Assembly: GCF_014400405.1 (NCBI RefSeq)
Contig: NZ_CP060496.1
Coordinates: forward strand, 2,294,001-2,358,000
Length of the DNA: 64,000 bases
Origin: Brachybacterium sp. Z12
GTDB taxonomy: Bacteria > Actinomycetota > Actinomycetes > Actinomycetales > Dermabacteraceae
Direction of reading: 5' to 3'
A program made the translations under genes and the position numbers. The notes below the pieces were generated by a model. The model saw only the letters and a list, made by a program, of their open reading frames with translations, ran no database searches and was not told where the DNA came from. How positions within the stretch are numbered: position 1 is the stretch's first letter; each line of letters starts with the position of its first letter. Positions 1 to 64,000 of this stretch are shown here, in pieces.

Positions 1-1
1 G

Positions 2-403
2 CCGGACTGGGCGGGACCGCTCCTGCTGTGGCTCCTGCTGGTGGCGGCCGTCGCCCTGGTGGCGCTCGGCAGGCGCTTCGGGCCGGTGGTGGTCGAGCCG
101 CTGCCGGTCACCGTCCGCCCGCAGGAGCTGGTGCTGGGCCGCGCCCGTCTGCTGCAGCGCTCCAACTCGCGCGACGCCGCCGCACGTGCACTGCGCTCGG
201 CGACCTCGACCCGCCTCGCGGATCGATTCGGCCTGCGCCACGAATCCGCCCTCGACGGTCTGCTCGCAGCGCTCGCCCCGCATGTGGACCGCACTCCCGA
301 GCAGCTGCGCATGCTGCTCGGCCCCACCCCCGTCACCAGCGACCAGGGCCTCGTGCGCCTCGCGCACGACCTCGACCGTCTCGAGAAGGAGATCGACCGA
401 TGA
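2..403 (+). CDS. DUF4350 domain protein, C-terminal part
   Basis: The 5' end is cut by the window edge. The visible 133 residues begin with a leucine/valine-rich membrane helix (about residues 5-25), followed by a cytoplasmic-looking tail containing RRFGPVVVEPLPVTVR and ELVLGRARLLQRS. This helix-plus-tail arrangement is the usual C-terminus of actinobacterial DUF4350 membrane proteins. The stop codon overlaps the start of the MoxR gene (ATGA), so the two are translationally coupled. DUF4350, MoxR and DUF58 genes are commonly found together in actinobacteria. The biochemical function of DUF4350 is unknown. Confidence 0.75.
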   Translation, partial: PDWAGPLLLWLLLVAAVALVALGRRFGPVVVEPLPVTVRPQELVLGRARLLQRSNSRDAAARALRSATSTRLADRFGLRHESALDGLLAALAPHVDRTPEQLRMLLGPTPVTSDQGLVRLAHDLDRLEKEIDR

Positions 404-1428
404 CCGACACCACCCCGGGTGCTGCCCCGCACCCCCAGCCGGCCGGAGCGCCTACGACGCCCGACGGCGCCGACGTGGACTTGGACACCCGTGCCCAGCT
501 CCAGCAGCTCTCCGCCGAGATCCACAAGGGCGTGGTGGGCCAGGACGCGGCTGTGACCAGCCTGGTCGTGGCACTCCTCTGCCGCGGTCACGTTCTGCTG
601 GAGGGTGTGCCGGGCGTGGCCAAGACGCTGCTGGTGCGCTCCCTGGCCGCAGCGCTCGACGTGCGGATGCGCCGCGTGCAGTTCACCCCGGACATGATGC
701 CCGGTGACATCACCGGCTCCCTCATCTACGACAACGCCACCAGCGACCTCGTCTTCCGTGAAGGGCCGGTGTTCACCAACCTGCTGCTCGCCGACGAGAT
801 CAACCGCACGCCCCCGAAGACGCAGTCCGCCCTGCTCGAGGCGATGGAGGAGCGGCAGGTCACCGTCGACGGGGCGAGCCGTCCGCTGCCCGATCCTTTC
901 CTGGTGATCGCCACCCAGAACCCGATCGAGTTCGACGGCACCTACACCCTGCCCGAGGCCCAGCTGGACCGCTTCCTGCTCAAGGCCGTGATGCCGTTGC
1001 CGGAGCGGGAGGTCGAGGTCGATGTGCTGCGCCGTCATGCCGATGGGTTCGACACCACCGACCTCGCGGCGATGGGGCTGCGTGCCGTGGTCGACATCCC
1101 CTCGCTGCACCGCGCTCAGCAGGATGTCGGCGCCGTGGTGGCAGAGGATCCAGTCGTGCAGTACATCGTCGATGTGTGCCGTGCGACGCGCCGTTCGCCG
1201 AGCCTGGCCCTGGGCGTCTCGCCCCGTGGCGCGATCGCGCTGCTGCGCACCTCGCGCGCCTGGGCCTACCTCTCCGGACGCGACTTCATCACCCCCGATG
1301 ACGTCAAGACCATGGCACCGTCCACCCTGTCCCACCGGGTGCGGCTGACCACCGAGGCCGAGCTCGAGGGCACCCAGGTCGAGGCCGTCCTCGCCGCGAC
1401 TCTCGCCTCCGTCCCGGTCCCCCGCTGA
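400..1428 (+). CDS. moxR: MoxR family AAA+ ATPase
   Basis: This is a 342-residue AAA+ ATPase of the MoxR family, thought to act as a chaperone for assembly or activation of partner complexes, often with VWA/DUF58 proteins. The Walker A motif GVPGVAKT lies at about residues 69-76, followed by the Walker B LLLADEINR and the sensor region ATQNPIEFDGTYTLPEAQLD. Length is normal for the family. The start at 400 is chosen because ATG overlaps the stop of the upstream DUF4350 gene; the open frame extends further upstream but that part lacks family similarity. The DUF58 gene follows directly, the usual partner arrangement. The frame is intact. Confidence 0.93.
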   Translation: MTDTTPGAAPHPQPAGAPTTPDGADVDLDTRAQLQQLSAEIHKGVVGQDAAVTSLVVALLCRGHVLLEGVPGVAKTLLVRSLAAALDVRMRRVQFTPDMMPGDITGSLIYDNATSDLVFREGPVFTNLLLADEINRTPPKTQSALLEAMEERQVTVDGASRPLPDPFLVIATQNPIEFDGTYTLPEAQLDRFLLKAVMPLPEREVEVDVLRRHADGFDTTDLAAMGLRAVVDIPSLHRAQQDVGAVVAEDPVVQYIVDVCRATRRSPSLALGVSPRGAIALLRTSRAWAYLSGRDFITPDDVKTMAPSTLSHRVRLTTEAELEGTQVEAVLAATLASVPVPR

Positions 1429-1439
1429 GGCGACCGTCG

Positions 1440-2737
1440 ATGAGGATCTCTCTGACCCCCGCGCGGCCCTGGTCGCGCTGCTCGCGCTGCCCGTGATCGT
1501 GCTCTGGCCCCACTGGTGGGTGCTGCTGATCCTGGTGGCGCTGTGGGCGCTGGTGGTCCTCGCCGACGCGCTGAGGGCCACCGACCCGCGCCGGATCCGG
1601 GTGCAGCGCCAGGCGCCGACGCAGGTGCGGCTGGGCAACACCGTGGGCGGCCGGCTGCTGCTGACCAACCCGACCTCCCGTGCCGCAGCGCTCGAGGTGC
1701 GTGACGCCTGGAACCCCACCGCGGGCCTCGAGTCGCAGCGCTCCTCGCTCGATGTCCCGGCGCAGGAGCGCCGCGCGGTCCCGCAGTCGTTCACCCCGAC
1801 CCGGCGCGGCGAGCACCGCTCCCGTGCCCTGCTGATCAGCTCACGCGGTCCGCTGGGCCTGGCCCGGCGCACCACCACGGTGGACGCCCCGGGCCGTCTG
1901 CTGGCTCTGCACCCCTTCGGTTCCCGACGCCACCTGCCCTCCCGGGTGCAGCGGTTGCGGGAGATCGAGGGCCTGGCGGCGATCCACCAGCGCGGCCAGG
2001 GCACCGAGTTCGATTCCCTGCGCGACTTCGTGGATGGCGACGACGTTCGCTCGATCGACTGGCGCGCCACGGCCCGCCGCCGCAGCGTCGTCGTGCGCAC
2101 CTGGCGCCCCGAGCGGGACCGTCACGTGCTGATCGTGGTGGACACCTCCCGCACCTCGGCCGGACGGCTCGGAGAATCCACCCGGCTGGACGCGGCCTTC
2201 GACTCCGCGCTGCTGCTGACCGCCCTGGCCGGACAGGCCGGGGACCGGGTCGACCTGATCTGCGTGGACCGCATCCCCCACCTCTCGGTGCTCGGCTCGA
2301 CCCGCACCAAGGTGCTGCACGACATGGTCACCGCGACCGCGGCGGTGGAGCCCGCGCTGGTCGAGACCGACTGGGAGCTGGCCGCGAGCACGATCTCGCA
2401 GCGTGCCCGGCGCGGTGCGCTGGTCGTGCTGATCACCCCGGTCGAGGCCTCCGTGATCCACACCGGGCTGCTGCCGGTCGCCGCCCGACTGGCCAAGGAC
2501 CATCCCCTGGTGGTCGCCTCCGTCGCGGATCCGGCGCTCGAGCAGCTCGCCGCCGGGCGCGGCGACCTCGAGACCGTGTACCGAGCAGCCGCTGCGGAGC
2601 AGGCACGGTCCGAGCAGGCCGGTGTCTCGCACGCCCTCGAGCGCGTGGGCGCCCATGTGGTCGATGCTCCGCCCGACCGTGCGCCGCAGGCCCTCGCCGA
2701 TGCCTACCTCGCCCTCAAAGCCGCCGGGAAGCTCTGA
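1440..2737 (+). CDS. DUF58 domain-containing protein (apparent frameshift near start)
   Basis: This gene encodes a DUF58 (VWA-like) protein of about 430 residues. Two N-terminal membrane helices are followed by the DUF58 core with FDSLRDFVDGDDVRSIDWRA and the VWA-like strand HVLIVVDTSRTSA, the family's defining region. An ATG at 1440 reads MRISLTP and then leaves frame; adding one C to the run at 1456-1460 joins it to the downstream frame as RAALVALLALPVIVL. Without correction the first start in the main frame would be GTG at 1493, inside the first helix. DUF58 proteins are partners of MoxR ATPases; the molecular role is not established. Confidence 0.88.
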
Positions 2738-2757
2738 GCTCACCGGTGTCCGGCCAC

Positions 2758-2847
2758 GGAGGGCTGGTCACGCTCGGACGGCTGGTCACGACCTGAGGCC
2801 TGCTCGCGCCCGGAAGGATGGCCGCGCTCGGAAAGCTCGTCGCGCCC
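2758..2847 (+). repeat. Five imperfect 18-bp tandem repeats
   Basis: Five consecutive 18-base units (2758, 2776, 2794, 2812, 2830) share a pattern close to GGAnGGCTGGTCnCGCTC. A weaker sixth copy may follow at 2848-2865. The array sits between the end of the DUF58 gene and the end of the SpoIIM-like gene, which converge on it. The period is a multiple of three, but no supported gene covers it. Confidence 0.65.
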
Positions 2848-3021
2848 GGTTGGCTCAGAGGGCAGGCGTGGTCGGGAGATGGCGCGGGAGTGATGACTGC
2901 GGATATATCGGCATACTCATCGCTGTGGCGCCAGTACTCGACCATGCCGCGCTGGCCCCGCACGGAGCACGGGAGCCAGGAGCCAGGTTCGCACTGCCTC
3001 GCGCTCGAGGGTGACCCGGGC

Positions 3022-4017
3022 TCAGCCGGCGGTGGCGACGTGATCCCCGGCGAGCTCCTCGGAGAGATCACCGGTGATCCCTGCACGACGCACCTGGCGA
3101 CCGCGACCCAGCATGAACACCATGAACGCGAGCCAGGCCACCGCACCGATGGCGATGCGCACGGCCGGCGGCAGCGAGCTCGGGGTCACGAAGGCTTCGA
3201 TGAACCCGGAGACCAGCAACACCGGCACCAGGCCGATCGCCACCGTCACCAGGGCGCGAGCAGCCCGGGACAGCGCCCACAGGCGCGGCACCGGGCCGGG
3301 ACGCACCCACGCCCAGAAGGTGCGCAGACCGGCCCCGGCGCCCACCAGGACGGCGGTGATCTCGAGCAGCCCGTGCGGGAGGATGAACACGAAGAAGGTG
3401 TCCAGGCCGTCGTACGCGGCCATCACCCCGGCGGACAGGCCGATGTTCAAACCGTTCTGCACCAGCATCACCACAGGCCAGAAGCCGGTGACGCCGAAGA
3501 CCACCGCCTGGACCGTGATCCAGGCGTTGTTCGTCCACACCTGAGCGGCGAAGCCCGAGGCCTCGCCCTGGAAGTAGTAGCTGACGAAATCGCGTTGGGC
3601 GAGCGAGCGCTGCTGGGCCTCGGGCAGCAGCAGCTCCCGAGCCGTCGGGTCCAGGCCGAAGTAGACACCGGTCACCACGGCTGAGAGCAGGAAGATACCG
3701 GCCGCGAGGGCGACAGTCCAGCGGGAGTCGTAGAGCGCGGCGGGAAGGTCCTCCCAGAAGAAGGTGCGGGCGTGCTTCCACAGCGGGGTGCGTGCCCCGG
3801 TGATCCGCAGCCGGGCTCGGTGCACGAGCAGCGACAGCCGGGAGATCAGCACCGGGTCGGGGTTGGTCGAGCGCACGGTGGACAGGTGCGTCGAGGTCTC
3901 CTGGTAGAGGGAGAGCAGCTCGTCGATGCCGGCTGCGTCGAGGTCCCGGCTCCGGGTCAGCTCCTGGAGGCGGTCCCATTGGGGTCGGTGCACGGCGATG
4001 AAGGCGTCGGTGTCCAC
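3022..4017 (-). CDS. Stage II sporulation protein M-like (DUF95) membrane protein
   Basis: This 331-residue protein belongs to the SpoIIM/DUF95 integral membrane family. It starts with a soluble helical part (DAFIAVHRPQWDRLQELTRS) and then has several membrane helices, including ILPHGLLEITAVLVGAGAG, the family's conserved PHG(x)3E segment. Actinobacterial members are found beside RDD, DUF4350, MoxR and DUF58 genes in organisms that do not form endospores, so a sporulation role is not implied. Here it is divergent from the RDD gene and intact. Function in this setting is unknown. Confidence 0.88.
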   Translation of the reverse strand: MDTDAFIAVHRPQWDRLQELTRSRDLDAAGIDELLSLYQETSTHLSTVRSTNPDPVLISRLSLLVHRARLRITGARTPLWKHARTFFWEDLPAALYDSRWTVALAAGIFLLSAVVTGVYFGLDPTARELLLPEAQQRSLAQRDFVSYYFQGEASGFAAQVWTNNAWITVQAVVFGVTGFWPVVMLVQNGLNIGLSAGVMAAYDGLDTFFVFILPHGLLEITAVLVGAGAGLRTFWAWVRPGPVPRLWALSRAARALVTVAIGLVPVLLVSGFIEAFVTPSSLPPAVRIAIGAVAWLAFMVFMLGRGRQVRRAGITGDLSEELAGDHVATAG

Positions 4018-4052
4018 GTCTCCAGAGTAGAGTCCGCGGCCGCTGCGGACCG

Positions 4053-4090
4053 CCGACGAAAGTCGGAGGCCACGGCGTCGGAAGCCGACG
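4053..4090. promoter_or_regulatory. Two adjacent small hairpins between divergent genes
   Basis: The intergenic region between the SpoIIM-like and RDD genes holds two perfect inverted repeats: CCGAC-GAAA-GTCGG (4053-4066) and CGTCGG-AAG-CCGACG (4076-4090). Both use the same GTCGG/CCGAC arm. They may be operator or 5'-UTR elements; nothing shows which. Confidence 0.4.
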
Positions 4091-4133
4091 GTCGGTGCTG
4101 ACCCTCGCGCCCAGCCGATGTCAGGATGGGGTC

Positions 4134-4984
4134 ATGACAACCATGGTCACGGCAGCGACACCTCTCCCTCCGCCGATCGGGATGCGCTCATCACCGGGGA
4201 TGCGGTGCTGCTGGACCTGCGCACCGCGTCCTTCGCCACCCGCATGCTCTCGGCGGTGATCGACGGCGCGCTCCAGCTCCTGCTCCTGGTCGGGGGCACC
4301 ATCGCGATGGTCTGGGCCGCCGCTCGGGCGGAGCTCGACGACGGCTTCGTCGCTGCGGGGATCGTGGTCATCTCGGTACTGGCGTACGTCGGCTACCCGG
4401 TGCTGTGCGAGCTGCTGCTGCGCGGCCGCTCGGTGGGTCGGCTGGTCATGGGCACCCGCGTGGTCCGCGATGACGGCGGCCCCGTGCACGTGCGACAGAG
4501 CCTGCTGCGCGCCGTGATGGCGATGCTCGAGATCTGGTCGACCTCCGGAGCGATCGCGCTGACCTGCTCGGTGATCGACCGCAAGTCGCGGCGCGTCGGC
4601 GACCTGCTGGCCGGGACCATGGTGATCCAGGAGCGGATGCGCGATCTCTCCCCGCAGCGGGTGGCGGTGCCGGCCTCGCTGCAGGACTGGGTGCACGGCG
4701 CGGACGTGGGCCGGCTGCCGCTCACGCTGATGCAGGACATCCGTTCGTTCCTGCCGCGGGCCGCCACGATCAATCCCGAGTCCCGCCGCCAGCTGTCCCG
4801 GGACCTGTTGCGGCGCACTCTGCCGCATGTCGCTCCGGCGCCGCCCCCGGGCACGGATCCGGAGCAGTTCCTCACTGCGGTGCTCGCCGAACGCTCGCGG
4901 CGGGACGAGATGCGGCTCCGGCGCGCTCAGGAGCGACAGCAGGAGCTCGCGGCCGAGGTCCGGACGGTGCCCTTCAGCGCCTGA
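4134..4984 (+). CDS. RDD family membrane protein
   Basis: This protein of about 285 residues has an RDD domain: ATRMLSAVIDGALQ opens the first membrane helix, a second helix follows, and GRSVGRLVMGTRVV marks the loop before the third. A hydrophilic C-terminal extension of about 110 residues follows. The start is uncertain. ATG at 4134 lies in a different frame from the domain and would need one inserted base early in the gene; an in-frame ATG at 4118 has no ribosome-binding site. RDD proteins are membrane proteins of mostly unknown role, some tied to ion or solute transport. It is divergent from the SpoIIM-like gene, a common actinobacterial pairing. Confidence 0.82.
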
Positions 4985-5011
4985 CCGCGCTCCCTCGACG
5001 TCGACGCGGCC

Positions 5012-5030
5012 GGGCATGCGGTGTATGCCC
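5012..5030. terminator. Possible bidirectional terminator hairpin
   Basis: GGGCAT (5012-5017) and ATGCCC (5025-5030) form a 6-bp stem with a 7-base loop in the 58-base gap between the converging RDD and manB genes. There is no T-run, as is usual in high-GC actinobacteria. Confidence 0.4.
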
Positions 5031-5042
5031 CAATAGGCGGAG

Positions 5043-5207
5043 TCAGCCCTCAGAGGGAGCGTCGTGGCGGCCGGCGATGAGCACCGGGATCCCGCCCTCG
5101 ACCGGGTGGACGCGTGCGCATGCTGTGCACTGCATCGCCTGGTGGACATCGCGCAGCTCGCCGCCGCAGTCCGGGCATCGCAGGATCGCGCGCACCCAGC
5201 TGGGCAC
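5043..5207 (-). CDS. Trm112-like zinc-ribbon domain (possible separate gene)
   Basis: The last 54 codons read VPSWVRAILRCPDCGGELRD and continue with CTACARV and EGGIPVL. The two CxxC pairs and the C-terminal GIPVLI are typical of short Trm112/DUF343 proteins, which are often encoded just after manB in actinobacteria. A GTG at 5207 could be its own start, and a TGA in another frame sits one base upstream (5209-5211). If one base is missing in the preceding linker, ManB would stop at that TGA and this would be a separate gene. The in-frame fusion is therefore doubtful. Confidence 0.6.
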   Translation of the reverse strand: MPSWVRAILRCPDCGGELRDVHQAMQCTACARVHPVEGGIPVLIAGRHDAPSEG

Positions 5208-6755
5208 GTCAGCACCGCTGGCGCCGGAGGGCAGCGCGGGGCCGTCCTCCACCGCGACTGCCGCGGTCGCCGTCTCCTGCAGCTCCGGCGTGCCGGACGC
5301 CGCGGTCTCGACATCCTCGTTGTGCACGAGGGCGAGGATCTCGTCCCGGATCCGGGCCATGGTCGTCTCCCGCTGTGCTTCGACGTTCAGCCGCAGCAGC
5401 GGCTCGGTGTGGGAGGAGCGCAGGGAGAACCACCATCGGTCCTCCTCCGGCAGATCCTCGTCCCAGTGCTGGACGGTGAGCCCGTCGAGGTCGTCCGTGA
5501 GGGCGCCGGGCACGGAGCTCACATGCTCACGCACCAGCTCCCGCGCGGCCTCGGCATCGGCCACCCGGGAGTTGATCTCGCCGCTCGCGGAGTACGGATC
5601 GTGCGCGGCGACGAGCGCGGAGGTCGGAGCGTCGGACTCCGCGAGCGCGGCCAGCACGTGGAGCGCCGCGAGCATGCCGGAATCGGCGAAGAAGAAGTCG
5701 CGGAAGTAGTAATGAGCGGAGTGCTCCCCACCGAATACGGCGTCGCGCTCGGCCATGATGGCCTTGATCAGCGAATGGCCCACGGGAGAGCGCACCGGCT
5801 CCCCGCCGGCGGCGAGGACGGCTTCACCGACATGGCGTGAGGAGACCAGGTTCGCGACCACCGCAGGCCGCTCCTGGCCCGCTGCTCGGGCGCGGGCGAT
5901 CTCCCGCTGGGCGATCAGTGCGGTGATCGCCGAGGGCTTCACCGGCACACCGTTCTCATCGAGGACCACGCAGCGGTCAGCGTCTCCGTCGAAGGCGAGC
6001 CCGAGATCGGCGCCCTCACGGACAACCGCTTCCTGCAGGTCGTGCAGATTCTCGAGCCGCAGCGGGTCGGCGGGGTGGTGCGGGAAAGTGCCGTCGAGCT
6101 CGAAGTGGAGCTCGATCAGCTTGATCTGGGGAAGGACGCCGAGGACCGCGGGAGCGGTGTGGCCGGCCATCGCGGAGGCCGCGTCGACCACCACGCGCAG
6201 GGTGCGGTCCCCGGGGATGGTCACCAGGTCGTGAAGGGTCGCAGCGTAATCCTCCAGGGTGTCGATCGCCTCGGAGCGCCCTTCGCCGTGCACCGGGATC
6301 TCACCGGCGTCGAGGTACGCCTCGGCGCGCCGGCGGATCTCGTCGAGCCCGGAGTCCCGGCCCACCGGTCGCGCTCCGGGCAGGCAGAGCTTCAGACCGT
6401 TGTCCGGCCCGGGGTTGTGGGAGGCGGTGACCATCGCGCCGGCGGCCCGGTGCAGACCCGAGGCGGCGTAGAGCTGATCGGTCGAGGACAGCCCGGCGTC
6501 GGCGACGATCGCCCCGCGGCGCACCGCCCCCTCGATCACGGCGCGGGAGAGCTCCGGGGAGCTCAGCCGCATGTCGTGCGCGACGATCAGCTCCGGCGCT
6601 GCGAGGAAGTCCGCGAACGCGGCACCGAGCGCTCTGGCGATCTCGGCGGTGAGCTCCACCCCGGCGACGCCGCGCACATCATTGGTCTTCACGATGCCGG
6701 AGAGGTCGTGGCGGCCCGCTGCGGGGGCGCTCTGCGGGGTGCTCGGCTCAGTCAT
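5043..6755 (-). CDS. manB: Phosphomannomutase/phosphoglucomutase, with Trm112-like tail in frame
   Basis: ManB interconverts mannose 6-phosphate and mannose 1-phosphate (and often the glucose phosphates), feeding GDP-mannose and glycan synthesis. The alpha-D-phosphohexomutase features are clear: the catalytic serine loop TASHNPGPDNG, the metal-binding loop DGDADRC, the sugar-binding GGEHSAHYYFRDF and the phosphate-binding SSHTEPLLRLN. The start at 6755 is an ATG overlapping the stop of the upstream DUF3499 gene (AATGACTGA). The frame runs on past the usual ManB end through a low-complexity linker into a zinc-ribbon-like tail (see 5043-5207). That joining may be an artefact of a missing base. 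Conserved actinobacterial neighbours are DUF3499 and the metallopeptidase. Confidence 0.93.
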   Translation of the reverse strand: MTEPSTPQSAPAAGRHDLSGIVKTNDVRGVAGVELTAEIARALGAAFADFLAAPELIVAHDMRLSSPELSRAVIEGAVRRGAIVADAGLSSTDQLYAASGLHRAAGAMVTASHNPGPDNGLKLCLPGARPVGRDSGLDEIRRRAEAYLDAGEIPVHGEGRSEAIDTLEDYAATLHDLVTIPGDRTLRVVVDAASAMAGHTAPAVLGVLPQIKLIELHFELDGTFPHHPADPLRLENLHDLQEAVVREGADLGLAFDGDADRCVVLDENGVPVKPSAITALIAQREIARARAAGQERPAVVANLVSSRHVGEAVLAAGGEPVRSPVGHSLIKAIMAERDAVFGGEHSAHYYFRDFFFADSGMLAALHVLAALAESDAPTSALVAAHDPYSASGEINSRVADAEAARELVREHVSSVPGALTDDLDGLTVQHWDEDLPEEDRWWFSLRSSHTEPLLRLNVEAQRETTMARIRDEILALVHNEDVETAASGTPELQETATAAVAVEDGPALPSGASGADVPSWVRAILRCPDCGGELRDVHQAMQCTACARVHPVEGGIPVLIAGRHDAPSEG

Positions 6756-7121
6756 TCGTGCTCCTGACGACATGCAGGTGGCGGGCGGGAGCCGTGCCCC
6801 GCCCGGGGTGCCGCGGGAACCGCTCGAGGACGGGGCGGAGGTGGAGGGTGAGGCAGGCGATGCCGGCTCTCGGCGAGGATCGACCGCATCGGCGAGCGCG
6901 ACCAGGTCGTCGCTGACCTGTTCGCCGCCGGGCACGCGCAGCAGCTCCCAGCCGCGCGGGGCGGTCAACCGCGTGGCGTGTTCGCGACAGAGGTCGTAGG
7001 CATGTGGCTCGCTGAGCCTGGACAGCGGGCCCAGCACCGCCGTCGAGTCCTCGTACACGAAGGTCAGCGAACTGATGGCCGGCCTGGAGCAGGCGGTCCG
7101 GGAGCATTCACGAGCAGGCAC
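6748..7121 (-). CDS. DUF3499 family protein (apparent frameshift)
   Basis: This small protein of about 125 residues begins CSRTACSRPAISSLTFVYED and has PHAYDLCREHATRLTAPRGW, both signatures of DUF3499. The cysteines suggest metal binding, but function is unknown. The chosen start is GTG at 7121, four codons before the first Cys. The C-terminal end of family members (GRHLRVLR-like) is seen as RHLHVVRSTND in another frame ending at 6748, overlapping the manB start. A missing base between about 6780 and 6880 joins the two. Uncorrected, the reading frame runs straight into manB, giving a false fusion. Confidence 0.82.
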
Positions 7122-7226
7122 GTCAAGCAGTGTACGCAGGCCTGACGGCAGGTCGCGGAGGGCGCGCCCGATGCGCTGCACCCCACTCCCGTCGGCGCCG
7201 GACTCCGCTGGTCCGCGGCCTGGCAC

Positions 7227-7239
7227 TAGAGTGCGCCCC
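7227..7239 (+). promoter_or_regulatory. -10 element TAGAGT, leaderless start
   Basis: TAGAGT at 7227-7232 ends 7 bases before the metallopeptidase ATG at 7240. No Shine-Dalgarno sequence lies between, so transcription probably starts at or next to the start codon. Confidence 0.55.
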
Positions 7240-7694
7240 ATGGATGTCGAGCCGCTGCTCCCCGGCCCTGCGGGTCCTCGGCAGGGCCCCCGTCGCCGCG
7301 ACCGTCGAGGCCGCGGGAGGCGGTGGGACCTGATCCCACCCCACCTCCCCGGCTATCGCACTCGGCGCGAACGTTTCGATGATCTCGTCACGGACGCGGG
7401 GGCGATGCTCGCCGAGCGGTTCCCGCGCCGACTGGCTCATATGCAGGTGCTGGTCGAGGAGGTTCCTCCCGCTGATCCCGGTCCCTGGGACGACGCGACC
7501 GTGATGCTGGGCCGGGTCATCCCCCGTCCCGCTCGCACCCGGCGCGGGTGATCGTGTACCGGCGACCGCTGCAGACCCGATGCGGCAGCGAGGCCGAGCT
7601 CGAGATGCTCGTGCGGCAGGTGCTGTCCGAGCAGATCGGATCGCTGCTGAACATCGCACCGGAGGACATCGACCCCGGCGCTTGGTCGGGCTGA
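7240..7694 (+). CDS. Zincin-like metallopeptidase family protein (apparent frameshift)
   Basis: This protein of about 150 residues matches the actinobacterial metallopeptidase family encoded divergently from DUF3499 and manB. The first frame includes RRERFDDLVTDAGAMLAERF and VLVEEVPP. A break near 7525 shifts to a frame that ends VIVYRRPLQTRCGSEAEL and then LLNIAPEDIDPGAWSG, a typical family C-terminus. The family's HExxH-like segment is not seen in the visible frames, which may reflect family divergence; I cannot confirm catalytic residues. The gene appears leaderless, with TAGAGT 7 bases upstream. Confidence 0.75.
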
Positions 7695-7705
7695 ACCAGA
7701 CCGTC

Positions 7706-9346
7706 TCATTCCTCCAGCCGCACGGTGACGGGGCTCCCGCGCCCTGTCCCGTGGGCACCGGGAAGGAGGAGAGCAGCAGCCCGCCCGCACCGTCGTCTGC
7801 TCGGTGCATCCAGCCGGCATGGACCGCTCCGGGCACCTGCGGCACGATGCTGACCGCCACGGCCGGCGCGCCCGCGACCTGGAGCTGGTCGGTGGTGAGC
7901 GTCGCGGTCGCACCGGCGCTGACCTGGACGGTCAGGGGTTCGCCCGCGGAGCCGTCGGCCGCGACCGGGATCACCGTGACCTCGGAGTCGGCGGTGCCGG
8001 CCAGGGTGAGCACTCCGCCGTCGCCGGCGGGCAGTGCGCTCATCCCGTGAGACCGCAGCGCGGGCGCCGGTGCGACGAGCGTGAAGTCGACGGGAGAGCC
8101 GACCGTGTCGCCGGGCAGATCCGCGCCGGTGCGCACGCTGCGGGTGACCGCGGTGACCGGGTCCTGGGCGCGCACCGTCACCGAATAGGAGCCATCGGGC
8201 AGCCCGTCCAGAGGGGCGCGGAGCACGGTGCCCGCCGGGAGCTCGAGCTCCTCGAGGGGGAGGCCGCCTCGACCGGGCCGTCCGGTCCGACGACCTCGAC
8301 CGAGGCCATGGTGTCGACACCCTGAGGGTTGGCGAGCACCACGATCGGGGCGGTCCCGGCGACGTCCACACCCGGCATCACGAGCTCCGTCGCGGCGGCG
8401 GGGAGCGGATCGAGGATCTCGGCGCCGCCCGGGGTGAGGCCCTCGCGCTCGCTGGTCTGGACGTGCATCGACAGCGGTGAGCCGAGCACGGAGACATCCA
8501 CGCCCACCGCCTCCCGGCCGGCGGCCACTGATTCGAGGAGCACCCGCTCCTCCGCGCCGGGTGCCACGACCACCTGGCTGCGTCCCTCCATGGCGGCCGG
8601 GCCGTCCTCGGTCCACAGCTGCACGGAAGCGGTGGCGGGGCGATCGGTCGGGTTGTGCAGCACCAGCACGGAGCTGTCCCCGGTCTCGGTGGAGGCGCCG
8701 AGGAAGCTCGCCTCGGTGGTCGGCTCCCCGCAGCGGGTCACCGCCAGCGAGCGGTAGTCGCCGCTGGCGGTGCTGGTGGTCTGGAGGGTGTCGGCCACCG
8801 GGCGGCCCCCGTCGGAGGCTGCGGAGGTGATGTGGAGCGTCCCCTGGCCGCTCTGGAGCCCGAGCACCGAGACCCCCATGTCCTGCGAGGCGGGTTCGTC
8901 CCCGAGGACAGCACCCTCAGCATCCCGGGCGACGATCGAGGGGGCGCGGACGGAGCCGTCGTCCTCCTGCAGCGTGGCAGAGCCGCTGACGGTGCCGAAC
9001 AGCAGCGAGGACGCCGGCTCGACCGACACCGTGCGAAGGGAGACCGATGCGCTCGGCGGAGTCACGGAGAGCTCGGAGTCCGAGCCCTCCTCCAGGATCT
9101 GCTCGGGCAGCTGCAGCGGTCCGTGGCACCACCGGGTGCTCGCCCCGGGGCGAGATTCCACCTCGGCGTGCTCCACGGAGGCGGGCTCCTGGGACGGTGC
9201 GAGGGCCAGTGCGCCGGCGGCGAGGGCGAGCGGGAGCAGTGCGGCCACGGCGAGCAGATGCCGTGCGCCTCCCCGGCGCGGCCCGACGTTCGTCGTGCCG
9301 TCCTCGTGATCCTGCGGGGGTGCTCCTGCGGGACGTTCTCAGCCAT
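7706..9346 (-). CDS. DUF5719 family secreted/membrane-anchored protein (three apparent frameshifts)
   Basis: The protein would be about 545 residues. It starts MAENVPQEHPRR and has one N-terminal hydrophobic segment (AALLPLALAAGALALAP), then a long extracytoplasmic region rich in Ser, Thr, Val and Gly with repeated beta-type segments such as SSVLVLHNPTDRPATASVQL. This is the pattern of actinobacterial DUF5719 proteins, which lie between the large GT2 gene and the metallopeptidase gene. Breaks near 9270, 8260 and 7735 each fit one missing base, and the true end is VTVRLEE at 7706. The start overlaps the upstream glycosyltransferase stop by 8 bases. Function is unknown. Confidence 0.75.
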
Positions 9347-12300
9347 ACATCTCCTCCACGGTGCGAGAGCGGACGCGCCACGGGATCGAGAGCAGTGCGG
9401 TCAGTCCGGTCGCCGAGTAGAGCAGCAGCTGCCAGAGCAGCCGCAGGGGCTGGTCCCTGTGCACGTCGACCTCTCCACCGGCTCCCGCGGGGACCTGGAA
9501 GCCCTGCGCCCAGCCGTCGATCTCGACCGGGTCGAGCTCGGCGCCGTCGAGGGTCGCCCGCCATCCGGAGTCCGAGCGCTCGGACAGCACCACGATGCGC
9601 TCCGCCTCGTCGACGGGGATCTCCCCGGAGGCCTCGATGACTCCGCTGCTCAGCATGGTCGGCTCGGAACCGCCTGTGACCACGGCGCGCGGGGCGGAGT
9701 CGATCACGCGCCACATCCGCCGCGGGCGCCCTCGGTGACCTTCTCGAGCTGCGGGGAGCTGTCCAGGGTGCGCATCAGCTCCGCCTGCTCGTCGAGGTCC
9801 CCCTGGACCACGACGTAGGCCACGGCGAGATGCGCCGCCGAGCCGGCTGGCTCCTCGCCGCTCTCCGCGCCGTCGCTCGAGAGCATCCCGGCGACGGTCT
9901 CCCGCAGCGCGGTGGACGCGGGGTCCCCATCGACCGCGGCCCCCGCGGTCACGGTGTCCACGTCCCGCGCATCGGCGATCGTGGCGTGCTGGATCATGCT
10001 GAGCCCGCCGTGGACGACCAGGCCCGCGTCGACGGAGCCATCGTCCGCGAGGCTGAGGGTCAGCACGCGAGCGCGCGCATCGGTGCGACCCTGGTCTGCG
10101 GCCGCGGCGGGGACCTCCCCGCCCTCGGTCCGCTCCAGACGCAGCTGGCCCGGCAGCAGCAGCGACCATCCGGCCACGGTCACCAGGCAGGAGGCGGCCA
10201 CGACCGTGCCGATCGCACCCGTGACCACACGCCGCGCCCGATGGTCTCCTGGTTCGCGGCGGGCGAGACCGTCGAAGGCGGCGGCCGCACCGATGGTCAG
10301 GGCCAGCAGGGTGACGCTGAGCAGGCCGTGCACCGGCGGGGTCACCAGCTCGCCGCCCTGGGCCGCGGTCCATGTCCCCCGAGCCAGGAGCACGGTCAGC
10401 AGGCCCGCAGCGGCCAGCAGCACGCTGAAGCGTCCGGCACGGCCTGCGGCACCGGCCAGCAGCGGCGCGAAGAGCGCCGCGAGCACGACCGGGGCGACGG
10501 GCAGCAGGGGCAGGAGCAGCGCCGTGGTCTCCCCGACCAGGGGCACGAGGAGCTCCGGGGCCCCGGACGCGACCGGCCACAGGCCCGCCAGGTCGAGGAG
10601 CGAGGGGTTCTCGCCGACGGACGGCACTCCGGAGACTGCGAGCAGCAGCTGCGGGTGCCCAGGGTAGATCGGCAGGTAGGGCGCGTGCAGTGCGAGGGAC
10701 GGCAGCAGCACCCACAGCAGACGACGGCGCCGTCCGGGGCGGCGATCGCGATCAGCACCAGCGCCACGGCGCCGAGCAGCACGAGCACCGGCTGCACAGC
10801 GCCGATCACCAGCAGCAGCAGACCCCGGCCGCAGCGGCGGAGACGCTCGCCTGCGAGACCTTGTGGGGCAGGCCGATCGCGCGGCCGAGGGCCAGCGCGA
10901 GCAGCGGGAGGAGCATGTGCACGAGCAGCAGCGGCCAGGCGCCGACGGCGAGCGCTGTCAGCAGGGAGGGCGCGAGCGCCCACACCGTGGTCAGCACCAG
11001 GCGTGCCCCGACTGCGCGGGTGATCGCCCCCGAGGCCCACCAGGCCAGCAGCGCGCTCACGGGCACCGCGGCGAAGACGAGTACCTCGACCACCAGCTCA
11101 CCGCCGACGGGGAGGTGCCCGAGCAGCCTGACCAGTGCATCACCGGGGCCGCGCTCCCCAGGCCGCCCGGGATCCAGCTCGCCCAGGCCGCGCTCCACAG
11201 GTCCTGCCAGCTGCCGGGCAGCGGGCGGAGACCGGGGCCGGTGATCTCACCACGGCCGAAGAGGCCTCGCAGCGCGAAGACGCCCAGCGTCGTCGCGGCG
11301 AGGGCGACCACACCGGTCCACACGATGTGGCGCCCGTAGTCGGCGTCGTCGAGGCCGTGCCGGGTCCCGGCGATCCCCAGGTGGTGTGCCGGATGTGGCG
11401 CCGTCGGTCGTCGTCGGCGAAGACCCTGGTCCAGGTGCCGTCGACCCATCGCCGCAGGCCTTCTCCGCGGGGCAGGTAGAGGGGGCGAGGCGTCCGCGGG
11501 GCACCCGCGCACCTCGACGGTCCTCCCATCCTCGGGCGAGGACCCGGCGGGCTCGGGGCACCACCGCCATGGCGGCGCGCAGCTCCATCAGAGCTGTGCG
11601 GGGGCGGTGGCGGCGATCGCGCCGAGCATGCGCAGGATCGTCGCCAGCGGCAGCAGCAGCACGAGGGTGAGCAGTGCATGCGGGAGGGTGCGGTGCTTGA
11701 GCAGCGCCAGGAGCTGCCCGGTGCGCTGCTCCTGCAGTCGTTCGAGCAGCGGTCGGGTGGGGTACGGGTGCAGCACGCGCGAGGATGCCTGGACCGCGAC
11801 CCGCTCGCCGGAGCGCCAGATGCGCCGGCACAGGTCGATCTCGGCCCACGGTGTCGGCAGCTCGGGATCGAGACCGCCGATCTCTCGCAGGGTCTGCTCA
11901 CGCACCAGCATGCCCGGGAGCGGCACGGCGAGGACGTCCTGCCTCCAGTCCGCCTGCCCCTGGTCGATCTCCCCGGGATCGACTCCGGTGATGATGCGGC
12001 CGCCATGGGTCAGGGTCAGGCCGACGTCGACGAGCGCGTCAGCGCTCTCCGCCGTGAACGGCAGGCCCTCCTCGGGGTCCGCGTGCCGCACACGCTTGGT
12101 CCCCACCGCGGCAGTGTTCGGGGAGATCTCGACGATCTCCAGCTGGTGCTCGAGGGCATCGATGCCGGGGTCGCCCCGTCGACGACGAACCAGAGCCAGG
12201 ACTCCCCCGCCGTGCCGTCGACGGCACCGACGCGGCGCCCGGGGCGGTGATGCTCTCCGCGGAGGCGCAGAGGGATGCGGGCGAGCTCCTCGGCGCGCTG

Positions 12301-12684
12301 GGTGCGCTCACGCTCGACGGCGGCGCTGTCTACCTCTCGGGCTCGACGCCGACGGGGCTGCGCGCGCTCATGAGCAGCGCCGCCGCTCTCCGTCGCCGCG
12401 GCCTCTTCGCCGCTGTTCCCGCGGGCCAGCAGCTCAAGGGTCTCGCGTATCGCGCCGGCACGGCTCACGGAGGCGGAGATGGGGAGGATCTCGTCGATCG
12501 TCCCGGAGCTCAGATCCGCCTGCACGGCGTCGTGGACATCCTCGGCAAGATCGGACGGAGCGACCACGACGGTCCGCTCGGCAGGCCGGGTCTGCGTCGC
12601 GAGCGAAGTGCGGAGCGCATCGTGGGTGGCCGCAGTCGTCGCCCCGCTCAGCAGGACGACCGCGGTGATGTGACGATCGCTCAC
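9339..12684 (-). CDS. Large GT2 glycosyltransferase with multispanning C-terminal half (about eight apparent frameshifts)
   Basis: Pieced together, this is a protein of about 1110 residues. The N-terminal third is a GT-A type GT2 domain: ITAVVLLSGATTAATHDALR, then WLWFVVDGATP where the metal site is expected, and PGMLVREQTLREIGGLDPEL. The middle and C-terminal parts carry many membrane helices (for example LLALALGRAIGLP), then an extracytoplasmic domain and a final helix near LLLYSATGLTALLSIPWRVR. Frame breaks near 12180, 11590, 11490, 11390, 11160, 10825, 10715 and 9720 are all in the direction of one missing base. The usual DD of the donor site appears as VDG here, which is odd. The gene family sits between WhiB and DUF5719 in many actinobacteria; its product is unknown. 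Confidence 0.72.
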
Positions 12685-12696
12685 CAGGGAAGGATG

Positions 12697-12996
12697 TCAG
12701 ACCACCCGGCGCTTGAGCTTGCGACGCTCGCGCTCGGACAGCCCGCCCCAGATCCCGAAGCGCTCATCGTTCTCGAGGGCATACTCGAGGCATTCGGCAC
12801 GCACCTCGCAGGAGACGCAGACCTTCTTGGCCTCGCGGGTGGATCCGCCCTTCTCGGGGAAGAACGCCTCCGGGTCGGTCTGCGCGCACAGCGCGCGCTC
12901 CTGCCAGGTCAGTTCGGCCTCATCGGACTCCTGTCCGGGGAGGTCGAGCAGGGTGAGCTCTGCACGCGCGTCGTCATCGACCCGTTCCTCGTCCAT
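12697..12996 (-). CDS. whiB: WhiB family transcriptional regulator
   Basis: This 99-residue protein is a WhiB-type iron-sulfur regulator. It has the four conserved cysteines (ALCAQTDPEAFF, then VCVSCEVRAEC), the GIWGG turn, and a basic tail ERRKLKRRVV. The position next to cofE and the large GT2 gene matches the WhiB2/WhmD branch, which is linked to cell division in mycobacteria and streptomycetes; that assignment is inference. The start at 12996 is chosen because AAGGAG lies 9 bases upstream of the ATG; the frame stays open further back. It is divergent from cofE, with a strong palindrome in the shared promoter region. Confidence 0.94.
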   Translation of the reverse strand: MDEERVDDDARAELTLLDLPGQESDEAELTWQERALCAQTDPEAFFPEKGGSTREAKKVCVSCEVRAECLEYALENDERFGIWGGLSERERRKLKRRVV

Positions 12997-13034
12997 GGCC
13001 ACCACTCCTTCCACTGCATGTGTCGACCATCGAA

Positions 13035-13048
13035 GGCCCGTCTGGGCC
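13035..13048 (-). promoter_or_regulatory. Small hairpin in whiB leader
   Basis: GGCCC-GTCT-GGGCC forms a 5-bp stem. It lies between the proposed whiB -10 element and the start codon, so it would be in the 5' leader. Confidence 0.35.
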
Positions 13049-13052
13049 CTAA

Positions 13053-13081
13053 AGTACACCGGTGTAGTTATGGTCCGTCAA
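13053..13081 (-). promoter_or_regulatory. whiB promoter with overlapping 12-bp palindrome
   Basis: On the minus strand TTGACG (13081-13076) and TGTACT (13058-13053) are separated by 17 bases, a good -35/-10 pair for whiB. The perfect palindrome TACACCGGTGTA (13055-13066) covers part of the -10 element and spacer. Its position fits an operator for a dimeric repressor, possibly acting on the divergent cofE gene as well. Confidence 0.55.
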
Positions 13082-13138
13082 GCGGCACCGGCGCGTCGCC
13101 TTGCATGTCGCATCCGAATCACAGTCCTAGGAGGCCCC

Positions 13139-14233
13139 GTGCCCGTCGCTCCATCGCCTGCGCAGGTCGCTGCAGGCCCGCCCACGCCCTTCGTGAGTGT
13201 GCTCGCGGTCACCGGGCTCGGAGAGATCCGTGCAGGGGACGACCTCGGCGTCCTGCTCGCACAGGCTCTGCGCCCCCTCGCGCCGCAGGACGGAGACGTC
13301 CTGTGCATCTCCACGAAGATCGTCTCCAAGGCCTTGGGCCTGCGCGTCGATGCCGAGCGCCGGGATGAGGCGATCCGCTCCGCGGCGGTGCGGACGGTCG
13401 CTCGGCGCCTCCACACCCGCGTCGTCACCTCCGTGGTGCAGATCCCCTCCGGCCCGGTGATGGCCGCGGCCGGTGTGGACTCCTCCAACGCGCCCGATGG
13501 GCCGCTGCTGCTGCCCGAGGATCCCGATGCCTGCGCGCGGCTCCTGCGAGAGCAGCTGGTCGCGGCGCTGGGCGTCGAGCTGGGCGTGCTGCTGACGGAC
13601 ACCTCCTCGCGGGTCTGGCGGGTGGGGGTCGGGGACATCGCGCTCGGCGCGGCCGGTGTCGCCGCTCTGCAGGACCTGCGCGGCGGCGTCGACGCCGACG
13701 GCCGGCAGCTGACCGTCACCGTACGGAACCTCGCGGATGAGCTCGCCGCGGCGGCGGACCTGGTCAAGGGGAAGTCCAGCGGCGTTCCCGCCGCCCTCGT
13801 GCGAGGCGTGCCCTCCGCGACCGCGGCGGATGTCCCCGCGCGAGAGCTCTCGCGCACCGGAGCGGAGGACTGGTTCCGGCGCCCCAGCCTCGAATCGGTG
13901 TGGGTGGCGCTGGGCCTGAGCGCCGAGCAGGAGCCGATCGCGCGGATGTCTCCCGAGCCCGCAGAGGAGCGGATCCTCCGCGCGCTCGCAGTGGCCGCGG
14001 TGCCCCGCCAGGGTCAGGCGAGGTCGACGGCCGTGGCCCGGCTCGGCACTCACGCGGACGGCCGCCCGCATATCGTGGTGGACGCGGCGGAGGGCTCCCC
14101 GGCCGCCCTGATCCATGCCGCGACACTCGCCGAACGGATCCGCACCGCGCTGGGCGCGGAGTCCCTCAGCACCGCTCTGCCGGAGATCTCGGTCGAGATC
14201 TCCCTCCCCGATCACCAGGAGGATCTGCCATGA
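13139..14233 (+). CDS. cofE: Coenzyme F420-0:L-glutamate ligase
   Basis: CofE adds glutamate residues to the F420-0 cofactor precursor using GTP. The 364-residue product has the family segments GDVLCISTKIVSKALG, SGPVMAAAGVDSSNAPDG and GVLLTDTSSRVWRVGVGDIA. The start is GTG at 13139, with AGGAGG (13129-13134) just upstream. It is longer than the bare ligase domain (about 250 residues) but lacks a recognisable FbiB-type nitroreductase domain. Other F420 genes (cofC, cofD/fbiA, fbiC) are not in this window. The stop overlaps the start of the next gene, so they are coupled. Confidence 0.88.
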   Translation: MPVAPSPAQVAAGPPTPFVSVLAVTGLGEIRAGDDLGVLLAQALRPLAPQDGDVLCISTKIVSKALGLRVDAERRDEAIRSAAVRTVARRLHTRVVTSVVQIPSGPVMAAAGVDSSNAPDGPLLLPEDPDACARLLREQLVAALGVELGVLLTDTSSRVWRVGVGDIALGAAGVAALQDLRGGVDADGRQLTVTVRNLADELAAAADLVKGKSSGVPAALVRGVPSATAADVPARELSRTGAEDWFRRPSLESVWVALGLSAEQEPIARMSPEPAEERILRALAVAAVPRQGQARSTAVARLGTHADGRPHIVVDAAEGSPAALIHAATLAERIRTALGAESLSTALPEISVEISLPDHQEDLP

Positions 14234-14942
14234 GCGACCATCCCGCTCCGACGGACACCGGGACGCAGCTGCTGCGCGCCCTCGAGCAGATGGGCCCTCG
14301 CCCCGCGCTCGCCTGGTACGGCGAGGCCTCCCGCATCGAGCTGTCCGGCCATGTGCTGGCGAACTGGGTGATCAAGGCCATCGGCCATCTCCACGACGAG
14401 ATCGCTCTGGAGCCCGGTGAACTGGTGGTCCTGGACCTGCCGATGCACTGGAAGCGCATGGTGCTGGCACTGGCCGCCTGGTCCCTCGGGGCCGAGGTGG
14501 TGAGCATCGACCGGGAGGCCGAGCCGGAGGGCGAAGCTCTGGATGCAGCTCTGGATGCGCCCCGGGTCGTGGCCACCGACCGTCCCGACTCAGACCTCGC
14601 CCAGGTTGCCGACGAGGTGCTGGCGCTCCAGCCGGTCTCGCTCGCACCCCGGTATGACGGAGAGCTGCCGCCGCTGGCCCACGACTGGCTCAGCGAGGTG
14701 CGTGGCAGCTCCGACCAGCTCGGCGTGGCCCTCCCCGCATGGAGTGGCCCCGCGCCCCTGCAGCCGTCGCCCGCGCCCTCCGGGGAAGTCCCCGGGTGCT
14801 GCTGGACGAGGATGGGCTCCCGGCCGCCGCGCAGGTGCTGGCCGTGCTGCTGGCCGGCGGCGGGATCGTCGCCCCGGGCACCGTGGTGACCACCCGTCAG
14901 GCGCAGGAGGAGGGCGTGACCGGCCGCTTCCCCGAAGCCTGA
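14230..14942 (+). CDS. TIGR03089 family protein (apparent frameshift)
   Basis: The product of about 237 residues resembles TIGR03089, an actinobacterial family distantly related to the N-terminal part of AMP-binding enzymes but too short to be a full adenylating enzyme. Visible matches include RPALAWYGEASRIELSGHVL, GELVVLDLPMHWKRMVLALA and GAEVVSIDREAEPEG. A break at the CCCC run 14748-14751 shifts into the frame that reads RALRGSPRVLLDEDGLPAA and ends GRFPEA. The start ATG overlaps the cofE stop. Function is unknown. Confidence 0.78.
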
Positions 14943-14976
14943 CGCGGAAGCCGCCGGGTCAGCCGGGTCAGCCGGG

Positions 14977-15747
14977 TCAGCTGGCGCGCAGGGTCGCGAC
15001 CGCCTCGGTGGGGTCGCCGTCGAAGATCGTCTTGCCCTTGCGCAGCACCACGATGCGGGTGCACAGCCGCTCGAGCATCTCGAGCTCGTGGGAGACCACG
15101 ACCATGGTGCGGCCCGCCTTCTGGAGCTCACGGATGCGCTCGAGGCACTTGCGCTGGAAAGGGCTCGTCACCGACGGAGAGGATCTCGTCGACCAGGAAG
15201 ATGTCGGGTTCGGTGTGCACGGCGACGGAGAAGGCCAGCCGCAGGAACATGCCGGAGCTGTAGTACTTCACATCGGTGTCGATGAACTCCTCGATCTCGC
15301 TGAACGCGACGATCTCGTCGAACTTCGCATCGATCTGCTCCCGGCTCATCCCCAGGATCGCGCCGTTGAGGTAGACGTTCTCCCGCCCGGAGAGATCGGG
15401 GTGGAAGCCTGCGCCCACCTCGATCAGGCCCGCCACACGGCCCCGGAGGAGCACGCGGCCGGTATCCGGGTACAGCACCCCGGAGATCGTCTTGAGGAGG
15501 GTGGACTTCCCCGAGCCGTTGAAGCCGATCAGGCCCACCGTCTCTCCGGCATGGACCGTGAGGTCCACGTCGTCCAGGGCGAGGAAGGAGTCCGCCAGCT
15601 TCTTGCGCTGCAGCGCCGAGAACACCAGCTCCTTGAGCGAGTGGTCGTGGCGCAGGGAGATTCCTTGGTGACGTGCTCGATGCGCACCATCTCGCGGTCC
15701 GTGGGGACCGCGGCGGATTCGGGCACGGAGTCGATGTGCGGGCTCAT
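14977..15747 (-). CDS. Polysaccharide ABC transporter ATP-binding protein (two apparent frameshifts)
   Basis: This is a Wzt/TagH-type ATPase of about 256 residues that powers export of a lipid-linked glycan. It has Walker [10 protein letters not shown], a signature region [17 protein letters not shown], Walker [16 protein letters not shown] and the H-loop [11 protein letters not shown]. Breaks lie near 15655 (one missing base) and near 15165, where an extra T in a TTT run would turn [12 protein letters not shown] into the observed shifted reading. It follows the permease gene by 13 bases. No C-terminal carbohydrate-binding domain is seen. The pair resembles the galactan exporter Wzm/Wzt encoded near glf in mycobacteria. 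Confidence 0.88.
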
Positions 15748-15760
15748 CGCTGCTCTCCCC

Positions 15761-16687
15761 TCACAGTTCCTGGGCGAAGCGTCGCTTCGCACGCTCGAAG
15801 ACGACGGTGCCGATCACGAACGTCGCGACCGCGATCAGCAGCCCGGCCCACCACAGGCCGAAGGGCTCCCCGGGCCCGGTGAGCGAAGGATCCGCGGCCA
15901 CTGCATCGGCCACCGGCGGCGCGAACCGCCAGAACGCGACGTGGAACAGTTCCACCACGATGGTCAGCGGGTTCAGCTGGTACAGCCACCACCAGATGGT
16001 GCCGCCGATCGCGTCCTCCACCATCGAGATGCGGTAAAGGACCGGCGAGAGCCAGGTCGCGACCATGACGATCAGGTCCACGAAGTTCTCGACGTCGCGG
16101 AAGGCGGCATTCAGAGCCGCGGTGAGCATGCCCAGCCCCATCGTGAACACGACCAGGATGATGATGCCGAGCACGAAGGCCACCGCGGCGGTGGTCGAGG
16201 GCAACCATCCGAACAGCAGCGCCCCCACCACGAGCACCACCAGCTGCGGCAGGAAGTGCACCATCGCCACGATCATGCTCGCCCAGGGGAACAGCTCGCT
16301 GGGCAGATAGATCTTCGAGACCAGCGCCTGGTTCCCGGTGATCGAGCGGGTGGCGTTGCCGAACACCTCGCCGAAGAGGTTGATCACCACGATGCCGCTG
16401 AAGAGATACACCGCGTAGGCCGGGGTGTCCCTCGAGAGCTGCAGGAAGACCCCCAGCGCGATGTAGAAGACGATGAACTGCACCGCCGGCTTGACGTAGC
16501 TCCACAGCATGCCCAGCGCGCTGCCGCGGTAGCGCACCCGCAGCTCCTTGCGCACCAGCAGGCGCAGCAGGAAGCGCTCGCGGACCGGGTTCAGCCAGCC
16601 TGCGTCCTGCCCGGGAGCGCGCCAGCCAGCGGCCTGCTCTTCGCGGTTGGGCAGCCGCGCCGGTCCTTCAGCCCCCGTGGCGGTCAC
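15761..16687 (-). CDS. Polysaccharide ABC transporter permease
   Basis: This 308-residue ABC-2 type permease is the membrane partner of the ATPase encoded next. It has the family N-terminal RELRVRYRGSALGMLWSYVK-like stretch (KELRVRYRGSALGMLWSY), six predicted helices, and the motif LYRISMVED before the last periplasmic segment QLNPLTIVVELFH. The start overlaps the stop of the GlfT2 gene by four bases, so synthesis is coupled to galactan polymerisation. In mycobacteria the equivalent permease exports lipid-linked galactan; the same substrate is inferred here from the operon. The frame is intact. Confidence 0.9.
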   Translation of the reverse strand: MTATGAEGPARLPNREEQAAGWRAPGQDAGWLNPVRERFLLRLLVRKELRVRYRGSALGMLWSYVKPAVQFIVFYIALGVFLQLSRDTPAYAVYLFSGIVVINLFGEVFGNATRSITGNQALVSKIYLPSELFPWASMIVAMVHFLPQLVVLVVGALLFGWLPSTTAAVAFVLGIIILVVFTMGLGMLTAALNAAFRDVENFVDLIVMVATWLSPVLYRISMVEDAIGGTIWWWLYQLNPLTIVVELFHVAFWRFAPPVADAVAADPSLTGPGEPFGLWWAGLLIAVATFVIGTVVFERAKRRFAQEL

Positions 16688-18787
16688 GCCGCGGTGCCTC
16701 CGGTGCTCGCAGCGGGTGCGGAGCTTCCTGCCCGGTCACGCTCGCGCACCGGTGCGGGGTTGTCCGCGAAGGTCTGTTCCCAGGCGGCGAAGGAGGTGAT
16801 CTGCGCGGAGGCGTCCCGGTAACGATCACGCAGCTCGTTCCACCGGCGGTGCAGCTCGACGTGCGCGGTGATCGCACCGGTGAGCATCTCGCGCACCTGC
16901 CGCGGATCACGCCGGTACCAGGACACCTGGGTGCCCTCGGCGTTCGAGACCAGCGCGCTGTCGTACGCCGAGAGCCTCCACCACTTCGCGTCCAGGTGCG
17001 GGATCACCGTCTGGGGTTCTCCGCCGCGCGGGGGCGGGTGGGCTTCAGCAGCTGCTTGGCGAGGGTCTTCGCGGTCCAGACCGGGAGCATCAGGCGATGC
17101 GGCTGGGAGAAGCCGCGGCCCTTGCGGGGAGGCTTGTCCATGTGCACCGGCGGGTACTGGTCCTGGTCCTTCTTGGCGCTCGCGTCGGCGAAGTCCGCAG
17201 CCATCGCGCGGATCTCGGGGAGCTTGGTCCCGATCGCGGGGTGCAGCGCTTCCGGGCCGTCGAGCACGTCGCGCTGCGCCATCAGGCGGCCGGCCTCGGT
17301 GTAGTACTGCATGGAGATCAGGTGCTTGACGTCCATGAACTGCGATTCCTTGACCACGCGCCCGCCGCGCGCGTACGGCGAGTGCAGCAGGGCGGTGATG
17401 ATGCGGTTGCGCTCATGGAAGTACGCCTGCCAGCCCACGAGGTCGTCCTTGTCCACCCAGCTCATGTGCCACACGCCTGCACCCGGCAGGGAGACCGTCG
17501 GATAACCGGCCTTCTTCGCCCGCAGCCCGTACTCGGCGTCATCCCATTTGATGAACACGGGAAGGCTCAGCCCGATCGCGCGCACCGTCTCGGTGGGGAT
17601 CAGGCAGCTCCACCAGCCGTTGTAGTCCACGTCCGCACGGCGGTGCAGCCAAGGGGTCGATCGCAGCGGCTCGGCGGCGAAGTCGTGGCCGAGCGCGCTC
17701 TCGCCGATCGAGAGCGCGGGCTGGATGCGCCACGGGTCCACGACCTCGCCGAAGGTGTGCAGCACGGAGCGGTTGTTGAGATCGAACATATGCGCGCCGA
17801 CGAGGGTGGGACGGGTCGCGAAGTCCGCGAAGGTCACCATCCGGATCAGCGACTCCGGCTCGATGACGATGTCGTCGTCGCAGTTGATGACGTACGTCGA
17901 GGCGCCTGCGGTGGCCGCCTCGTACATCCCGCGCGAGAACCCGCCGGAGCCGCCGATGTTGCCCTGCTCGATGATCTGCAGCTTCGCGCCGAGCGACTCT
18001 TGCAGCGGGGCCAGCTCCTGCTGATGATCATTGAGCCTGTCCGCACCCTGATCGATGACGTACATCACATCCAGCAGCTCACGCAGGTCGGGATCCTCCG
18101 CGAGGGTGCGGATGTTGTCGAGGCAGTAGTCGACCTTGTTCATCGTGGTCATGGAGATCGAGAAGCTTCCCTCGGTGCGCGCGAGGTCCGCGTCAGCGGT
18201 CCACTCCGCGCCGAGGATCGCGAGCTCCTCGGAACCGGCGAAGGCGTCGAACCAGTACCAGCCTCCGTCACCGAAGGCAGTCAGCGGGAGCTCGAAGATG
18301 TGCTCACCGGCCCCGCTGACGGTGCGGGACTCCTGGCGCTGCAGCGACCCCGGGCGGTGGAGCGCATCACGACCAGGTGGCCGGCACCGGCGGTGCGGAT
18401 CGTCAGCCGGATCGACCGCACCGGCGTCCAGCGCCGCCAGTAGCTGGCGGGGAACGCGTTGAAGTACGTGCCGAAGGAGCGCATGGACTGCGCCGGGATC
18501 CGCACCGAGCCCCGCTCGCTGAGCTCGCTGATGTCCACCTGGCGCTGAGCGGGATGGGTGTCCGGGGACGAAGCCGGGGCTTCCGTCGCCTCCCGGTCGG
18601 AGCTGCTGCCGAGCCCGAGGGAGCTGCCGCTGGCACCCGAGCGGGCGTCGGAGGCCTCGATGTACAGCGGGACGATGTCCGGGGACGCCTCGTGGGGCAG
18701 GATCAGACGCTGCAGCAGGCGCTGCGGAGGGAGCTCCGGGTGCTGATCGGACGTACTGGGCGCCGCAATGGCAGGGGTGGCAGTCAT
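16684..18787 (-). CDS. glfT2: GlfT2-like galactofuranosyltransferase (two apparent frameshifts)
   Basis: The reconstructed protein has about 700 residues, somewhat longer than mycobacterial GlfT2 (637), which polymerises galactofuranose onto a lipid-linked primer from UDP-Galf. An N-terminal beta-rich domain is followed by the GT-A domain with YVINCDDDIVIEPESLIRM (metal-binding DDD) and FIKWDDAEYGLRAKKAGYPT (catalytic WDDxE type). A helical C-terminal domain ends the protein. Breaks near 18340 and 17015 both fit one missing base. Glf, the enzyme making UDP-Galf, is encoded 25 bases upstream and the ABC permease overlaps downstream. Confidence 0.88.
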
Positions 18788-18812
18788 GATGCTCCTCGTA
18801 GGGGCGATCGGG

Positions 18813-20960
<2,148 letters not shown>

Positions 20961-20964
<4 letters not shown>

Positions 20965-21967
20965 CGGCCCGCCGCCCTCTCGATCGCGCGGACGTCCGCT
21001 GCGACCTCGCCGTCGGCCTGGAGCACTGTCGGGGAGGGACGCGGACCGCGGCGCAGGGCAGAGAGCATTCCGTGCATCCCCACCCCGAACAGGTCGCCGC
21101 GATGACGCGCCAGGAGGCGCAGCCAGCCCAGAGCTGTCGCGCCGCCGTGCAGGACGCGCTCCATCGGGGTGAAGGAGGAGGTGCGCAGCAGCGCCCAGAG
21201 CCGGTTGCGCACGTCGTAGTAGAACCGGGAGCCCGGGTTGGACTGGGCGTTGCCGAACTGAGCGGTGCGATGCTCGACCACGGATCCGGGCACATGGAGC
21301 CCGCGGCCCTCGCGCAGCAGCCGCCCGGTGTGCTCGAAGTCGTCGGACCAGATGAAGTAGTCCGCGTACGGCAGGCCCAGCCTGCGCACGTCCTGCGCGT
21401 TCAGCAGTGCAGAGACGTAGCTGGCGGTGCGGATGGGGCGTCCCCGGCGCGCGCTGCATCGCGCTTCTCCTGCGCGCTCGCTCCCCGGCGGGTGCGCTGA
21501 GTGTTCATGGGATGGTCCCGGCCATCGGTCCAGACCGCGCGCGAGCTGAGCACGCTGAGGCGCACCGGAGAGGCCTCGAGAGCGCCAATCAGTGCGCTCA
21601 GGGCGCCGGGGCGGGGGATGGTGTCATCGTCCATCACCCATACCCAGTCCGCGTCGTGGCGCACGATCGCACGGGCGATCCCTGCGGCGAAGCCCCCTGC
21701 GCCACCGACATTGCGACGCAGATGCACCACATCGGCCCCGAGGGGGTGCTCGTCGGCAACGGTCCCGCTCGCATCGGTGGAGGAGTTGTCGATGATGACC
21801 ACCGCGTCGGGGCGCCGCTCCTGGGCCGCGAGCGCGTCCAGGCAGTCCTGGAGCAGCTTCTCGCGGTTGTAGGTCACGACGACGGCGACGACTCGCGCCG
21901 AGGTCGCGTCGGGATGAGCGGTGCTCTCCTGCGGCGTCGGGCCGCCGGCGGATGCGGAATGATTCAC
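20961..21967 (-). CDS. GlfT1-like GT2 galactofuranosyltransferase (apparent frameshift)
   Basis: The product of about 335 residues resembles GlfT1/WbbL-type enzymes. The first frame has VVAVVVTYNREKLLQDCLDA, NVGGAGGFAAGIARA and DWVWVMDDDTIPRPGAL, where DDD binds metal. One missing base near 21440 shifts to the frame with YADYFIWSDDFEHTGRLL and the tail FYYDVRNRLWALL, both typical of GlfT1. In mycobacteria GlfT1 adds the first galactofuranose residues to the linker. The start is GTG at 21967 with AGGAGA upstream. It is the first gene of the glf operon. Confidence 0.8.
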
Positions 21968-22232
21968 TGCGTCTCCTGCTGCTGGTCCGTGCCGCCGAGG
22001 CGGCGCCTGCCCAAGTGTACGGAGCGAGGGGCGACGGGTCCCGCCGCCATCATGACCACCGTGTGAAGGTTCTCGGGAGGTTCCCGGAATTCGCGGCGAC
22101 CCGCCGCATCGCGTCAGCATGAGCCGGCCGGGACGGCTACTCTGACGATCGCCGCATGCGCCGCGGGCACCCAGCCTCACGTCCTGCATGCTCCCGCCCA
22201 GGTACGCACGGCCCCGCCGGAAGGAGACCGCT

Positions 22233-23489
22233 GTGAGCGACCAGCCGCCGCCACGCTCCCCGCGCCCAGGAGGGCCTCGCCGTCCGCGCGGGCATCGCGC
22301 TCGCTCCGGCGGGAGCGCCCGTCCGCTCCCGAGGCCGGGGCATCGCCCGGGCGCGTCGCCCTCCGCGGGTCCGACGCCCACGCGTCCGCTGCCGCGGACG
22401 GAGAGCCCGATCCGGCCCGCAGGGCAGGCCGCACCCGGCCCCTATGGGGAGGGAGCGCCCGCTCACGCGCAGCGGCCGCCCGCCCACAGCGGCGACGGAT
22501 GGGACGGGCCGCCACCGGCAGGCGCACCGCTCCCCCGCACCTCCAGGCGCCGCCACCTCGTCCCCCGCCCGCTGCGCCTCGGCGCGACGCTGATGGTGCT
22601 CGTGCTGGTGCTCGTGCTCGGCTGGGGCGCCGGGCTGGCGCTGTGGTCCGACAGCCGCATCGAGCACGTCGACGCGCTCTCCGGGGCGCAGAACACTCCC
22701 GGGACCACCTATCTCATCGCCGGCTCGGACCGTCGCGAGGGAGAGGCAGTGAAGACCGACGGCACCGAGGGGGCCCGCACCGACACGATCATGCTCCTGC
22801 ACAAGGCGCCGGGCGGGAACAGCTACCTGGTCTCCCTGCCTCGGGACCTCCTGGTCGACGTCCCCGGCCAGGGCGGCTACAAGCTCAACGCCGCGTACGC
22901 CTTTGGCGGGGCGTCGTTGCTGGTCGAGACCGTCGAGCAGTTCACCGGACTGACCGTGGACCACTACGTGGAGATCGGATTCGACGGCGTGGCGCAGGTG
23001 GTCGACGCCGTGGGCCACGTGAACCTCTGCATCGATCAGGACGTCGACGACAAACGCTCCGGCCTGGTCATGACCGAGGGGTGCCATGACGTCGGCGGGG
23101 AGCAGGCGCTGGCCTTCGTCCGCGCCCGGTACTTCGACCCCACAGCGGACATCGGCCGTCAGCAGCGTCAGCAGCAGTTCATCGGAGCGCTGATGGACCG
23201 CGTCACCTCGCCGGGCGTCCTGCTCAACCCGGTGGGCCAGGTCCGCATGGCGGGCGCCGGCTCCGGAGCGCTGACCACGAGCGAGGGCACCGGGATCATC
23301 GACGTGGGCCGGATGGCGCTGACCGCCCGCGGCGCCATGAACTCCGGCGGGACGCTCAGCATCCCGGTGGAGAACCCGGAATACCAGACCGAGCACTCCG
23401 GCGTCGCGATCCTCACCGATGACGCCGAGATCGATGCCTTCTTCACTGCGGTCGCAGACGGCTCCGCAGAGCTCGCCGCCCAGGAGTAG
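22233..23489 (+). CDS. LytR-CpsA-Psr (LCP) family cell-wall glycan ligase
   Basis: LCP proteins transfer lipid-linked glycans to peptidoglycan outside the membrane. This 418-residue protein has a long basic, proline-rich cytoplasmic N-terminus, one membrane helix near residues 112-135, and the LCP core: TYLIAGSDRREG, ARTDTIMLLHKAPGG, LVSLPRDLLVDVPG and ALAFVRARYFDPTADIGRQQ. The conserved Asp and Arg residues that hold the pyrophosphate are present. The start GTG at 22233 has AAGGAG upstream. It lies between the galactofuranan operon and the uronic-acid locus, so it may attach either polymer. The frame is intact. Confidence 0.93.
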   Translation: MSDQPPPRSPRPGGPRRPRGHRARSGGSARPLPRPGHRPGASPSAGPTPTRPLPRTESPIRPAGQAAPGPYGEGAPAHAQRPPAHSGDGWDGPPPAGAPLPRTSRRRHLVPRPLRLGATLMVLVLVLVLGWGAGLALWSDSRIEHVDALSGAQNTPGTTYLIAGSDRREGEAVKTDGTEGARTDTIMLLHKAPGGNSYLVSLPRDLLVDVPGQGGYKLNAAYAFGGASLLVETVEQFTGLTVDHYVEIGFDGVAQVVDAVGHVNLCIDQDVDDKRSGLVMTEGCHDVGGEQALAFVRARYFDPTADIGRQQRQQQFIGALMDRVTSPGVLLNPVGQVRMAGAGSGALTTSEGTGIIDVGRMALTARGAMNSGGTLSIPVENPEYQTEHSGVAILTDDAEIDAFFTAVADGSAELAAQE

Positions 23490-23531
23490 CAGGTCCCGGG
23501 CCGCCCGCTCAGCCCTCGCGGTGGTTGCGGC

Positions 23532-24251
23532 TCAGCGGAAGAGCATGTCGATGACGATGTTGACCGAGTTCAGCATCGGCTGCCCCTTGGAGCGGGAGTA
23601 GTCGGTGTAGATGATGTGGACCGGGTGCTCGGCGACGGTGAACTCGTGCCGACCGATCTCCTCGATGATCTCGGAGGCGTGTGCCATCCGGTTCTGCTCG
23701 ATGGCGAGCTTCTCGCAGGCCTCTCGACCCAGCACCCGCAGGCCGTTGTGGGCGTCGGTGAGCTTCACCCCGGAGGTGAGGTTCGTGTACAGCACCGCGC
23801 CGCGCAGCAGCATCCGCTTGAGCAGACCGGGCTTGGTGCGGCCGTCGAGGAAGCGGGATCCCAGCACGATGTCCACGCCCTCGGCGTCCCGCTGCGCGAT
23901 CATGGCCGCGGCGTCGTCGACCTGGTGCTGACCGTCCGAGTCGAAGGTCACGATCTGCCGCATGGCCGGGTCCCGCAGGGCGTAGTCGATGCCCGTCTTC
24001 AGCGCGGCGCCCTGCCCCATGTTGTAGGGGTGCCGGACCACCAGCGCACCGGCCTCCTCGGCGATCTTCGCCGAATCGTCGAGGCTGCCGTCATCCACGC
24101 AGACCACGAGCGGATACCGGGTGCGCAGGTCACGGATGACATCGCCCACGACCTGGCCCTCGTTGAAGAGCGGGACCACGAACCAGGTGGTGTCGGCTCC
24201 CGGGGAGATGGGTGCGGCATGCTCCTCGGGCGCAGGATCGGACGTGCTCAA
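23532..24251 (-). CDS. Polyprenyl-phosphate sugar synthase-like GT2
   Basis: This 239-residue protein is a dolichyl-phosphate mannose/glucose synthase-type GT2. It has TWFVVPLFNEGQVVGDVIRD, VVCVDDGSLDDSAKIAEEAG, GQGAALKTGIDYAL, the acid cluster TFDSDGQHQVDDA and GSRFLDGRTKPGLLKRMLLR. No C-terminal membrane helices are obvious. Such enzymes load a sugar onto undecaprenyl phosphate for extracytoplasmic glycosyltransferases. The start is taken as TTG at 24251, with AAGGAG 6 bases upstream. A DUF2304 gene, a usual partner of this enzyme type, lies 1.5 kb away on the other strand. Confidence 0.88.
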   Translation of the reverse strand: MSTSDPAPEEHAAPISPGADTTWFVVPLFNEGQVVGDVIRDLRTRYPLVVCVDDGSLDDSAKIAEEAGALVVRHPYNMGQGAALKTGIDYALRDPAMRQIVTFDSDGQHQVDDAAAMIAQRDAEGVDIVLGSRFLDGRTKPGLLKRMLLRGAVLYTNLTSGVKLTDAHNGLRVLGREACEKLAIEQNRMAHASEIIEEIGRHEFTVAEHPVHIIYTDYSRSKGQPMLNSVNIVIDMLFR

Positions 24252-24418
24252 AGGTTCTCCTTCTGAGGTGCCGGACGGAGGTGAGAACACCGACGGCGCG
24301 ATGGCGCGGGATGCAGGTTCCGGAACGGCCGATGAGGATACCCTGTCACGGTGGGCCGCCCCTGGTGGTCATCGACGCGCAAGCGGCACCGAGAGGTGCC
24401 CCACGAGGAGGAACCGAG

Positions 24419-25743
24419 TTGAAGACTGCTGTTGTCGCTCTGGGGAAGATCGGGCTGCCGCTCGCGGTGCAGTTCGCTGATGCCGGTCACGAGGTGGTCG
24501 GGGTCGATGTGAATCCCCGCCAGGTCGAGCTGATCAATGCCGCGACCGAGCCGTTCCCGGGTGAGGCGCATCTGCAGGAGAAGCTCTCCGAGCTGGTCCC
24601 CGCCGGAAAGCTGCGCGCGACCACGGACTACGCCGAGGCGATCCCCGGCGCGGACGCGGTCGTGATCGTGGTGCCGCTGTTCGTGAACGATGCGACCTGG
24701 GAGCCGGACTTCGCGTGGATGGACGCCGCGACGAGGTCCCTGGCCGAGCACCTCACCCCCGGCACCCTCGTCTCCTACGAGACGACTCTGCCGGTGGGGA
24801 CGCTGCGCACGCGTTTCGTGCCGATGATCGAGGAGATCTCGGGGCTGAAGGAATCCGTCGACTTCTTCGCCGTGTTCTCTCCCGAGCGGGTCCTGACCGG
24901 GCGTGTGTTCGAGGATCTGCGGAAGTACCCCAAGCTGATCGGTGCGATCAGCGAGGCCGGCACGCAGCGGGCCCGCGAGTTCTACGAGTCCGCGCTCCAG
25001 TTCGATGAGCGCCCGGACCTGAACAAGCCCAACGGCGTGTGGGATCTCGGCTCCCCGAAGCCAGCGAGCTGGCGAAGCTCGCCGAGACCACCTACCGCGA
25101 TGTGAACATCGGGCTCGCCAACGAGTTCGCGCTGTTCGCGCAGGACAACGGCATCGACGTGTACAAGGTGATCGAGGCGTCGAACTCGCAGCCCTACTCC
25201 CACATCCACCAGCCCGGCATCGCCGTAGGCGGTCACTGCATCCCGGTCTACCCGCGGCTGTACCTGTCCACCGATCAGCACGCCGAGACGGTCCGCACCG
25301 CCCGCACGCTGAACGCATCGGTCCCGGCGAAGCTCGTGGACCGGGCCGCGAACCTGCTCGGCTCGCTCACGGGGATGAAGGCCGTGGTGCTCGGAGCCTC
25401 GTACCGCACCGGGGTGAAGGAGACCGCATTCTCCGGCGTGTTCCCCGTCGTCGAGGCGCTGCGTGAACACGGCGCGGAGGTCGCGGTCCATGACACCTAC
25501 TACGACGATGAGGAGATCGCCGGCTTCGGCTGGGCGCCCTACCACCTCGGTGACGCGGCGGATCTCGTGATCGTCCAGACCAACCACCCCGAATACGCGC
25601 AGCTCGACAGCACCGACGTGCCCGGCGTGAAGCTGATCGTGGACGGCCGCAACATCACCACCGCCGAGAACTGGGCCGGCACTCCCCGCCTCGTCCTCGG
25701 CGACGGCTCCGCCTCCACCCACCAGTCCGCCGGCGAGGCCTGA
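24419..25743 (+). CDS. Nucleotide-sugar dehydrogenase, UDP-GlcNAc/UDP-ManNAc/UDP-Glc type (apparent frameshift)
   Basis: The enzyme (about 441 residues) oxidises C6 of a UDP-sugar to the uronic acid with two NAD+. It starts LKTAVVALGKIGLPLAVQFA (Rossmann fold), has FFAVFSPERVLTGRVFEDLR, the central ELAKLAETTYRDVNIGLANE and the catalytic cysteine in VGGHCIPVYPR. One C missing from the run 25053-25056 breaks the frame between DLGS and EASELAKL. The start is TTG at 24419 with GAGGAGG upstream. Substrate is not provable from sequence; the SPERVLTGR style and the presence of WecB- and WbpB/D/E-like genes favour a UDP-HexNAc (WbpA/WecC-like) over UDP-glucose. Confidence 0.85.
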
Positions 25744-25746
25744 CCG

Positions 25747-26169
25747 ATGGGTGAGCATGAGCTGATCCTCAGCCTGGGCCCGACCCTGGTCGGGAACCGC
25801 ACCTTCATCATCCAGCTGCTGCTGGTGGTGGGGATCGTGGTGATCGTCGGCTGGCTGTTCATGAAGCGGGGTGCCAAGCAGCTCGCGGTGCGCCGTCTGC
25901 TCATCATCGCCTTCGCGGTCTTCGCCGTCTTCACCGTGCTGTTCCCCGGTGCGCTGAGCCGGGTGGCGAACCTGGTCGGCGTGGGGCGCGGCGCTGATCT
26001 GCTGCTGTACGCGACGGTGCTGGTGCTGCTGGGATTCCTCGCGCTCCAGGAGGCCCGGACGAAGGCCGCGGAGAAGCGCACGACCTACCTCGCCCGGCGC
26101 CTGGCGATCGACGAGGCGCAGCCGCCCGCCCAGTACCGTGCCGAGGCGCTGCCCCCGCGCGACAGGTGA
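25747..26169 (+). CDS. DUF2304 family membrane protein
   Basis: This 140-residue protein has three hydrophobic segments (around residues 20-40, 48-70 and 80-100) and a charged C-terminal tail. The pattern RRLLIIAFAVFAVFTVLFPG then ANLVGVGRGADLLLYA is typical of DUF2304. Members are commonly encoded with polyprenyl-phosphate sugar synthases and may help flip or anchor the product; this is unproven. It starts three bases after the dehydrogenase stop and overlaps the DUF6541 gene, so the three are one operon. The frame is intact. Confidence 0.88.
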   Translation: MGEHELILSLGPTLVGNRTFIIQLLLVVGIVVIVGWLFMKRGAKQLAVRRLLIIAFAVFAVFTVLFPGALSRVANLVGVGRGADLLLYATVLVLLGFLALQEARTKAAEKRTTYLARRLAIDEAQPPAQYRAEALPPRDR

Positions 26170-28094
26170 CTGCGCTGATCTCCCTGCTGCTGACCATCCT
26201 CGTCGTCCTCGCCGCGGCGTACCTCCCCGGGTACGCCGCGGTGAGGGCTCGGGGCTCCCCCTTGCTCTCCCTCGCTCTCGCGCCGGCGCTGGCGGCGGCG
26301 ATCGCCGGGATCGCCGCCGTAGCGGCATCGGCCCTCGGATGGTCCTGGTCGATGCTGCCTTTCCTGGTCGGCGCGATCCTCATGGTCGGGGCCGCCCACG
26401 GCCTTAGCCGGCTCGGCGTCCGTCTGCCCTCGACGGCTCTCGACGGTGCGCTGTCCCCGCGGCGCGCCATGCCGGGGGTCCCCTGTGGATCGCCGGCGCG
26501 GTCGCGGTCTCGCTCGTGCCGATCGCCGTGCAGGCCGGGCGTCCCGATGCGGTCCTTGAACGGTGGGACACCCTCTATCACCTCTCGGCCCTGCAACGGA
26601 TACGTGAGACCGGGGACGCTTCCAGCCTGCACGTTGGCTCCGTCTCGAACTCCGTCGGCGACCCCTCCTTCTATCCGGCGGCCTTCCACGCTCTCGCGAC
26701 GACGGTCCCCGGGGTCTCTCCTGCCGTGTTGCTGAACGGCACGGTGCTGGCCCTGGCCGTGATGCCGTGGATCCTCGGCATCGCCCTGCTGGCCCGGGCT
26801 CTGTTCCCTGCCATCGGATGGGCACCGTGCGCGGCCGCCATCGTCGCGGCACTGAGCCCCGCCAGCCCGGTGAATCTCTGGATCCACCTCTCCCCCATCC
26901 CGAACCTGTCCGGGTTCGCCGCCCTACCGGGCGTCATCGCCGCGGCCGCAGCCCTCTGGGGGTCTCTCCTTCCCCGGACTGCTCTGCAGCCCTCGCTGGC
27001 GACGCTCTCCGTACTCGGGGCAGCTGGAGTAGGGCTGGGTCTCATGCACCCTAATGTCGCTGTCACCGCACTGATCCTGCTCGCCGTGCTCACGGCGGTG
27101 ACTGGGGCGGGGTCCTGGCGAACGCGACCCCGGCTGCTCATCGTGCCCGCGCTCGCCCTGCTCCCCTGTACTTCTGCTCTCCTACACGCCGCTGGGCTCA
27201 CAGGTCACCGGGTTCAGCGGCGGGCTCGAGGTCCGGTGGTGGCTGGCCCTCGGGGAGATCGGCCTGGGTCTGCTGACCGTGTGGCCCATGGCGCTCGGCG
27301 TCGTCCTGGCGGTGTTGTGGTGGCCCGGCCTCGTCACAGCCCTCCGCACCGCCCCGTGGCGCTGGCTCGGTGCTGCCTGGATCGTGGTCGCGGTGATCTA
27401 TCTCGATGCGGCCCTCGACTCCCCACTGAACCTCTCGACCCTGTACTACCGCGGCCAGGATCGTGTCGCGATGCCGCTCGCGATGCTGTCCGCCGTGCTC
27501 GTTGTGCCCGGGCTACAGGTGTGGTCCGGGGTCCTCGTCCGCTGGGGGCTCGTAGAGCGGGGCCGGCGCACCGCTCGCGCAGTGGTGGTAGCCCTCGTGG
27601 CCGCGGGGGTCCTCGCCTCGCTCTCCTCCCTCCCGTCCCGTTCCGAGAACGCTGCCAAGAACCTCGCGGCCGAGTACCCGGGTCGCGGCAGGTTCCTCCA
27701 GGCCGGCGAGCGAGCACTGTTCGAGCAGCACGTGCCACAGATGGACTCGGAAGGCACCGTGCTGGCCAGCCCGTTCTCCGGTGCTGCGCATCTGTACGCG
27801 CTGTTCGGTCAGGACGTGCGGCTGACGGTGGGCGGGATGACCTACACGGGTCTGGACCGCGACCTGATCTACGCGACCGAGGATGCCGCGACGAATCCGC
27901 GATCCTGCCAGCTCCTGGAGAAGAACGGGGTCCGGTACATCTACCAGGAGCGGCGACCCTACAATCTCCACAAGACCTCCGATTCCGTGAACTTCGCCGG
28001 TCCTGGGCTGGGCATCGTCTTGTTCGAGACGGAACATTCGCGGATGATCCAGATCGAGTGCGATCCCGGGGACGGGAGCTACGACCCGGCCTGA
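26166..28094 (+). CDS. DUF6541 family multispanning membrane protein, copy 1 (two apparent frameshifts)
   Basis: The reconstructed protein has about 640 residues, with roughly a dozen membrane helices and a C-terminal extracytoplasmic domain. The first large outside loop has ERWDTLYHLSALQRIRETGD then GDPSFYPAAFHALA, matching the second copy at 38509-40519. This resembles GT-C glycosyltransferases, where an acidic residue in the first loop is catalytic and the donor is a polyprenyl-phosphate sugar; the role is inference. Breaks lie near 26475 (missing base) and 27175 (extra T or two missing bases). The start GTG overlaps the DUF2304 stop. Confidence 0.78.
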
Positions 28095-28194
28095 AGTCCC
28101 CAGGAAGGTGCGCATCGACGTCCTCACCGGTCGCCTCGATCTGCGGTCGCCGGCCGGCCTCTCGCAGCGGGCGCCATGCGCCGCATCCGATCCT

Positions 28195-29388
28195 ATGAAC
28201 CATCCTGAGCAGGGCCGGGGTCTCGCGCCGCTCGAGACCGATGCCTCTCCCCTGCTTCCCCTAGAACGACGATCGGTGCACCACGTGGCCCCTGAGCAAT
28301 CCCCTCACCGCCGGCGCCAGCCCGCGATCCGACGTCGCAATGCGCTGCGCGGGATGGCTGCTCTCGGAGCACTCGGAGCCACGGGTGGCGCAGTCGCCGG
28401 CTTCGCGCTGGGCCGCTCCTGGCCGCTGGGCCCGAACTGGGTCACCCACGACTTCGACGTCGACCTGGGTCTCGCCTCGCCGTATGTCATCAGCTACGAG
28501 GGGCCCTATGAGCCCGAGAAGCAGGTCGATGATGACGGGGTGGTCATCACGGAGTACGCCGGGCAGCGGGTCTACCACCCCGTCAACGCCAGTTGGTACC
28601 TCTTCCCGCAGCTGCACAGCTATGAGATCGACGGGTCCTCGTCGGCTCGACTCCGTCCTCGCCACGACCCGGTACCTGCTGCACGGCGCCGAGAGGCACT
28701 CCCTCCCCGAGTCCGTGGACGACGAGGAACCGGGGGCCGAATCCCTGTGGTTCCCGTACCACTTCGAGCATTCCCCGGAGGGAACGGCGTCCCGTGGTAC
28801 TCGGGCATGGCGCAGGGCATGATGCTCTCCCACATGGTGCGGATGCACGAGGTCACGGGCGAGGGCACCTGGCTGGAGACCGCCCATCTCATCTTCAACT
28901 CGTTCCGCCACTACCGCGATCAGGAGGCCGAGAACTCAGCTCCCTGGTTCGTGAGCTTCCACGACGAGGGCGACCGGCGCTTCACCACCTTTGAGGAGTA
29001 CCCCTCGTCGGACCCGGGGCAGACGAGCCATGTCGCCAACGGCAACATCTACGCCATCTGGGGCGTCTACGACTACCTTCGGGCGACCGAAGATCGCTAC
29101 GCCCGCACGTTGCTCTCGCGCGCCCTCGCGACGCTCCAGGAGAGTTTCGACTCCTACCGGGTCGCCGGCCAGCCGTCGTTGTACGGGATGACTCCCTGGA
29201 GCTACACGACCTGGTCGAACCCCGACGGGTATCACCGTGGCGTGACGACCCAGCTGCGCCGGACCGCAGCGCTGTCGCAGAGCGCGACCTTCGAGGAGCA
29301 GGCGGACATCCTCGAGGCCGATATCGAGGCCTTCGACCAGCACCGTGCCCAGGAGGCTCAGCAGGCTGAGGATCTCCAAGAGTCCTGA
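28195..29388 (+). CDS. D-glucuronyl C5-epimerase family protein (two apparent frameshifts)
   Basis: The product of about 398 residues matches the C5-epimerase C-terminal domain family, which inverts C5 of D-uronic acid residues in a polymer (GlcA to IdoA in heparan). Supporting segments are VPWYSGMAQGMMLSHMVRM, GTWLETAHLIFNSFRHY, NGNIYAIWGVYDYLRATED and the Tyr-rich YGMTPWSYTTWSNPDGYH. Residues 46-71 carry RRRNALRGMAAL then a hydrophobic stretch, which looks like a Tat-type signal or anchor, so it should act outside. Breaks lie near 28640 (extra base or two missing) and 28790 (one missing). It follows DUF6541 by 100 bases. The polymer substrate is unknown. Confidence 0.8.
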   Translation: MNHPEQGRGLAPLETDASPLLPLERRSVHHVAPEQSPHRRRQPAIRRRNALRGMAALGALGATGGAVAGFALGRSWPLGPNWVTHDFDVDLGLASPYVISYEGPYEPEKQVDDDGVVITEYAGQRVYHPVNASWYLFPQLHSYEIDGSSSARLRPRHDPVPAARRREALPPRVRGRRGTGGRIPVVPVPLRAFPGGNGVPWYSGMAQGMMLSHMVRMHEVTGEGTWLETAHLIFNSFRHYRDQEAENSAPWFVSFHDEGDRRFTTFEEYPSSDPGQTSHVANGNIYAIWGVYDYLRATEDRYARTLLSRALATLQESFDSYRVAGQPSLYGMTPWSYTTWSNPDGYHRGVTTQLRRTAALSQSATFEEQADILEADIEAFDQHRAQEAQQAEDLQES

Positions 29389-29403
29389 GTCCGCTCGCGG
29401 GCC

Positions 29404-30600
29404 TCAGTCCCGGCGGGCGGCACGCTCTGCGAGGCTCGCCAGCACCTGCTGGGCGCCCTTCGTCGCGCAGCCCGCGAGCGAGGCGTTCTCGAGCGTCCAG
29501 CGCCGCAGGTGCTGCGGGTCCACGCCGCCGTCGCCCGCGAGCGCCTCACGCATCGCCTCGGCAACCTGCTCGGCGTCGTAATCGCAGGCCCAGCCCAGCG
29601 CGTTGTCCCGGATCCGGTCGTGAGCGGCGCCCTCCCCGGCGTGGATCACGGGGTGCCCGTCGCCGTGGCGGCATAGATCTTGGTGGGCAGGGCGAACTCG
29701 TAGCCCTGCCCTGGTGTGATCGAGGACAGCCCGGCGACGGCCCCCGCAGATGCGCGGCGACCTGCGCCGGGGGATCTTGTCGCGGAAGTCGATGCCCTCG
29801 ATGCCTTCGGCCTGCACACGCGCCTCGAGCTCGTCGCGGCCAGAGCCCTCGGAGAAGAACAGCAGCCGCGCCTCGGGATGGGAGGCGCGGGTCCGGGCGA
29901 AGGCATCGAGGAACACGCCCGCGCCCTGCCATTCGGAGACCGTGCCCGCGTACACGAAGTAGGGGTCCTGCTCCCCGCCGGTCTCGCCCTGGTCGTGGAA
30001 CGTCTCGGTGTCGATGCCGTTGCCGACCATCACCAGGCTGGAGCGGGAGCCGATGAGCTCCTCGAGCCGATGCTGGACCCCCGGGGAGATCGTCAGCACG
30101 CGCGCGGCCCGCTTCCACACCGTCTTCTCGGCCCAGCGCACGGCGGTGCGCACGATCGTGGGCACGCCGTCGACGCTGTCGGTCGCATCGGACCAGACGT
30201 CGGCCGCATAGAAGGTGTACGGGACCCGGCGGATCGCGGCGGCGACCATCCCAACAATGCCCGTGGTGGGCGGCGGCTCGAGCACGATCGCGTCCAGCGG
30301 GCGCTGCAACAGGAGGCGCAGCGCGAGCGGGAGGTCGAAGCTCATGTAGGAGACGTACCCGCGGACCTGGCCCTGGGAGTCCCGCTTGACCGGCCACCGG
30401 GAGACCCTGTGGGCTCGTGTGCGCACGCGCCCGGCCCCGGGCGCGGTGGTGGTCAGCACGGTGACCTCTGCGCCGGCCCGCTCGAGCGCGAGAACGAGCG
30501 CCTCCTGCCGGAACGCTGCCGCGACCGGCTCCGGCGTGTAAACGCGGGTAGCGACGACGACGTGCGGCGGCCGGGTGTAGCTGCTGCGCGAACGGGCCAT
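29404..30600 (-). CDS. GT4 family glycosyltransferase, WbuB-like (about three apparent frameshifts)
   Basis: This GT-B enzyme has about 400 residues. The N-terminal domain reads VVVATRVYTPEPVAAAFRQE and VLEPPPTTGIVGMVAAAIRR, then YTFYAADVWSDATDSVDGV, as in WbuB-like GT4 enzymes. The C-terminal domain has DPYFVYAGTVSEWQGAGVFL and, across frame breaks near 29755, 29730 and 29660, FALPTKIYAATATGTPVI. Each break fits one missing base. The start ATG at 30600 overlaps the stop of the UDP-GlcNAc 2-epimerase gene. WbuB is linked to N-acetyl-fucosamine transfer in enteric O-antigens, but the donor here is unknown. Confidence 0.82.
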   Translation of the reverse strand: MARSRSSYTRPPHVVVATRVYTPEPVAAAFRQEALVLALERAGAEVTVLTTTAPGAGRVRTRAHRVSRWPVKRDSQGQVRGYVSYMSFDLPLALRLLLQRPLDAIVLEPPPTTGIVGMVAAAIRRVPYTFYAADVWSDATDSVDGVPTIVRTAVRWAEKTVWKRAARVLTISPGVQHRLEELIGSRSSLVMVGNGIDTETFHDQGETGGEQDPYFVYAGTVSEWQGAGVFLDAFARTRASHPEARLLFFSEGSGRDELEARVQAEGIEGIDFRDKIPRRRSPRICGGRRRAVLDHTRAGLRVRPAHQDLCRHGDGHPVIHAGEGAAHDRIRDNALGWACDYDAEQVAEAMREALAGDGGVDPQHLRRWTLENASLAGCATKGAQQVLASLAERAARRD

Positions 30601-31664
30601 CAGGCGCGGTCCCGCAGAGCGTCGATGCTGCGCTGGGAGGCCCTGCCGTCGCCATAGTGGGCGGGTCGGTCCGCCGTAGGGCGGGGGCGCGTCACGGAGG
30701 CGGTGAGATCGGCGGGATCGAGGATCAGTTGGTTCCAGTCGTTCTCGAGCGTCTCGACCCATTCGGTCTCGGTGCGCACGGTAGAGCAGGGTGTACCCAG
30801 GAGGTAGGACTCCTTCTGCAGACCGCCGGAGTCGGTGACGACCGCGGAGGCGTTCCGCACGGCGTTGACCAGGTCGGGGTAGGCGATGGGGGCGCCGACG
30901 TGGACGGCGCCGCCAGCCAGATCGATGCCGGCGTCCTTCGCTTTGGCGACCAGGCGGGGATGAGCGAACAGCGCAAGCGGGATCTCGAGCGCCTTGAGAG
31001 CGTCGATGATCGCGCGGAGCTTGTCGGGGTCGTCAGTGTTGTCGGCACGGTGGATGGTCGCGACGGCGAACTCGCCGAAGGGATCGATCCCCTCGGGAAG
31101 AGCGAGGGCGGTGCCCTCGACGGAGGCTGCGACGCGCAGGCAGACGTCGGTCATGACGTCTCCGGTGACCAGTGTTCGGTCCGCGAGCCCCTCGGCGGCG
31201 AGATGCCGGCGAGCCACCTCGGTAGGGGCCAGCAACAGATCCGCCGCGTGGTCGGTGATGACCCGGTTGTGCTCCTCGGGCATCCTGCGGTTGAAGGAGC
31301 GCAGGCCGGCCTCGAGATGGGCGACCTTCAGATGCATCTTCACCGCAGAGAGCGTGCCGGCGAGGGTGGAGTTGGTGTCCCCGTAGACGAGAGTCCAATC
31401 CGGCTGGTGCTCCTCGAGGACCTCGTCCATCCCGGCGAGCATGGCGCCGGTCTGGCGGCCGTGGGAGCTGGAGCCGATCGCGAGGTTCACGTCCGGTGCG
31501 GGGATCCGCAGATCGGCGAAGAAGACGTCGCTCATGGCGGCGTCGTAATGCTGTCCGGTATGGACGATGATGTGCTCGACGTCGTCACGCTGGGCGGCGG
31601 CATCGGTGATCGCGGCGAGCTTGACGAACTGCGGGCGGGCGCCCACGACGGACAGGATCTTCAT
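30600..31664 (-). CDS. wecB: UDP-N-acetylglucosamine 2-epimerase (non-hydrolysing)
   Basis: The 354-residue enzyme interconverts UDP-GlcNAc and UDP-ManNAc, or the corresponding 2,3-diacetamido uronic acids (WbpI). It has KILSVVGARPQFVKLAAI, HTGQHYDAAMSDVFF, VYGDTNSTLAG, HLEAGLRSFNRRMPEEHNR and VVTDSGGLQKESYLLGTPC, covering the conserved His, Glu and Asp sites. The start at 31664 has AGGAGG 8 bases upstream. Which substrate it takes is open: the WbpB/D/E-like trio nearby would favour a WbpI role, whereas the nearby dehydrogenase alone would favour WecB. The frame is intact. Confidence 0.9.
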   Translation of the reverse strand: MKILSVVGARPQFVKLAAITDAAAQRDDVEHIIVHTGQHYDAAMSDVFFADLRIPAPDVNLAIGSSSHGRQTGAMLAGMDEVLEEHQPDWTLVYGDTNSTLAGTLSAVKMHLKVAHLEAGLRSFNRRMPEEHNRVITDHAADLLLAPTEVARRHLAAEGLADRTLVTGDVMTDVCLRVAASVEGTALALPEGIDPFGEFAVATIHRADNTDDPDKLRAIIDALKALEIPLALFAHPRLVAKAKDAGIDLAGGAVHVGAPIAYPDLVNAVRNASAVVTDSGGLQKESYLLGTPCSTVRTETEWVETLENDWNQLILDPADLTASVTRPRPTADRPAHYGDGRASQRSIDALRDRA

Positions 31665-31839
31665 AGGTGGATCTCCTCCTCCTGAGCCCGGCGATGCTCC
31701 GAGCGGTGCCGACCAGGACGGCGGTATGGTGAGCGTGCTCCACAATAGCCAACCGCCGACGTCGGACAGTGCATCATGAGACCCGACATCATCGGCGATA
31801 GGCGCGGCCCCGCGTCTGTGCCGGACGCGAGAACGGAAT

Positions 31840-33208
31840 TTGCATGACGCCAGGCCAGAGCGCGATGGCCCCCGTGTCGCTGTACTCGTCTACAACGACG
31901 CCGCCAATGACTCCCGAGTGCTCAAGGAGTCCGCCTCCCTGCGCGACGACGGGTACGACGTGCGCATCATCGCGGTCGAACGACGCAAGCTCGATCGAGT
32001 GGCTGACGTCACACCCTCGGTGAGCGTCTCGCCTTGGAGCGGGTCCCCGAATTCGCGATCGAGCGGGTGTTGCCCAGCATCGCACCGGTGTGGCGCCGCC
32101 TCATCAACGACCCCGCGATCCCAGCGCCGGGCGATCCCGTCCCGGTGCCGCGCCCGACTCCCCGCCGCCCCCTCAGAGTGGTCCCTGCAGCGCGGTCAAT
32201 CGCGCTGAGTGCATTGCGCAGCGTCGGCGAACGAGCCTTCCGTACCATCTCGTTGGGGACCTACTGGAAGAACGCGACGACCGCCGGGGTCCGATTCAGC
32301 CCGGACATGATCCATGCCAACGATGCCAACACCCTCGTGCCCGCGCTCGCGATCCGGGCCCTGTCCCGGGGTTCCGTGGGCATCGTCTATGACTCACACG
32401 AGCTCTGGCGCCATCGCAACGTCCGATCAGGGCGGATCCTCGCCCCGTTCGCCGAGGTGCTGACCGAGTCCCTCGGGATTCGGCAGGTCGACGGCGTGAT
32501 CACCGTGTCCCCCTCGATCGCCGAATGGCTCCAGCGCACCTACCGACTCGACGATGCCCCGACGCTCGTGCGCAACGTGCCGGTCGCCGATGCCCTCCCT
32601 GACCCCTCGACAGGCGTGCTGCGTGAACGCGCCGGCCTCACCGTCGCGGACAAGGTGATCGCCTACGGAGGCCGCATCACCACCGCGCGAGGCATCGAGG
32701 AAACCATCGCGGCGCTCCCCATCTCCCGCCGAATGTCCACTTCGTGCTGCTGGGCTACGGCGAGGCGGCCGCTCTCGACGGCGTGCGCGCCGAGGCTGCG
32801 CACCACGGGGTGGAGGATCGCGTCCATCTCGTGGGTGCGGTCGAGCCCGACGACGTCTCCCGGTCACTGGCGGACGGGGACGTGGCCGTCGTGCACGTCC
32901 GTCCAATCTGCCTGTCGTACCGCTTCGCCCTGCCCAACAAGCTCTTCGAGTCCATCCGCGCCGGGCTGCCGATCGCTGCGGCAGACCTTCCCGATATGCG
33001 CCAGGTCGTCGAGGAGCTCGGGGTCGGAGAGGTCTTCCAGGGCTCCCGGCCCGAGCACCTCGCCGCGGCCCTCGCCGCGATCCTCGCGGATCCCGAGGCC
33101 TATCGGGCCCGGGCCCGCGCCGTCGCCCCGGCGCTGACCTGGGAAAACGAGACCGAGAAGCTGCTCGAAATGTATCGGCGGGTCCTCCGTCGCCGGAAGG
33201 AACGCTGA
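31840..33208 (+). CDS. GT4 family glycosyltransferase (two or three apparent frameshifts)
   Basis: The protein has about 456 residues. The first frame reads RVAVLVYNDAANDSRVLKES, typical of a group of GT4 enzymes; later pieces have HANDANTLVPALAIRALS, VYDSHELWRHRN, VDGVITVSPSIAEWL and, after the second break, YRFALPNKLFESIRAGLPIA with the donor-binding ExxxAG-like site. Breaks lie near 32020 and 32725. The start is uncertain: TTG at 31840 is in frame but has no ribosome-binding site; ATG at 31844 would need one added base nearby. It heads a plus-strand operon of three glycosyltransferases with overlapping ends. Confidence 0.8.
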
Positions 33209-34317
33209 TGCGGGTCGCCGTCGTCACCACCTGGTTTCCCACCCTCGTCGCGGCATCGCGCGGCTCCTTCGTGGTGCGCGACGCCCTGGCGATCGCCCGT
33301 CACGCCGGGGTCCGGGTCATCCACTTGGTCCCCCGGCGGACGATGACGGCAGCAGACGGCTGACCCATGCGGGGCTGGACGTGCTGCGCATCCCGATGGA
33401 TCCCCGTCGTCCCGATCAGGTCCTGCGAGCCGCCCGCGCCCTGGGGCAAGCGACTGCGGGAAGCGATCTGGTCCACTCGATGGCTTTCTCCTCGCTGCTG
33501 CCGCTGTCGATGCGCCGCCCGCGGCAGACCTGGATCCACACCGAGCACTGGTCCGCCCTGACCACGCCGGCGACACTGCCCGCGCCGGCGCGTCTCGCGC
33601 TGCCGCTGCTGTCCCGTCTGCTCGCACGCCCTGACCGGGTCACCGCCGTCTGCGACTTCCTCGCCCCGACCGATCCGTGCCGTCCGCGGATCCCGGCCGA
33701 CCGCTGTCGTGCCCTGCATCGTCGAGCCCGGAGCCGTCGTATCACGGCGGGACCGTGGCGATGGCGCTGTGCGGATGGTCTCCACCGGCGGGCTCATCCC
33801 CCGCAAGGATCCGCTGCTGGCCGTCGAGGTCCTCGCCCAGCTCGTCGAGCGCGGCGTGGACGCCCACCTGGAATGGCTTGGCGAGGGGCCGCTGCGCGAG
33901 GAGACCCTCGGACGCGCCGCGGAGCTCGGCGTCGGCGAGCGGCTCACGCTGGCGGGCACGGTGGACGGGTCCGGTGTGAGTGCGGCGCTCGCCCGCGCCG
34001 ACCTGTTCTTCGGCCCCACCCGGGCCGACAACTTCTTCGTCTCGGCCGCCGAGGCCATCGTGGCCGGGCGCCCCGTGGTGCTCGGCTCCACCGGCGGCCA
34101 GGGGGAGTATGTGCAGCCCCAGGTCGGCACACTGGTCGACGTCCAGGACGCCACCGCCTACGCCGACGCGATCCTCGAGGTCGACGCACGCACCCGCTTG
34201 CTGTCCGCGCAGGCCATCGCCGACACGATCGGCGACCGGTTCTCCACGGCCTCCGTCGGTCGCGGCTACGCCACCCAGTACGAGCTCGAGCGTCACCGGA
34301 CGGCGGATGCCCGATGA
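33208..34317 (+). CDS. GT4 family glycosyltransferase (about three apparent frameshifts)
   Basis: This enzyme of about 371 residues begins MRVAVVTTWFPTLVAASRGS, the usual opening of GT4 proteins, followed by WIHTEHWSALTTPATLP. The C-terminal domain has MVSTGGLIPRKDPLLAVEVL and DLFFGPTRADNFFVSAAEAI, which holds the GT4 donor-binding ExxxA pattern. Breaks lie near 33330, 33670 and 33710, each consistent with one missing base. The ATG at 33208 overlaps the previous stop. Sugar specificity cannot be told. Confidence 0.8.
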
Positions 34318-35416
34318 CGCGCGTCGAGGTCATCATCGCCTGTCATACGCCGCAGCGGCCCGTTGGCCGCGCCGTCGCCTCGATCCTCGAGGGGAACGGG
34401 GAGCATTCCTCCGTCGCGGTCGTCTGCCACAACCGGGACCCCGAGGAGATCGCCGCGGTCATCGCGCCGGAGCATCGTGAGCACGTGAGGTTCCTGGAAC
34501 ACCGCGACGAGCACCGCTCCGCCTCGGGGCCCTTCAACGCCGGGATGGCGAGCAGCACGGCGGAGTTCGTGGCGATCATGGGCTCGGATGACACCCTCGC
34601 GCCCGGTGCCGTGGAATCCTGGCTCGCCGTGCAGGAGCGCACAGGCGCGGACTTCGTGATCACCCGCCTGGCTCTCGGCGACGCCGGATCCGGCGTGCCC
34701 ACCCCGGCGGCCCGCATGCATCGCGACGGCCTGGTGGACCTGGTCGCGGACCGTCTGAGCTACCGGTCCGCGCCGCTGGGGCTGATGCGCCGCGCCATGC
34801 TTCTGCGCACCGGGGCGCAGCTCGTCGAGGGCGCGACCATCGGCGGCGACGTGGGGATGGTCACCCAGCTGATGGCCACCTGCCCCACCGCCTACGACCG
34901 CTGCGGCCCGCCGTACGTGATCGGTGAGGATGCCGGGGACCGCGTCACCTACGTGGTGCGCCCGATGCGCGAGCAGCTCGGGTTCTTCCCGGATCTGTTC
35001 GAGGCGGACTGGTATCGCCATCTGCCCGTCGCGGCTCGGCGCGCCATCGGGGTCAAGGTGCTGCGCATCCATGTCTTCGGCGCCGTCTTCTACCGCGATG
35101 ACGTCACGATCTGGACCCGCGAGGAGCGCTTCGCACTCGCGGAGATCACCGCTCGGGTGATCACCGGTGCCCCGGCGGCTGCCTCGCGCCGCTATCCCGT
35201 GCCGACCGGGACCTGGTCGATGCCTGTCTCGACCCATCCGTCAACGCCGCGGTCCTGGTGCAGGCTGCCTTGGCGCGGCGCCGTCACGGCCGGCCCGCGA
35301 CCCTGCTGCCCCGCTCGCTCGGCCACCTGCTGGACCGTGAGGCGCCCCTGCGCTTCATGGCGTCGTCCCTCGCGGTGCGGCACCTGCCCCGGCTGCACAG
35401 CGGGCAGCGGGGCTGA
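34314..35416 (+). CDS. GT2 family glycosyltransferase (apparent frameshift)
   Basis: The product of about 367 residues is a GT-A fold GT2 enzyme: TRVEVIIACHTPQRPVGRAV at the start and VAIMGSDDTLAPGAVESW with the DD metal site. A break near 35200 shifts to the frame with DACLDPSVNAAVLVQAALAR and the end LPRLHSGQRG at 35416. The start overlaps the upstream stop (ATGA), so this is the last gene of the three-gene operon. It converges on the GT4 gene at 35452 with a gap of 35 bases. Donor and acceptor are unknown. Confidence 0.82.
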
Positions 35417-35451
35417 TCCCGCGCAGGGCGTCGCCCGGCGGATGCCAGGGC

Positions 35452-36579
35452 TCAGTCCATCGCGGCGAGGCGGGCGATGGCCCGGCTCCAGCCGCTCACC
35501 TGATGCTCCGAGGAGAGCTCCTGGGCGGCCGCATCGGAGGCCTGCTTCCAGCGGTCCACATCCTGCGGGGTCATCGAGGTCAGAGCCGTGCGCAGCGCCT
35601 CGGCGTCCGCTCCGGCGAGCACCTCCCCGATCCCGTGCCCGCGCACCAGCTCGGCCATGTCCGGTGATGGTCCCACCAGCACGGCGGTGCGGGCCTGCAC
35701 CGCTTCGAAGAGCTTGTTGGGCAGGCTGTGCTCGAGGTTGAAGGTGGTGGCGGGGAAGACCACGATCGAGACGTCGTACTCGGCGACCGTCTCCACCAGC
35801 TCCGTGTACGCCACGGGATCGCGGAAGCTCACGGCGGGGACGTCCGCCGCCCGCTGGCGCAGCGCTTCGATGTAGCCGGGCTCGCTGGGGACCAGCATGA
35901 GATCGAGCGTGAAGCCCTCCGGTGCCCCACGGAGCGCCTCGATCATCGATTCCAGGCGCCGGTTGGCCCGGGCCACCCCGGTGTGCAGGAGCCGGATCGT
36001 GCCCTGCGTCGGCCGCGGGCTGCGGTCCTCGTAGGCCGCCGCGTTCGTCACCACCTCGACGTCCACGCCGAAGCGGTCGTGGTACTCGGCGGCCAGCCCC
36101 GGCGACACCGTCGTGATCGAGGCGGCCCGGGGCAGGCAGGTGCGGCAGATCCATCGCTGGTACGGCGCGATGAACCAGCGCCAGGTGCGCAAATGCTCCT
36201 TCTCACGGGGCGCGTACTCGTGGAGGTCCGCGTGGACGCCTCGTCGCGGCGCAAGCCACAGGGCCAGCGGCAGCGTGTTGACGTCGTTGGCCAGCACGAT
36301 GTCCTTCGTCCCCACGAGGTCCGCCAGGGTCGCGCGCGCCGCCTTGACCGCGCTCATGTCCCAGTACGCCCAGCGGTGGCGGCCGGTGAGCAGATGCTTC
36401 TTGCTGCTGGGCCAGGCGCGGGTGTCCGAGGGCAACTCGATATGGGTGACGTCGGGGTGCGGCGAGGGTCCGAAGCCCGCCGTGGTGACGTCGTAATCCT
36501 GCGCGAACAGGGCGATCTGACGCTGCACCCGGGGGTCGCGCTCCAGGGTGGAGAAGCTGAAGATCAGCAGGGTGGTCAT
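35452..36579 (-). CDS. GT4 family glycosyltransferase
   Basis: This intact 375-residue GT-B enzyme starts TTLLIFSFSTLERDPRVQRQ, has VLANDVNTLPLALWLA and SITTVSPGLAAEYHDRFGVD, and the C-terminal region IRLLHTGVARANRRLESMI and EHSLPNKLFEAVQARTAVLV. These match the GT4 family related to the enzyme at 31840-33208, including the DPRV/NDSRV opening and the ALPNKLFE-type donor site, so the two are probably paralogues. It overlaps the ABC exporter stop and is the last gene of the 44.8-35.5 kb operon. Specificity is unknown. Confidence 0.87.
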   Translation of the reverse strand: MTTLLIFSFSTLERDPRVQRQIALFAQDYDVTTAGFGPSPHPDVTHIELPSDTRAWPSSKKHLLTGRHRWAYWDMSAVKAARATLADLVGTKDIVLANDVNTLPLALWLAPRRGVHADLHEYAPREKEHLRTWRWFIAPYQRWICRTCLPRAASITTVSPGLAAEYHDRFGVDVEVVTNAAAYEDRSPRPTQGTIRLLHTGVARANRRLESMIEALRGAPEGFTLDLMLVPSEPGYIEALRQRAADVPAVSFRDPVAYTELVETVAEYDVSIVVFPATTFNLEHSLPNKLFEAVQARTAVLVGPSPDMAELVRGHGIGEVLAGADAEALRTALTSMTPQDVDRWKQASDAAAQELSSEHQVSGWSRAIARLAAMD

Positions 36580-38444
36580 GCGTCCTCCTCGGTGGTCGCC
36601 TCGAGCCTGGCCCCTGCAGGGGCCTCGCGAGGAGACTCCGCACGGGCCAGGCCCGCCAGGGCGGCCTGCTCGGCGAAGGCCGGCACGGCGGCGACGACCT
36701 CGTCGAAGGAACCGGCGGCCATGACCTGCCCCTCGGACATGTAGAAGACGATGTCGCAGTACTGGATGGTGGCCAGGCGGTGCGCGATCGTGATCGTCGT
36801 GACGTCCTCGCCCAGGCCCCGGATCGCCTCCGTCACCGCGGCCTCCGTCTTGGTGTCCAGGGCGCTGGTCGCCTCGTCGAGCACGAGGACTGTGGGTTCG
36901 GCGTACATGCCGCGGGCGATGCCCATGCGCTGGCGCTGACCGCCCGAGAGGGTCATGCCGCGCTCGCCCAGCCGGCCCTGGATGCCGTCCGGCCGGCCCT
37001 CGATGACCTCGAGCATCTGGGCCCGGGAGAGTGCGCGGCGCACACGCTCCTCGTCGACCTCCTGCGGGTCCCAGGTCAGGGCGACGTTCTCGCCGACGGA
37101 CACGTCGAACAGCGCGACCTCCTGGGGCACATAGCCGACCGAGGAACGCCACTGGCGCAGCACCGTGGTCATGTCGATGTCATCGATGAGAATGCGGCCG
37201 CCGCTGGGGGTGAGCAGCCCGAGCAGCAGATCCACCAGGGTGGACTTGCCGGCGCCGGAGGTCCCCACGAAGGCGACGGAGGACCCGGCCGGGATACGCA
37301 GGGAGACGGCGTCGACGGCCGGCTCCTCGCGGCCCGGGTAGGTGAAGGTGACGTCCTCCAGGACGATGTCGTGCAGGCCGCGGTCGAGGCTCCCGGTGTC
37401 GGGGCGTTCAGTGCGCTCGACCGCCTCCCGGGCGAACTCGATGTCGTCGATGATGTAGTCGGCGAAGGCGGCGTTGGTGAGAATCCGGTTCTGGGTGGAC
37501 TGGAAACGGGTCAGCGAGGGGACCAGGCGGAATCCGGCCACGGCGAAGAGAGCCACGGAGGTCATCGCGGTCGCCGGGGCGTTGTCGGGCAGCCCGGACA
37601 GGTAGCCGACGCCGCCCACCACGACGAACCCGCCGACCATGCCGGCATCCAGGACGAAGCGGGGCATCTGGTTGTAGTACTGGGCGAAGGCGCGGGTGCG
37701 GGAGGCGCTGGAACGTCGCCCGGCGACGATTTCGGCGACCTCGACCTCGTTGCCCTTCAGCGTGAGCTCCTTGAGCGCGGCGAGCACCTCGCCCAGGAGG
37801 CTGACCACACGGATCGAGTTGTCACGGTTCGCGGCGCCGTTGCTGACCGCCCTCGGCGTGATCACACGGGAGAGGATCAGGGCGATCGCGCCGAGGTACG
37901 CGAAGGTCGCCAGGGCGATCTTCCAGTCCAGGATGAACAGGCCCACGCTGATCACAGAGATCGTCGCGAACTCCGCGACCACGGTCATCGACGGCATCAG
38001 CACGTTCGCGACCACGGCGGCGACGCCGGAATCGACCATGCGAATGATCTCCTGGGTCGACTTCGAGGTGCGGTCCACCCATGAAGCCGACATATAGGAG
38101 CGGAAGAGGGTCTGACCGATCGCTACCTCATGCTGCGCGAAGCGCTGGGTGGCGATCCTGATCGTCAACAGGTTCAGGAAGCTCTTGACGATGATCAGTC
38201 CCACGAAGGTGGCGACGAGGATCATCATCTCCTCGAAGGTCTCCAGGCGCCAGCCGACCACCGGGATCGTCACGGCCGTCCCCGGGCTCATGAGCGCCGG
38301 GATCACCAAGGCGATCGCGCCGAGCGCCACCACGTCCAGGAGTGCGAGGATGCTCATGACTGCGGCGAAGCCCATCAGGAATCGACGAGACTCCGGAGGC
38401 AGGACCGACAGGGTCCGTCGGACGATCCTGATCGTCTGCTTCAC
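36576..38444 (-). CDS. ABC transporter, fused permease and ATPase (PglK-like flippase candidate)
   Basis: This 622-residue half-transporter has an N-terminal six-helix exporter domain and a C-terminal ATPase domain. Motifs are Walker A VGTSGAGKSTLVDLL, Q-loop VGYVPQEVALFD, signature MTLSGGQRQRMGIARGM, Walker B VLVLDEATSALD and H-loop TITIAHRLATI. Length and layout match MsbA/PglK-type type IV ABC exporters. The setting among glycosyltransferases and the absence of a Wzx suggest it flips a lipid-linked oligosaccharide, as PglK does; this is inference. The start is GTG at 38444 with GAGGAG upstream. The frame is intact. Confidence 0.88.
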   Translation of the reverse strand: MKQTIRIVRRTLSVLPPESRRFLMGFAAVMSILALLDVVALGAIALVIPALMSPGTAVTIPVVGWRLETFEEMMILVATFVGLIIVKSFLNLLTIRIATQRFAQHEVAIGQTLFRSYMSASWVDRTSKSTQEIIRMVDSGVAAVVANVLMPSMTVVAEFATISVISVGLFILDWKIALATFAYLGAIALILSRVITPRAVSNGAANRDNSIRVVSLLGEVLAALKELTLKGNEVEVAEIVAGRRSSASRTRAFAQYYNQMPRFVLDAGMVGGFVVVGGVGYLSGLPDNAPATAMTSVALFAVAGFRLVPSLTRFQSTQNRILTNAAFADYIIDDIEFAREAVERTERPDTGSLDRGLHDIVLEDVTFTYPGREEPAVDAVSLRIPAGSSVAFVGTSGAGKSTLVDLLLGLLTPSGGRILIDDIDMTTVLRQWRSSVGYVPQEVALFDVSVGENVALTWDPQEVDEERVRRALSRAQMLEVIEGRPDGIQGRLGERGMTLSGGQRQRMGIARGMYAEPTVLVLDEATSALDTKTEAAVTEAIRGLGEDVTTITIAHRLATIQYCDIVFYMSEGQVMAAGSFDEVVAAVPAFAEQAALAGLARAESPREAPAGARLEATTEEDA

Positions 38445-38508
38445 GTGGGTAACTCCTCAGAGGTCGGGGCCGTGCGGGAAGACTGGCCCGGTTCCGGACC
38501 GCGCGCTG

Positions 38509-40519
38509 TCAGCACGTCGAGTCCAGCTCGTACAGAGCGTACGGGCCCTCAGCCGCGACCTGGGTCAGCCGGGGCTCAGGAATGTCATGGACCCCACGCC
38601 AGCGCTCCGAGTCGCGGGGGTTGATCCGCTGTCCGGACTCCTCGGAGAGGTCGCGGTACAGGTGCGTGGCACCCACGGAGTCCAGCGCCCGGCACAGCTC
38701 CTCGGAGGCCTCCGGGGTGCCTGCCCGGTACGCGTAGTGGGCGACGAGGGTCTTCTCGCGCGTCAGCGGGCGCGACATCGTCGGGTAGACGGTCTCCACC
38801 CGGCCGAGGGACCAGTACAGGGTCGCCCCATCCAGCGGATCAGCGAGGACGACCGCGTCCGCGGGCAGTTCCGCCGCGGTGCGTTCGATGAAGGCGCGCT
38901 CGGCCGCAGGGACGTACGGCGTCAGCTGCACGCCGTAGGCGGTGTACGCGAGCGATCCCAGCAGGGGTAGCCGCGGCGGCGCCACGAGCGCGACCAGCAC
39001 GGTCAGGACGAGCGCGCAGACGCCGAGCGCAGCGGGCAGGATCCGGCGACGCCGTGCACCGCTCTCGATCACCGTGAGGAGCCCCGGGCCATGAGCAGCA
39101 CCAGCATGCACATCATCAGCGGGGCGATGCGCTCGCGGGCCCCGTACCAGGGGTTCACCAGGGCCACGGCGAGGGGATGGTCGATCTGGGTGGCGATCCC
39201 CAGCGCGACCGAGGCAATCGCCGCGAGGGCCGCAGTCTGCCCCAGCACCTCGCGGTGGCGGAACGCCGCGACGGCGCCGATCCCCGCCAGCACCCAGATC
39301 GCGGCCATCGGCCACACCAGCGCCGGCACCGCGGGGATCCTCGGAGAGTCCAGCACGATCTGCCCGATCACCGAGGCCAGACCGTCAGCGCTGGGCTTCG
39401 TGAGGTGCATCCCGCTCAACAGGACCCGCGAGAGCACGACGAACAGAAGCGCGGCGGTGACCGCGGCACCGATCTCGAGCCCTCCCCGCAGACGGCGGCC
39501 GCTGCGCATCTGGTCGACCCCGCCGACCAGAACCCGCAGCCCGGCCACGACCGCCACGGAGAACAGGACGGAGGGGTGCGCCAGAGCGGTCCCGAGGACG
39601 ATCAGCACCAGACCGGCCGCCCGCCAGGGTCCGGGGGCCCCGTGGCGCCGCTCCATCAGCATCAGCACCGCCCCTATCGCCAGGGGCAGGCAGACCACGC
39701 CGAGCACGATCGGCCACAGCCCCATCACCAGCGCCATCGCCGCGGTGCTGAGGAACAGCGTGCTCGCGGCGGCGCTGAGCGCCACGAGCAACGGTGCGAA
39801 CGGGGGGAGGGCCGCACGAGCGCGGCGACCATCGCCGCCACCGACGAGGGAACCGCGGCGAGCATCGCGAGCACCATCGCGTTGGCCGCCGTGATCACGT
39901 CAAAGGGCAGTATCGCCACCAATGTGTCGAACACGACGGGATAGAAGGTCGGCTCGCCGTAGATGTCCGTGAGCGCTGTCGTGAGGAAGGCATCTCCACG
40001 TTGACGGATAAAGGCGACCGCGGAGAGGTGGAAGAAGGAGTCGAAGCTCCCGTTCAGCGTCCCGATCCCGCCCATGCGCCGGGACGCAGAGGCCACCAGC
40101 ACGGCTCCGCTCAGGAGCGATGCCGCGGTGACCAGGACGGAGTCACGTCGGGACCAGGCCAGCGGCACTACAGCAGCTGCGGCATCACCGGATGCCGAAG
40201 AGCTGCTTCCGTCGGCGTCGGTCGCCGTACTTCTCGTGGCGGGCCCGGGGGATGTCCGCAGAGCGGCCCGGGACGCCCCCGCACGGCGTACGGCGCCTGC
40301 TAGGACGAGCAGCAGGAGGACGCCGAAGAGGACGTTCAACAGACTCCAAGGGATGCCGAGCAGCCGGTAGAAGGCGCCGAGCGCCGCGCTCAGCAGCACG
40401 GTGACCACGGGGGCCCAGCCCCAGCGGACGCGGAGACGGGCACCGAGCATGCACAACATCAGATAGCCGGGGACGCCGAGCAGGACGACGGCGCACAGCA
40501 CAGGAAGGATCGAGCTCAT
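38509..40519 (-). CDS. DUF6541 family multispanning membrane protein, copy 2 (two apparent frameshifts)
   Basis: The protein has about 670 residues, with many membrane helices and a C-terminal outside domain. The loop GSFDSFFHLSAVAFIRQRGD then GEPTFYPVVFDTLVAIL lines up with WDTLYHLSALQRIRETGD and DPSFYPAAFHALA of copy 1, so the two are paralogues. The ends also match in style (VLADPLDGATLYWSLG and VLASPFSGAAHLYALF). Breaks occur at the G run 39803-39808 and near 39075, each one missing base. A GT-C glycosyltransferase role is plausible but unproven. It starts 8 bases after the upstream GT4 stop. Confidence 0.78.
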
Positions 40520-40526
40520 GCGAATA

Positions 40527-42004
40527 TCACGCGCAGTCGTCGCGTAGGACTCGCTCGTACCCCTCGAGGACCACAGTGGGGTCGCGGTGCGCCAGGGCGA
40601 ACTCACGCGCTGCGGCGGACTCCTCGCGGTACCGCTGCGGGTCTGCGAGCTCCAGAACACGGTGGACAGCGGCGTCGATATCCGGCACCACCCAGTCCGA
40701 TCGATAGAGCGTGGCCGGCCCCCGTAGTCCGCCGTGTCCGGCCAGTCACGGATCACGGCCGGGCAACCTACAACGAGCGCCTCCATGAGGGATTCATGGG
40801 TTCCCTCGTGGCGGGACGAAGAGAGGATCACGCCCGATTCCGCCAGGAGTGCGGGCACGTCATCACGCACCCCCGTTTGCTCGACGGCCCCTGCCGGCAG
40901 CTGTCCCAGCTCAGCACGCACCCGCTGCTGGTAGGGCGTGTCCCGCGCGCTGTCCGCCGGCAGCTGCGGACCGACGAGCCTCAGGTGATAGCGCTCGTCA
41001 TGCTCCCGCAACCGGGTCAGCACCTCGAGGCTGAACAGGACATCCTTGACCTCGCGGATCCACCCGATCTGCACCAGACGATGCTGATCGTGGGTGTCCC
41101 GTCCAACCTGGTCGACACCACGGGACAGGAGGTTCCCCACCTGGGACGAGGCCACGTCCTCATATCCGGGGACCATCGTGGTGAGCATTGTCCACACCGG
41201 TGGCGAGACGTAGAGCATCCGGTCGATCCGACGGTGGTCGTGCAGCAGTACGAACGGGGTGAACGCCTCAAACCGGTGGATCCTCGCGATCAGTCGGCGA
41301 GGCGCCCGGTCCAGCAGCGTCATCCAAGTCAGGACGTGGTGGCTCCATTCGACGAGGACGACGTCCGCCCAATCGAAGGCGTCCACGAGCTCGGGGGCGT
41401 GGGCATACGCCGTCCCGACGTCACGAGGTCATACCGGCCTCGGATGATCCGCTCGCGATCCGGGAACCCGCCGTCGGCGAGGCCGTCGACCTCGATCGTC
41501 CGCACCTCGTAGCGGCCGGTCCCATCCAGCGCCCCGATGAGCGGCCGAACGAACGTCCAGTTCTCCTGGGCCACGACCACCAGGCGCACAGGGTCCCCGT
41601 CGTCCCGGGGTCGAAGCTCCGGACGTCGCGGATCCGAACCCTCCGGGATCCCTCGTTCCAGTAGGAGGGAGCCCAGCGCGGACTCCCGCAGCGGGCTCAG
41701 AAAGCTCGACGGGTCCGCGGCCAGCGGCGAGCCCCCGTCTGATGGAGCGACGGATCGTAGCTGATGCGCAGGGCCTTGTCGTACCAGCGCAGCGCTGAGG
41801 CGACCTTCCCGCTCCGGAAGCGCCGGTCAGCGCGCCGCAGCAGGGCAGCGACGTCCTCACGCCATCCGGCGTAGCTAGGGTCCTCTGCGAGCCGGTGTTG
41901 AGCGGAAAAGTACACGCCCATCCCCCGACGGCGCCCGGTAGGAACCGCGCAGCCCGAGAGGCGGCCCGGACCGCACGGTCACGGAGCCCAGCAAGATCAC
42001 TCAC
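40527..42004 (-). CDS. GT4-like glycosyltransferase with N-terminal extension (about four apparent frameshifts)
   Basis: The pieces give a protein of about 490 residues. An N-terminal extension reads GVYFSAQHRLAEDPSYAGWR and KVASALRWYDKALRISYDPS. The GT-B part starts RLVVVAQENWTFVRPLIGAL, with DAFDWADVVLVEWSHHVLTW, VQIGWIREVKDVLFSLEVL and SRHEGTHESLMEALVVGCPA at the donor-binding site. Breaks near 41915, 41710, 41400 and 40725 are each in the missing-base direction. The start is GTG at 42004, overlapping the oxidoreductase stop by 8 bases. The SSSRHEGTHES site is typical of GT4, but the sugar is unknown. Confidence 0.75.
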
Positions 42005-43024
42005 CTGGTGCGATCCCCTTCAGAGTCACGACCTGATTCTCGCGGGCGCTCTGCAGCACGGCTTCGACGGTGCGGACGGTGTGCAATCCCTCACGCATGG
42101 TGACGATGTTCGAGGAGTCCCCGTTCACCGCATCACGGAAGGCCTGGTGCTCGGTGGCCAGCGGCTCCTGGCGCTGCAGTGCGTAGGTGATCGAGTCACC
42201 CTCGCTGACACCGCGGAACGAGGCCATCGATTCCCACAGATTGGTCGCCGCATCAGCATTCGCGTGGAAGGTGAGGTCGGCGTTGAGGGTGTCGCCCACC
42301 AGCGCGCCCTTCTCCCCGGTGACCACGGTGACCCGCTCCTTGAACGGCGTCAGCCAGTTCACCAGGTGGTTGGTGATGGTGCCGTCCTCGAGCCGGCCCG
42401 CCACCGAGACCATGTCCTCGTCCTCGCGGCCGCTGCGGCGGGTCGAGGTCGCTGCGACGCTCGCGTACGGCGACTGCGCCACCCACGCCGTCAGATCCAG
42501 GTCATGGGTCGCGAGATCCTTCACGACCCCGACATCCGCGATCCGTGCCGGGAACCCGCCCTGGCGGCGGGTGACGATCTGGTAGATCTCCCCAGCTGTC
42601 CGTCGGCGATGCGCTTGCGCATCTCCTGCAGCGCGGGGTTGTACCGCTCGATGTAGCCGACCGCGCCGACCAGCCCGGCCTTCTCGTACGCGGCGGTGAT
42701 CTCCTCGGCCTCGCCGATGTCGAAGGCGAGCGGCTTCTCGACCAGGGTGTGCACCCCGGCCTCCGCCAGCGCGATCGCCACATCCCGGTGGAACTGGGTG
42801 GGGACCGCGACCACCGCGTAGTCGATGCCCGCCGCGATCAGCGCCTCCACATCGGGCAGCACCTCAAGCCCCGGTGCCGCTCCGTGAGGGTCGCCGTGCG
42901 CGTCTGCGACCGCGACCAGGTCCACGCCCTCGAGCGCGCGGAGGTTGCGGGCATGGTGACGTCCCATCATGCCCAGACCGATCAGTCCGGCCCGCAGTGT
43001 CTTCTTCTTGCCCAGCATGCTCAT
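41997..43024 (-). CDS. Gfo/Idh/MocA oxidoreductase, UDP-GlcNAc(A) 3-dehydrogenase-like (apparent frameshift)
   Basis: The enzyme of about 343 residues has the nucleotide-binding start RAGLIGLGMMGRHHARNLRA, EKPLAFDIGEAEEIT with the conserved EKP, GYIERYNPALQEM and, after the break, KDLATHDLDLTAWVA. The ERYNPA segment resembles UDP-GlcNAc 3-dehydrogenases, and the gene lies directly after an aminotransferase and a hexapeptide acetyltransferase, as in wbpB/wlbA sets. It would oxidise C3 of UDP-GlcNAcA. One missing base in the CCCC run 42590-42593 breaks the frame. The ATG at 43024 overlaps the aminotransferase stop. Confidence 0.78.
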
Positions 43025-44129
43025 GCCCCTGCCTTCGCCACCGTGTTCACGGCCGCCACGATGCGCTCGCGGTCCAGCTCCGTGATGCTCGGATGCACCG
43101 GCAGCGACAGCACCTCACGCGCCAGCATCTCCGTCACCGGCAGATCCACCTCGGTACGGAACGTCTCCAGGCGGTGCACCGGGGTCGGGTAGTACACCCC
43201 GCAGCCCACCTGATGCTCCTCCCGCAGCGCGGTCGCGAAGGCATCCCGCTCCGACGCCGTCGCGCCCTCGATCCGGACCGTGTACTGGTGATAGACGTGC
43301 GAGGCACCCTCACGCACCACCGGCGTCACCACACCCTGCAGATTCGCATCGAAGAACGCCGCGTTCTCCTGCCGCGTCGCCGTCCAGGCCGGGAGCTTGC
43401 CCAGCTGGACCCGGCCGATCGCGGCATGGATGTCGGTCATGCGGTTGTTGAAGCCGGCGACCTCGTTCGCGTACTGCTTCTCCATCCCCTGGTTCCGCAG
43501 CAGCCGCACCTGACGCGCCGTCTCGGCCGTGGCGCACGAGACCATGCCACCCTCGCCCGAGGTCATGTTCTTCGTCGGATACAGCGAATACATCGCCCCA
43601 TCACCGAAGGTTCCCACCTGAGCGCCCTGCCACGTCGCACCATGCGCCTGCGCCGCGTCCTCGAACACCCACAGCCCGTGCTTCTTCGCAATCGCGAGCA
43701 GCTGATCCATCGGCGCCGGATGCCCGTACAGGTGCACCGGCTGGATCCCCACCGTCCGCTCCGTGATCGCAGCCTCGACCGCCGCGGGATCTACCGTGAA
43801 CGTCTCGGGATCCACATCGACGAACACCGGGACACCGCCCGAGACCGCCACCGTGTTCGCGGTCGCCGCGAACGTGAACGACGGCACGATCACCTCATCA
43901 CCCGGCTTCAGACCCAGCGCCAGCATCCCCAGATGCTGACCCGAGGTCCCCGAGTTCACGGCCACCACTTCACGGCCACCTGCCAGCGCCGCGGAGAACT
44001 CCTGCTCGAACGCCGCCACCTCCGGCCCCTGCGCCACCATGCCCGAGGCCAGCACGCGATCCACTGCGTCCCGCTCCTCCTGGCCGATGATCGGCTTGGC
44101 CGGGGGATCATCGTGAGTTCGCTGTTCAT
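43021..44129 (-). CDS. DegT/DnrJ/EryC1 aminotransferase, WbpE-like (apparent frameshift at start)
   Basis: This PLP-dependent sugar aminotransferase of about 369 residues has AVNSGTSGQHLGMLALGLKP, VIVPSFTFAATANTVAVSG, EDAAQAHGATWQGAQVGTFG and the PLP lysine in SLYPTKNMTSGEGG. The C-terminal VGCGVYYPTPVHRLETF is also typical. Together with its neighbours it would aminate C3 of the 3-keto uronic acid. The true start is MNSELTMIP at 44129, out of frame by one missing base in the run 44102-44106. Uncorrected, the frame runs back into the acetyltransferase and looks like a fusion, which I reject. Confidence 0.87.
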
Positions 44130-44811
44130 GCGGAAGGTCCATCCTGTCCATCGGGATCGGTGAGGGTGGCCGGGCGCGGTGCGTCGGCCAATGGTGAGGA
44201 GGCGAGCAGCAGTCCGCCGGTGGAGTCGTCGGGGATGTACCACTCACCGGTGAGGGGGCACACCCAGGAGTCGGTGCCGTCGGAGGCGGGGACGAGCTTC
44301 TCCCCGAGCGTCCCACCCAGCCCAAGCGCTTGGCTGGCACTCCGGCCACCAGAGCGTGCGGGGGGACGTCCTTGACCACGGTGGCGCCGGCGGCGACCAT
44401 CGCCCAGGCCCCGATCGTGACCGGGGCGACACAGACGGCGCGGGCACCGATCGAGGCGCCGGTCTCGCAGGTCACGCCTACGGGCGCCCAGTCGGAAGCG
44501 GACTTCGGAGTGAGGTCGGGGTTGACCGCACGCGGGAAATGGTCGTTGGTGAACACAGCTGCTGGGCCGACGAAGACCCCGTCGGCGAGCTTCGCGGGCT
44601 CATACACCAGCGCGTAGTTCTGCACCTTGCAGCCGTTGCCCAGCTGCACGCCGGAGCCGATGTAGGCGCCACGTCCGATCACGCAATCGGTGCCGAGCCG
44701 TGCGCCTTCGCGCACCTGGGCGAGATGCCAGACGGAGCTGCCGTCACCGATGGTCGCGTCGTCCGAGATGTCGGCCCCCGGGGCGACCCGGTAGGCAGGG
44801 GTATTGCTCAT
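44126..44811 (-). CDS. Hexapeptide-repeat N-acetyltransferase, WbpD/WlbB-like (apparent frameshift)
   Basis: The protein (about 229 residues) has left-handed beta-helix repeats: ATIGDGSSVWHLAQVREGAR, GRGAYIGSGVQLGNGCKVQN, YALVYEPAKLADGVFVGPAA and FTNDHFPRAVNPDL. The VFVGP...VFTND segment is characteristic of WbpD/WlbB, which acetylate the 3-amino group of UDP-GlcNAc3NA. One missing base near 44300 shifts to a frame that continues LVPASDGTDSWVCPLTGEWY and ends GQDGPSA, overlapping the aminotransferase start. It is the first gene of the operon running to 35452. Confidence 0.82.
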
Positions 44812-44924
44812 GGAGCAGACGATACCGCGAGTGCCTGCCGCTGCTCGGGAGGAGCCGTCTGCGACCCCGCCCGATGGGAGATCGTGCACACGGTCCTCAC
44901 CACCTGTTCATCATTCGACCCGCG

Positions 44925-45443
44925 TCACCGCTCTTCCCGCAGCTTCTCTCCCTTGGCGAGTGCGATCTCCCGCAGCTCGGCCTGGAACGCGACCATCCGC
45001 TCGCGGAGGCGCTCCGCTTCTTCGTCGCCGCCGGCGGCGAGGATCCGTGCGGCGAGCAGGCCTGCGTTGCGCGCCCCGCCGATGGAGACGGTCGCCACCG
45101 GCACTCCGGCGGGCATCTGCACGATGGAGAGCAGCGAGTCCATGCCGTCGAGGTGCTTGAGCGGCACCGGCACCCCGATCACGGGCAGCGGCGTGAGAGA
45201 GGCGAGCATGCCGGGCAGGTGTGCGGCGCCGCCGGCTCCAGCGATCACGACGCGCAGGCCGCGGTGGGCGGCGGTGCGGCCCCAGGTGACCATGTCCTCC
45301 GGCATGCGGTGCGCGGAGATGACCTCGACGGAGGCGGCGAGCCCGAATTCGGCGAGGGCTTCTTCCGCGGCCTTCATCACCGGATAGTCGGAGTCCGACC
45401 CCATCACGATGCCCACCAGGGGGCGGGCGGCGTTCTCGGTCAT
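44925..45443 (-). CDS. purE: N5-carboxyaminoimidazole ribonucleotide mutase
   Basis: PurE rearranges N5-CAIR to CAIR in purine synthesis. The 172-residue protein has [56 protein letters not shown] and the [10 protein letters not shown] segment, covering the active-site Ser, Asp and His. The start ATG overlaps the purK stop. The frame is intact and length is normal. Confidence 0.96.
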
Positions 45444-46661
45444 CGGGTTCCTCCGGGGTCGTGGGGGCGGCGTGCTGCGGCCCGTCGATGATCAGGCGTT
45501 CGGCGCGGTGCGCGCGCTCGAGCAGGTCGTCCGCGTCCTCACCGATGAGGGTGACGTGCCCGATCTTGCGGCCCGGGCGCACGGACTTGCCGTAGAGGTG
45601 GATCTTCAGCGCGGGATCGGCGGCGAGCGCGGCGTGGGCACCGGGTGCAAGGTCCTCCGTGGCGCCGCCCAGCAGGTTGACCATCACCGATACGGGCGCG
45701 ATCGGGGTGGTGGCACCGAGCGGGAGGTCCGCGACCGCGCGCAGGTGCTGCTCGAACTGGCCGGTGACAGCCCCGTCCATGGACCAGTGCCCGGTGTTGT
45801 GAGGGCGCATGGCGAGCTCGTTGACGAGCACCTCGCCGTCTGCGGTCTCGAACAGCTCGACGGCGAGCATCCCGGTGACGCCGAGGTCCTCCGCGATCGC
45901 GAGGGCGAGGGCCTGGATCCGGCGCTGCTCCTCCGCGTCGAGTCCGGGGGCGGGAGCGACCACCTCGTAGCAGACTCCGTCCTTCTGCACGGACTGCACG
46001 ACGGGGTAGGCGGCAGCCTCTCCCCGGGCCGCCGTGCGACCTGGGCGGACAGCTCGCGGGCGAAGGGAACGAGCTCCTCGGCGAGCAGTTCGCCGTGCTG
46101 CGTGAGCCAATCCTCGGCCTGGTCGGCGCGCTCGATGATCCGCACCCCGTGGGCGTCGTACCCGCCGCGCGGGGTCTTGACCACGATCCGGTCACCGGCC
46201 TCGTCGAGCGCGGCGACGAGATCGGCTGGGGAGCCGATCCGCCACCAGCGGGGGCAGGGGTGGCCGAGTGCTGTGAGCCGCTCTCGCATGACGAGCTTGT
46301 CCTGAGCATGCACGAGGGCGGCCGGGCCCGGCCGGACCGCTGCGAGACCGTCCGCCTCGATCCCCTCGAGGATCTGTGTGGGCACGTGCTCGTGGTCGAA
46401 GGTGATCACGTCGACCTCGGCGGCGAGCGCGCGTACCGACAGCTCGTCGTCGTGCCTACCGAGCCGTACCCGGGAGGCGACGTCGGCTGCGCTCTCGGCC
46501 GGGTCCGTGGCGAGCACGGGGGTGGTCAGTCCGAGCTCGATCGCGGGCCCGAGCATCATGCGGGCCAGCTGTCCGGCTCCGACGATGCCGATGCTTCGCG
46601 CTCCGGTGGGAGCCGCGTCAGCGGGGGTGGACTGCTTGGCGCGGGGCGGGGTCTTCGACAC
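45440..46661 (-). CDS. purK: 5-(carboxyamino)imidazole ribonucleotide synthase (two apparent frameshifts)
   Basis: PurK makes N5-CAIR from AIR, bicarbonate and ATP, supplying PurE. The ATP-grasp protein of about 407 residues begins [20 protein letters not shown], has [35 protein letters not shown] and, after a break, [20 protein letters not shown] and [18 protein letters not shown]. Adding one G to the run 46022-46025 restores [13 protein letters not shown], and one more at 45463-45467 gives the end [10 protein letters not shown] overlapping purE. Without the second correction the frame would run over most of purE. Confidence 0.93.
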
Positions 46662-46679
46662 GGCGGTCAGTGTACGAGG

Positions 46680-48141
46680 TCAGGTGCGCGGCCGCGTCCG
46701 GCGCCGGACCACGGACCCCTGCGGCAGAGAGTCGAAGTCGTCCGCGCCGTGCCGGGCCCGCTGCCCCTCGCCCGTCGACATGTCGGCCCGTGCGGCCCGC
46801 GAGGCCCTGGCGAAGCGTCCGCCCCGGCCCTCTTTCGAGGGGCGGGCCCCCTGCCGGTGCCCACCTCGTCGTAGCCCTCCCCGTCGCCGCCGTCGCCGGG
46901 GGCGGAGATGAGGAACACCCCGAAGGTGGTGGGGTTCTCGGTGAGCAGCTCGAGCCGCCCGCCGTCATCTTCGACCAGGGTCCGGGCGAGGGCGAGGCCC
47001 ACCCCGGTGCCGCTCGAGCTCCGTCCGGAGACGGCGCGCTCGAAGATGCTGGAGCCGAGCTCGGGGTCGATGCCGCCGCCCTCGTCGGAGACCTCGACCA
47101 CGGTGGAGTGGTCGTTGCGGCGCACCTTGAGCGTGGTGCGGCCGGCGCCATGAGCCAGGGCGTTCTCGACGAGCGTCGCGATGACCTGGGTGAGCGGACC
47201 TGTCGATCCCCATACCGCTGCGCTGCGCGGGACCTGCACTCGCAGCTCCCGGTGGGCACGGCGATATGCGGGGACCACTCCTCGCTCTGCTGGGTCAGCA
47301 CGCTGCGCAGTTCGACGACGCCGGGCGTGCGCCGCTGGGAGGAGCGTGGGGCGTTGATGAGGTCGTGGACGACCTCGGTGAGCCTGTCGATCTGCTCGAG
47401 GGAGATGCGCGCCTCCTCACGGATCCATTCCTCGGAGCTGGTGGCGAGGATCTCGTCCAGGCGCATCGACAGCGCTGTCAGGGGCGTGCGCAGCTGATGG
47501 GAGGCGTCGGAGGCGAGGCGGCTCTCCGCCTCGAGCCGTTCGTTGAGCATCGCGCCGGAGCGTGCGAGCTCCTCGGCGACGTCATCGATCTCGGCGATTC
47601 CTGAAGGGTGCCAGGGTCCGCGCGAGCGGCCGGCGCCCATCTCCTCGGCGCGACGGCTGAGCCGGGCCAGCGGCATCGAGATGCGCTGAGCCTGCCACAG
47701 CGCGACGGACACTCCGATGGACAGGGCCGCGAGGCCCGCCACCGTGATCAGCACCCATGCGCTCGCAGTGTGCGCGCGCACGTCGGACTGCGGAACGAGG
47801 ACGGTGATCGACTGCCCGGAGGCTCCAGTCGTGCTCAACTTTTCAGGATTTCGACCGGCCGGCTCGCCAGCCTCGTACACCTCTCCCTCGTACGTGACGA
47901 CGATGGAGAGGTTCAGGCTCGTCTGTTCGTCGACTCGGCGCTGCAAGAGCGCTTCATCGAGCTCCAGACCTTCCTGAAGCCTTGCCTCGGTATCAACCCT
48001 GACCTGGTCGAGAATGACACTCGTCTGGTTGCTCAGCGTCTGTCCATTGAGGTTCAGCCATGAGACTCCGAGCGGGATGCCGAGCATCAGCACGACGAGC
48101 GTGACCGTGATGATGGTGGCCTGCAGCACGCGCTGCCGCAC
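46680..48141 (-). CDS. Sensor histidine kinase (two apparent frameshifts)
   Basis: The protein of about 488 residues has an N-terminal helix (ATIITVTLVVLMLGIPLGVS), an outside sensor segment, a second helix (WVLITVAGLAALSIGVSVAL), a HAMP-like linker, the H-box ASDASHQLRTPLTALSMRLD and an ATPase domain with ATLVENALAHGAGRT and DEGGGIDPELG, SGTGVGLALARTLVEDDGG. Breaks lie near 47275 and 46860; the corrected end is SVVRRRTRPRT at 46680. The response regulator gene lies 3 bases upstream on the same strand, so they form a pair. The signal sensed is unknown. Confidence 0.87.
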
Positions 48142-48144
48142 CGG

Positions 48145-48848
48145 TCAGCTCTCCGTGCCGGTCTCGAAGCGGAAGCCCACTCCCCTCACCGTGGTGATCC
48201 GGCGGGGGTCTGTGGCGTCGTCGCCGAGCTTGCGGCGCAACCACGAGACGTGCATGTCCAGGGTCTTGGTGGAGCCCCACCACTCGGCGCCCCACACCTC
48301 CCGCATGAGGTCGTCGCGAGTGACGACGCTGCCAGACTCGCGCACCAGCACGGTCAGCAGGTCGTACTCCTTGGCGGAGAGGCTCAGCTCCTCGCCGTCG
48401 GCGTAGGCGCGGCGGGCGGAGACATCCAGCATCACTCCGTTGACGTCATAGCTGTCCCCGGATTCCTCCATCGCCTGCGAGCGCCGCATGAGGGCGCGGA
48501 TGCGGGCCTGCAGCTCCCCGAGGCGGAAGGGCTTGGTGACATAGTCGTCGGCGCCGGCGTCCAGGCCGACTACTGCGTCGACCTCGTCGGCCCGAGCCGT
48601 GAGGATCAGGATCGGGCATTCGAGCCCGCCCTTGCGCAGCCGCCGAGCGACCTCGAGGCCGTCGAGATCGGGCAGGCCGAGGTCGAGGATGACCAGGTCG
48701 ATCGACTCGGGTCCCGCAGCGATCGCGAGCGCGTCCATCCCCGTGACGCGCGGGTCACGGTGTAGCCCTCCCGGTCCAGTGCGCGGGAGAGAGGTTCAGC
48801 GATGGCCGAGTCGTCCTCGACGAGTAGCAGTCGTGTCACGCGATCCAT
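48145..48848 (-). CDS. OmpR-family response regulator (apparent frameshift)
   Basis: The regulator of about 235 residues has a receiver domain starting TRLLLVEDDSAIAEPLSRAL, the phosphoacceptor in LVILDLGLPDLDG and the conserved Lys in DDYVTKPFRLGELQAR. The C-terminal winged helix shows LSAKEYDLLTVLVRESGSVV and LDMHVSWLRRKLGDDATDPR. One base missing from the run 48739-48742 breaks the frame inside the receiver domain. The neighbouring histidine kinase is its likely partner. Confidence 0.9.
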
Positions 48849-48967
48849 CTTACGACGATGCCTCCAGGAATCGCCCGGTCCGGGGTGGGCCGGGCATTCC
48901 TCCATCATCACAGCTCCGCAGCGGCTCCGGCGACCACGGGCCGCGCCGGGCGTCTTTCCGCAGCTGC

Positions 48968-50169
48968 TCACAGGCCGAGGTCGAGCCGTGAGGAACGGTC
49001 GCGCCGCATCTCCTGGACATGCACGCCGCCGATCCCGTGGAGCTCGACCTCCTCACTGTCGCTGAGGGAGAACCCGCCGGGCAGGGCCTGCGAGATCGCG
49101 GAGGCGGTGTCCGCATCGACCACCACGGCACCGGGCCGCGCCACGGATTCCATCCGCGCGGCGAGGTTGACGGTGGGCCCGAACACGTCTCCGTAACGGG
49201 AGAACATCGAACCCCATGCCAGACCCACGCGCACCGGCGGCAGGTCAGGTGATTCTGTGATCATCTCGGCGAGGCTCACCGCGATCTGGGCGCCGTCCTC
49301 GGGCGTGTCGGCGAGGAACATGATCTCGTCGCCGACCGTCTTGACCACCCGGCCGCCGCCCACGGAGATGATGTCGCGGCTGACGGACTCGAAGCGGCCG
49401 ACCATGTCGGCCAGCTCGGCCCCAGGGAGGTCCTGTGCGAGGCGGGTGAACTGGACCAGGTCTGCGAAGCCGACGGCCCGCTGCAGCGGGAACAGCTCAT
49501 CGGTGTCCCGGTGCAGCACCTCGCTGCCGGCCCGCGCAGCGTAGGCGGCGAGCTGCCGACGGAATGTGTACATGACCTGGGACTCGAAGATCTCGAGCAG
49601 TTCAGGGACGGAGTCGAGCATCTGCTGGCGGGCCTGGGCGTCGTCGAGCCCGTCGGCATGTTTCGCCTCGTCGACCAGCGCCTCGGTGATCCACATCGCC
49701 AGACGGCCCATATGGAAGCCCAGACCGCGGGAGATGCTCGCGAAGGCACGCTCGGTGATGACCCCTCCTCGACGATCGCTGCCAGGTCGCCGATCGCGTA
49801 GGCGTCCTCCTCGGTGAAGACCACCGTGTCCTCGTCCACCGGGGTGAAGCCCAGCGAGCGCCAGTACACGGAGGTGAGCCGCTCCGGGATGTCCTGCTGA
49901 TCGGCGAGATCACGGCGGGAGTACTTCCGCGGCCCCTGCAGCAGCACCTTCTCGAGCGCACCGACGCTGCGGCGCACCGCGGCGAAGCGCTTGTTCAGGT
50001 CGAGGATCTCCTGCTCGTCCAGGGAGATCTGCCCCTCCGAGGCCTCCGAGAGGTCCGGCAGCTCCGCGGTCTCCACGGGGACGGCCTCCTGCGGCGCGGG
50101 CTGGTCCCGGGAGGGTGTGACCCCTTCCCGGTCCGCGGCGCGCTCCAGGTCTTCCATGCCTCCGGTCAC
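48968..50169 (-). CDS. Class III adenylate/guanylate cyclase (apparent frameshift)
   Basis: The protein of about 400 residues has an N-terminal helical regulatory region (DLADQQDIPERLTSVYWRSL, DEDTVVFTEEDAYAIGDLAA) and a C-terminal class III catalytic domain. The latter shows GFADLVQFTRLAQDLPG (metal-binding Asp), VVKTVGDEIMFLADTPED (second Asp) and GPTVNLAARMESVARPGAVV (transition-state Asn and Arg). The N-terminal part resembles the regulatory domain of Rv1264-like cyclases, which respond to pH; that is inference. One missing base near 49765 breaks the frame. The GTG at 50169 overlaps the birA stop, and a GGAG sits upstream. Confidence 0.86.
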
Positions 50170-51119
50170 GTGACGTGCTCCTCCTGCTCGATGTCCTCCA
50201 CCTCGTCGGCTGTGGCGTGGGCGGGTGCCTCCGGCCGCAGGTGCCTCACGTCGCCGACATCCACGGCCGCCTGGCCGCCTCCCGCGAGGTCGACGACCAG
50301 CCTGCCGTGCCCGTCGATCGCTCGCGAGACGCCGGACCATGAACGAGGATGCGCTCCCCGTCGCTCTGTTCCCCGAGGGGATCGACCCGCACCCTACGCC
50401 CAAGTGTGAGGCAGGTCATAGTGTAACGGTCATGGGTGCCCGCGGAGACACCGTCTCCGCCCGCGGACTCGAGGCGGGCGAGCTCACCCGCGAGGATCGT
50501 GGCCAGCACAGTCTCGAGCCGTTCCCTGAGCCGCTCGTCGGGCAGTCCCCCGGCCGCCTCGGGCGACAGCCCGCCCCTCCCCGCGCAGCCAGGCCGCTCC
50601 GGGGACGACAGAGCCATCGGACTGCCTCACGGGCCCACGCAGGTTCAGCCCGATGCCGACCAGCACGACGTCCGCTCCCCGACCCTCGACCAGGATGCCG
50701 CCGAGCTTGCGCCCATCGTGGGTATGGAGATCGTTGGGCCATTTGAGACCGATCTGGTCGCCGGCCCGGAGCCCCAGCTCCTGGGAGAGCGTCGAGACCG
50801 TCGCGAGACCCGCGGTCAGCGGGATCCAGCCTCGGTCTGCCGGGTCCAGGCCGGTGCGGTGAGCATAGGTGAAGGAGAGGCTCGCTCCCGCGGGGCTGGC
50901 GAAGGCGCGTCCCAGCCGGCCGCGGCCGGACGTCTGGCGACGGGCCGTCAGCACGAAGGGGAGCGGCTGCCCCTCCCGCAGTCGGAGCGTCGCCTCGTCC
51001 TGTGTGGACGTCACGGTGCCGAGCCGGAGGAGGGGCAGCTCCGCCCCGTCCGTATGCTCCGCTCCCGGATGCTCCGCCTTGATGGTGTGGGGACCCGGCG
51101 GATCGACCGTGCTCTCCAT
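50166..51119 (-). CDS. birA: Biotin--[acetyl-CoA-carboxylase] ligase (two apparent frameshifts)
   Basis: BirA attaches biotin to the carrier domain of acyl-CoA carboxylase. The protein of about 317 residues has TARRQTSGRGRLGRAFASPA (the GRGRxGR biotinyl-AMP loop), IGLKWPNDLHTHDGRKLGGI and VLVGIGLNLRGPV. No N-terminal DNA-binding domain is present, so it should not act as a repressor. Breaks lie near 50600 (extra base or two missing) and 50340 (one missing). The corrected C-terminal domain includes AIDGHGRLVVDLAGGGQA. It is divergent from accD, its probable pathway partner. Confidence 0.9.
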
Positions 51120-51225
51120 GCCTCTCCCCGTCCTGCCCCGTGGGCCGTGCGCCGATGTTCCCGATCTGTGGCGGTCGCGCGCGCCGTCCACGGACGAGGG
51201 CGACCGCCGTCGGACCTGCGTAGCG

Positions 51226-51284
51226 TAGTATCCCGGTGTTCATCCGCCGGATCATTACGCGGCCTCGCAGGCCGCAGCAGGAGG
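51226..51284 (+). promoter_or_regulatory. accD promoter and leader hairpin
   Basis: TAGTAT (51226-51231) is a good -10 element. The leader that would follow holds a perfect 7-bp hairpin, GCGGCCT-CGC-AGGCCGC (51259-51275), directly before the ribosome-binding site AGGAGG (51279-51284) and the GTG at 51289. Confidence 0.5.
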
Positions 51285-51288
51285 CTCC

Positions 51289-52877
51289 GTGACCGACGCC
51301 CCGCGGCCGCTCACCACCGCCCAGCGACTCGAGGACCTGCGCGAGCGTGACGCCGCCGCGGTCTCCGCAGCCGATGAGCTGGCGGTCCAGAAGCAGCACG
51401 CCCGGGGAAGAAGACGGCCCGGGAACGGATCACGGATCTGCTGGACGACGGCTCCTTCGTCGAGACCGATCGCTTCGTGCGCCATCAGGCCCGCAGCTTC
51501 GGCATCGATCGCAAGCGCCCCGACGGTGACGGCATCGTCACCGGCTACGGCACGATCGACGGCCGCCAGGTGTGCGTGTACTCCCAGGACTTCACCGTCT
51601 TCGGCGGTTCCCTCGGCGAGGCCCACGGTCGCAAGATCCAGAAGATCCAGGACCTCGCGCTGAGCACGGGGGTGCCGATCATCGGGATCCTCGACGGCGG
51701 CGGGGCCCGCATCCAGGAGGGTGTGGCCTCGCTCGCCATGTTCGCCGGGATCTTCAAGCGCAACACCCGCGCCTCCGGCGTCATCCCCCAGATCTCCCTG
51801 ATCATGGGTCCGGCCGCGGGCGGGGCCGTCTACTCCCCGGCGCTGACCGACATCATCGTCATGGTCGAGAAGACCTCGCACATGTTCATCACCGGCCCCG
51901 ACGTGATCCGGACCGTCACCGGCGAGGACGTCGGCTTCGAGGAGCTGGGCGGTGCCCGCACCCACTCCACCCGCTCCGGGGTCGCCCATTACATGGCACC
52001 CGATGAGGCCGAGGCCATCGAGTACGTCAAGGATCTGCTGAGCTACCTGCCGTCGAACACGCTGAGCCCGGCTCCCTCGTTCCCGGTGCCGCTCGAGGAG
52101 GACCACACCCCGGCGGACACCGCCCTGGACACCCTGGTCCCGGACTCGCCCAACCAGCCCTACGACATGCTCACGGTGCTGCGGGCGGTGCTCGACGACG
52201 AGGAATTCCTCGAGGTCCAGCCGCTGTTCGCCCAGAACATCATGGTGGGCTTCGGCCGTGTCGAGGGGTACAGCGTGGGCATCATCGCCAACCAGCCCTC
52301 GCACCTGGCAGGCACCCTGGACATCGACGCCTCCGAGAAGGCTGCGCGCTTCGTGCGCCTGTGCGATGCGAACAACATCCCGGTGCTGACCTTCGTGGAC
52401 GTGCCCGGCTTCCTCCCCGGCACCGACCAGGAGTACGGCGGCATCATCCGCCGCGGCGCGAAGCTGCTGTACGCATACGCCGAGGCGACGGTCCCGCTGA
52501 TCACCGTGATCACCCGCAAGGCCTACGGCGGTGCCTACATCGTGATGGGCTCCAAGGAGCTCGGCGCGGACATCAATCTCGCCTGGCCCACCGCCCAGAT
52601 CGCGGTGATGGGCTCCCAGGGCGCGGTGAACATCCTCCACCGCAGCGACCTGCGTCAGGTCGCTGAGCAGGGCGGGGACGTCGAGGCCGCACGGAAGCAG
52701 CACGAGGCCGCGTACGAGGAGCAGTTCGCCACCCCGTACACCGCCGCCGAGCGCGGCTGGATCGACGGCGTGATCCGCCCCGCAGACACGCGGCTGGAGG
52801 TCGCCCGGGCCCTGCGCGCCCTGCGCACCAAGCGCGACACCCTGCCCACCAAGAAGCACGGGAACATCCCGCTGTGA
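51289..52877 (+). CDS. accD: Acyl-CoA carboxylase beta subunit (carboxyltransferase; apparent frameshift)
   Basis: This carboxyltransferase of about 530 residues transfers CO2 from biotin to acetyl- or propionyl-CoA. It has [59 protein letters not shown] and, in the second half, [20 protein letters not shown] and [16 protein letters not shown], both oxyanion-hole regions. One G missing from the run 51404-51407 separates the first 40 codons from [17 protein letters not shown]. The start GTG has AGGAGG upstream. The epsilon subunit gene overlaps the stop. Confidence 0.95.
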
Positions 52878-53167
52878 GCGCGGCAGCCGGTCCGGCACGG
52901 AACAGCACCGCCGAGGCCGAGGCGGTCCTGCGGCCCTCTGACGTGCGTCTGGTGAAGGGGCATCTGCGCGATGAGGAGCTCGCCGCGATTGCGGTGGTCG
53001 TCTCCGCCATGAGCGTCACCAGCCGCCTCGAGGCGGATGAGCGTCTTCTCGCCGAAGGCCTCGCCGCCGGAGCGGGTGCGTGGAGCGATCCCGTGCACTG
53101 CCATCCTCGTGCGCACGGCCTGCGCGGCCTGCCCTCTGCAGCCGCCTGGCAGTTCTCCGACCGCTGA
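52874..53167 (+). CDS. accE: Acyl-CoA carboxylase epsilon subunit
   Basis: This 97-residue protein fits the small epsilon subunit that stabilises actinobacterial acyl-CoA carboxylases. The core [20 protein letters not shown] is the recognisable family segment. The GTG start overlaps the accD stop (GTGA), so subunit synthesis is coupled. The C-terminal part is variable, as usual for the family. Confidence 0.85.
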
Positions 53168-53248
53168 CCCGGGCCCCTCTGCAGGGAAGTGCTCCCGGCG
53201 CTGACCGTGACGAATGATCCGCCGCTGCCAGCGGAGCATCGCCGCCCG

Positions 53249-53261
53249 TAGACTCGCCGTC
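53249..53261 (+). promoter_or_regulatory. -10 element TAGACT, leaderless start
   Basis: TAGACT at 53249-53254 ends 7 bases before the ATG of the DUF885 gene at 53262. No Shine-Dalgarno sequence is present, which suggests a leaderless mRNA. Confidence 0.6.
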
Positions 53262-54959
53262 ATGCCGATCACACCCTCTGAATCGCCGCTGAGCGCGCAC
53301 GACAGCGCCCGGGCTGCCACGGCGCTGGACCGTCTCGCCGACGAGTACGTCGATCTCAGCGCCCGGCTCGATCCCTACCTGGCCACCGGCCTCGGCGTCC
53401 CCGGCCACGACACCGAGGCCACCGACTACTCCCCCGCCGCGGTCGCCGAGCGCACCGACGCCGCCCGCACCCTGCTGGCCCGCACCGCCGAGGTGCCGGA
53501 CCAGGATGCGGTGGACACGGTCACGCGGGCCGCGCTCACCGAACGGCTGGGGCTCGAGATCGAGCGTGCCGAGCAGCGCCTGGACATCGCAGCGGTCAAC
53601 AACCTCGCCTCGCCCCTGCAGTCCCGCGACATCCTCGACCAGATGCCCACCGACACCGCCGAGGACTGGCAGGTCATCGCACAGCGCATGGCCGCGATGC
53701 CGCGCTCGCTCGACAGCTGGGCCGAGTCGCTGCACGAGGCCGCCGAGCACGGAACGGTCTCCTCACGCCGCCAGCTGCTGCTGGGCGCCGAACAGGCCCG
53801 CGGCTTTGCCGCCGAGGACGGCTTCTTCACCGCCTTCGCCCGCGATGCGGTGGGCGATGACGCCCAGCGCGCACGGGTGAGCGAGGCGGCACGCATCGCC
53901 GCTCGCGGCTACCTCGACCTCGCCGACCAGCTCGAGGCCCTCGCACCCCGCGCTCCCGAGCACGACGCCGTCGGCCGCGACGCCTACGGGCTCGCCTCCC
54001 GCACCTTCCTGGGCACCTCGATCGACATCGACGAGACCTACGCCTGGGGCATCGAGGAGCTCCGCGCGATCGTCACCGAGCAGGAGGACGTCGCCTCCCG
54101 CATCAACGAGGCCGCCGGCAACGGCGGCGGACGCTCCGTCGAAGCCGCGAAGCAGGCGCTGGACTCCGACCCGGCCCGGGTGCTGCACGGCACCGACGCG
54201 CTGCAGGCGTGGATGCAGGATCTCAGCGACCGCGCGATCGATGAGCTCGCCGGCACCCACTTCGACATCCCCGAACCGCTGCGCCGGCTCGAATGCCGCA
54301 TCGCCACCACCGGCTCCGGCGGCATCTACTACACCGGCCCCAGCGAGGACCTCACCCGTCCCGGCCGCATGTGGTGGGACGTGCCGCACGGCACCACCGA
54401 GTTCCGCACCTGGCTGGAGACCACCACCGTCTACCACGAGGGTGTGCCCGGCCATCACCTCCAGGTGGGCACGCAGACCATGCAGGCCAGCACGCTGAAC
54501 CGCTGGCGCGCACTGATGTGCTGGGTCTCCGGCCACGGCGAGGGATGGGCGCTGTACGCCGAGCGGCTGATGGAGCAGCTCGGCCACCTCTCCGATGACG
54601 GCGACCGGCTGGGAATGCTCGACGCGCAGCGTCTCCGCGCCGGCCGTGTCGTGCTCGACATCGGCCTGCACTGCGGGCTGCCGATGCCGGAGGGCCTGGC
54701 CGGCTCCGCAGGCGGTGCCTGGAGCGTCGAGAAGGCCTGGGACTTCATGAGCGCCCACTGGGGCGTCACCGAGGCCGAGCAGCGTTTCGAGCTCAACCGG
54801 TACCTGGGCTGGCCCGGACAGGCGCCGTCCTACAAGCTCGGGCAGCGGGTCTGGGAGCAGCTGCGTGCCGACACCTCTTCCACCGCCCGCGATTTCCACC
54901 GGGATGCCCTCGCTCTGGGCAGCCTCCCGCTCTCCGTCCTCGAGGAGGCCCTGCGATGA
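53262..54959 (+). CDS. DUF885 family protein, putative metallopeptidase
   Basis: This 565-residue protein belongs to DUF885, a family of predicted zinc peptidases. The sequence VYHEGVPGHHLQVGTQT holds the HExxPGHH-type metal motif, and CWVSGHGEGWALYAERLMEQ supplies the downstream glutamate region. No signal peptide is seen, so it is probably cytoplasmic. The frame is intact and the length is normal. The start is an ATG with a -10 element 7 bases upstream, and the stop overlaps the maf start. Substrate is unknown. Confidence 0.88.
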   Translation: MPITPSESPLSAHDSARAATALDRLADEYVDLSARLDPYLATGLGVPGHDTEATDYSPAAVAERTDAARTLLARTAEVPDQDAVDTVTRAALTERLGLEIERAEQRLDIAAVNNLASPLQSRDILDQMPTDTAEDWQVIAQRMAAMPRSLDSWAESLHEAAEHGTVSSRRQLLLGAEQARGFAAEDGFFTAFARDAVGDDAQRARVSEAARIAARGYLDLADQLEALAPRAPEHDAVGRDAYGLASRTFLGTSIDIDETYAWGIEELRAIVTEQEDVASRINEAAGNGGGRSVEAAKQALDSDPARVLHGTDALQAWMQDLSDRAIDELAGTHFDIPEPLRRLECRIATTGSGGIYYTGPSEDLTRPGRMWWDVPHGTTEFRTWLETTTVYHEGVPGHHLQVGTQTMQASTLNRWRALMCWVSGHGEGWALYAERLMEQLGHLSDDGDRLGMLDAQRLRAGRVVLDIGLHCGLPMPEGLAGSAGGAWSVEKAWDFMSAHWGVTEAEQRFELNRYLGWPGQAPSYKLGQRVWEQLRADTSSTARDFHRDALALGSLPLSVLEEALR

Positions 54960-55657
54960 CCGCACCCGACCATGACCCGCTGCTGCTGCTCGCCTCCGCC
55001 TCCCAGGGCCGGCGCGCCGTCCTGGACGGAGCCCGGATCGAGCACTCCGTGCTTCCCGTCGATCTCGACGAGAAGTCGATCCTCGCCCGAGCGCGCGATG
55101 CCGCGCTCGACGCCGCGGAGGAGCTCGACGCCGCCGACGAGGTGCTGCTGCTGGCCCGGGAGAAGGCGCAGGCCGCGACCGCTCGCAGCGACGGCGGCTA
55201 CGTGGTGCTCGGCTGCGACTCGATGCTCGAGCTCGACGGCGAGGTCATCGGCAAGCCGCACACCCCGGAGCGTGCACGGGACCGCTGGCTGACGATGCGC
55301 GGCCGCACCGGTGTGCTCCATTCCGGGCACTGGCTGGTGGACGACCGCGATGTGGAGGACGGCGGCACCGGTGCGACCTTCGGCGCGACCGCGAGCTGCG
55401 AGGTGACCTTCGCCGATCTCAGCGAGGAGGAGATCGACGCCTACATCGCCACCGGCGAGCCCCTCGGCCTGGCCGGCGGCTTCGCGATCGACGGGATGGC
55501 CGGCCCTTTCATCGAGCGCATCGCGGGCGACCACCACACTGTGGTCGGGCTCTCCCTTCCGCTGCTGCGTCGCCTGCTGGCGGAGATCGGGCTCGGGGTC
55601 CACCAGCTGTGGTCCGGGGACGGTCCCGAGGCCCCCGCGGGCCCTGGCACCGACTGA
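54956..55657 (+). CDS. maf: Maf family nucleoside triphosphate pyrophosphatase
   Basis: Maf proteins hydrolyse non-canonical or modified nucleoside triphosphates. The 233-residue protein has LLLLASASQGRRAVLDGARI (SxSxRR-type start), VVLGCDSMLELDGEVIGKPH, EEIDAYIATGEPLGLAGGFA and GAGPF-like DGMAGPFIERIAGDHHTVVG. The last is the conserved G-x-x-G...GD motif. It overlaps the DUF885 stop and lies just before the biotin carboxylase gene, a frequent actinobacterial order. The frame is intact. Confidence 0.92.
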   Translation: MTAPDHDPLLLLASASQGRRAVLDGARIEHSVLPVDLDEKSILARARDAALDAAEELDAADEVLLLAREKAQAATARSDGGYVVLGCDSMLELDGEVIGKPHTPERARDRWLTMRGRTGVLHSGHWLVDDRDVEDGGTGATFGATASCEVTFADLSEEEIDAYIATGEPLGLAGGFAIDGMAGPFIERIAGDHHTVVGLSLPLLRRLLAEIGLGVHQLWSGDGPEAPAGPGTD

Positions 55658-55670
55658 GCGCCCTCGGTAC

Positions 55671-55676
55671 TAGACT
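55671..55676 (+). promoter_or_regulatory. -10 element TAGACT before accA
   Basis: TAGACT lies 36 bases upstream of the ATG at 55713. The intervening leader has GGAAGGAA as a ribosome-binding site, so this transcript has a short leader, unlike the leaderless genes with the same hexamer. Confidence 0.5.
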
Positions 55677-55712
55677 CGACCACTGCTGAACTCCCGGAAG
55701 GAACCATCGCCC

Positions 55713-57493
<1,781 letters not shown>

Positions 57494-57536
57494 GCGCAGG
57501 CCGAGAGCTCACCCGCAGCCCTCGCTGCTCGCCCAT

Positions 57537-57579
57537 GATGAGCGCCTTGTTCCCCTCCCCGGGGAACAGGGCGCTCATC
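57537..57579. terminator. Strong bidirectional terminator
   Basis: A stem of about 19 bp (one G-T pair) has arms GATGAGCGCCTTGTTCCCC and GGGGAACAGGGCGCTCATC with a 5-base loop. It lies between the converging accA and lpdA genes, and its right arm includes the lpdA stop codon. Confidence 0.8.
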
Positions 57580-59062
57580 GCTGTGGGGGCGCTGCTCGGT
57601 CCTGGGAGTCGAGCACCTGCCGCCTGGCCACCTCGGCCAGCGATCCCGTCAGCGAGGGATAGATGGTGAACGTGCCGGCGACCTGTTCGGCGGTGAGGCG
57701 GTGGGCGACGGCGAGGGTGTAGGGCAGGATCAGCTCGCTGGCCCGCGGGGCGACGACGACCGCGCCGATCACGGTGTGTGAACCGGGCCGCACGATGAGC
57801 TTCACGAACCCTTCGGTGATCCCCTGCATCTTCGCCCGCGGATTGGTGTCCAGCCCCAGCACCAGCACCTCGCCGGACGTCTCGCCGCTGAGCACCTCCT
57901 GCTCGCTGACGCCGACCACGGCGATCTCCGGGCTGGTGAAGATGGCCGAGGAGACCTGCGCCGCGATCAGCGGGGAGACCGCGTCCCCCAGGGCGTGATG
58001 CATCGCGATCCGGCCCTGCATCGCGGCGACGGAGGCGAGCGGGTACACCCCGGTGCAGTCACCGGCGGCGTAGATCCCGCGCACCGAGGTGCGGGAGACC
58101 CTGTCGGTCTCGATGTGGCCGGACTCCTTCACTCGCACCCCTGCCGTCCACAGCCCGAGGTCCGCGGTCCAGGGGACCCCTCCGATCGCGATCAGGACAT
58201 GACTCCCGGCGATCTCCTCGCCGCTGGTCAGGGTCACGACCACGCCGTCGTCGGTGCGCCGGGCGGTCGCGGCGCGGGAGCGGGAGCGGACGGTGACGCC
58301 GCGGCGCGCGAAGGCGTCCTCGAGCACGTCGGCGGCGTCCCCGTCGGTGCCGGGCAGCACCTTCTCGCGGGAGGAGACCAGGGTGACCTCGCTGCCCAGC
58401 GCCCGGTAGGCGCTCGCGAACTCGGCCCCTGTCACGCCGGAGCCGACGACGATCAGGCGTTCGGGCAGGTGGTCGAGCTCGTACAGCTGGGTCCAGTTCA
58501 GGATCCGCTCGCCGTCGCAGGGCGCGCTGTCGAGCTCTCGCGGCCGGGCGCCGACGGACAGCAGGATCACGTCGGCCTCGTGCTGCCCGATCTGCTGCCC
58601 CGCGCCGTCGAGGACCTCGACCCGGTCCGGTCCGTCGAGGCGGCCGTAGCCGTCGATCAGCTCGACCCCGGCCTCGAGCAGGCTCGCGCGGATGTCCGTG
58701 GACTGCGCCGCCGCGAGGTCGCGGACCCGCCTGTTGACCGCGGCGAGGTCCACGTTCAGGGTGTGAGCGGTCGGGGCGGCGCCGGTGTCGGCGTCGCGGA
58801 TGCCGAGCTGCTGGGAGCCGGCGACCTGATCGAGGACGTCGGCCGTGGCGATCAGGGTCTTGGAGGGGACCACGTCGGTCAGGACGGCTGCTCCCCCGAG
58901 GCCGCGCTCCTCGATCAGGGCGGTCGCGGCGCCGTGGCGGGCGGCGGTCAATGCGGCCTCGTAGCCGCCGGGCCCGCCGCCGACGATCACGACGCGGGGA
59001 CGGTCACCGGCGCTGGTGACTCGTCGCGAGTCGGAGGGCAGGGCAGTGCTGGGATCACTCAC
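57575..59062 (-). CDS. lpdA: NAD(P)H-quinone dehydrogenase, LpdA type
   Basis: This 495-residue FAD protein resembles dihydrolipoamide dehydrogenase (RVVIVGGGPGGYEAALTAA, VVGSGVTGAEFASAYRALGS, GIYAAGDCTGVYPLASVAAM) but lacks the redox CxxxxC. The place where it should be reads GLGGAAVLTDVVPSKTLI. That matches the LpdA/Rv3303c group, which reduces quinones and is not part of 2-oxoacid dehydrogenases. The start is GTG at 59062. The stop lies inside the terminator hairpin. The frame is intact. Confidence 0.9.
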   Translation of the reverse strand: MSDPSTALPSDSRRVTSAGDRPRVVIVGGGPGGYEAALTAARHGAATALIEERGLGGAAVLTDVVPSKTLIATADVLDQVAGSQQLGIRDADTGAAPTAHTLNVDLAAVNRRVRDLAAAQSTDIRASLLEAGVELIDGYGRLDGPDRVEVLDGAGQQIGQHEADVILLSVGARPRELDSAPCDGERILNWTQLYELDHLPERLIVVGSGVTGAEFASAYRALGSEVTLVSSREKVLPGTDGDAADVLEDAFARRGVTVRSRSRAATARRTDDGVVVTLTSGEEIAGSHVLIAIGGVPWTADLGLWTAGVRVKESGHIETDRVSRTSVRGIYAAGDCTGVYPLASVAAMQGRIAMHHALGDAVSPLIAAQVSSAIFTSPEIAVVGVSEQEVLSGETSGEVLVLGLDTNPRAKMQGITEGFVKLIVRPGSHTVIGAVVVAPRASELILPYTLAVAHRLTAEQVAGTFTIYPSLTGSLAEVARRQVLDSQDRAAPPQR

Positions 59063-59222
59063 CCTGCCATTGTGACAAAGCCCAGCCGGTCGGGGGCCGG
59101 TTCCGGCCGTTGCCCCGCACCGCATCGGCGGCCAGCGCATCGGACCGTGATGTGCCCCGTGCCGCGCCGTGTCCTCCCGCTGTCGGAGCACGGGGCGGGC
59201 CTCTCTGCGCTACCTTCGGTCC

Positions 59223-60058
59223 ATGACTGCTACCGCATCCGATCCGTACCAGCTCGCCCGTGACGCCGCCGCCACGATCGCCGAGGCCAGCGGGGTCCCC
59301 GCCCACGATCTCGCCCTGGTGCTGGGCTCAGGGTGGGCCGGCGCCGCGGACCTCCTCGGCGAGACCGTCTGGCAGGCCGACGCGACCACGATCCCCGGCT
59401 TCCGGCCGCCCGCGGTCGCCGGCCATGTCGGCACGCTGCGCTCGATCCGTGTCGAGAGCACCGGTGCCCGCGCGCTCGTGCTCGGTGCCCGGACGCACTT
59501 CTACGAGGGCGCAGGCGTGGACGCCGTCGTGCACGGTGTGCGCACCGCGGCGGCGACCGGCGCCCGCACGATGGTCCTGACCAACGGCTGCGGCGGGATC
59601 GACCCGGCCTGGGCCCCTGGAACGCCGGTGCTGATCCGCGACCAGATCAACTTCACCGGTGCCACTCCCTGGTGGGCGCGAACTTCGTGGATCTCACCGA
59701 TCTGTACACCCCGGCGCTGCGGCAGATCGCGCATGAGGTCGATCCGAGCCTCGACGAGGGCGTGTACATGCAGTTCTCCGGCCCCAGCTACGAGACTCCT
59801 GCCGAAGTGCAGATGGCCAGGGCCGTCGGCGCGGACCTGGTGGGCATGTCCACCGCGATCGAGGCGATCGCGGCCCGTGAGGCGGGCATGGACCTGCTGG
59901 GGATCTCCCTGGTCACCAACCTCGCAGCCGGGATCAGCGGAGAGGCGCTCAGCCACGAAGAGGTGCTCGAGGCGGGCCGTGACGCCGGCCCTCGCATCTC
60001 CCGCCTGCTCGCCGAGACCGTCCGCCGCATCACGGGCGGCACGGGCAGCGCGGCATGA
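59223..60058 (+). CDS. Purine-nucleoside phosphorylase (apparent frameshift)
   Basis: The enzyme of about 278 residues cleaves purine nucleosides with phosphate. It has [20 protein letters not shown] (phosphate-binding GSG), [39 protein letters not shown] and, after the break, [18 protein letters not shown] and [20 protein letters not shown]. These mark the trimeric type (PNP/MTAP). One C missing from the run 59667-59669 separates the halves. The stop overlaps the following mutase gene, matching a nucleoside salvage operon with deoC nearby. Confidence 0.93.
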
Positions 60059-61769
60059 GCGTGGACACCGCGCTGCGAGTCCGGGTCCAGGACTGGATCC
60101 AGGATGATCCCGACCCCGCCACGCGAGCCGCGCTCGAGAGCCTGCTCGAGCAGGCGGAAGCGGGCAGTGCGGTCGCGCTCGAGGAGATCGTCGACGCCTT
60201 CTCCGCCGATCTCCAGTTCGGCACCGCCGGGCTGCGCGGCAGGATGGCGCCGGGCCCGAACCGGATGAACCTCGCCGTCGTCTCCCGTGCCGCCCGCGGC
60301 CTCGCCGACCACCTGCTGGGAGATCTCGGCCTGGCCGCTCCGCTGGTGGTCATCGGCTACGACGCCCGCTACAACTCCCGCGACTTCGCCCACCGCTCCG
60401 CCGCGATCATGACCGCCGCCGGCTGCCGGGTGACGCTGCTGGAGACCTACGCCCCCACTCCCCTGGTGGCCTTCGGCGTCCGGCACCTCGAGGCCGACGC
60501 CGGCATCGTGGTGACCGCCTCCCACAACCCCCGGAGGACAACGGCTACAAGGTCTACCTCGGCGGTCGCGCCGCCGGTCACGAGGGCCGGGGAGTGCAGA
60601 TCGTGCCGCCCTCGGACGGACAGATCGCGGCACGCATCGGGGCCGTCGGCCCGGTGCGCGGGATCCCCGTCGCCGAGGCGGGCTGGGAGCTGCTGGACGA
60701 TCAGCTGCACGAGCGCTACCTCGAGGCGATCTGCGCGCTCCCCGATCCGAACGGTCCGCGCGAGGTGCGGATCGTGCACACCGCGATGCACGGGGTCGGC
60801 ACCAGGACGGCGCTGGCGGCGCTGCATCGCTGCGGCTTCACCGAGGTGCACACGGTGGCGAAGCAGGCGGACCCGGATCCCGATTTCCCCACCGTCGCGT
60901 TCCCGAACCCCGAGGAGCCCGGCGCGATCGACCTGGCGCTCGAACTGGCCCGCACGGTCGAGGCCGATGTGGTGATCGCGAACGATCCCGATGCCGACCG
61001 CTGCGCAGCCGCCGTGCTCGACCCGCACCTGGGCGGATGGCGGATGCTGACGGGTGACGAGCTGGGCGTGCTGCTGGGCGATCACCTCGTGCGGCGCCAC
61101 GGATACCGCGGCACCCTGGCCCGCTCGATCGTCTCCAGCCGCTGGCTGAGCAGGGTCGCTGAGGATGCGGGGCTCGAGGCTGCGGCCACGCTGACGGGCT
61201 TCAAGTGGATCGCCCGGGCACCCGGCATCGTCTTCGGCTACGAGGAGGCGATCGGCTACTGCGTCCTCCCGGAGGTGGTGCGCGACAAGGACGGCCTCTC
61301 CACGGCACTGATGGTCGCCGAGATGGCGGCGGAGGCGAGGGCGGCGGGCACCACGCTGATCGACCGGCTCGACGAGCTCGCTGCGACGCACGGCCTGTTC
61401 TCGACCTCGCAGCTGTCGATCCGGGTCGATGACCTGTCACTGATCGGCACGATGATGGAACGGCTGCGGGCGGCGCCTCCCACGACCCTGCTGGGCTCGG
61501 CGGTGGTCTCGAACGAGGACCTCTCACAGGGTGCGGTGGAGACCACCGGGCTCCCGCCCACCGAGGGGGTGCTGCTGCTGAGCGAGGACGACACCCGCGT
61601 GGTGGTGCGCCCCTCCGGCACCGAGCCGAAGCTCAAGTGCTACCTCGAGGTGGTCGCAGAGATCACTGAGGGAAGCTCCCCGACCCAGATCGGCGAGATC
61701 CGTCGGATCGCCGACGAGCGCCTGGACGCGCTCAAGCAGGAGCTGCGCCTCGTGCTCGGCGCCGCCTGA
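60055..61769 (+). CDS. Phospho-sugar mutase, phosphopentomutase/phosphoglucomutase type (apparent frameshift)
   Basis: The protein of about 571 residues is an alpha-D-phosphohexomutase: [20 protein letters not shown] at the start, the catalytic serine in IVVTASHNP, the metal loop [14 protein letters not shown] and the phosphate-binding [17 protein letters not shown]. The N-terminal part matches the PGM2/PMM group, some of which act on ribose or deoxyribose phosphate. The purine nucleoside phosphorylase overlap and nearby deoC suggest that role. One C missing from the run 60528-60532 breaks the frame. Confidence 0.92.
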
Positions 61770-61775
61770 GCCTGC

Positions 61776-61820
61776 CCCGGCTCCGGCCCAGCCCCGGAAG
61801 GGGTCGGCCCCGGAGCCGGG
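61776..61820 (+). terminator. Terminator after phosphosugar mutase
   Basis: CCCGGCTCCGG (61776-61786) and CCGGAGCCGGG (61810-61820) form an 11-bp stem; an inner CCCC-GGAA-GGGG hairpin (61792-61803) stacks inside it. It separates the mutase gene from the small minus-strand gene. Confidence 0.65.
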
Positions 61821-61834
61821 CACACGGCCCGGCC

Positions 61835-61959
61835 TCACCCCTGTGCGCTGCGAAGCGACCTGGCGGCGACGGCGGTCGAGACGGCCGCGAGCAGCAGCGA
61901 AGCGACGGTGATCACCCCCGCGAGCACCGGTACACGGCCTTCACGGGCGCGGTGCTCAT
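61835..61959 (-). CDS. Small single-helix membrane protein (apparent frameshift)
   Basis: Just after deoC on the same strand, an ATG at 61959 opens a short gene. Adding one C to the run in GCGCCCGTG gives a 41-residue protein that starts MSTAPREGRVPVLAGVITVA and continues SLLLAAVSTAVAARSLRSAQ before the final G and stop. It has one strong membrane helix and a short basic tail. No family is recognised. The idea that it is a gene rests on its coupling to deoC and the coherent helix. Confidence 0.45.
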
Positions 61960-61962
61960 CGG

Positions 61963-62628
61963 TCAGTACCCGGAGCCGGTGCCGCCCTCGAGGATCGCCC
62001 TCGAGGAGGACAGCCCCAGCCGGCTGGCACCTGCGGCGACCATCGACTCGGCAGCCTCACGGGTGCGGATCCCGCCGGAGGCCTTCACTCCGAGCCGATC
62101 CCCGACAGTCCTGCGCATGAGCTGCACGGCGTGCTCGGTGGCACCGCCGGTGGGGTGGAATCCGGTGGAGGTCTTCACGAAGTCGGCGCCGGCCCGCTCG
62201 GCGCCCTCGCAGACGGCGACGATCTGCTCGTCGGTGAGGGCGGCGGATTCGATGATCACCTTGAGCAGCACCGGCGCCGGGGCGGCCTCGCGCACGGCGC
62301 GGATGTCCTCTTCCACGGCGGCGAACTCGCCGGCGCGGGCGAGCCCCACGTTGATCACCATGTCCACCTCGTCCACGCCCTTGGCCGCGGCATCGGCGGC
62401 CTCTGCGGCCTTGATCGCGGAGGCGTGCTGCCCGGAGGGGAAGCCGCACACCGTGGCGACCTTGACGGTGGTCTCGACCGGGAGCATCGAGGGCGAGACG
62501 CAGATGGAGTAGGTGCCCAGCTCCTCGGCCTCGCGCGCGAGCGCGGCGACGTCGGCCGAGGTGGCCTCGGGCTTGAGCAGGGTGTGGTCGATGAGGGAGG
62601 CGAGCTGGTCGCGATCGAGAGTGGTCAT
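61963..62628 (-). CDS. deoC: Deoxyribose-phosphate aldolase
   Basis: DeoC splits deoxyribose 5-phosphate to glyceraldehyde 3-phosphate and acetaldehyde. The 221-residue class I aldolase has [60 protein letters not shown], the Schiff-base lysine in [20 protein letters not shown] and [20 protein letters not shown]. The start at 62628 is the ATG reading [14 protein letters not shown]. The frame is intact. Together with the purine nucleoside phosphorylase and mutase it supports deoxynucleoside breakdown. Confidence 0.95.
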
Positions 62629-62701
62629 GGTCAGATCCTGGCAGAGCGGTGGGGTCCCGCGCATCCGCAGCGGCATCGATCCGGTCACGACGGTGCTGTC
62701 C

Positions 62702-62715
62702 TAGACTGGACGGCC
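62702..62715 (+). promoter_or_regulatory. -10 element TAGACT, leaderless start
   Basis: TAGACT at 62702-62707 ends 8 bases before the GTG at 62716, with no Shine-Dalgarno sequence between. A leaderless mRNA is likely. Confidence 0.58.
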
Positions 62716-63777
62716 GTGACCTCCTCCCCGCATCGCCCCCGCGCCCCGCGTCAGATCATCCTGCTGGTCGGCCCGTCAGGGAGCGGGAAGGGCGAGCTCT
62801 CGCGCCGCTCCGGTCTGCCGGTGCTCGCGCTGGACGAGTTCTACCGCGATCTCGACGAGCCCGGGCTGCCACGTCGCTACGGCATCGTGGACTGGGACGA
62901 TCCCGCTTCCTGGGACGCGGGAGCCGCGCTCGAGGCGCTCATCTCCCTCGCGCACGACGGCGCCGCCGAGGTGCCGGTCTACTCGATCTCGGACTCCCGC
63001 CGCCAAGGGATGCGCCGGCTGGAGACCGGGGACGCCCCGCTGCTCATCGCCGAGGGCATCTTCGCCGCCGAGCTGATCGGGCCGCTCTCGGCAGCCGGTC
63101 TGCTCGCCGATGCGATCGTGCTGCGTCGTCCTGTGCCCGTGGTGTTCGCGCTGAGGCTGGCACGCGACCTGAGTGAGCGTCGCAAGCCGCCGCACACGCT
63201 GCTGTGGCGCGGTTGGTCGCTGGCGCGTGCGCAGCGTGCCGATATCGCGCGCTGGATGTCCGCAGGGATGCGCCCTGAGGGCCTCCACCGGGGCACGAGG
63301 CGGGTCCGGCACCTGACCGGCTGCGCTGAGGCCGAGCAGCACCTGCGCGCCCGCTCCCCGCGTCCCGCGATCCTGCGGATCACCGCGGTGTGCTTCCTGC
63401 GTGAGACCGCGCACGGGACCGAGGTGCTGGCGGTGCGCAAGCGCGGCACAGGCACCTACATGCAGGTCGGTGGGAAGCTCGAGCCGGGCGAGAGCGCGCT
63501 CGAGGCTGCGGTGCGGGAGGTGGAGGAGGAGCTCGGTGTGCAGCTCGCGCGCGAGGACCTCTCGCTGCTGGGTGATTTCGAGGCGAGCGCGGCCAACGAG
63601 CCGAACACGCTGGTCCGCTCCACGGTCTGGACCACCCATGCTCCCCTGCCCGAGAACCTCGTCGTACGCGCCGAGCTCGCCGATCACCGCTGGGTCGATA
63701 TCGATGCTCCGGGGACCGGCGCACGGCTCGCTCCGCTGATGGTCCAGCACATCCTGCCGGCGCTGCGCATCCGCTAA
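62716..63777 (+). CDS. Uridine kinase-like domain joined to NUDIX hydrolase domain
   Basis: The single 353-residue frame has two parts. Residues about 10-200 form a uridine kinase-like P-loop domain: IILLVGPSGSGKGELSRRSG, LALDEFYRDLDEPGLPRRYG and IVDWDDPASWD. Residues about 215-353 form a NUDIX domain: GGKLEPGESALEAAVREVEE with the continuing ELGV gives the NUDIX box, preceded by EVLAVRKRGTGTYMQVGG. The two would act on nucleosides and nucleotide derivatives. A TGA in another frame lies near the junction, so the fusion could come from a missing base. Each domain call is firm; the fusion is not. Confidence 0.78.
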   Translation: MTSSPHRPRAPRQIILLVGPSGSGKGELSRRSGLPVLALDEFYRDLDEPGLPRRYGIVDWDDPASWDAGAALEALISLAHDGAAEVPVYSISDSRRQGMRRLETGDAPLLIAEGIFAAELIGPLSAAGLLADAIVLRRPVPVVFALRLARDLSERRKPPHTLLWRGWSLARAQRADIARWMSAGMRPEGLHRGTRRVRHLTGCAEAEQHLRARSPRPAILRITAVCFLRETAHGTEVLAVRKRGTGTYMQVGGKLEPGESALEAAVREVEEELGVQLAREDLSLLGDFEASAANEPNTLVRSTVWTTHAPLPENLVVRAELADHRWVDIDAPGTGARLAPLMVQHILPALRIR

Positions 63778-63795
63778 GCGCCGGCCCCGACGATG

Positions 63796-63831
63796 GACGG
63801 CGCCGGGCTCCCGTGGGAGCCCGGCGCCGTC
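63796..63831. terminator. Strong bidirectional terminator
   Basis: A perfect 16-bp stem, GACGGCGCCGGGCTCC with GGAGCCCGGCGCCGTC around a CGTG loop, lies between the kinase-NUDIX gene and a converging gene at the window edge. Confidence 0.78.
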
Positions 63832-63851
63832 GCAGAGTGGGACGGTCTCCC

Positions 63852-64000
63852 TCAGGCGATGCGGTCCTTCACGATCTTCCGTGCGGGGACCGCGGTGCCG
63901 GGAGCGGCGAGGGTCCAGGACCCCGTGATCGCCTCGATCGCGCGGGGCATGCGCTCAGCGGTGTCGGTGTGCAGGCGAGCGAGGACGTCACCGGCCCGGA
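63852..64000 (-). CDS. C-terminal fragment of an unidentified protein
   Basis: A minus-strand frame open to the window edge gives 48 residues, including RAGDVLARLHTDTAERMPRA and ending VPARKIVKDRIA. The position after a bidirectional terminator supports a real convergent gene. The family is not recognised from this tail, and no function is assigned. Confidence 0.45.
   Translation of the reverse strand, partial: RAGDVLARLHTDTAERMPRAIEAITGSWTLAAPGTAVPARKIVKDRIA

Follow-up and report, generated by a model that had tools for sequence, protein, structure and literature searches.

Wall polymers with diacetamido uronic acids are already known from actinobacteria. The wall polymer of Streptomyces griseus contains ManNAc3NAcA, as established by NMR, and this anionic polymer is the product of a cluster, utrA-J (TUA), that carries the same five enzyme classes as the locus described here, the counterparts of our five genes there being utrA, B, D, H and J, and whose UtrC is a transferase for joining the polymer to wall teichoic acid; Streptomyces antibioticus, which is without utrH, utrE and utrF, has GlcNAc3NAcA instead (PMC13274773). 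The matrix and wall polysaccharide of Cutibacterium acnes has, again by NMR, two ManNAc3NAcA residues per repeat (PMC6598116). The sugar of our locus is therefore not the novelty for an actinobacterial wall that an earlier note on this DNA had taken it to be. The WbpABDEI enzymes of Pseudomonas aeruginosa and the Wlb enzymes of Bordetella resemble those of our locus in their classes, their predicted product, the type of epimerase and the WlbB-type acetyltransferase. An archaeal counterpart at the level of genes is an uninterrupted run of five genes of the same classes on Haloferax gibbonsii pHG2. Another actinobacterium, Micrococcus luteus, has in its wall an anionic teichuronic acid of ManNAcA and glucose; the acetamido uronic acid of this polymer bears a single acetamido group.

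The locus compared here lies in a stretch of 64,000 nt of Brachybacterium sp. Z12 (GCF_014400405.1, NZ_CP060496.1 positions 2,294,001-2,358,000, forward strand), which we call the window and in which tRNA and Rfam scans gave no matches. The five enzyme candidates of the earlier note lie where it had placed them, and their Pfam and NCBIfam domain matches agree with the classes it had named (Table 1). We propose, with a probability of about 0.82, that these genes would make UDP-ManNAc3NAcA (UDP-2,3-diacetamido-2,3-dideoxy-mannuronic acid) from UDP-GlcNAc. The proposal follows from the residue signature of the epimerase, the co-occurrence of the genes and their linked neighbourhoods, and the same evidence supports the earlier treatment of the five genes as one set. 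In contrast to the S. griseus cluster, the 6-dehydrogenase, the epimerase and the trio of 3-dehydrogenase, aminotransferase and acetyltransferase genes are scattered across 20 kb amid other glycosyltransferases and, unlike the Wbp and Wlb genes, do not form one operon. Within the trio, which had been described as overlapping, the 4-base overlap of the aminotransferase and 3-dehydrogenase genes is seen in the ORFs of the window; that of the acetyltransferase and aminotransferase genes is obscured by a frameshift there and is seen in the intact orthologs of another Brachybacterium genome (G002).

Table 1. Features of the locus, in window coordinates
Feature	Position	Strand	Basis
NDP-sugar 6-dehydrogenase, UDP-GlcNAc/ManNAc dehydrogenase group, two frames	24419-25743	+	PF03721 on 24419-25105; PF00984 and PF03720 on 25039-25743
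UDP-GlcNAc3NAcA 2-epimerase, WbpI/UtrH type	30600-31664	-	Epimerase_2; 346.7 bits to 8sxv; Trp307 and Tyr96 signature
Gfo/Idh/MocA 3-dehydrogenase, not WbpB, two frames	41997-43024	-	PF01408 on 42521-43024; PF02894 on 41997-42524; NF040723; tree
DegT/DnrJ/EryC1 3-aminotransferase	43021-44129	-	PF01041, 396 bits
Left-handed beta-helix N-acetyltransferase, WlbB/WbpD type	44126-44811	-	Hexapeptide repeats; 3mqg match of G002 ortholog
LytR-CpsA-Psr (LCP) glycopolymer-peptidoglycan transferase	22188-23489	+	PF03816, 143 bits; TIGR00350 over cut-off
ABC exporter, PglK/MsbA-like, candidate flippase	36576-38444	-	NCBIfam PglK 260 and MsbA 250 bits, both below cut-off
ORF with GT4 glycosyltransferase; as an ORF overlaps the epimerase 3' end	29404-30762	-	PF13579, PF13439
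GT4 glycosyltransferase, two frames	32034-33208	+	PF13439 on 32034-33137; second frame 32744-33208
ORF: GT4 glycosyltransferase piece running into DUF6541 membrane protein piece	39725-41386	-	PF13692, PF20176
UDP-galactopyranose mutase Glf, neighbouring galactan-type system	18813-20087	-	TIGR00031, 338.8 bits, over cut-off

Only the epimerase has a clean ORF in the window. The intervals of the other four genes have lengths that are not divisible by three, a point on which the earlier note was silent. Both dehydrogenases are split into two ORFs in different frames, and the acetyltransferase and aminotransferase are fused in one false ORF of 622 residues. With four of the five genes frameshifted, the pathway could be a decayed one in which the lesions are genuine and no sugar is produced, but we regard this as highly improbable. 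Against a sibling contig (L129), each of the four genes has just one single-base difference in length (that of the aminotransferase near its 5' end) and the epimerase none, nucleotide identity being 95-99% over the trio and the 6-dehydrogenase and 88% in the epimerase; the 3-dehydrogenase interval is unaligned over its final 49 bases, and the sibling assembly (G003) is fragmented, 81% complete with 5% contamination, and its contig could be chimeric. In G002 all five orthologs are uninterrupted. Because these orthologs are open and the differences from the sibling are of a single base, the frameshifts look like assembly errors. The completeness score of the Z12 genome is only 85.7% although it is one contig, which also speaks against decay. 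Housekeeping genes elsewhere in the window, judged by eye, look split as well, and this too points to assembly error.

The assignment of the product is decided by the 2-epimerase. Among solved sequences its top five matches are variants of one UDP-GlcNAc3NAcA 2-epimerase (344-347 bits), followed by 4neq (229 bits), 4hwg (162), 7ya2 (159) and then, with others near 115, 1f6d (114.7). In the Thermus thermophilus enzyme, Trp307 and Tyr96 replace the Arg and the His or Gln of UDP-GlcNAc epimerases (PMC10622841), and the alignment of the window epimerase places a Trp and a Tyr at these positions. Trp is found at position 307 in 134 of 139 aligned rows (hits covering >75% of the query in proteins of <470 residues, some genomes being represented twice); the five rows with Arg, two of them from Brachybacterium, are lower-scoring epimerases of a second type with Gln or His at position 96. 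The third substitution, Ala18, is replaced by Leu in the window epimerase, as it is in 103 of the 139 rows, those of Streptomyces and Cutibacterium among them; this departure counts against the assignment.

These residues weigh most heavily on a reading in which the locus would supply two products, UDP-ManNAcA from the epimerase and the 6-dehydrogenase in the manner of WecB/WecC, with the trio yielding UDP-GlcNAc3NAc, a neutral sugar nucleotide, as the other. The NCBIfam model wecB does take in the epimerase (244 bits, above its cut-off), the equivalog nearest to the 6-dehydrogenase is an archaeal UDP-ManNAc dehydrogenase, and the trio can stand alone. The epimerase, however, has neither the Arg nor the His/Gln that a WecB-type enzyme should show, whereas in Brachybacterium it is the epimerases of the second type that carry Arg and Gln; the Z12 genome itself holds a second epimerase, 31% identical; and a 3-dehydrogenase is present in every one of the genomes with the epimerase (see below). 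We therefore consider two products very unlikely, and a reading by WecB/WecC alone is ruled out by Trp307 and Tyr96. M. luteus, which the earlier note had cited as a precedent, is for the same reason the wrong one, since ManNAcA should call for a UDP-GlcNAc 2-epimerase, and the window enzyme is without the active-site residues of that type. A point against the ManNAc3NAcA product is that epimerases with the Trp/Tyr pair also occur in other settings: the Halobaculum and Methanosarcina plasmid enzymes have no trio gene annotated in the approximately 8 kb examined (5.8 kb upstream in Methanosarcina), and that of Priestia stands beside a DegT and a sugar dehydrogenase gene, with no annotated Gfo/Idh gene in the region examined.

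As judged from sequence, the departure from the textbook Wbp route is the 3-dehydrogenase. The solved WbpB structures 3oa2 and 3o9z are absent from the best 60 of the 65 matches of its intact ortholog; a Deinococcus WbpB, which scores 346 bits against 3oa2, aligns with it over only 74 residues at 23% identity; and in the tree it belongs to a clade other than that of WbpB. Orthology with WbpB is ruled out by these three results. The ortholog matches 3q2k, presumably the WlbA of Bordetella pertussis, weakly (60 bits). Its best NCBIfam model is NF040723, UDP-GlcNAc 3-dehydrogenase, at a score below the cut-off, and its clade, which includes the Streptomyces halstedii enzyme, appears nearest to the archaeal family of that name. 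The closest non-actinobacterial row is the Gfo/Idh enzyme of Haloferax pHG2 (34% identity); its branch, like those of some paralogs, is long and its placement unsure. Among the papers listed in searches of the open literature, none offered a usable characterisation of GnnA/GnnB or of the archaeal UDP-GlcNAc 3-dehydrogenase. The original description of the locus as a Wbp/Wlb set thus stands for the five classes, the WbpI-type epimerase and the WlbB-type acetyltransferase, and fails for the 3-dehydrogenase. A position of this enzyme among unrelated Gfo/Idh/MocA groups had been named as half of what would tell against the set, and that half is what the comparison with WbpB gives; we find it outweighed by the other evidence.

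The remaining enzymes conform to their classes. None of the four intact non-epimerase proteins passes an NCBIfam equivalog cut-off, and the 6-dehydrogenase passes the subfamily model TIGR03026 only; its best equivalog is NF040825 (archaeal UDP-ManNAc dehydrogenase, below cut-off), it is 31% identical to a TviB-type enzyme of Sulfitobacter, and its second piece holds the motif GGHCIPV, whose Cys we take to be the catalytic residue. The solved relatives of the aminotransferase are led by 7b0d (280 bits), ahead of a perosamine synthetase (241) and WbpE (205). The G002 acetyltransferase ortholog matches 3mqg, presumably WlbB, at 145 bits and its next relative at 76.5, which assigns it to the WbpD/WlbB family.

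With the substrates that we infer for the two dehydrogenases, the 3-dehydrogenase would oxidise UDP-GlcNAc at C3, the DegT enzyme would aminate this carbon and the hexapeptide enzyme would N-acetylate it to give UDP-GlcNAc3NAc; oxidation of C6 by the 6-dehydrogenase would then yield UDP-GlcNAc3NAcA, which the epimerase would invert at C2 to the manno form. The C3 chemistry would here precede the oxidation of C6, the reverse of the Wbp order. We lean slightly towards this sequence of steps, since the 3-dehydrogenase is nearest to a UDP-GlcNAc 3-dehydrogenase and two genomes, G559 (100% complete) and G767 (99% complete), have the trio without a 6-dehydrogenase ortholog. Both contain a distant dehydrogenase (36-37%) that could replace it, and the trio of G559 stands near flagellar genes. 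The same product could be reached in the Wbp order, with C6 oxidised first and UDP-GlcNAcA then oxidised at C3 by an analogue of WbpB from another clade. Such an order is a serious possibility, if at somewhat less than even odds: a P. aeruginosa-like pathway is proposed for S. griseus (PMC13274773), 66 of the 72 Actinomycetes genomes with the 3-dehydrogenase also have the 6-dehydrogenase, and the two genes adjoin each other in Haloferax and in G662. It fits less well with the relationships of the 3-dehydrogenase and with the two genomes just named. If C3 chemistry does come first, Actinobacteria and haloarchaea may, as a tentative extension, share a second route to ManNAc3NAcA, the trio being a portable module that can work without the 6-dehydrogenase and the 6-dehydrogenase without the epimerase leading to GlcNAc3NAcA.

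The earlier note had suggested that the set be sought in related genomes, and within the genus a genome-wide search for orthologs of four genes (all but the acetyltransferase) found the complete set in 27 of 36 genomes (Z12 included), none of the four in five and part of the set in four. The underlying lists, covering 58 genomes, were picked by hand on score without weaker paralog hits, and the G049 DegT and G001 epimerase were counted as present from partial matches. Chance co-location of the genes is ruled out by their co-occurrence. Among 374 sampled Actinomycetes genomes, where scoring stopped at the top 4 or 5 candidates of each genome and misses are possible, the epimerase is present in 48 (25 of 133 genera), accompanied by the 3-dehydrogenase in 48/48 and by the 6-dehydrogenase in 47/48, all three being present in 47/374. 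Each of the 66 genomes with the 6-dehydrogenase has the 3-dehydrogenase, and 302 have neither; the Fisher values for these associations ignore relatedness. All four partners lie within flanks of <=10 kb at 43 of 80 named epimerase loci, a count that treats loci cut by contig ends as misses and any partial hit exceeding the score limit as a presence. The 3-dehydrogenase is missing from the flank at 23 loci, and when 16 of these genomes were searched whole it was found elsewhere in 14; Leucobacter celer and Nocardioides phosphati gave none at E 1e-25. A phylum-wide epimerase search at E 1e-70, which served to find G247 and other loci, had hits in 62 of 396 genomes, most only 39-50% identical. 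Of the organisms standing in for the characterised systems, S. halstedii (L192, for S. griseus) has orthologs of all five genes at 59-64% identity, in an order (aminotransferase, oxidase, gap, 6-dehydrogenase) that matches the S. griseus genes lettered utrA, B, C and D (PMC13274773), and Cutibacterium namnetense and C. porci (for C. acnes) carry the epimerase and both dehydrogenases.

UDP-ManNAc3NAcA would be the donor for an anionic wall polysaccharide of the teichuronic type, built by the glycosyltransferases and the exporter of the locus and attached by its LCP protein, which is likely to be the ligase for the polymer. The sugar probably ends in the cell wall. A loose exopolysaccharide, a capsule or a glycoprotein is an unlikely destination, given that the LCP gene is one gene away from that of the 6-dehydrogenase and that the S. 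griseus and C. acnes polymers were recovered from cell walls (PMC13274773, PMC6598116); in its favour, the C. acnes polymer is also the main polysaccharide of the biofilm matrix, and Pfam scans of ten locus proteins found no wall-teichoic-acid assembly family. The sugars reported for the genus count against the ManNAc3NAcA product. These are galactose and glucose for the wall of Brachybacterium faecium (PMC3035206), the very sugars that accompany ManNAc3NAcA in C. acnes (PMC6598116), and ribose, glucose and galactose for whole cells, measured against reference sugars without any uronic or amino sugar (PMC6090031). No report of ManNAc3NAcA or teichuronic acid in Brachybacterium stands out among the papers listed in searches of the open-access literature, of which one, PMC7767326, contains both the genus name and the term teichuronic acid.

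Umbrella toxins of Streptomyces use a wall polymer with ManNAc3NAcA as a receptor (PMC13274773), and in C. acnes such a polymer is the major polysaccharide of the biofilm matrix (PMC6598116). Our epimerase-based test shows that the capacity to make this sugar is widespread in Actinomycetes (48/374 genomes), and it predicts from sequence which genomes would make the manno and which the gluco sugar. Should C3 chemistry indeed come first, the route that is now described by analogy with Wbp would need to be redrawn.

Profile searches of the window recovered all five enzyme classes of a route to UDP-ManNAc3NAcA at the positions tabulated below, and the observation of the earlier note, that a full set for a diacetamido uronic acid lies here, was right. 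Interruptions affect four of the five genes: both dehydrogenases (6- and 3-) run over two frames, and the acetyltransferase and aminotransferase are merged into one false ORF. Against the contig of a near sibling (G003), a single one-base length difference falls in each broken gene whereas the epimerase has no such difference, at nucleotide identities of 95-99% over the four and 88% in the epimerase; in another Brachybacterium, G002, the orthologs are uninterrupted over their full length. We take the interruptions for assembly errors, and comparisons that called for whole proteins were made with the unmodified G002 sequences. The Z12 assembly is a single contig of 3.51 Mb, 85.7% complete; the other apparently split genes in the window are consistent with low accuracy.

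Features of the window and of related loci
Feature	Location	Remark
Galactofuranan-like (galactan-type) separate system	window 15128-20087	Glf (UDP-galactopyranose mutase), GlfT2-domain transferase, ABC-2 permease, ABC transporter ATPase piece; adjoins locus
6-dehydrogenase	window 24419-25743	
Broken large membrane protein	window 26166-28198	similar by eye to the one at 38509-41386
2-epimerase	window 30600-31664	
Glycosyltransferase/exporter cassette	window ~31.7-42.0 kb	between epimerase and trio
Broken large membrane protein	window 38509-41386	DUF6541 match
3-dehydrogenase	window 41997-43024	trio
DegT aminotransferase	window 43021-44129	trio
Acetyltransferase	window 44126-44811	trio
purK-, sensor-kinase- and biotin-carboxylase-like genes	window 44911-48141 and 55713-57493	apparently split over two frames (by eye)
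Extra 6-dehydrogenase, DegT and 3-dehydrogenase copies	Brachybacterium G008, L134 7876-12600	adjoin a UDP-GlcNAc-type 2-epimerase with Arg/Gln residues
Distant Gfo/Idh gene beside 6-dehydrogenase	Leucobacter celer, L228 6438-8770	26% identity
Trio	genome G559, L304 9036-17316	

The gene that decides the sugar would, by its sequence, be the epimerase. It scores 344-347 bits against five sequence variants of a solved UDP-GlcNAc3NAcA 2-epimerase, the next solved relatives being 4neq (229 bits; presumably the M. jannaschii enzyme), 4hwg (162) and 7ya2 (159), followed by a group at about 115 bits that includes 1f6d, which we take to be E. coli WecB. According to the discussion in PMC10622841, the T. 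thermophilus enzyme has Trp307, Tyr96 and Ala18 at the places occupied in UDP-GlcNAc enzymes by Arg, His/Gln and Leu/Met; the window epimerase has Trp, Tyr and Leu. Trp occurs in 134 of 139 aligned epimerase rows, the other five (two from Brachybacterium) being lower-scoring epimerases with Arg here and Gln or His at 96. Leu is so common at the third position (103 of the 139 rows, S. halstedii, C. namnetense and C. porci included) that it does not exclude UDP-GlcNAc3NAcA as substrate. Caution is due over the Trp/Tyr pair, which also occurs in plasmid-borne epimerases of Halobaculum, Methanosarcina and Priestia, whose visible surroundings are without the full trio. The assignment of UDP-ManNAc3NAcA as product is strong. 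A second epimerase encoded in the Z12 genome shares 31% identity with the window enzyme.

Two polymers already establish ManNAc3NAcA in actinobacterial walls, so that the novelty claimed for such a polymer is mostly pre-empted. According to the available part of PMC13274773, NMR of the S. griseus wall polymer gave the repeat ->3)GalNAc-alpha(1->4)-ManNAc3NAcA-beta(1->, and utrD, utrA, utrB, utrJ and utrH were allotted to the five steps by prediction; excerpts of PMC6598116 give the C. acnes polysaccharide two ManNAc3NAcA per repeat. S. halstedii has orthologs of all five window genes (59-64% identity), and two other Cutibacterium species carry epimerase, 6-dehydrogenase and 3-dehydrogenase. 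S. antibioticus is described in the same Streptomyces source as being without utrE, utrF and utrH and as having GlcNAc3NAcA in its polymer, consistent with the epimerase acting as the manno switch. Both dehydrogenases occur without the epimerase in 19 of 374 Actinomycetes genomes; by analogy with S. antibioticus, these are predicted to make GlcNAc3NAcA rather than ManNAc3NAcA.

The genes co-occur in related genomes: epimerase, 3-dehydrogenase, 6-dehydrogenase and DegT are together in 27 of 36 Brachybacterium genomes, five having none of the four and four a partial set. Three of these four are fragmented or incomplete assemblies; G031 (99% complete, 20 contigs) seems truly to be without the epimerase. 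Over 58 genomes, Z12 included, strong DegT and 3-dehydrogenase orthologs occupy the identical 41, the 6-dehydrogenase 40 and the epimerase 38, with 16 holding none of the four. Across the 374 Actinomycetes genomes, the epimerase is found in 48, the 3-dehydrogenase in 72 and the 6-dehydrogenase in 66; 302 have neither dehydrogenase, all those with the 6-dehydrogenase have the 3-dehydrogenase, and the epimerase is accompanied by the 3-dehydrogenase in 48/48 and the 6-dehydrogenase in 47/48 (Fisher p < 1e-40 for every one of the three pairings, with no correction for relatedness). The acetyltransferase was tracked at the level of loci. Of 80 named loci reached through the epimerase, 43 show the complete set of four partners within <=10 kb of flank, and DegT and 3-dehydrogenase are adjacent on the same strand in all 53 loci where both exceed the score limits. 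The flank is without 3-dehydrogenase at 23 loci; 14 of the 16 genomes searched whole have it elsewhere, and three of the other seven loci are from B. phenoliresistens, B. sp. YJGR34 and B. subflavum, whose genomes (G009, G015, G017) have it. A Haloferax gibbonsii plasmid carries the five classes in one run. The Gfo/Idh gene of Leucobacter celer, a genome without the usual 3-dehydrogenase ortholog, is a possible enzyme replacement.

The 3-dehydrogenase is not the WbpB that had been proposed. A true WbpB is present in clusters of Deinococcus and Sulfitobacter that have an epimerase of this kind (426 and 346 bits for Deinococcus against solved WbpB; Sulfitobacter 59% identical to Deinococcus), whereas the actinobacterial enzyme aligns with Deinococcus WbpB over 74 residues only, at 23% identity. 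Its best named family, NF040723 (UDP-GlcNAc 3-dehydrogenase), scores 200 bits, under the cut-off of 450. Of the five-protein phylogeny suggested in the earlier note, the 3-dehydrogenase part was run: in a 55-row tree, all 42 actinobacterial sequences, Streptomyces and Cutibacterium included, form one group (support 98/78), and the nearest row outside it is the Haloferax enzyme, on a long branch. In the Wbp order of P. aeruginosa and Bordetella, C6 oxidation comes first; alternatively, oxidation, amination and acetylation at C3 would precede it. Six of the 72 genomes with the 3-dehydrogenase have no 6-dehydrogenase ortholog, their best other dehydrogenases reaching 30-38% identity. The surroundings were inspected in two of them, G559 (100% complete) and G767 (99%), and both hold the full trio; the C3 reactions are thus probably independent of prior C6 oxidation, and we place the C3-first order slightly ahead of the Wbp order. 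The lone trio of G559 lies near FlgK and a gene with a flagellin domain, at a distance of about 3 kb, and perhaps supplies UDP-GlcNAc3NAc for flagellin glycosylation.

The cassette has no nucleotide match in the Brachybacterium genomes G003, G002, G012 and G008 or in a B. phenoliresistens stretch, despite the 95-99% identity of G003 in trio and 6-dehydrogenase. B. sp. YJGR34 matches it at 67-84% identity in nine of ten 1-kb segments (32001 to 41001), and B. subflavum in eight of ten. Of the 26 genomes in which a single contig carries all of them, 25 keep the order 3-dehydrogenase, epimerase, 6-dehydrogenase, at match-start spacings of 10.0-13.1 and 4.2-6.2 kb. It looks as if polymer-assembly genes were swapped between conserved precursor genes, in a serotype-like exchange; similar swapping of glycosyltransferases in Streptomyces loci is described in PMC13274773.

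The locus also holds several glycosyltransferases and a PglK/MsbA-like exporter, and from an LCP ligase gene one gene away from the 6-dehydrogenase, together with the precedents, we infer that the polymer is wall-linked. Wall sugars of B. faecium are galactose and glucose in the accessible part of PMC3035206; an excerpt of PMC6090031 adds ribose for two other Brachybacterium species, by whole-cell TLC with reference sugars that included no uronic or amino sugar, and no wall polysaccharide was found in the available portion of PMC10581053. We predict that ManNAc3NAcA is a further component of a polymer of Gal and Glc. Brachybacterium would be a new member of the actinobacteria with ManNAc3NAcA in their walls, departing from the Wbp route in its unlike 3-dehydrogenase and perhaps in the order of the steps.
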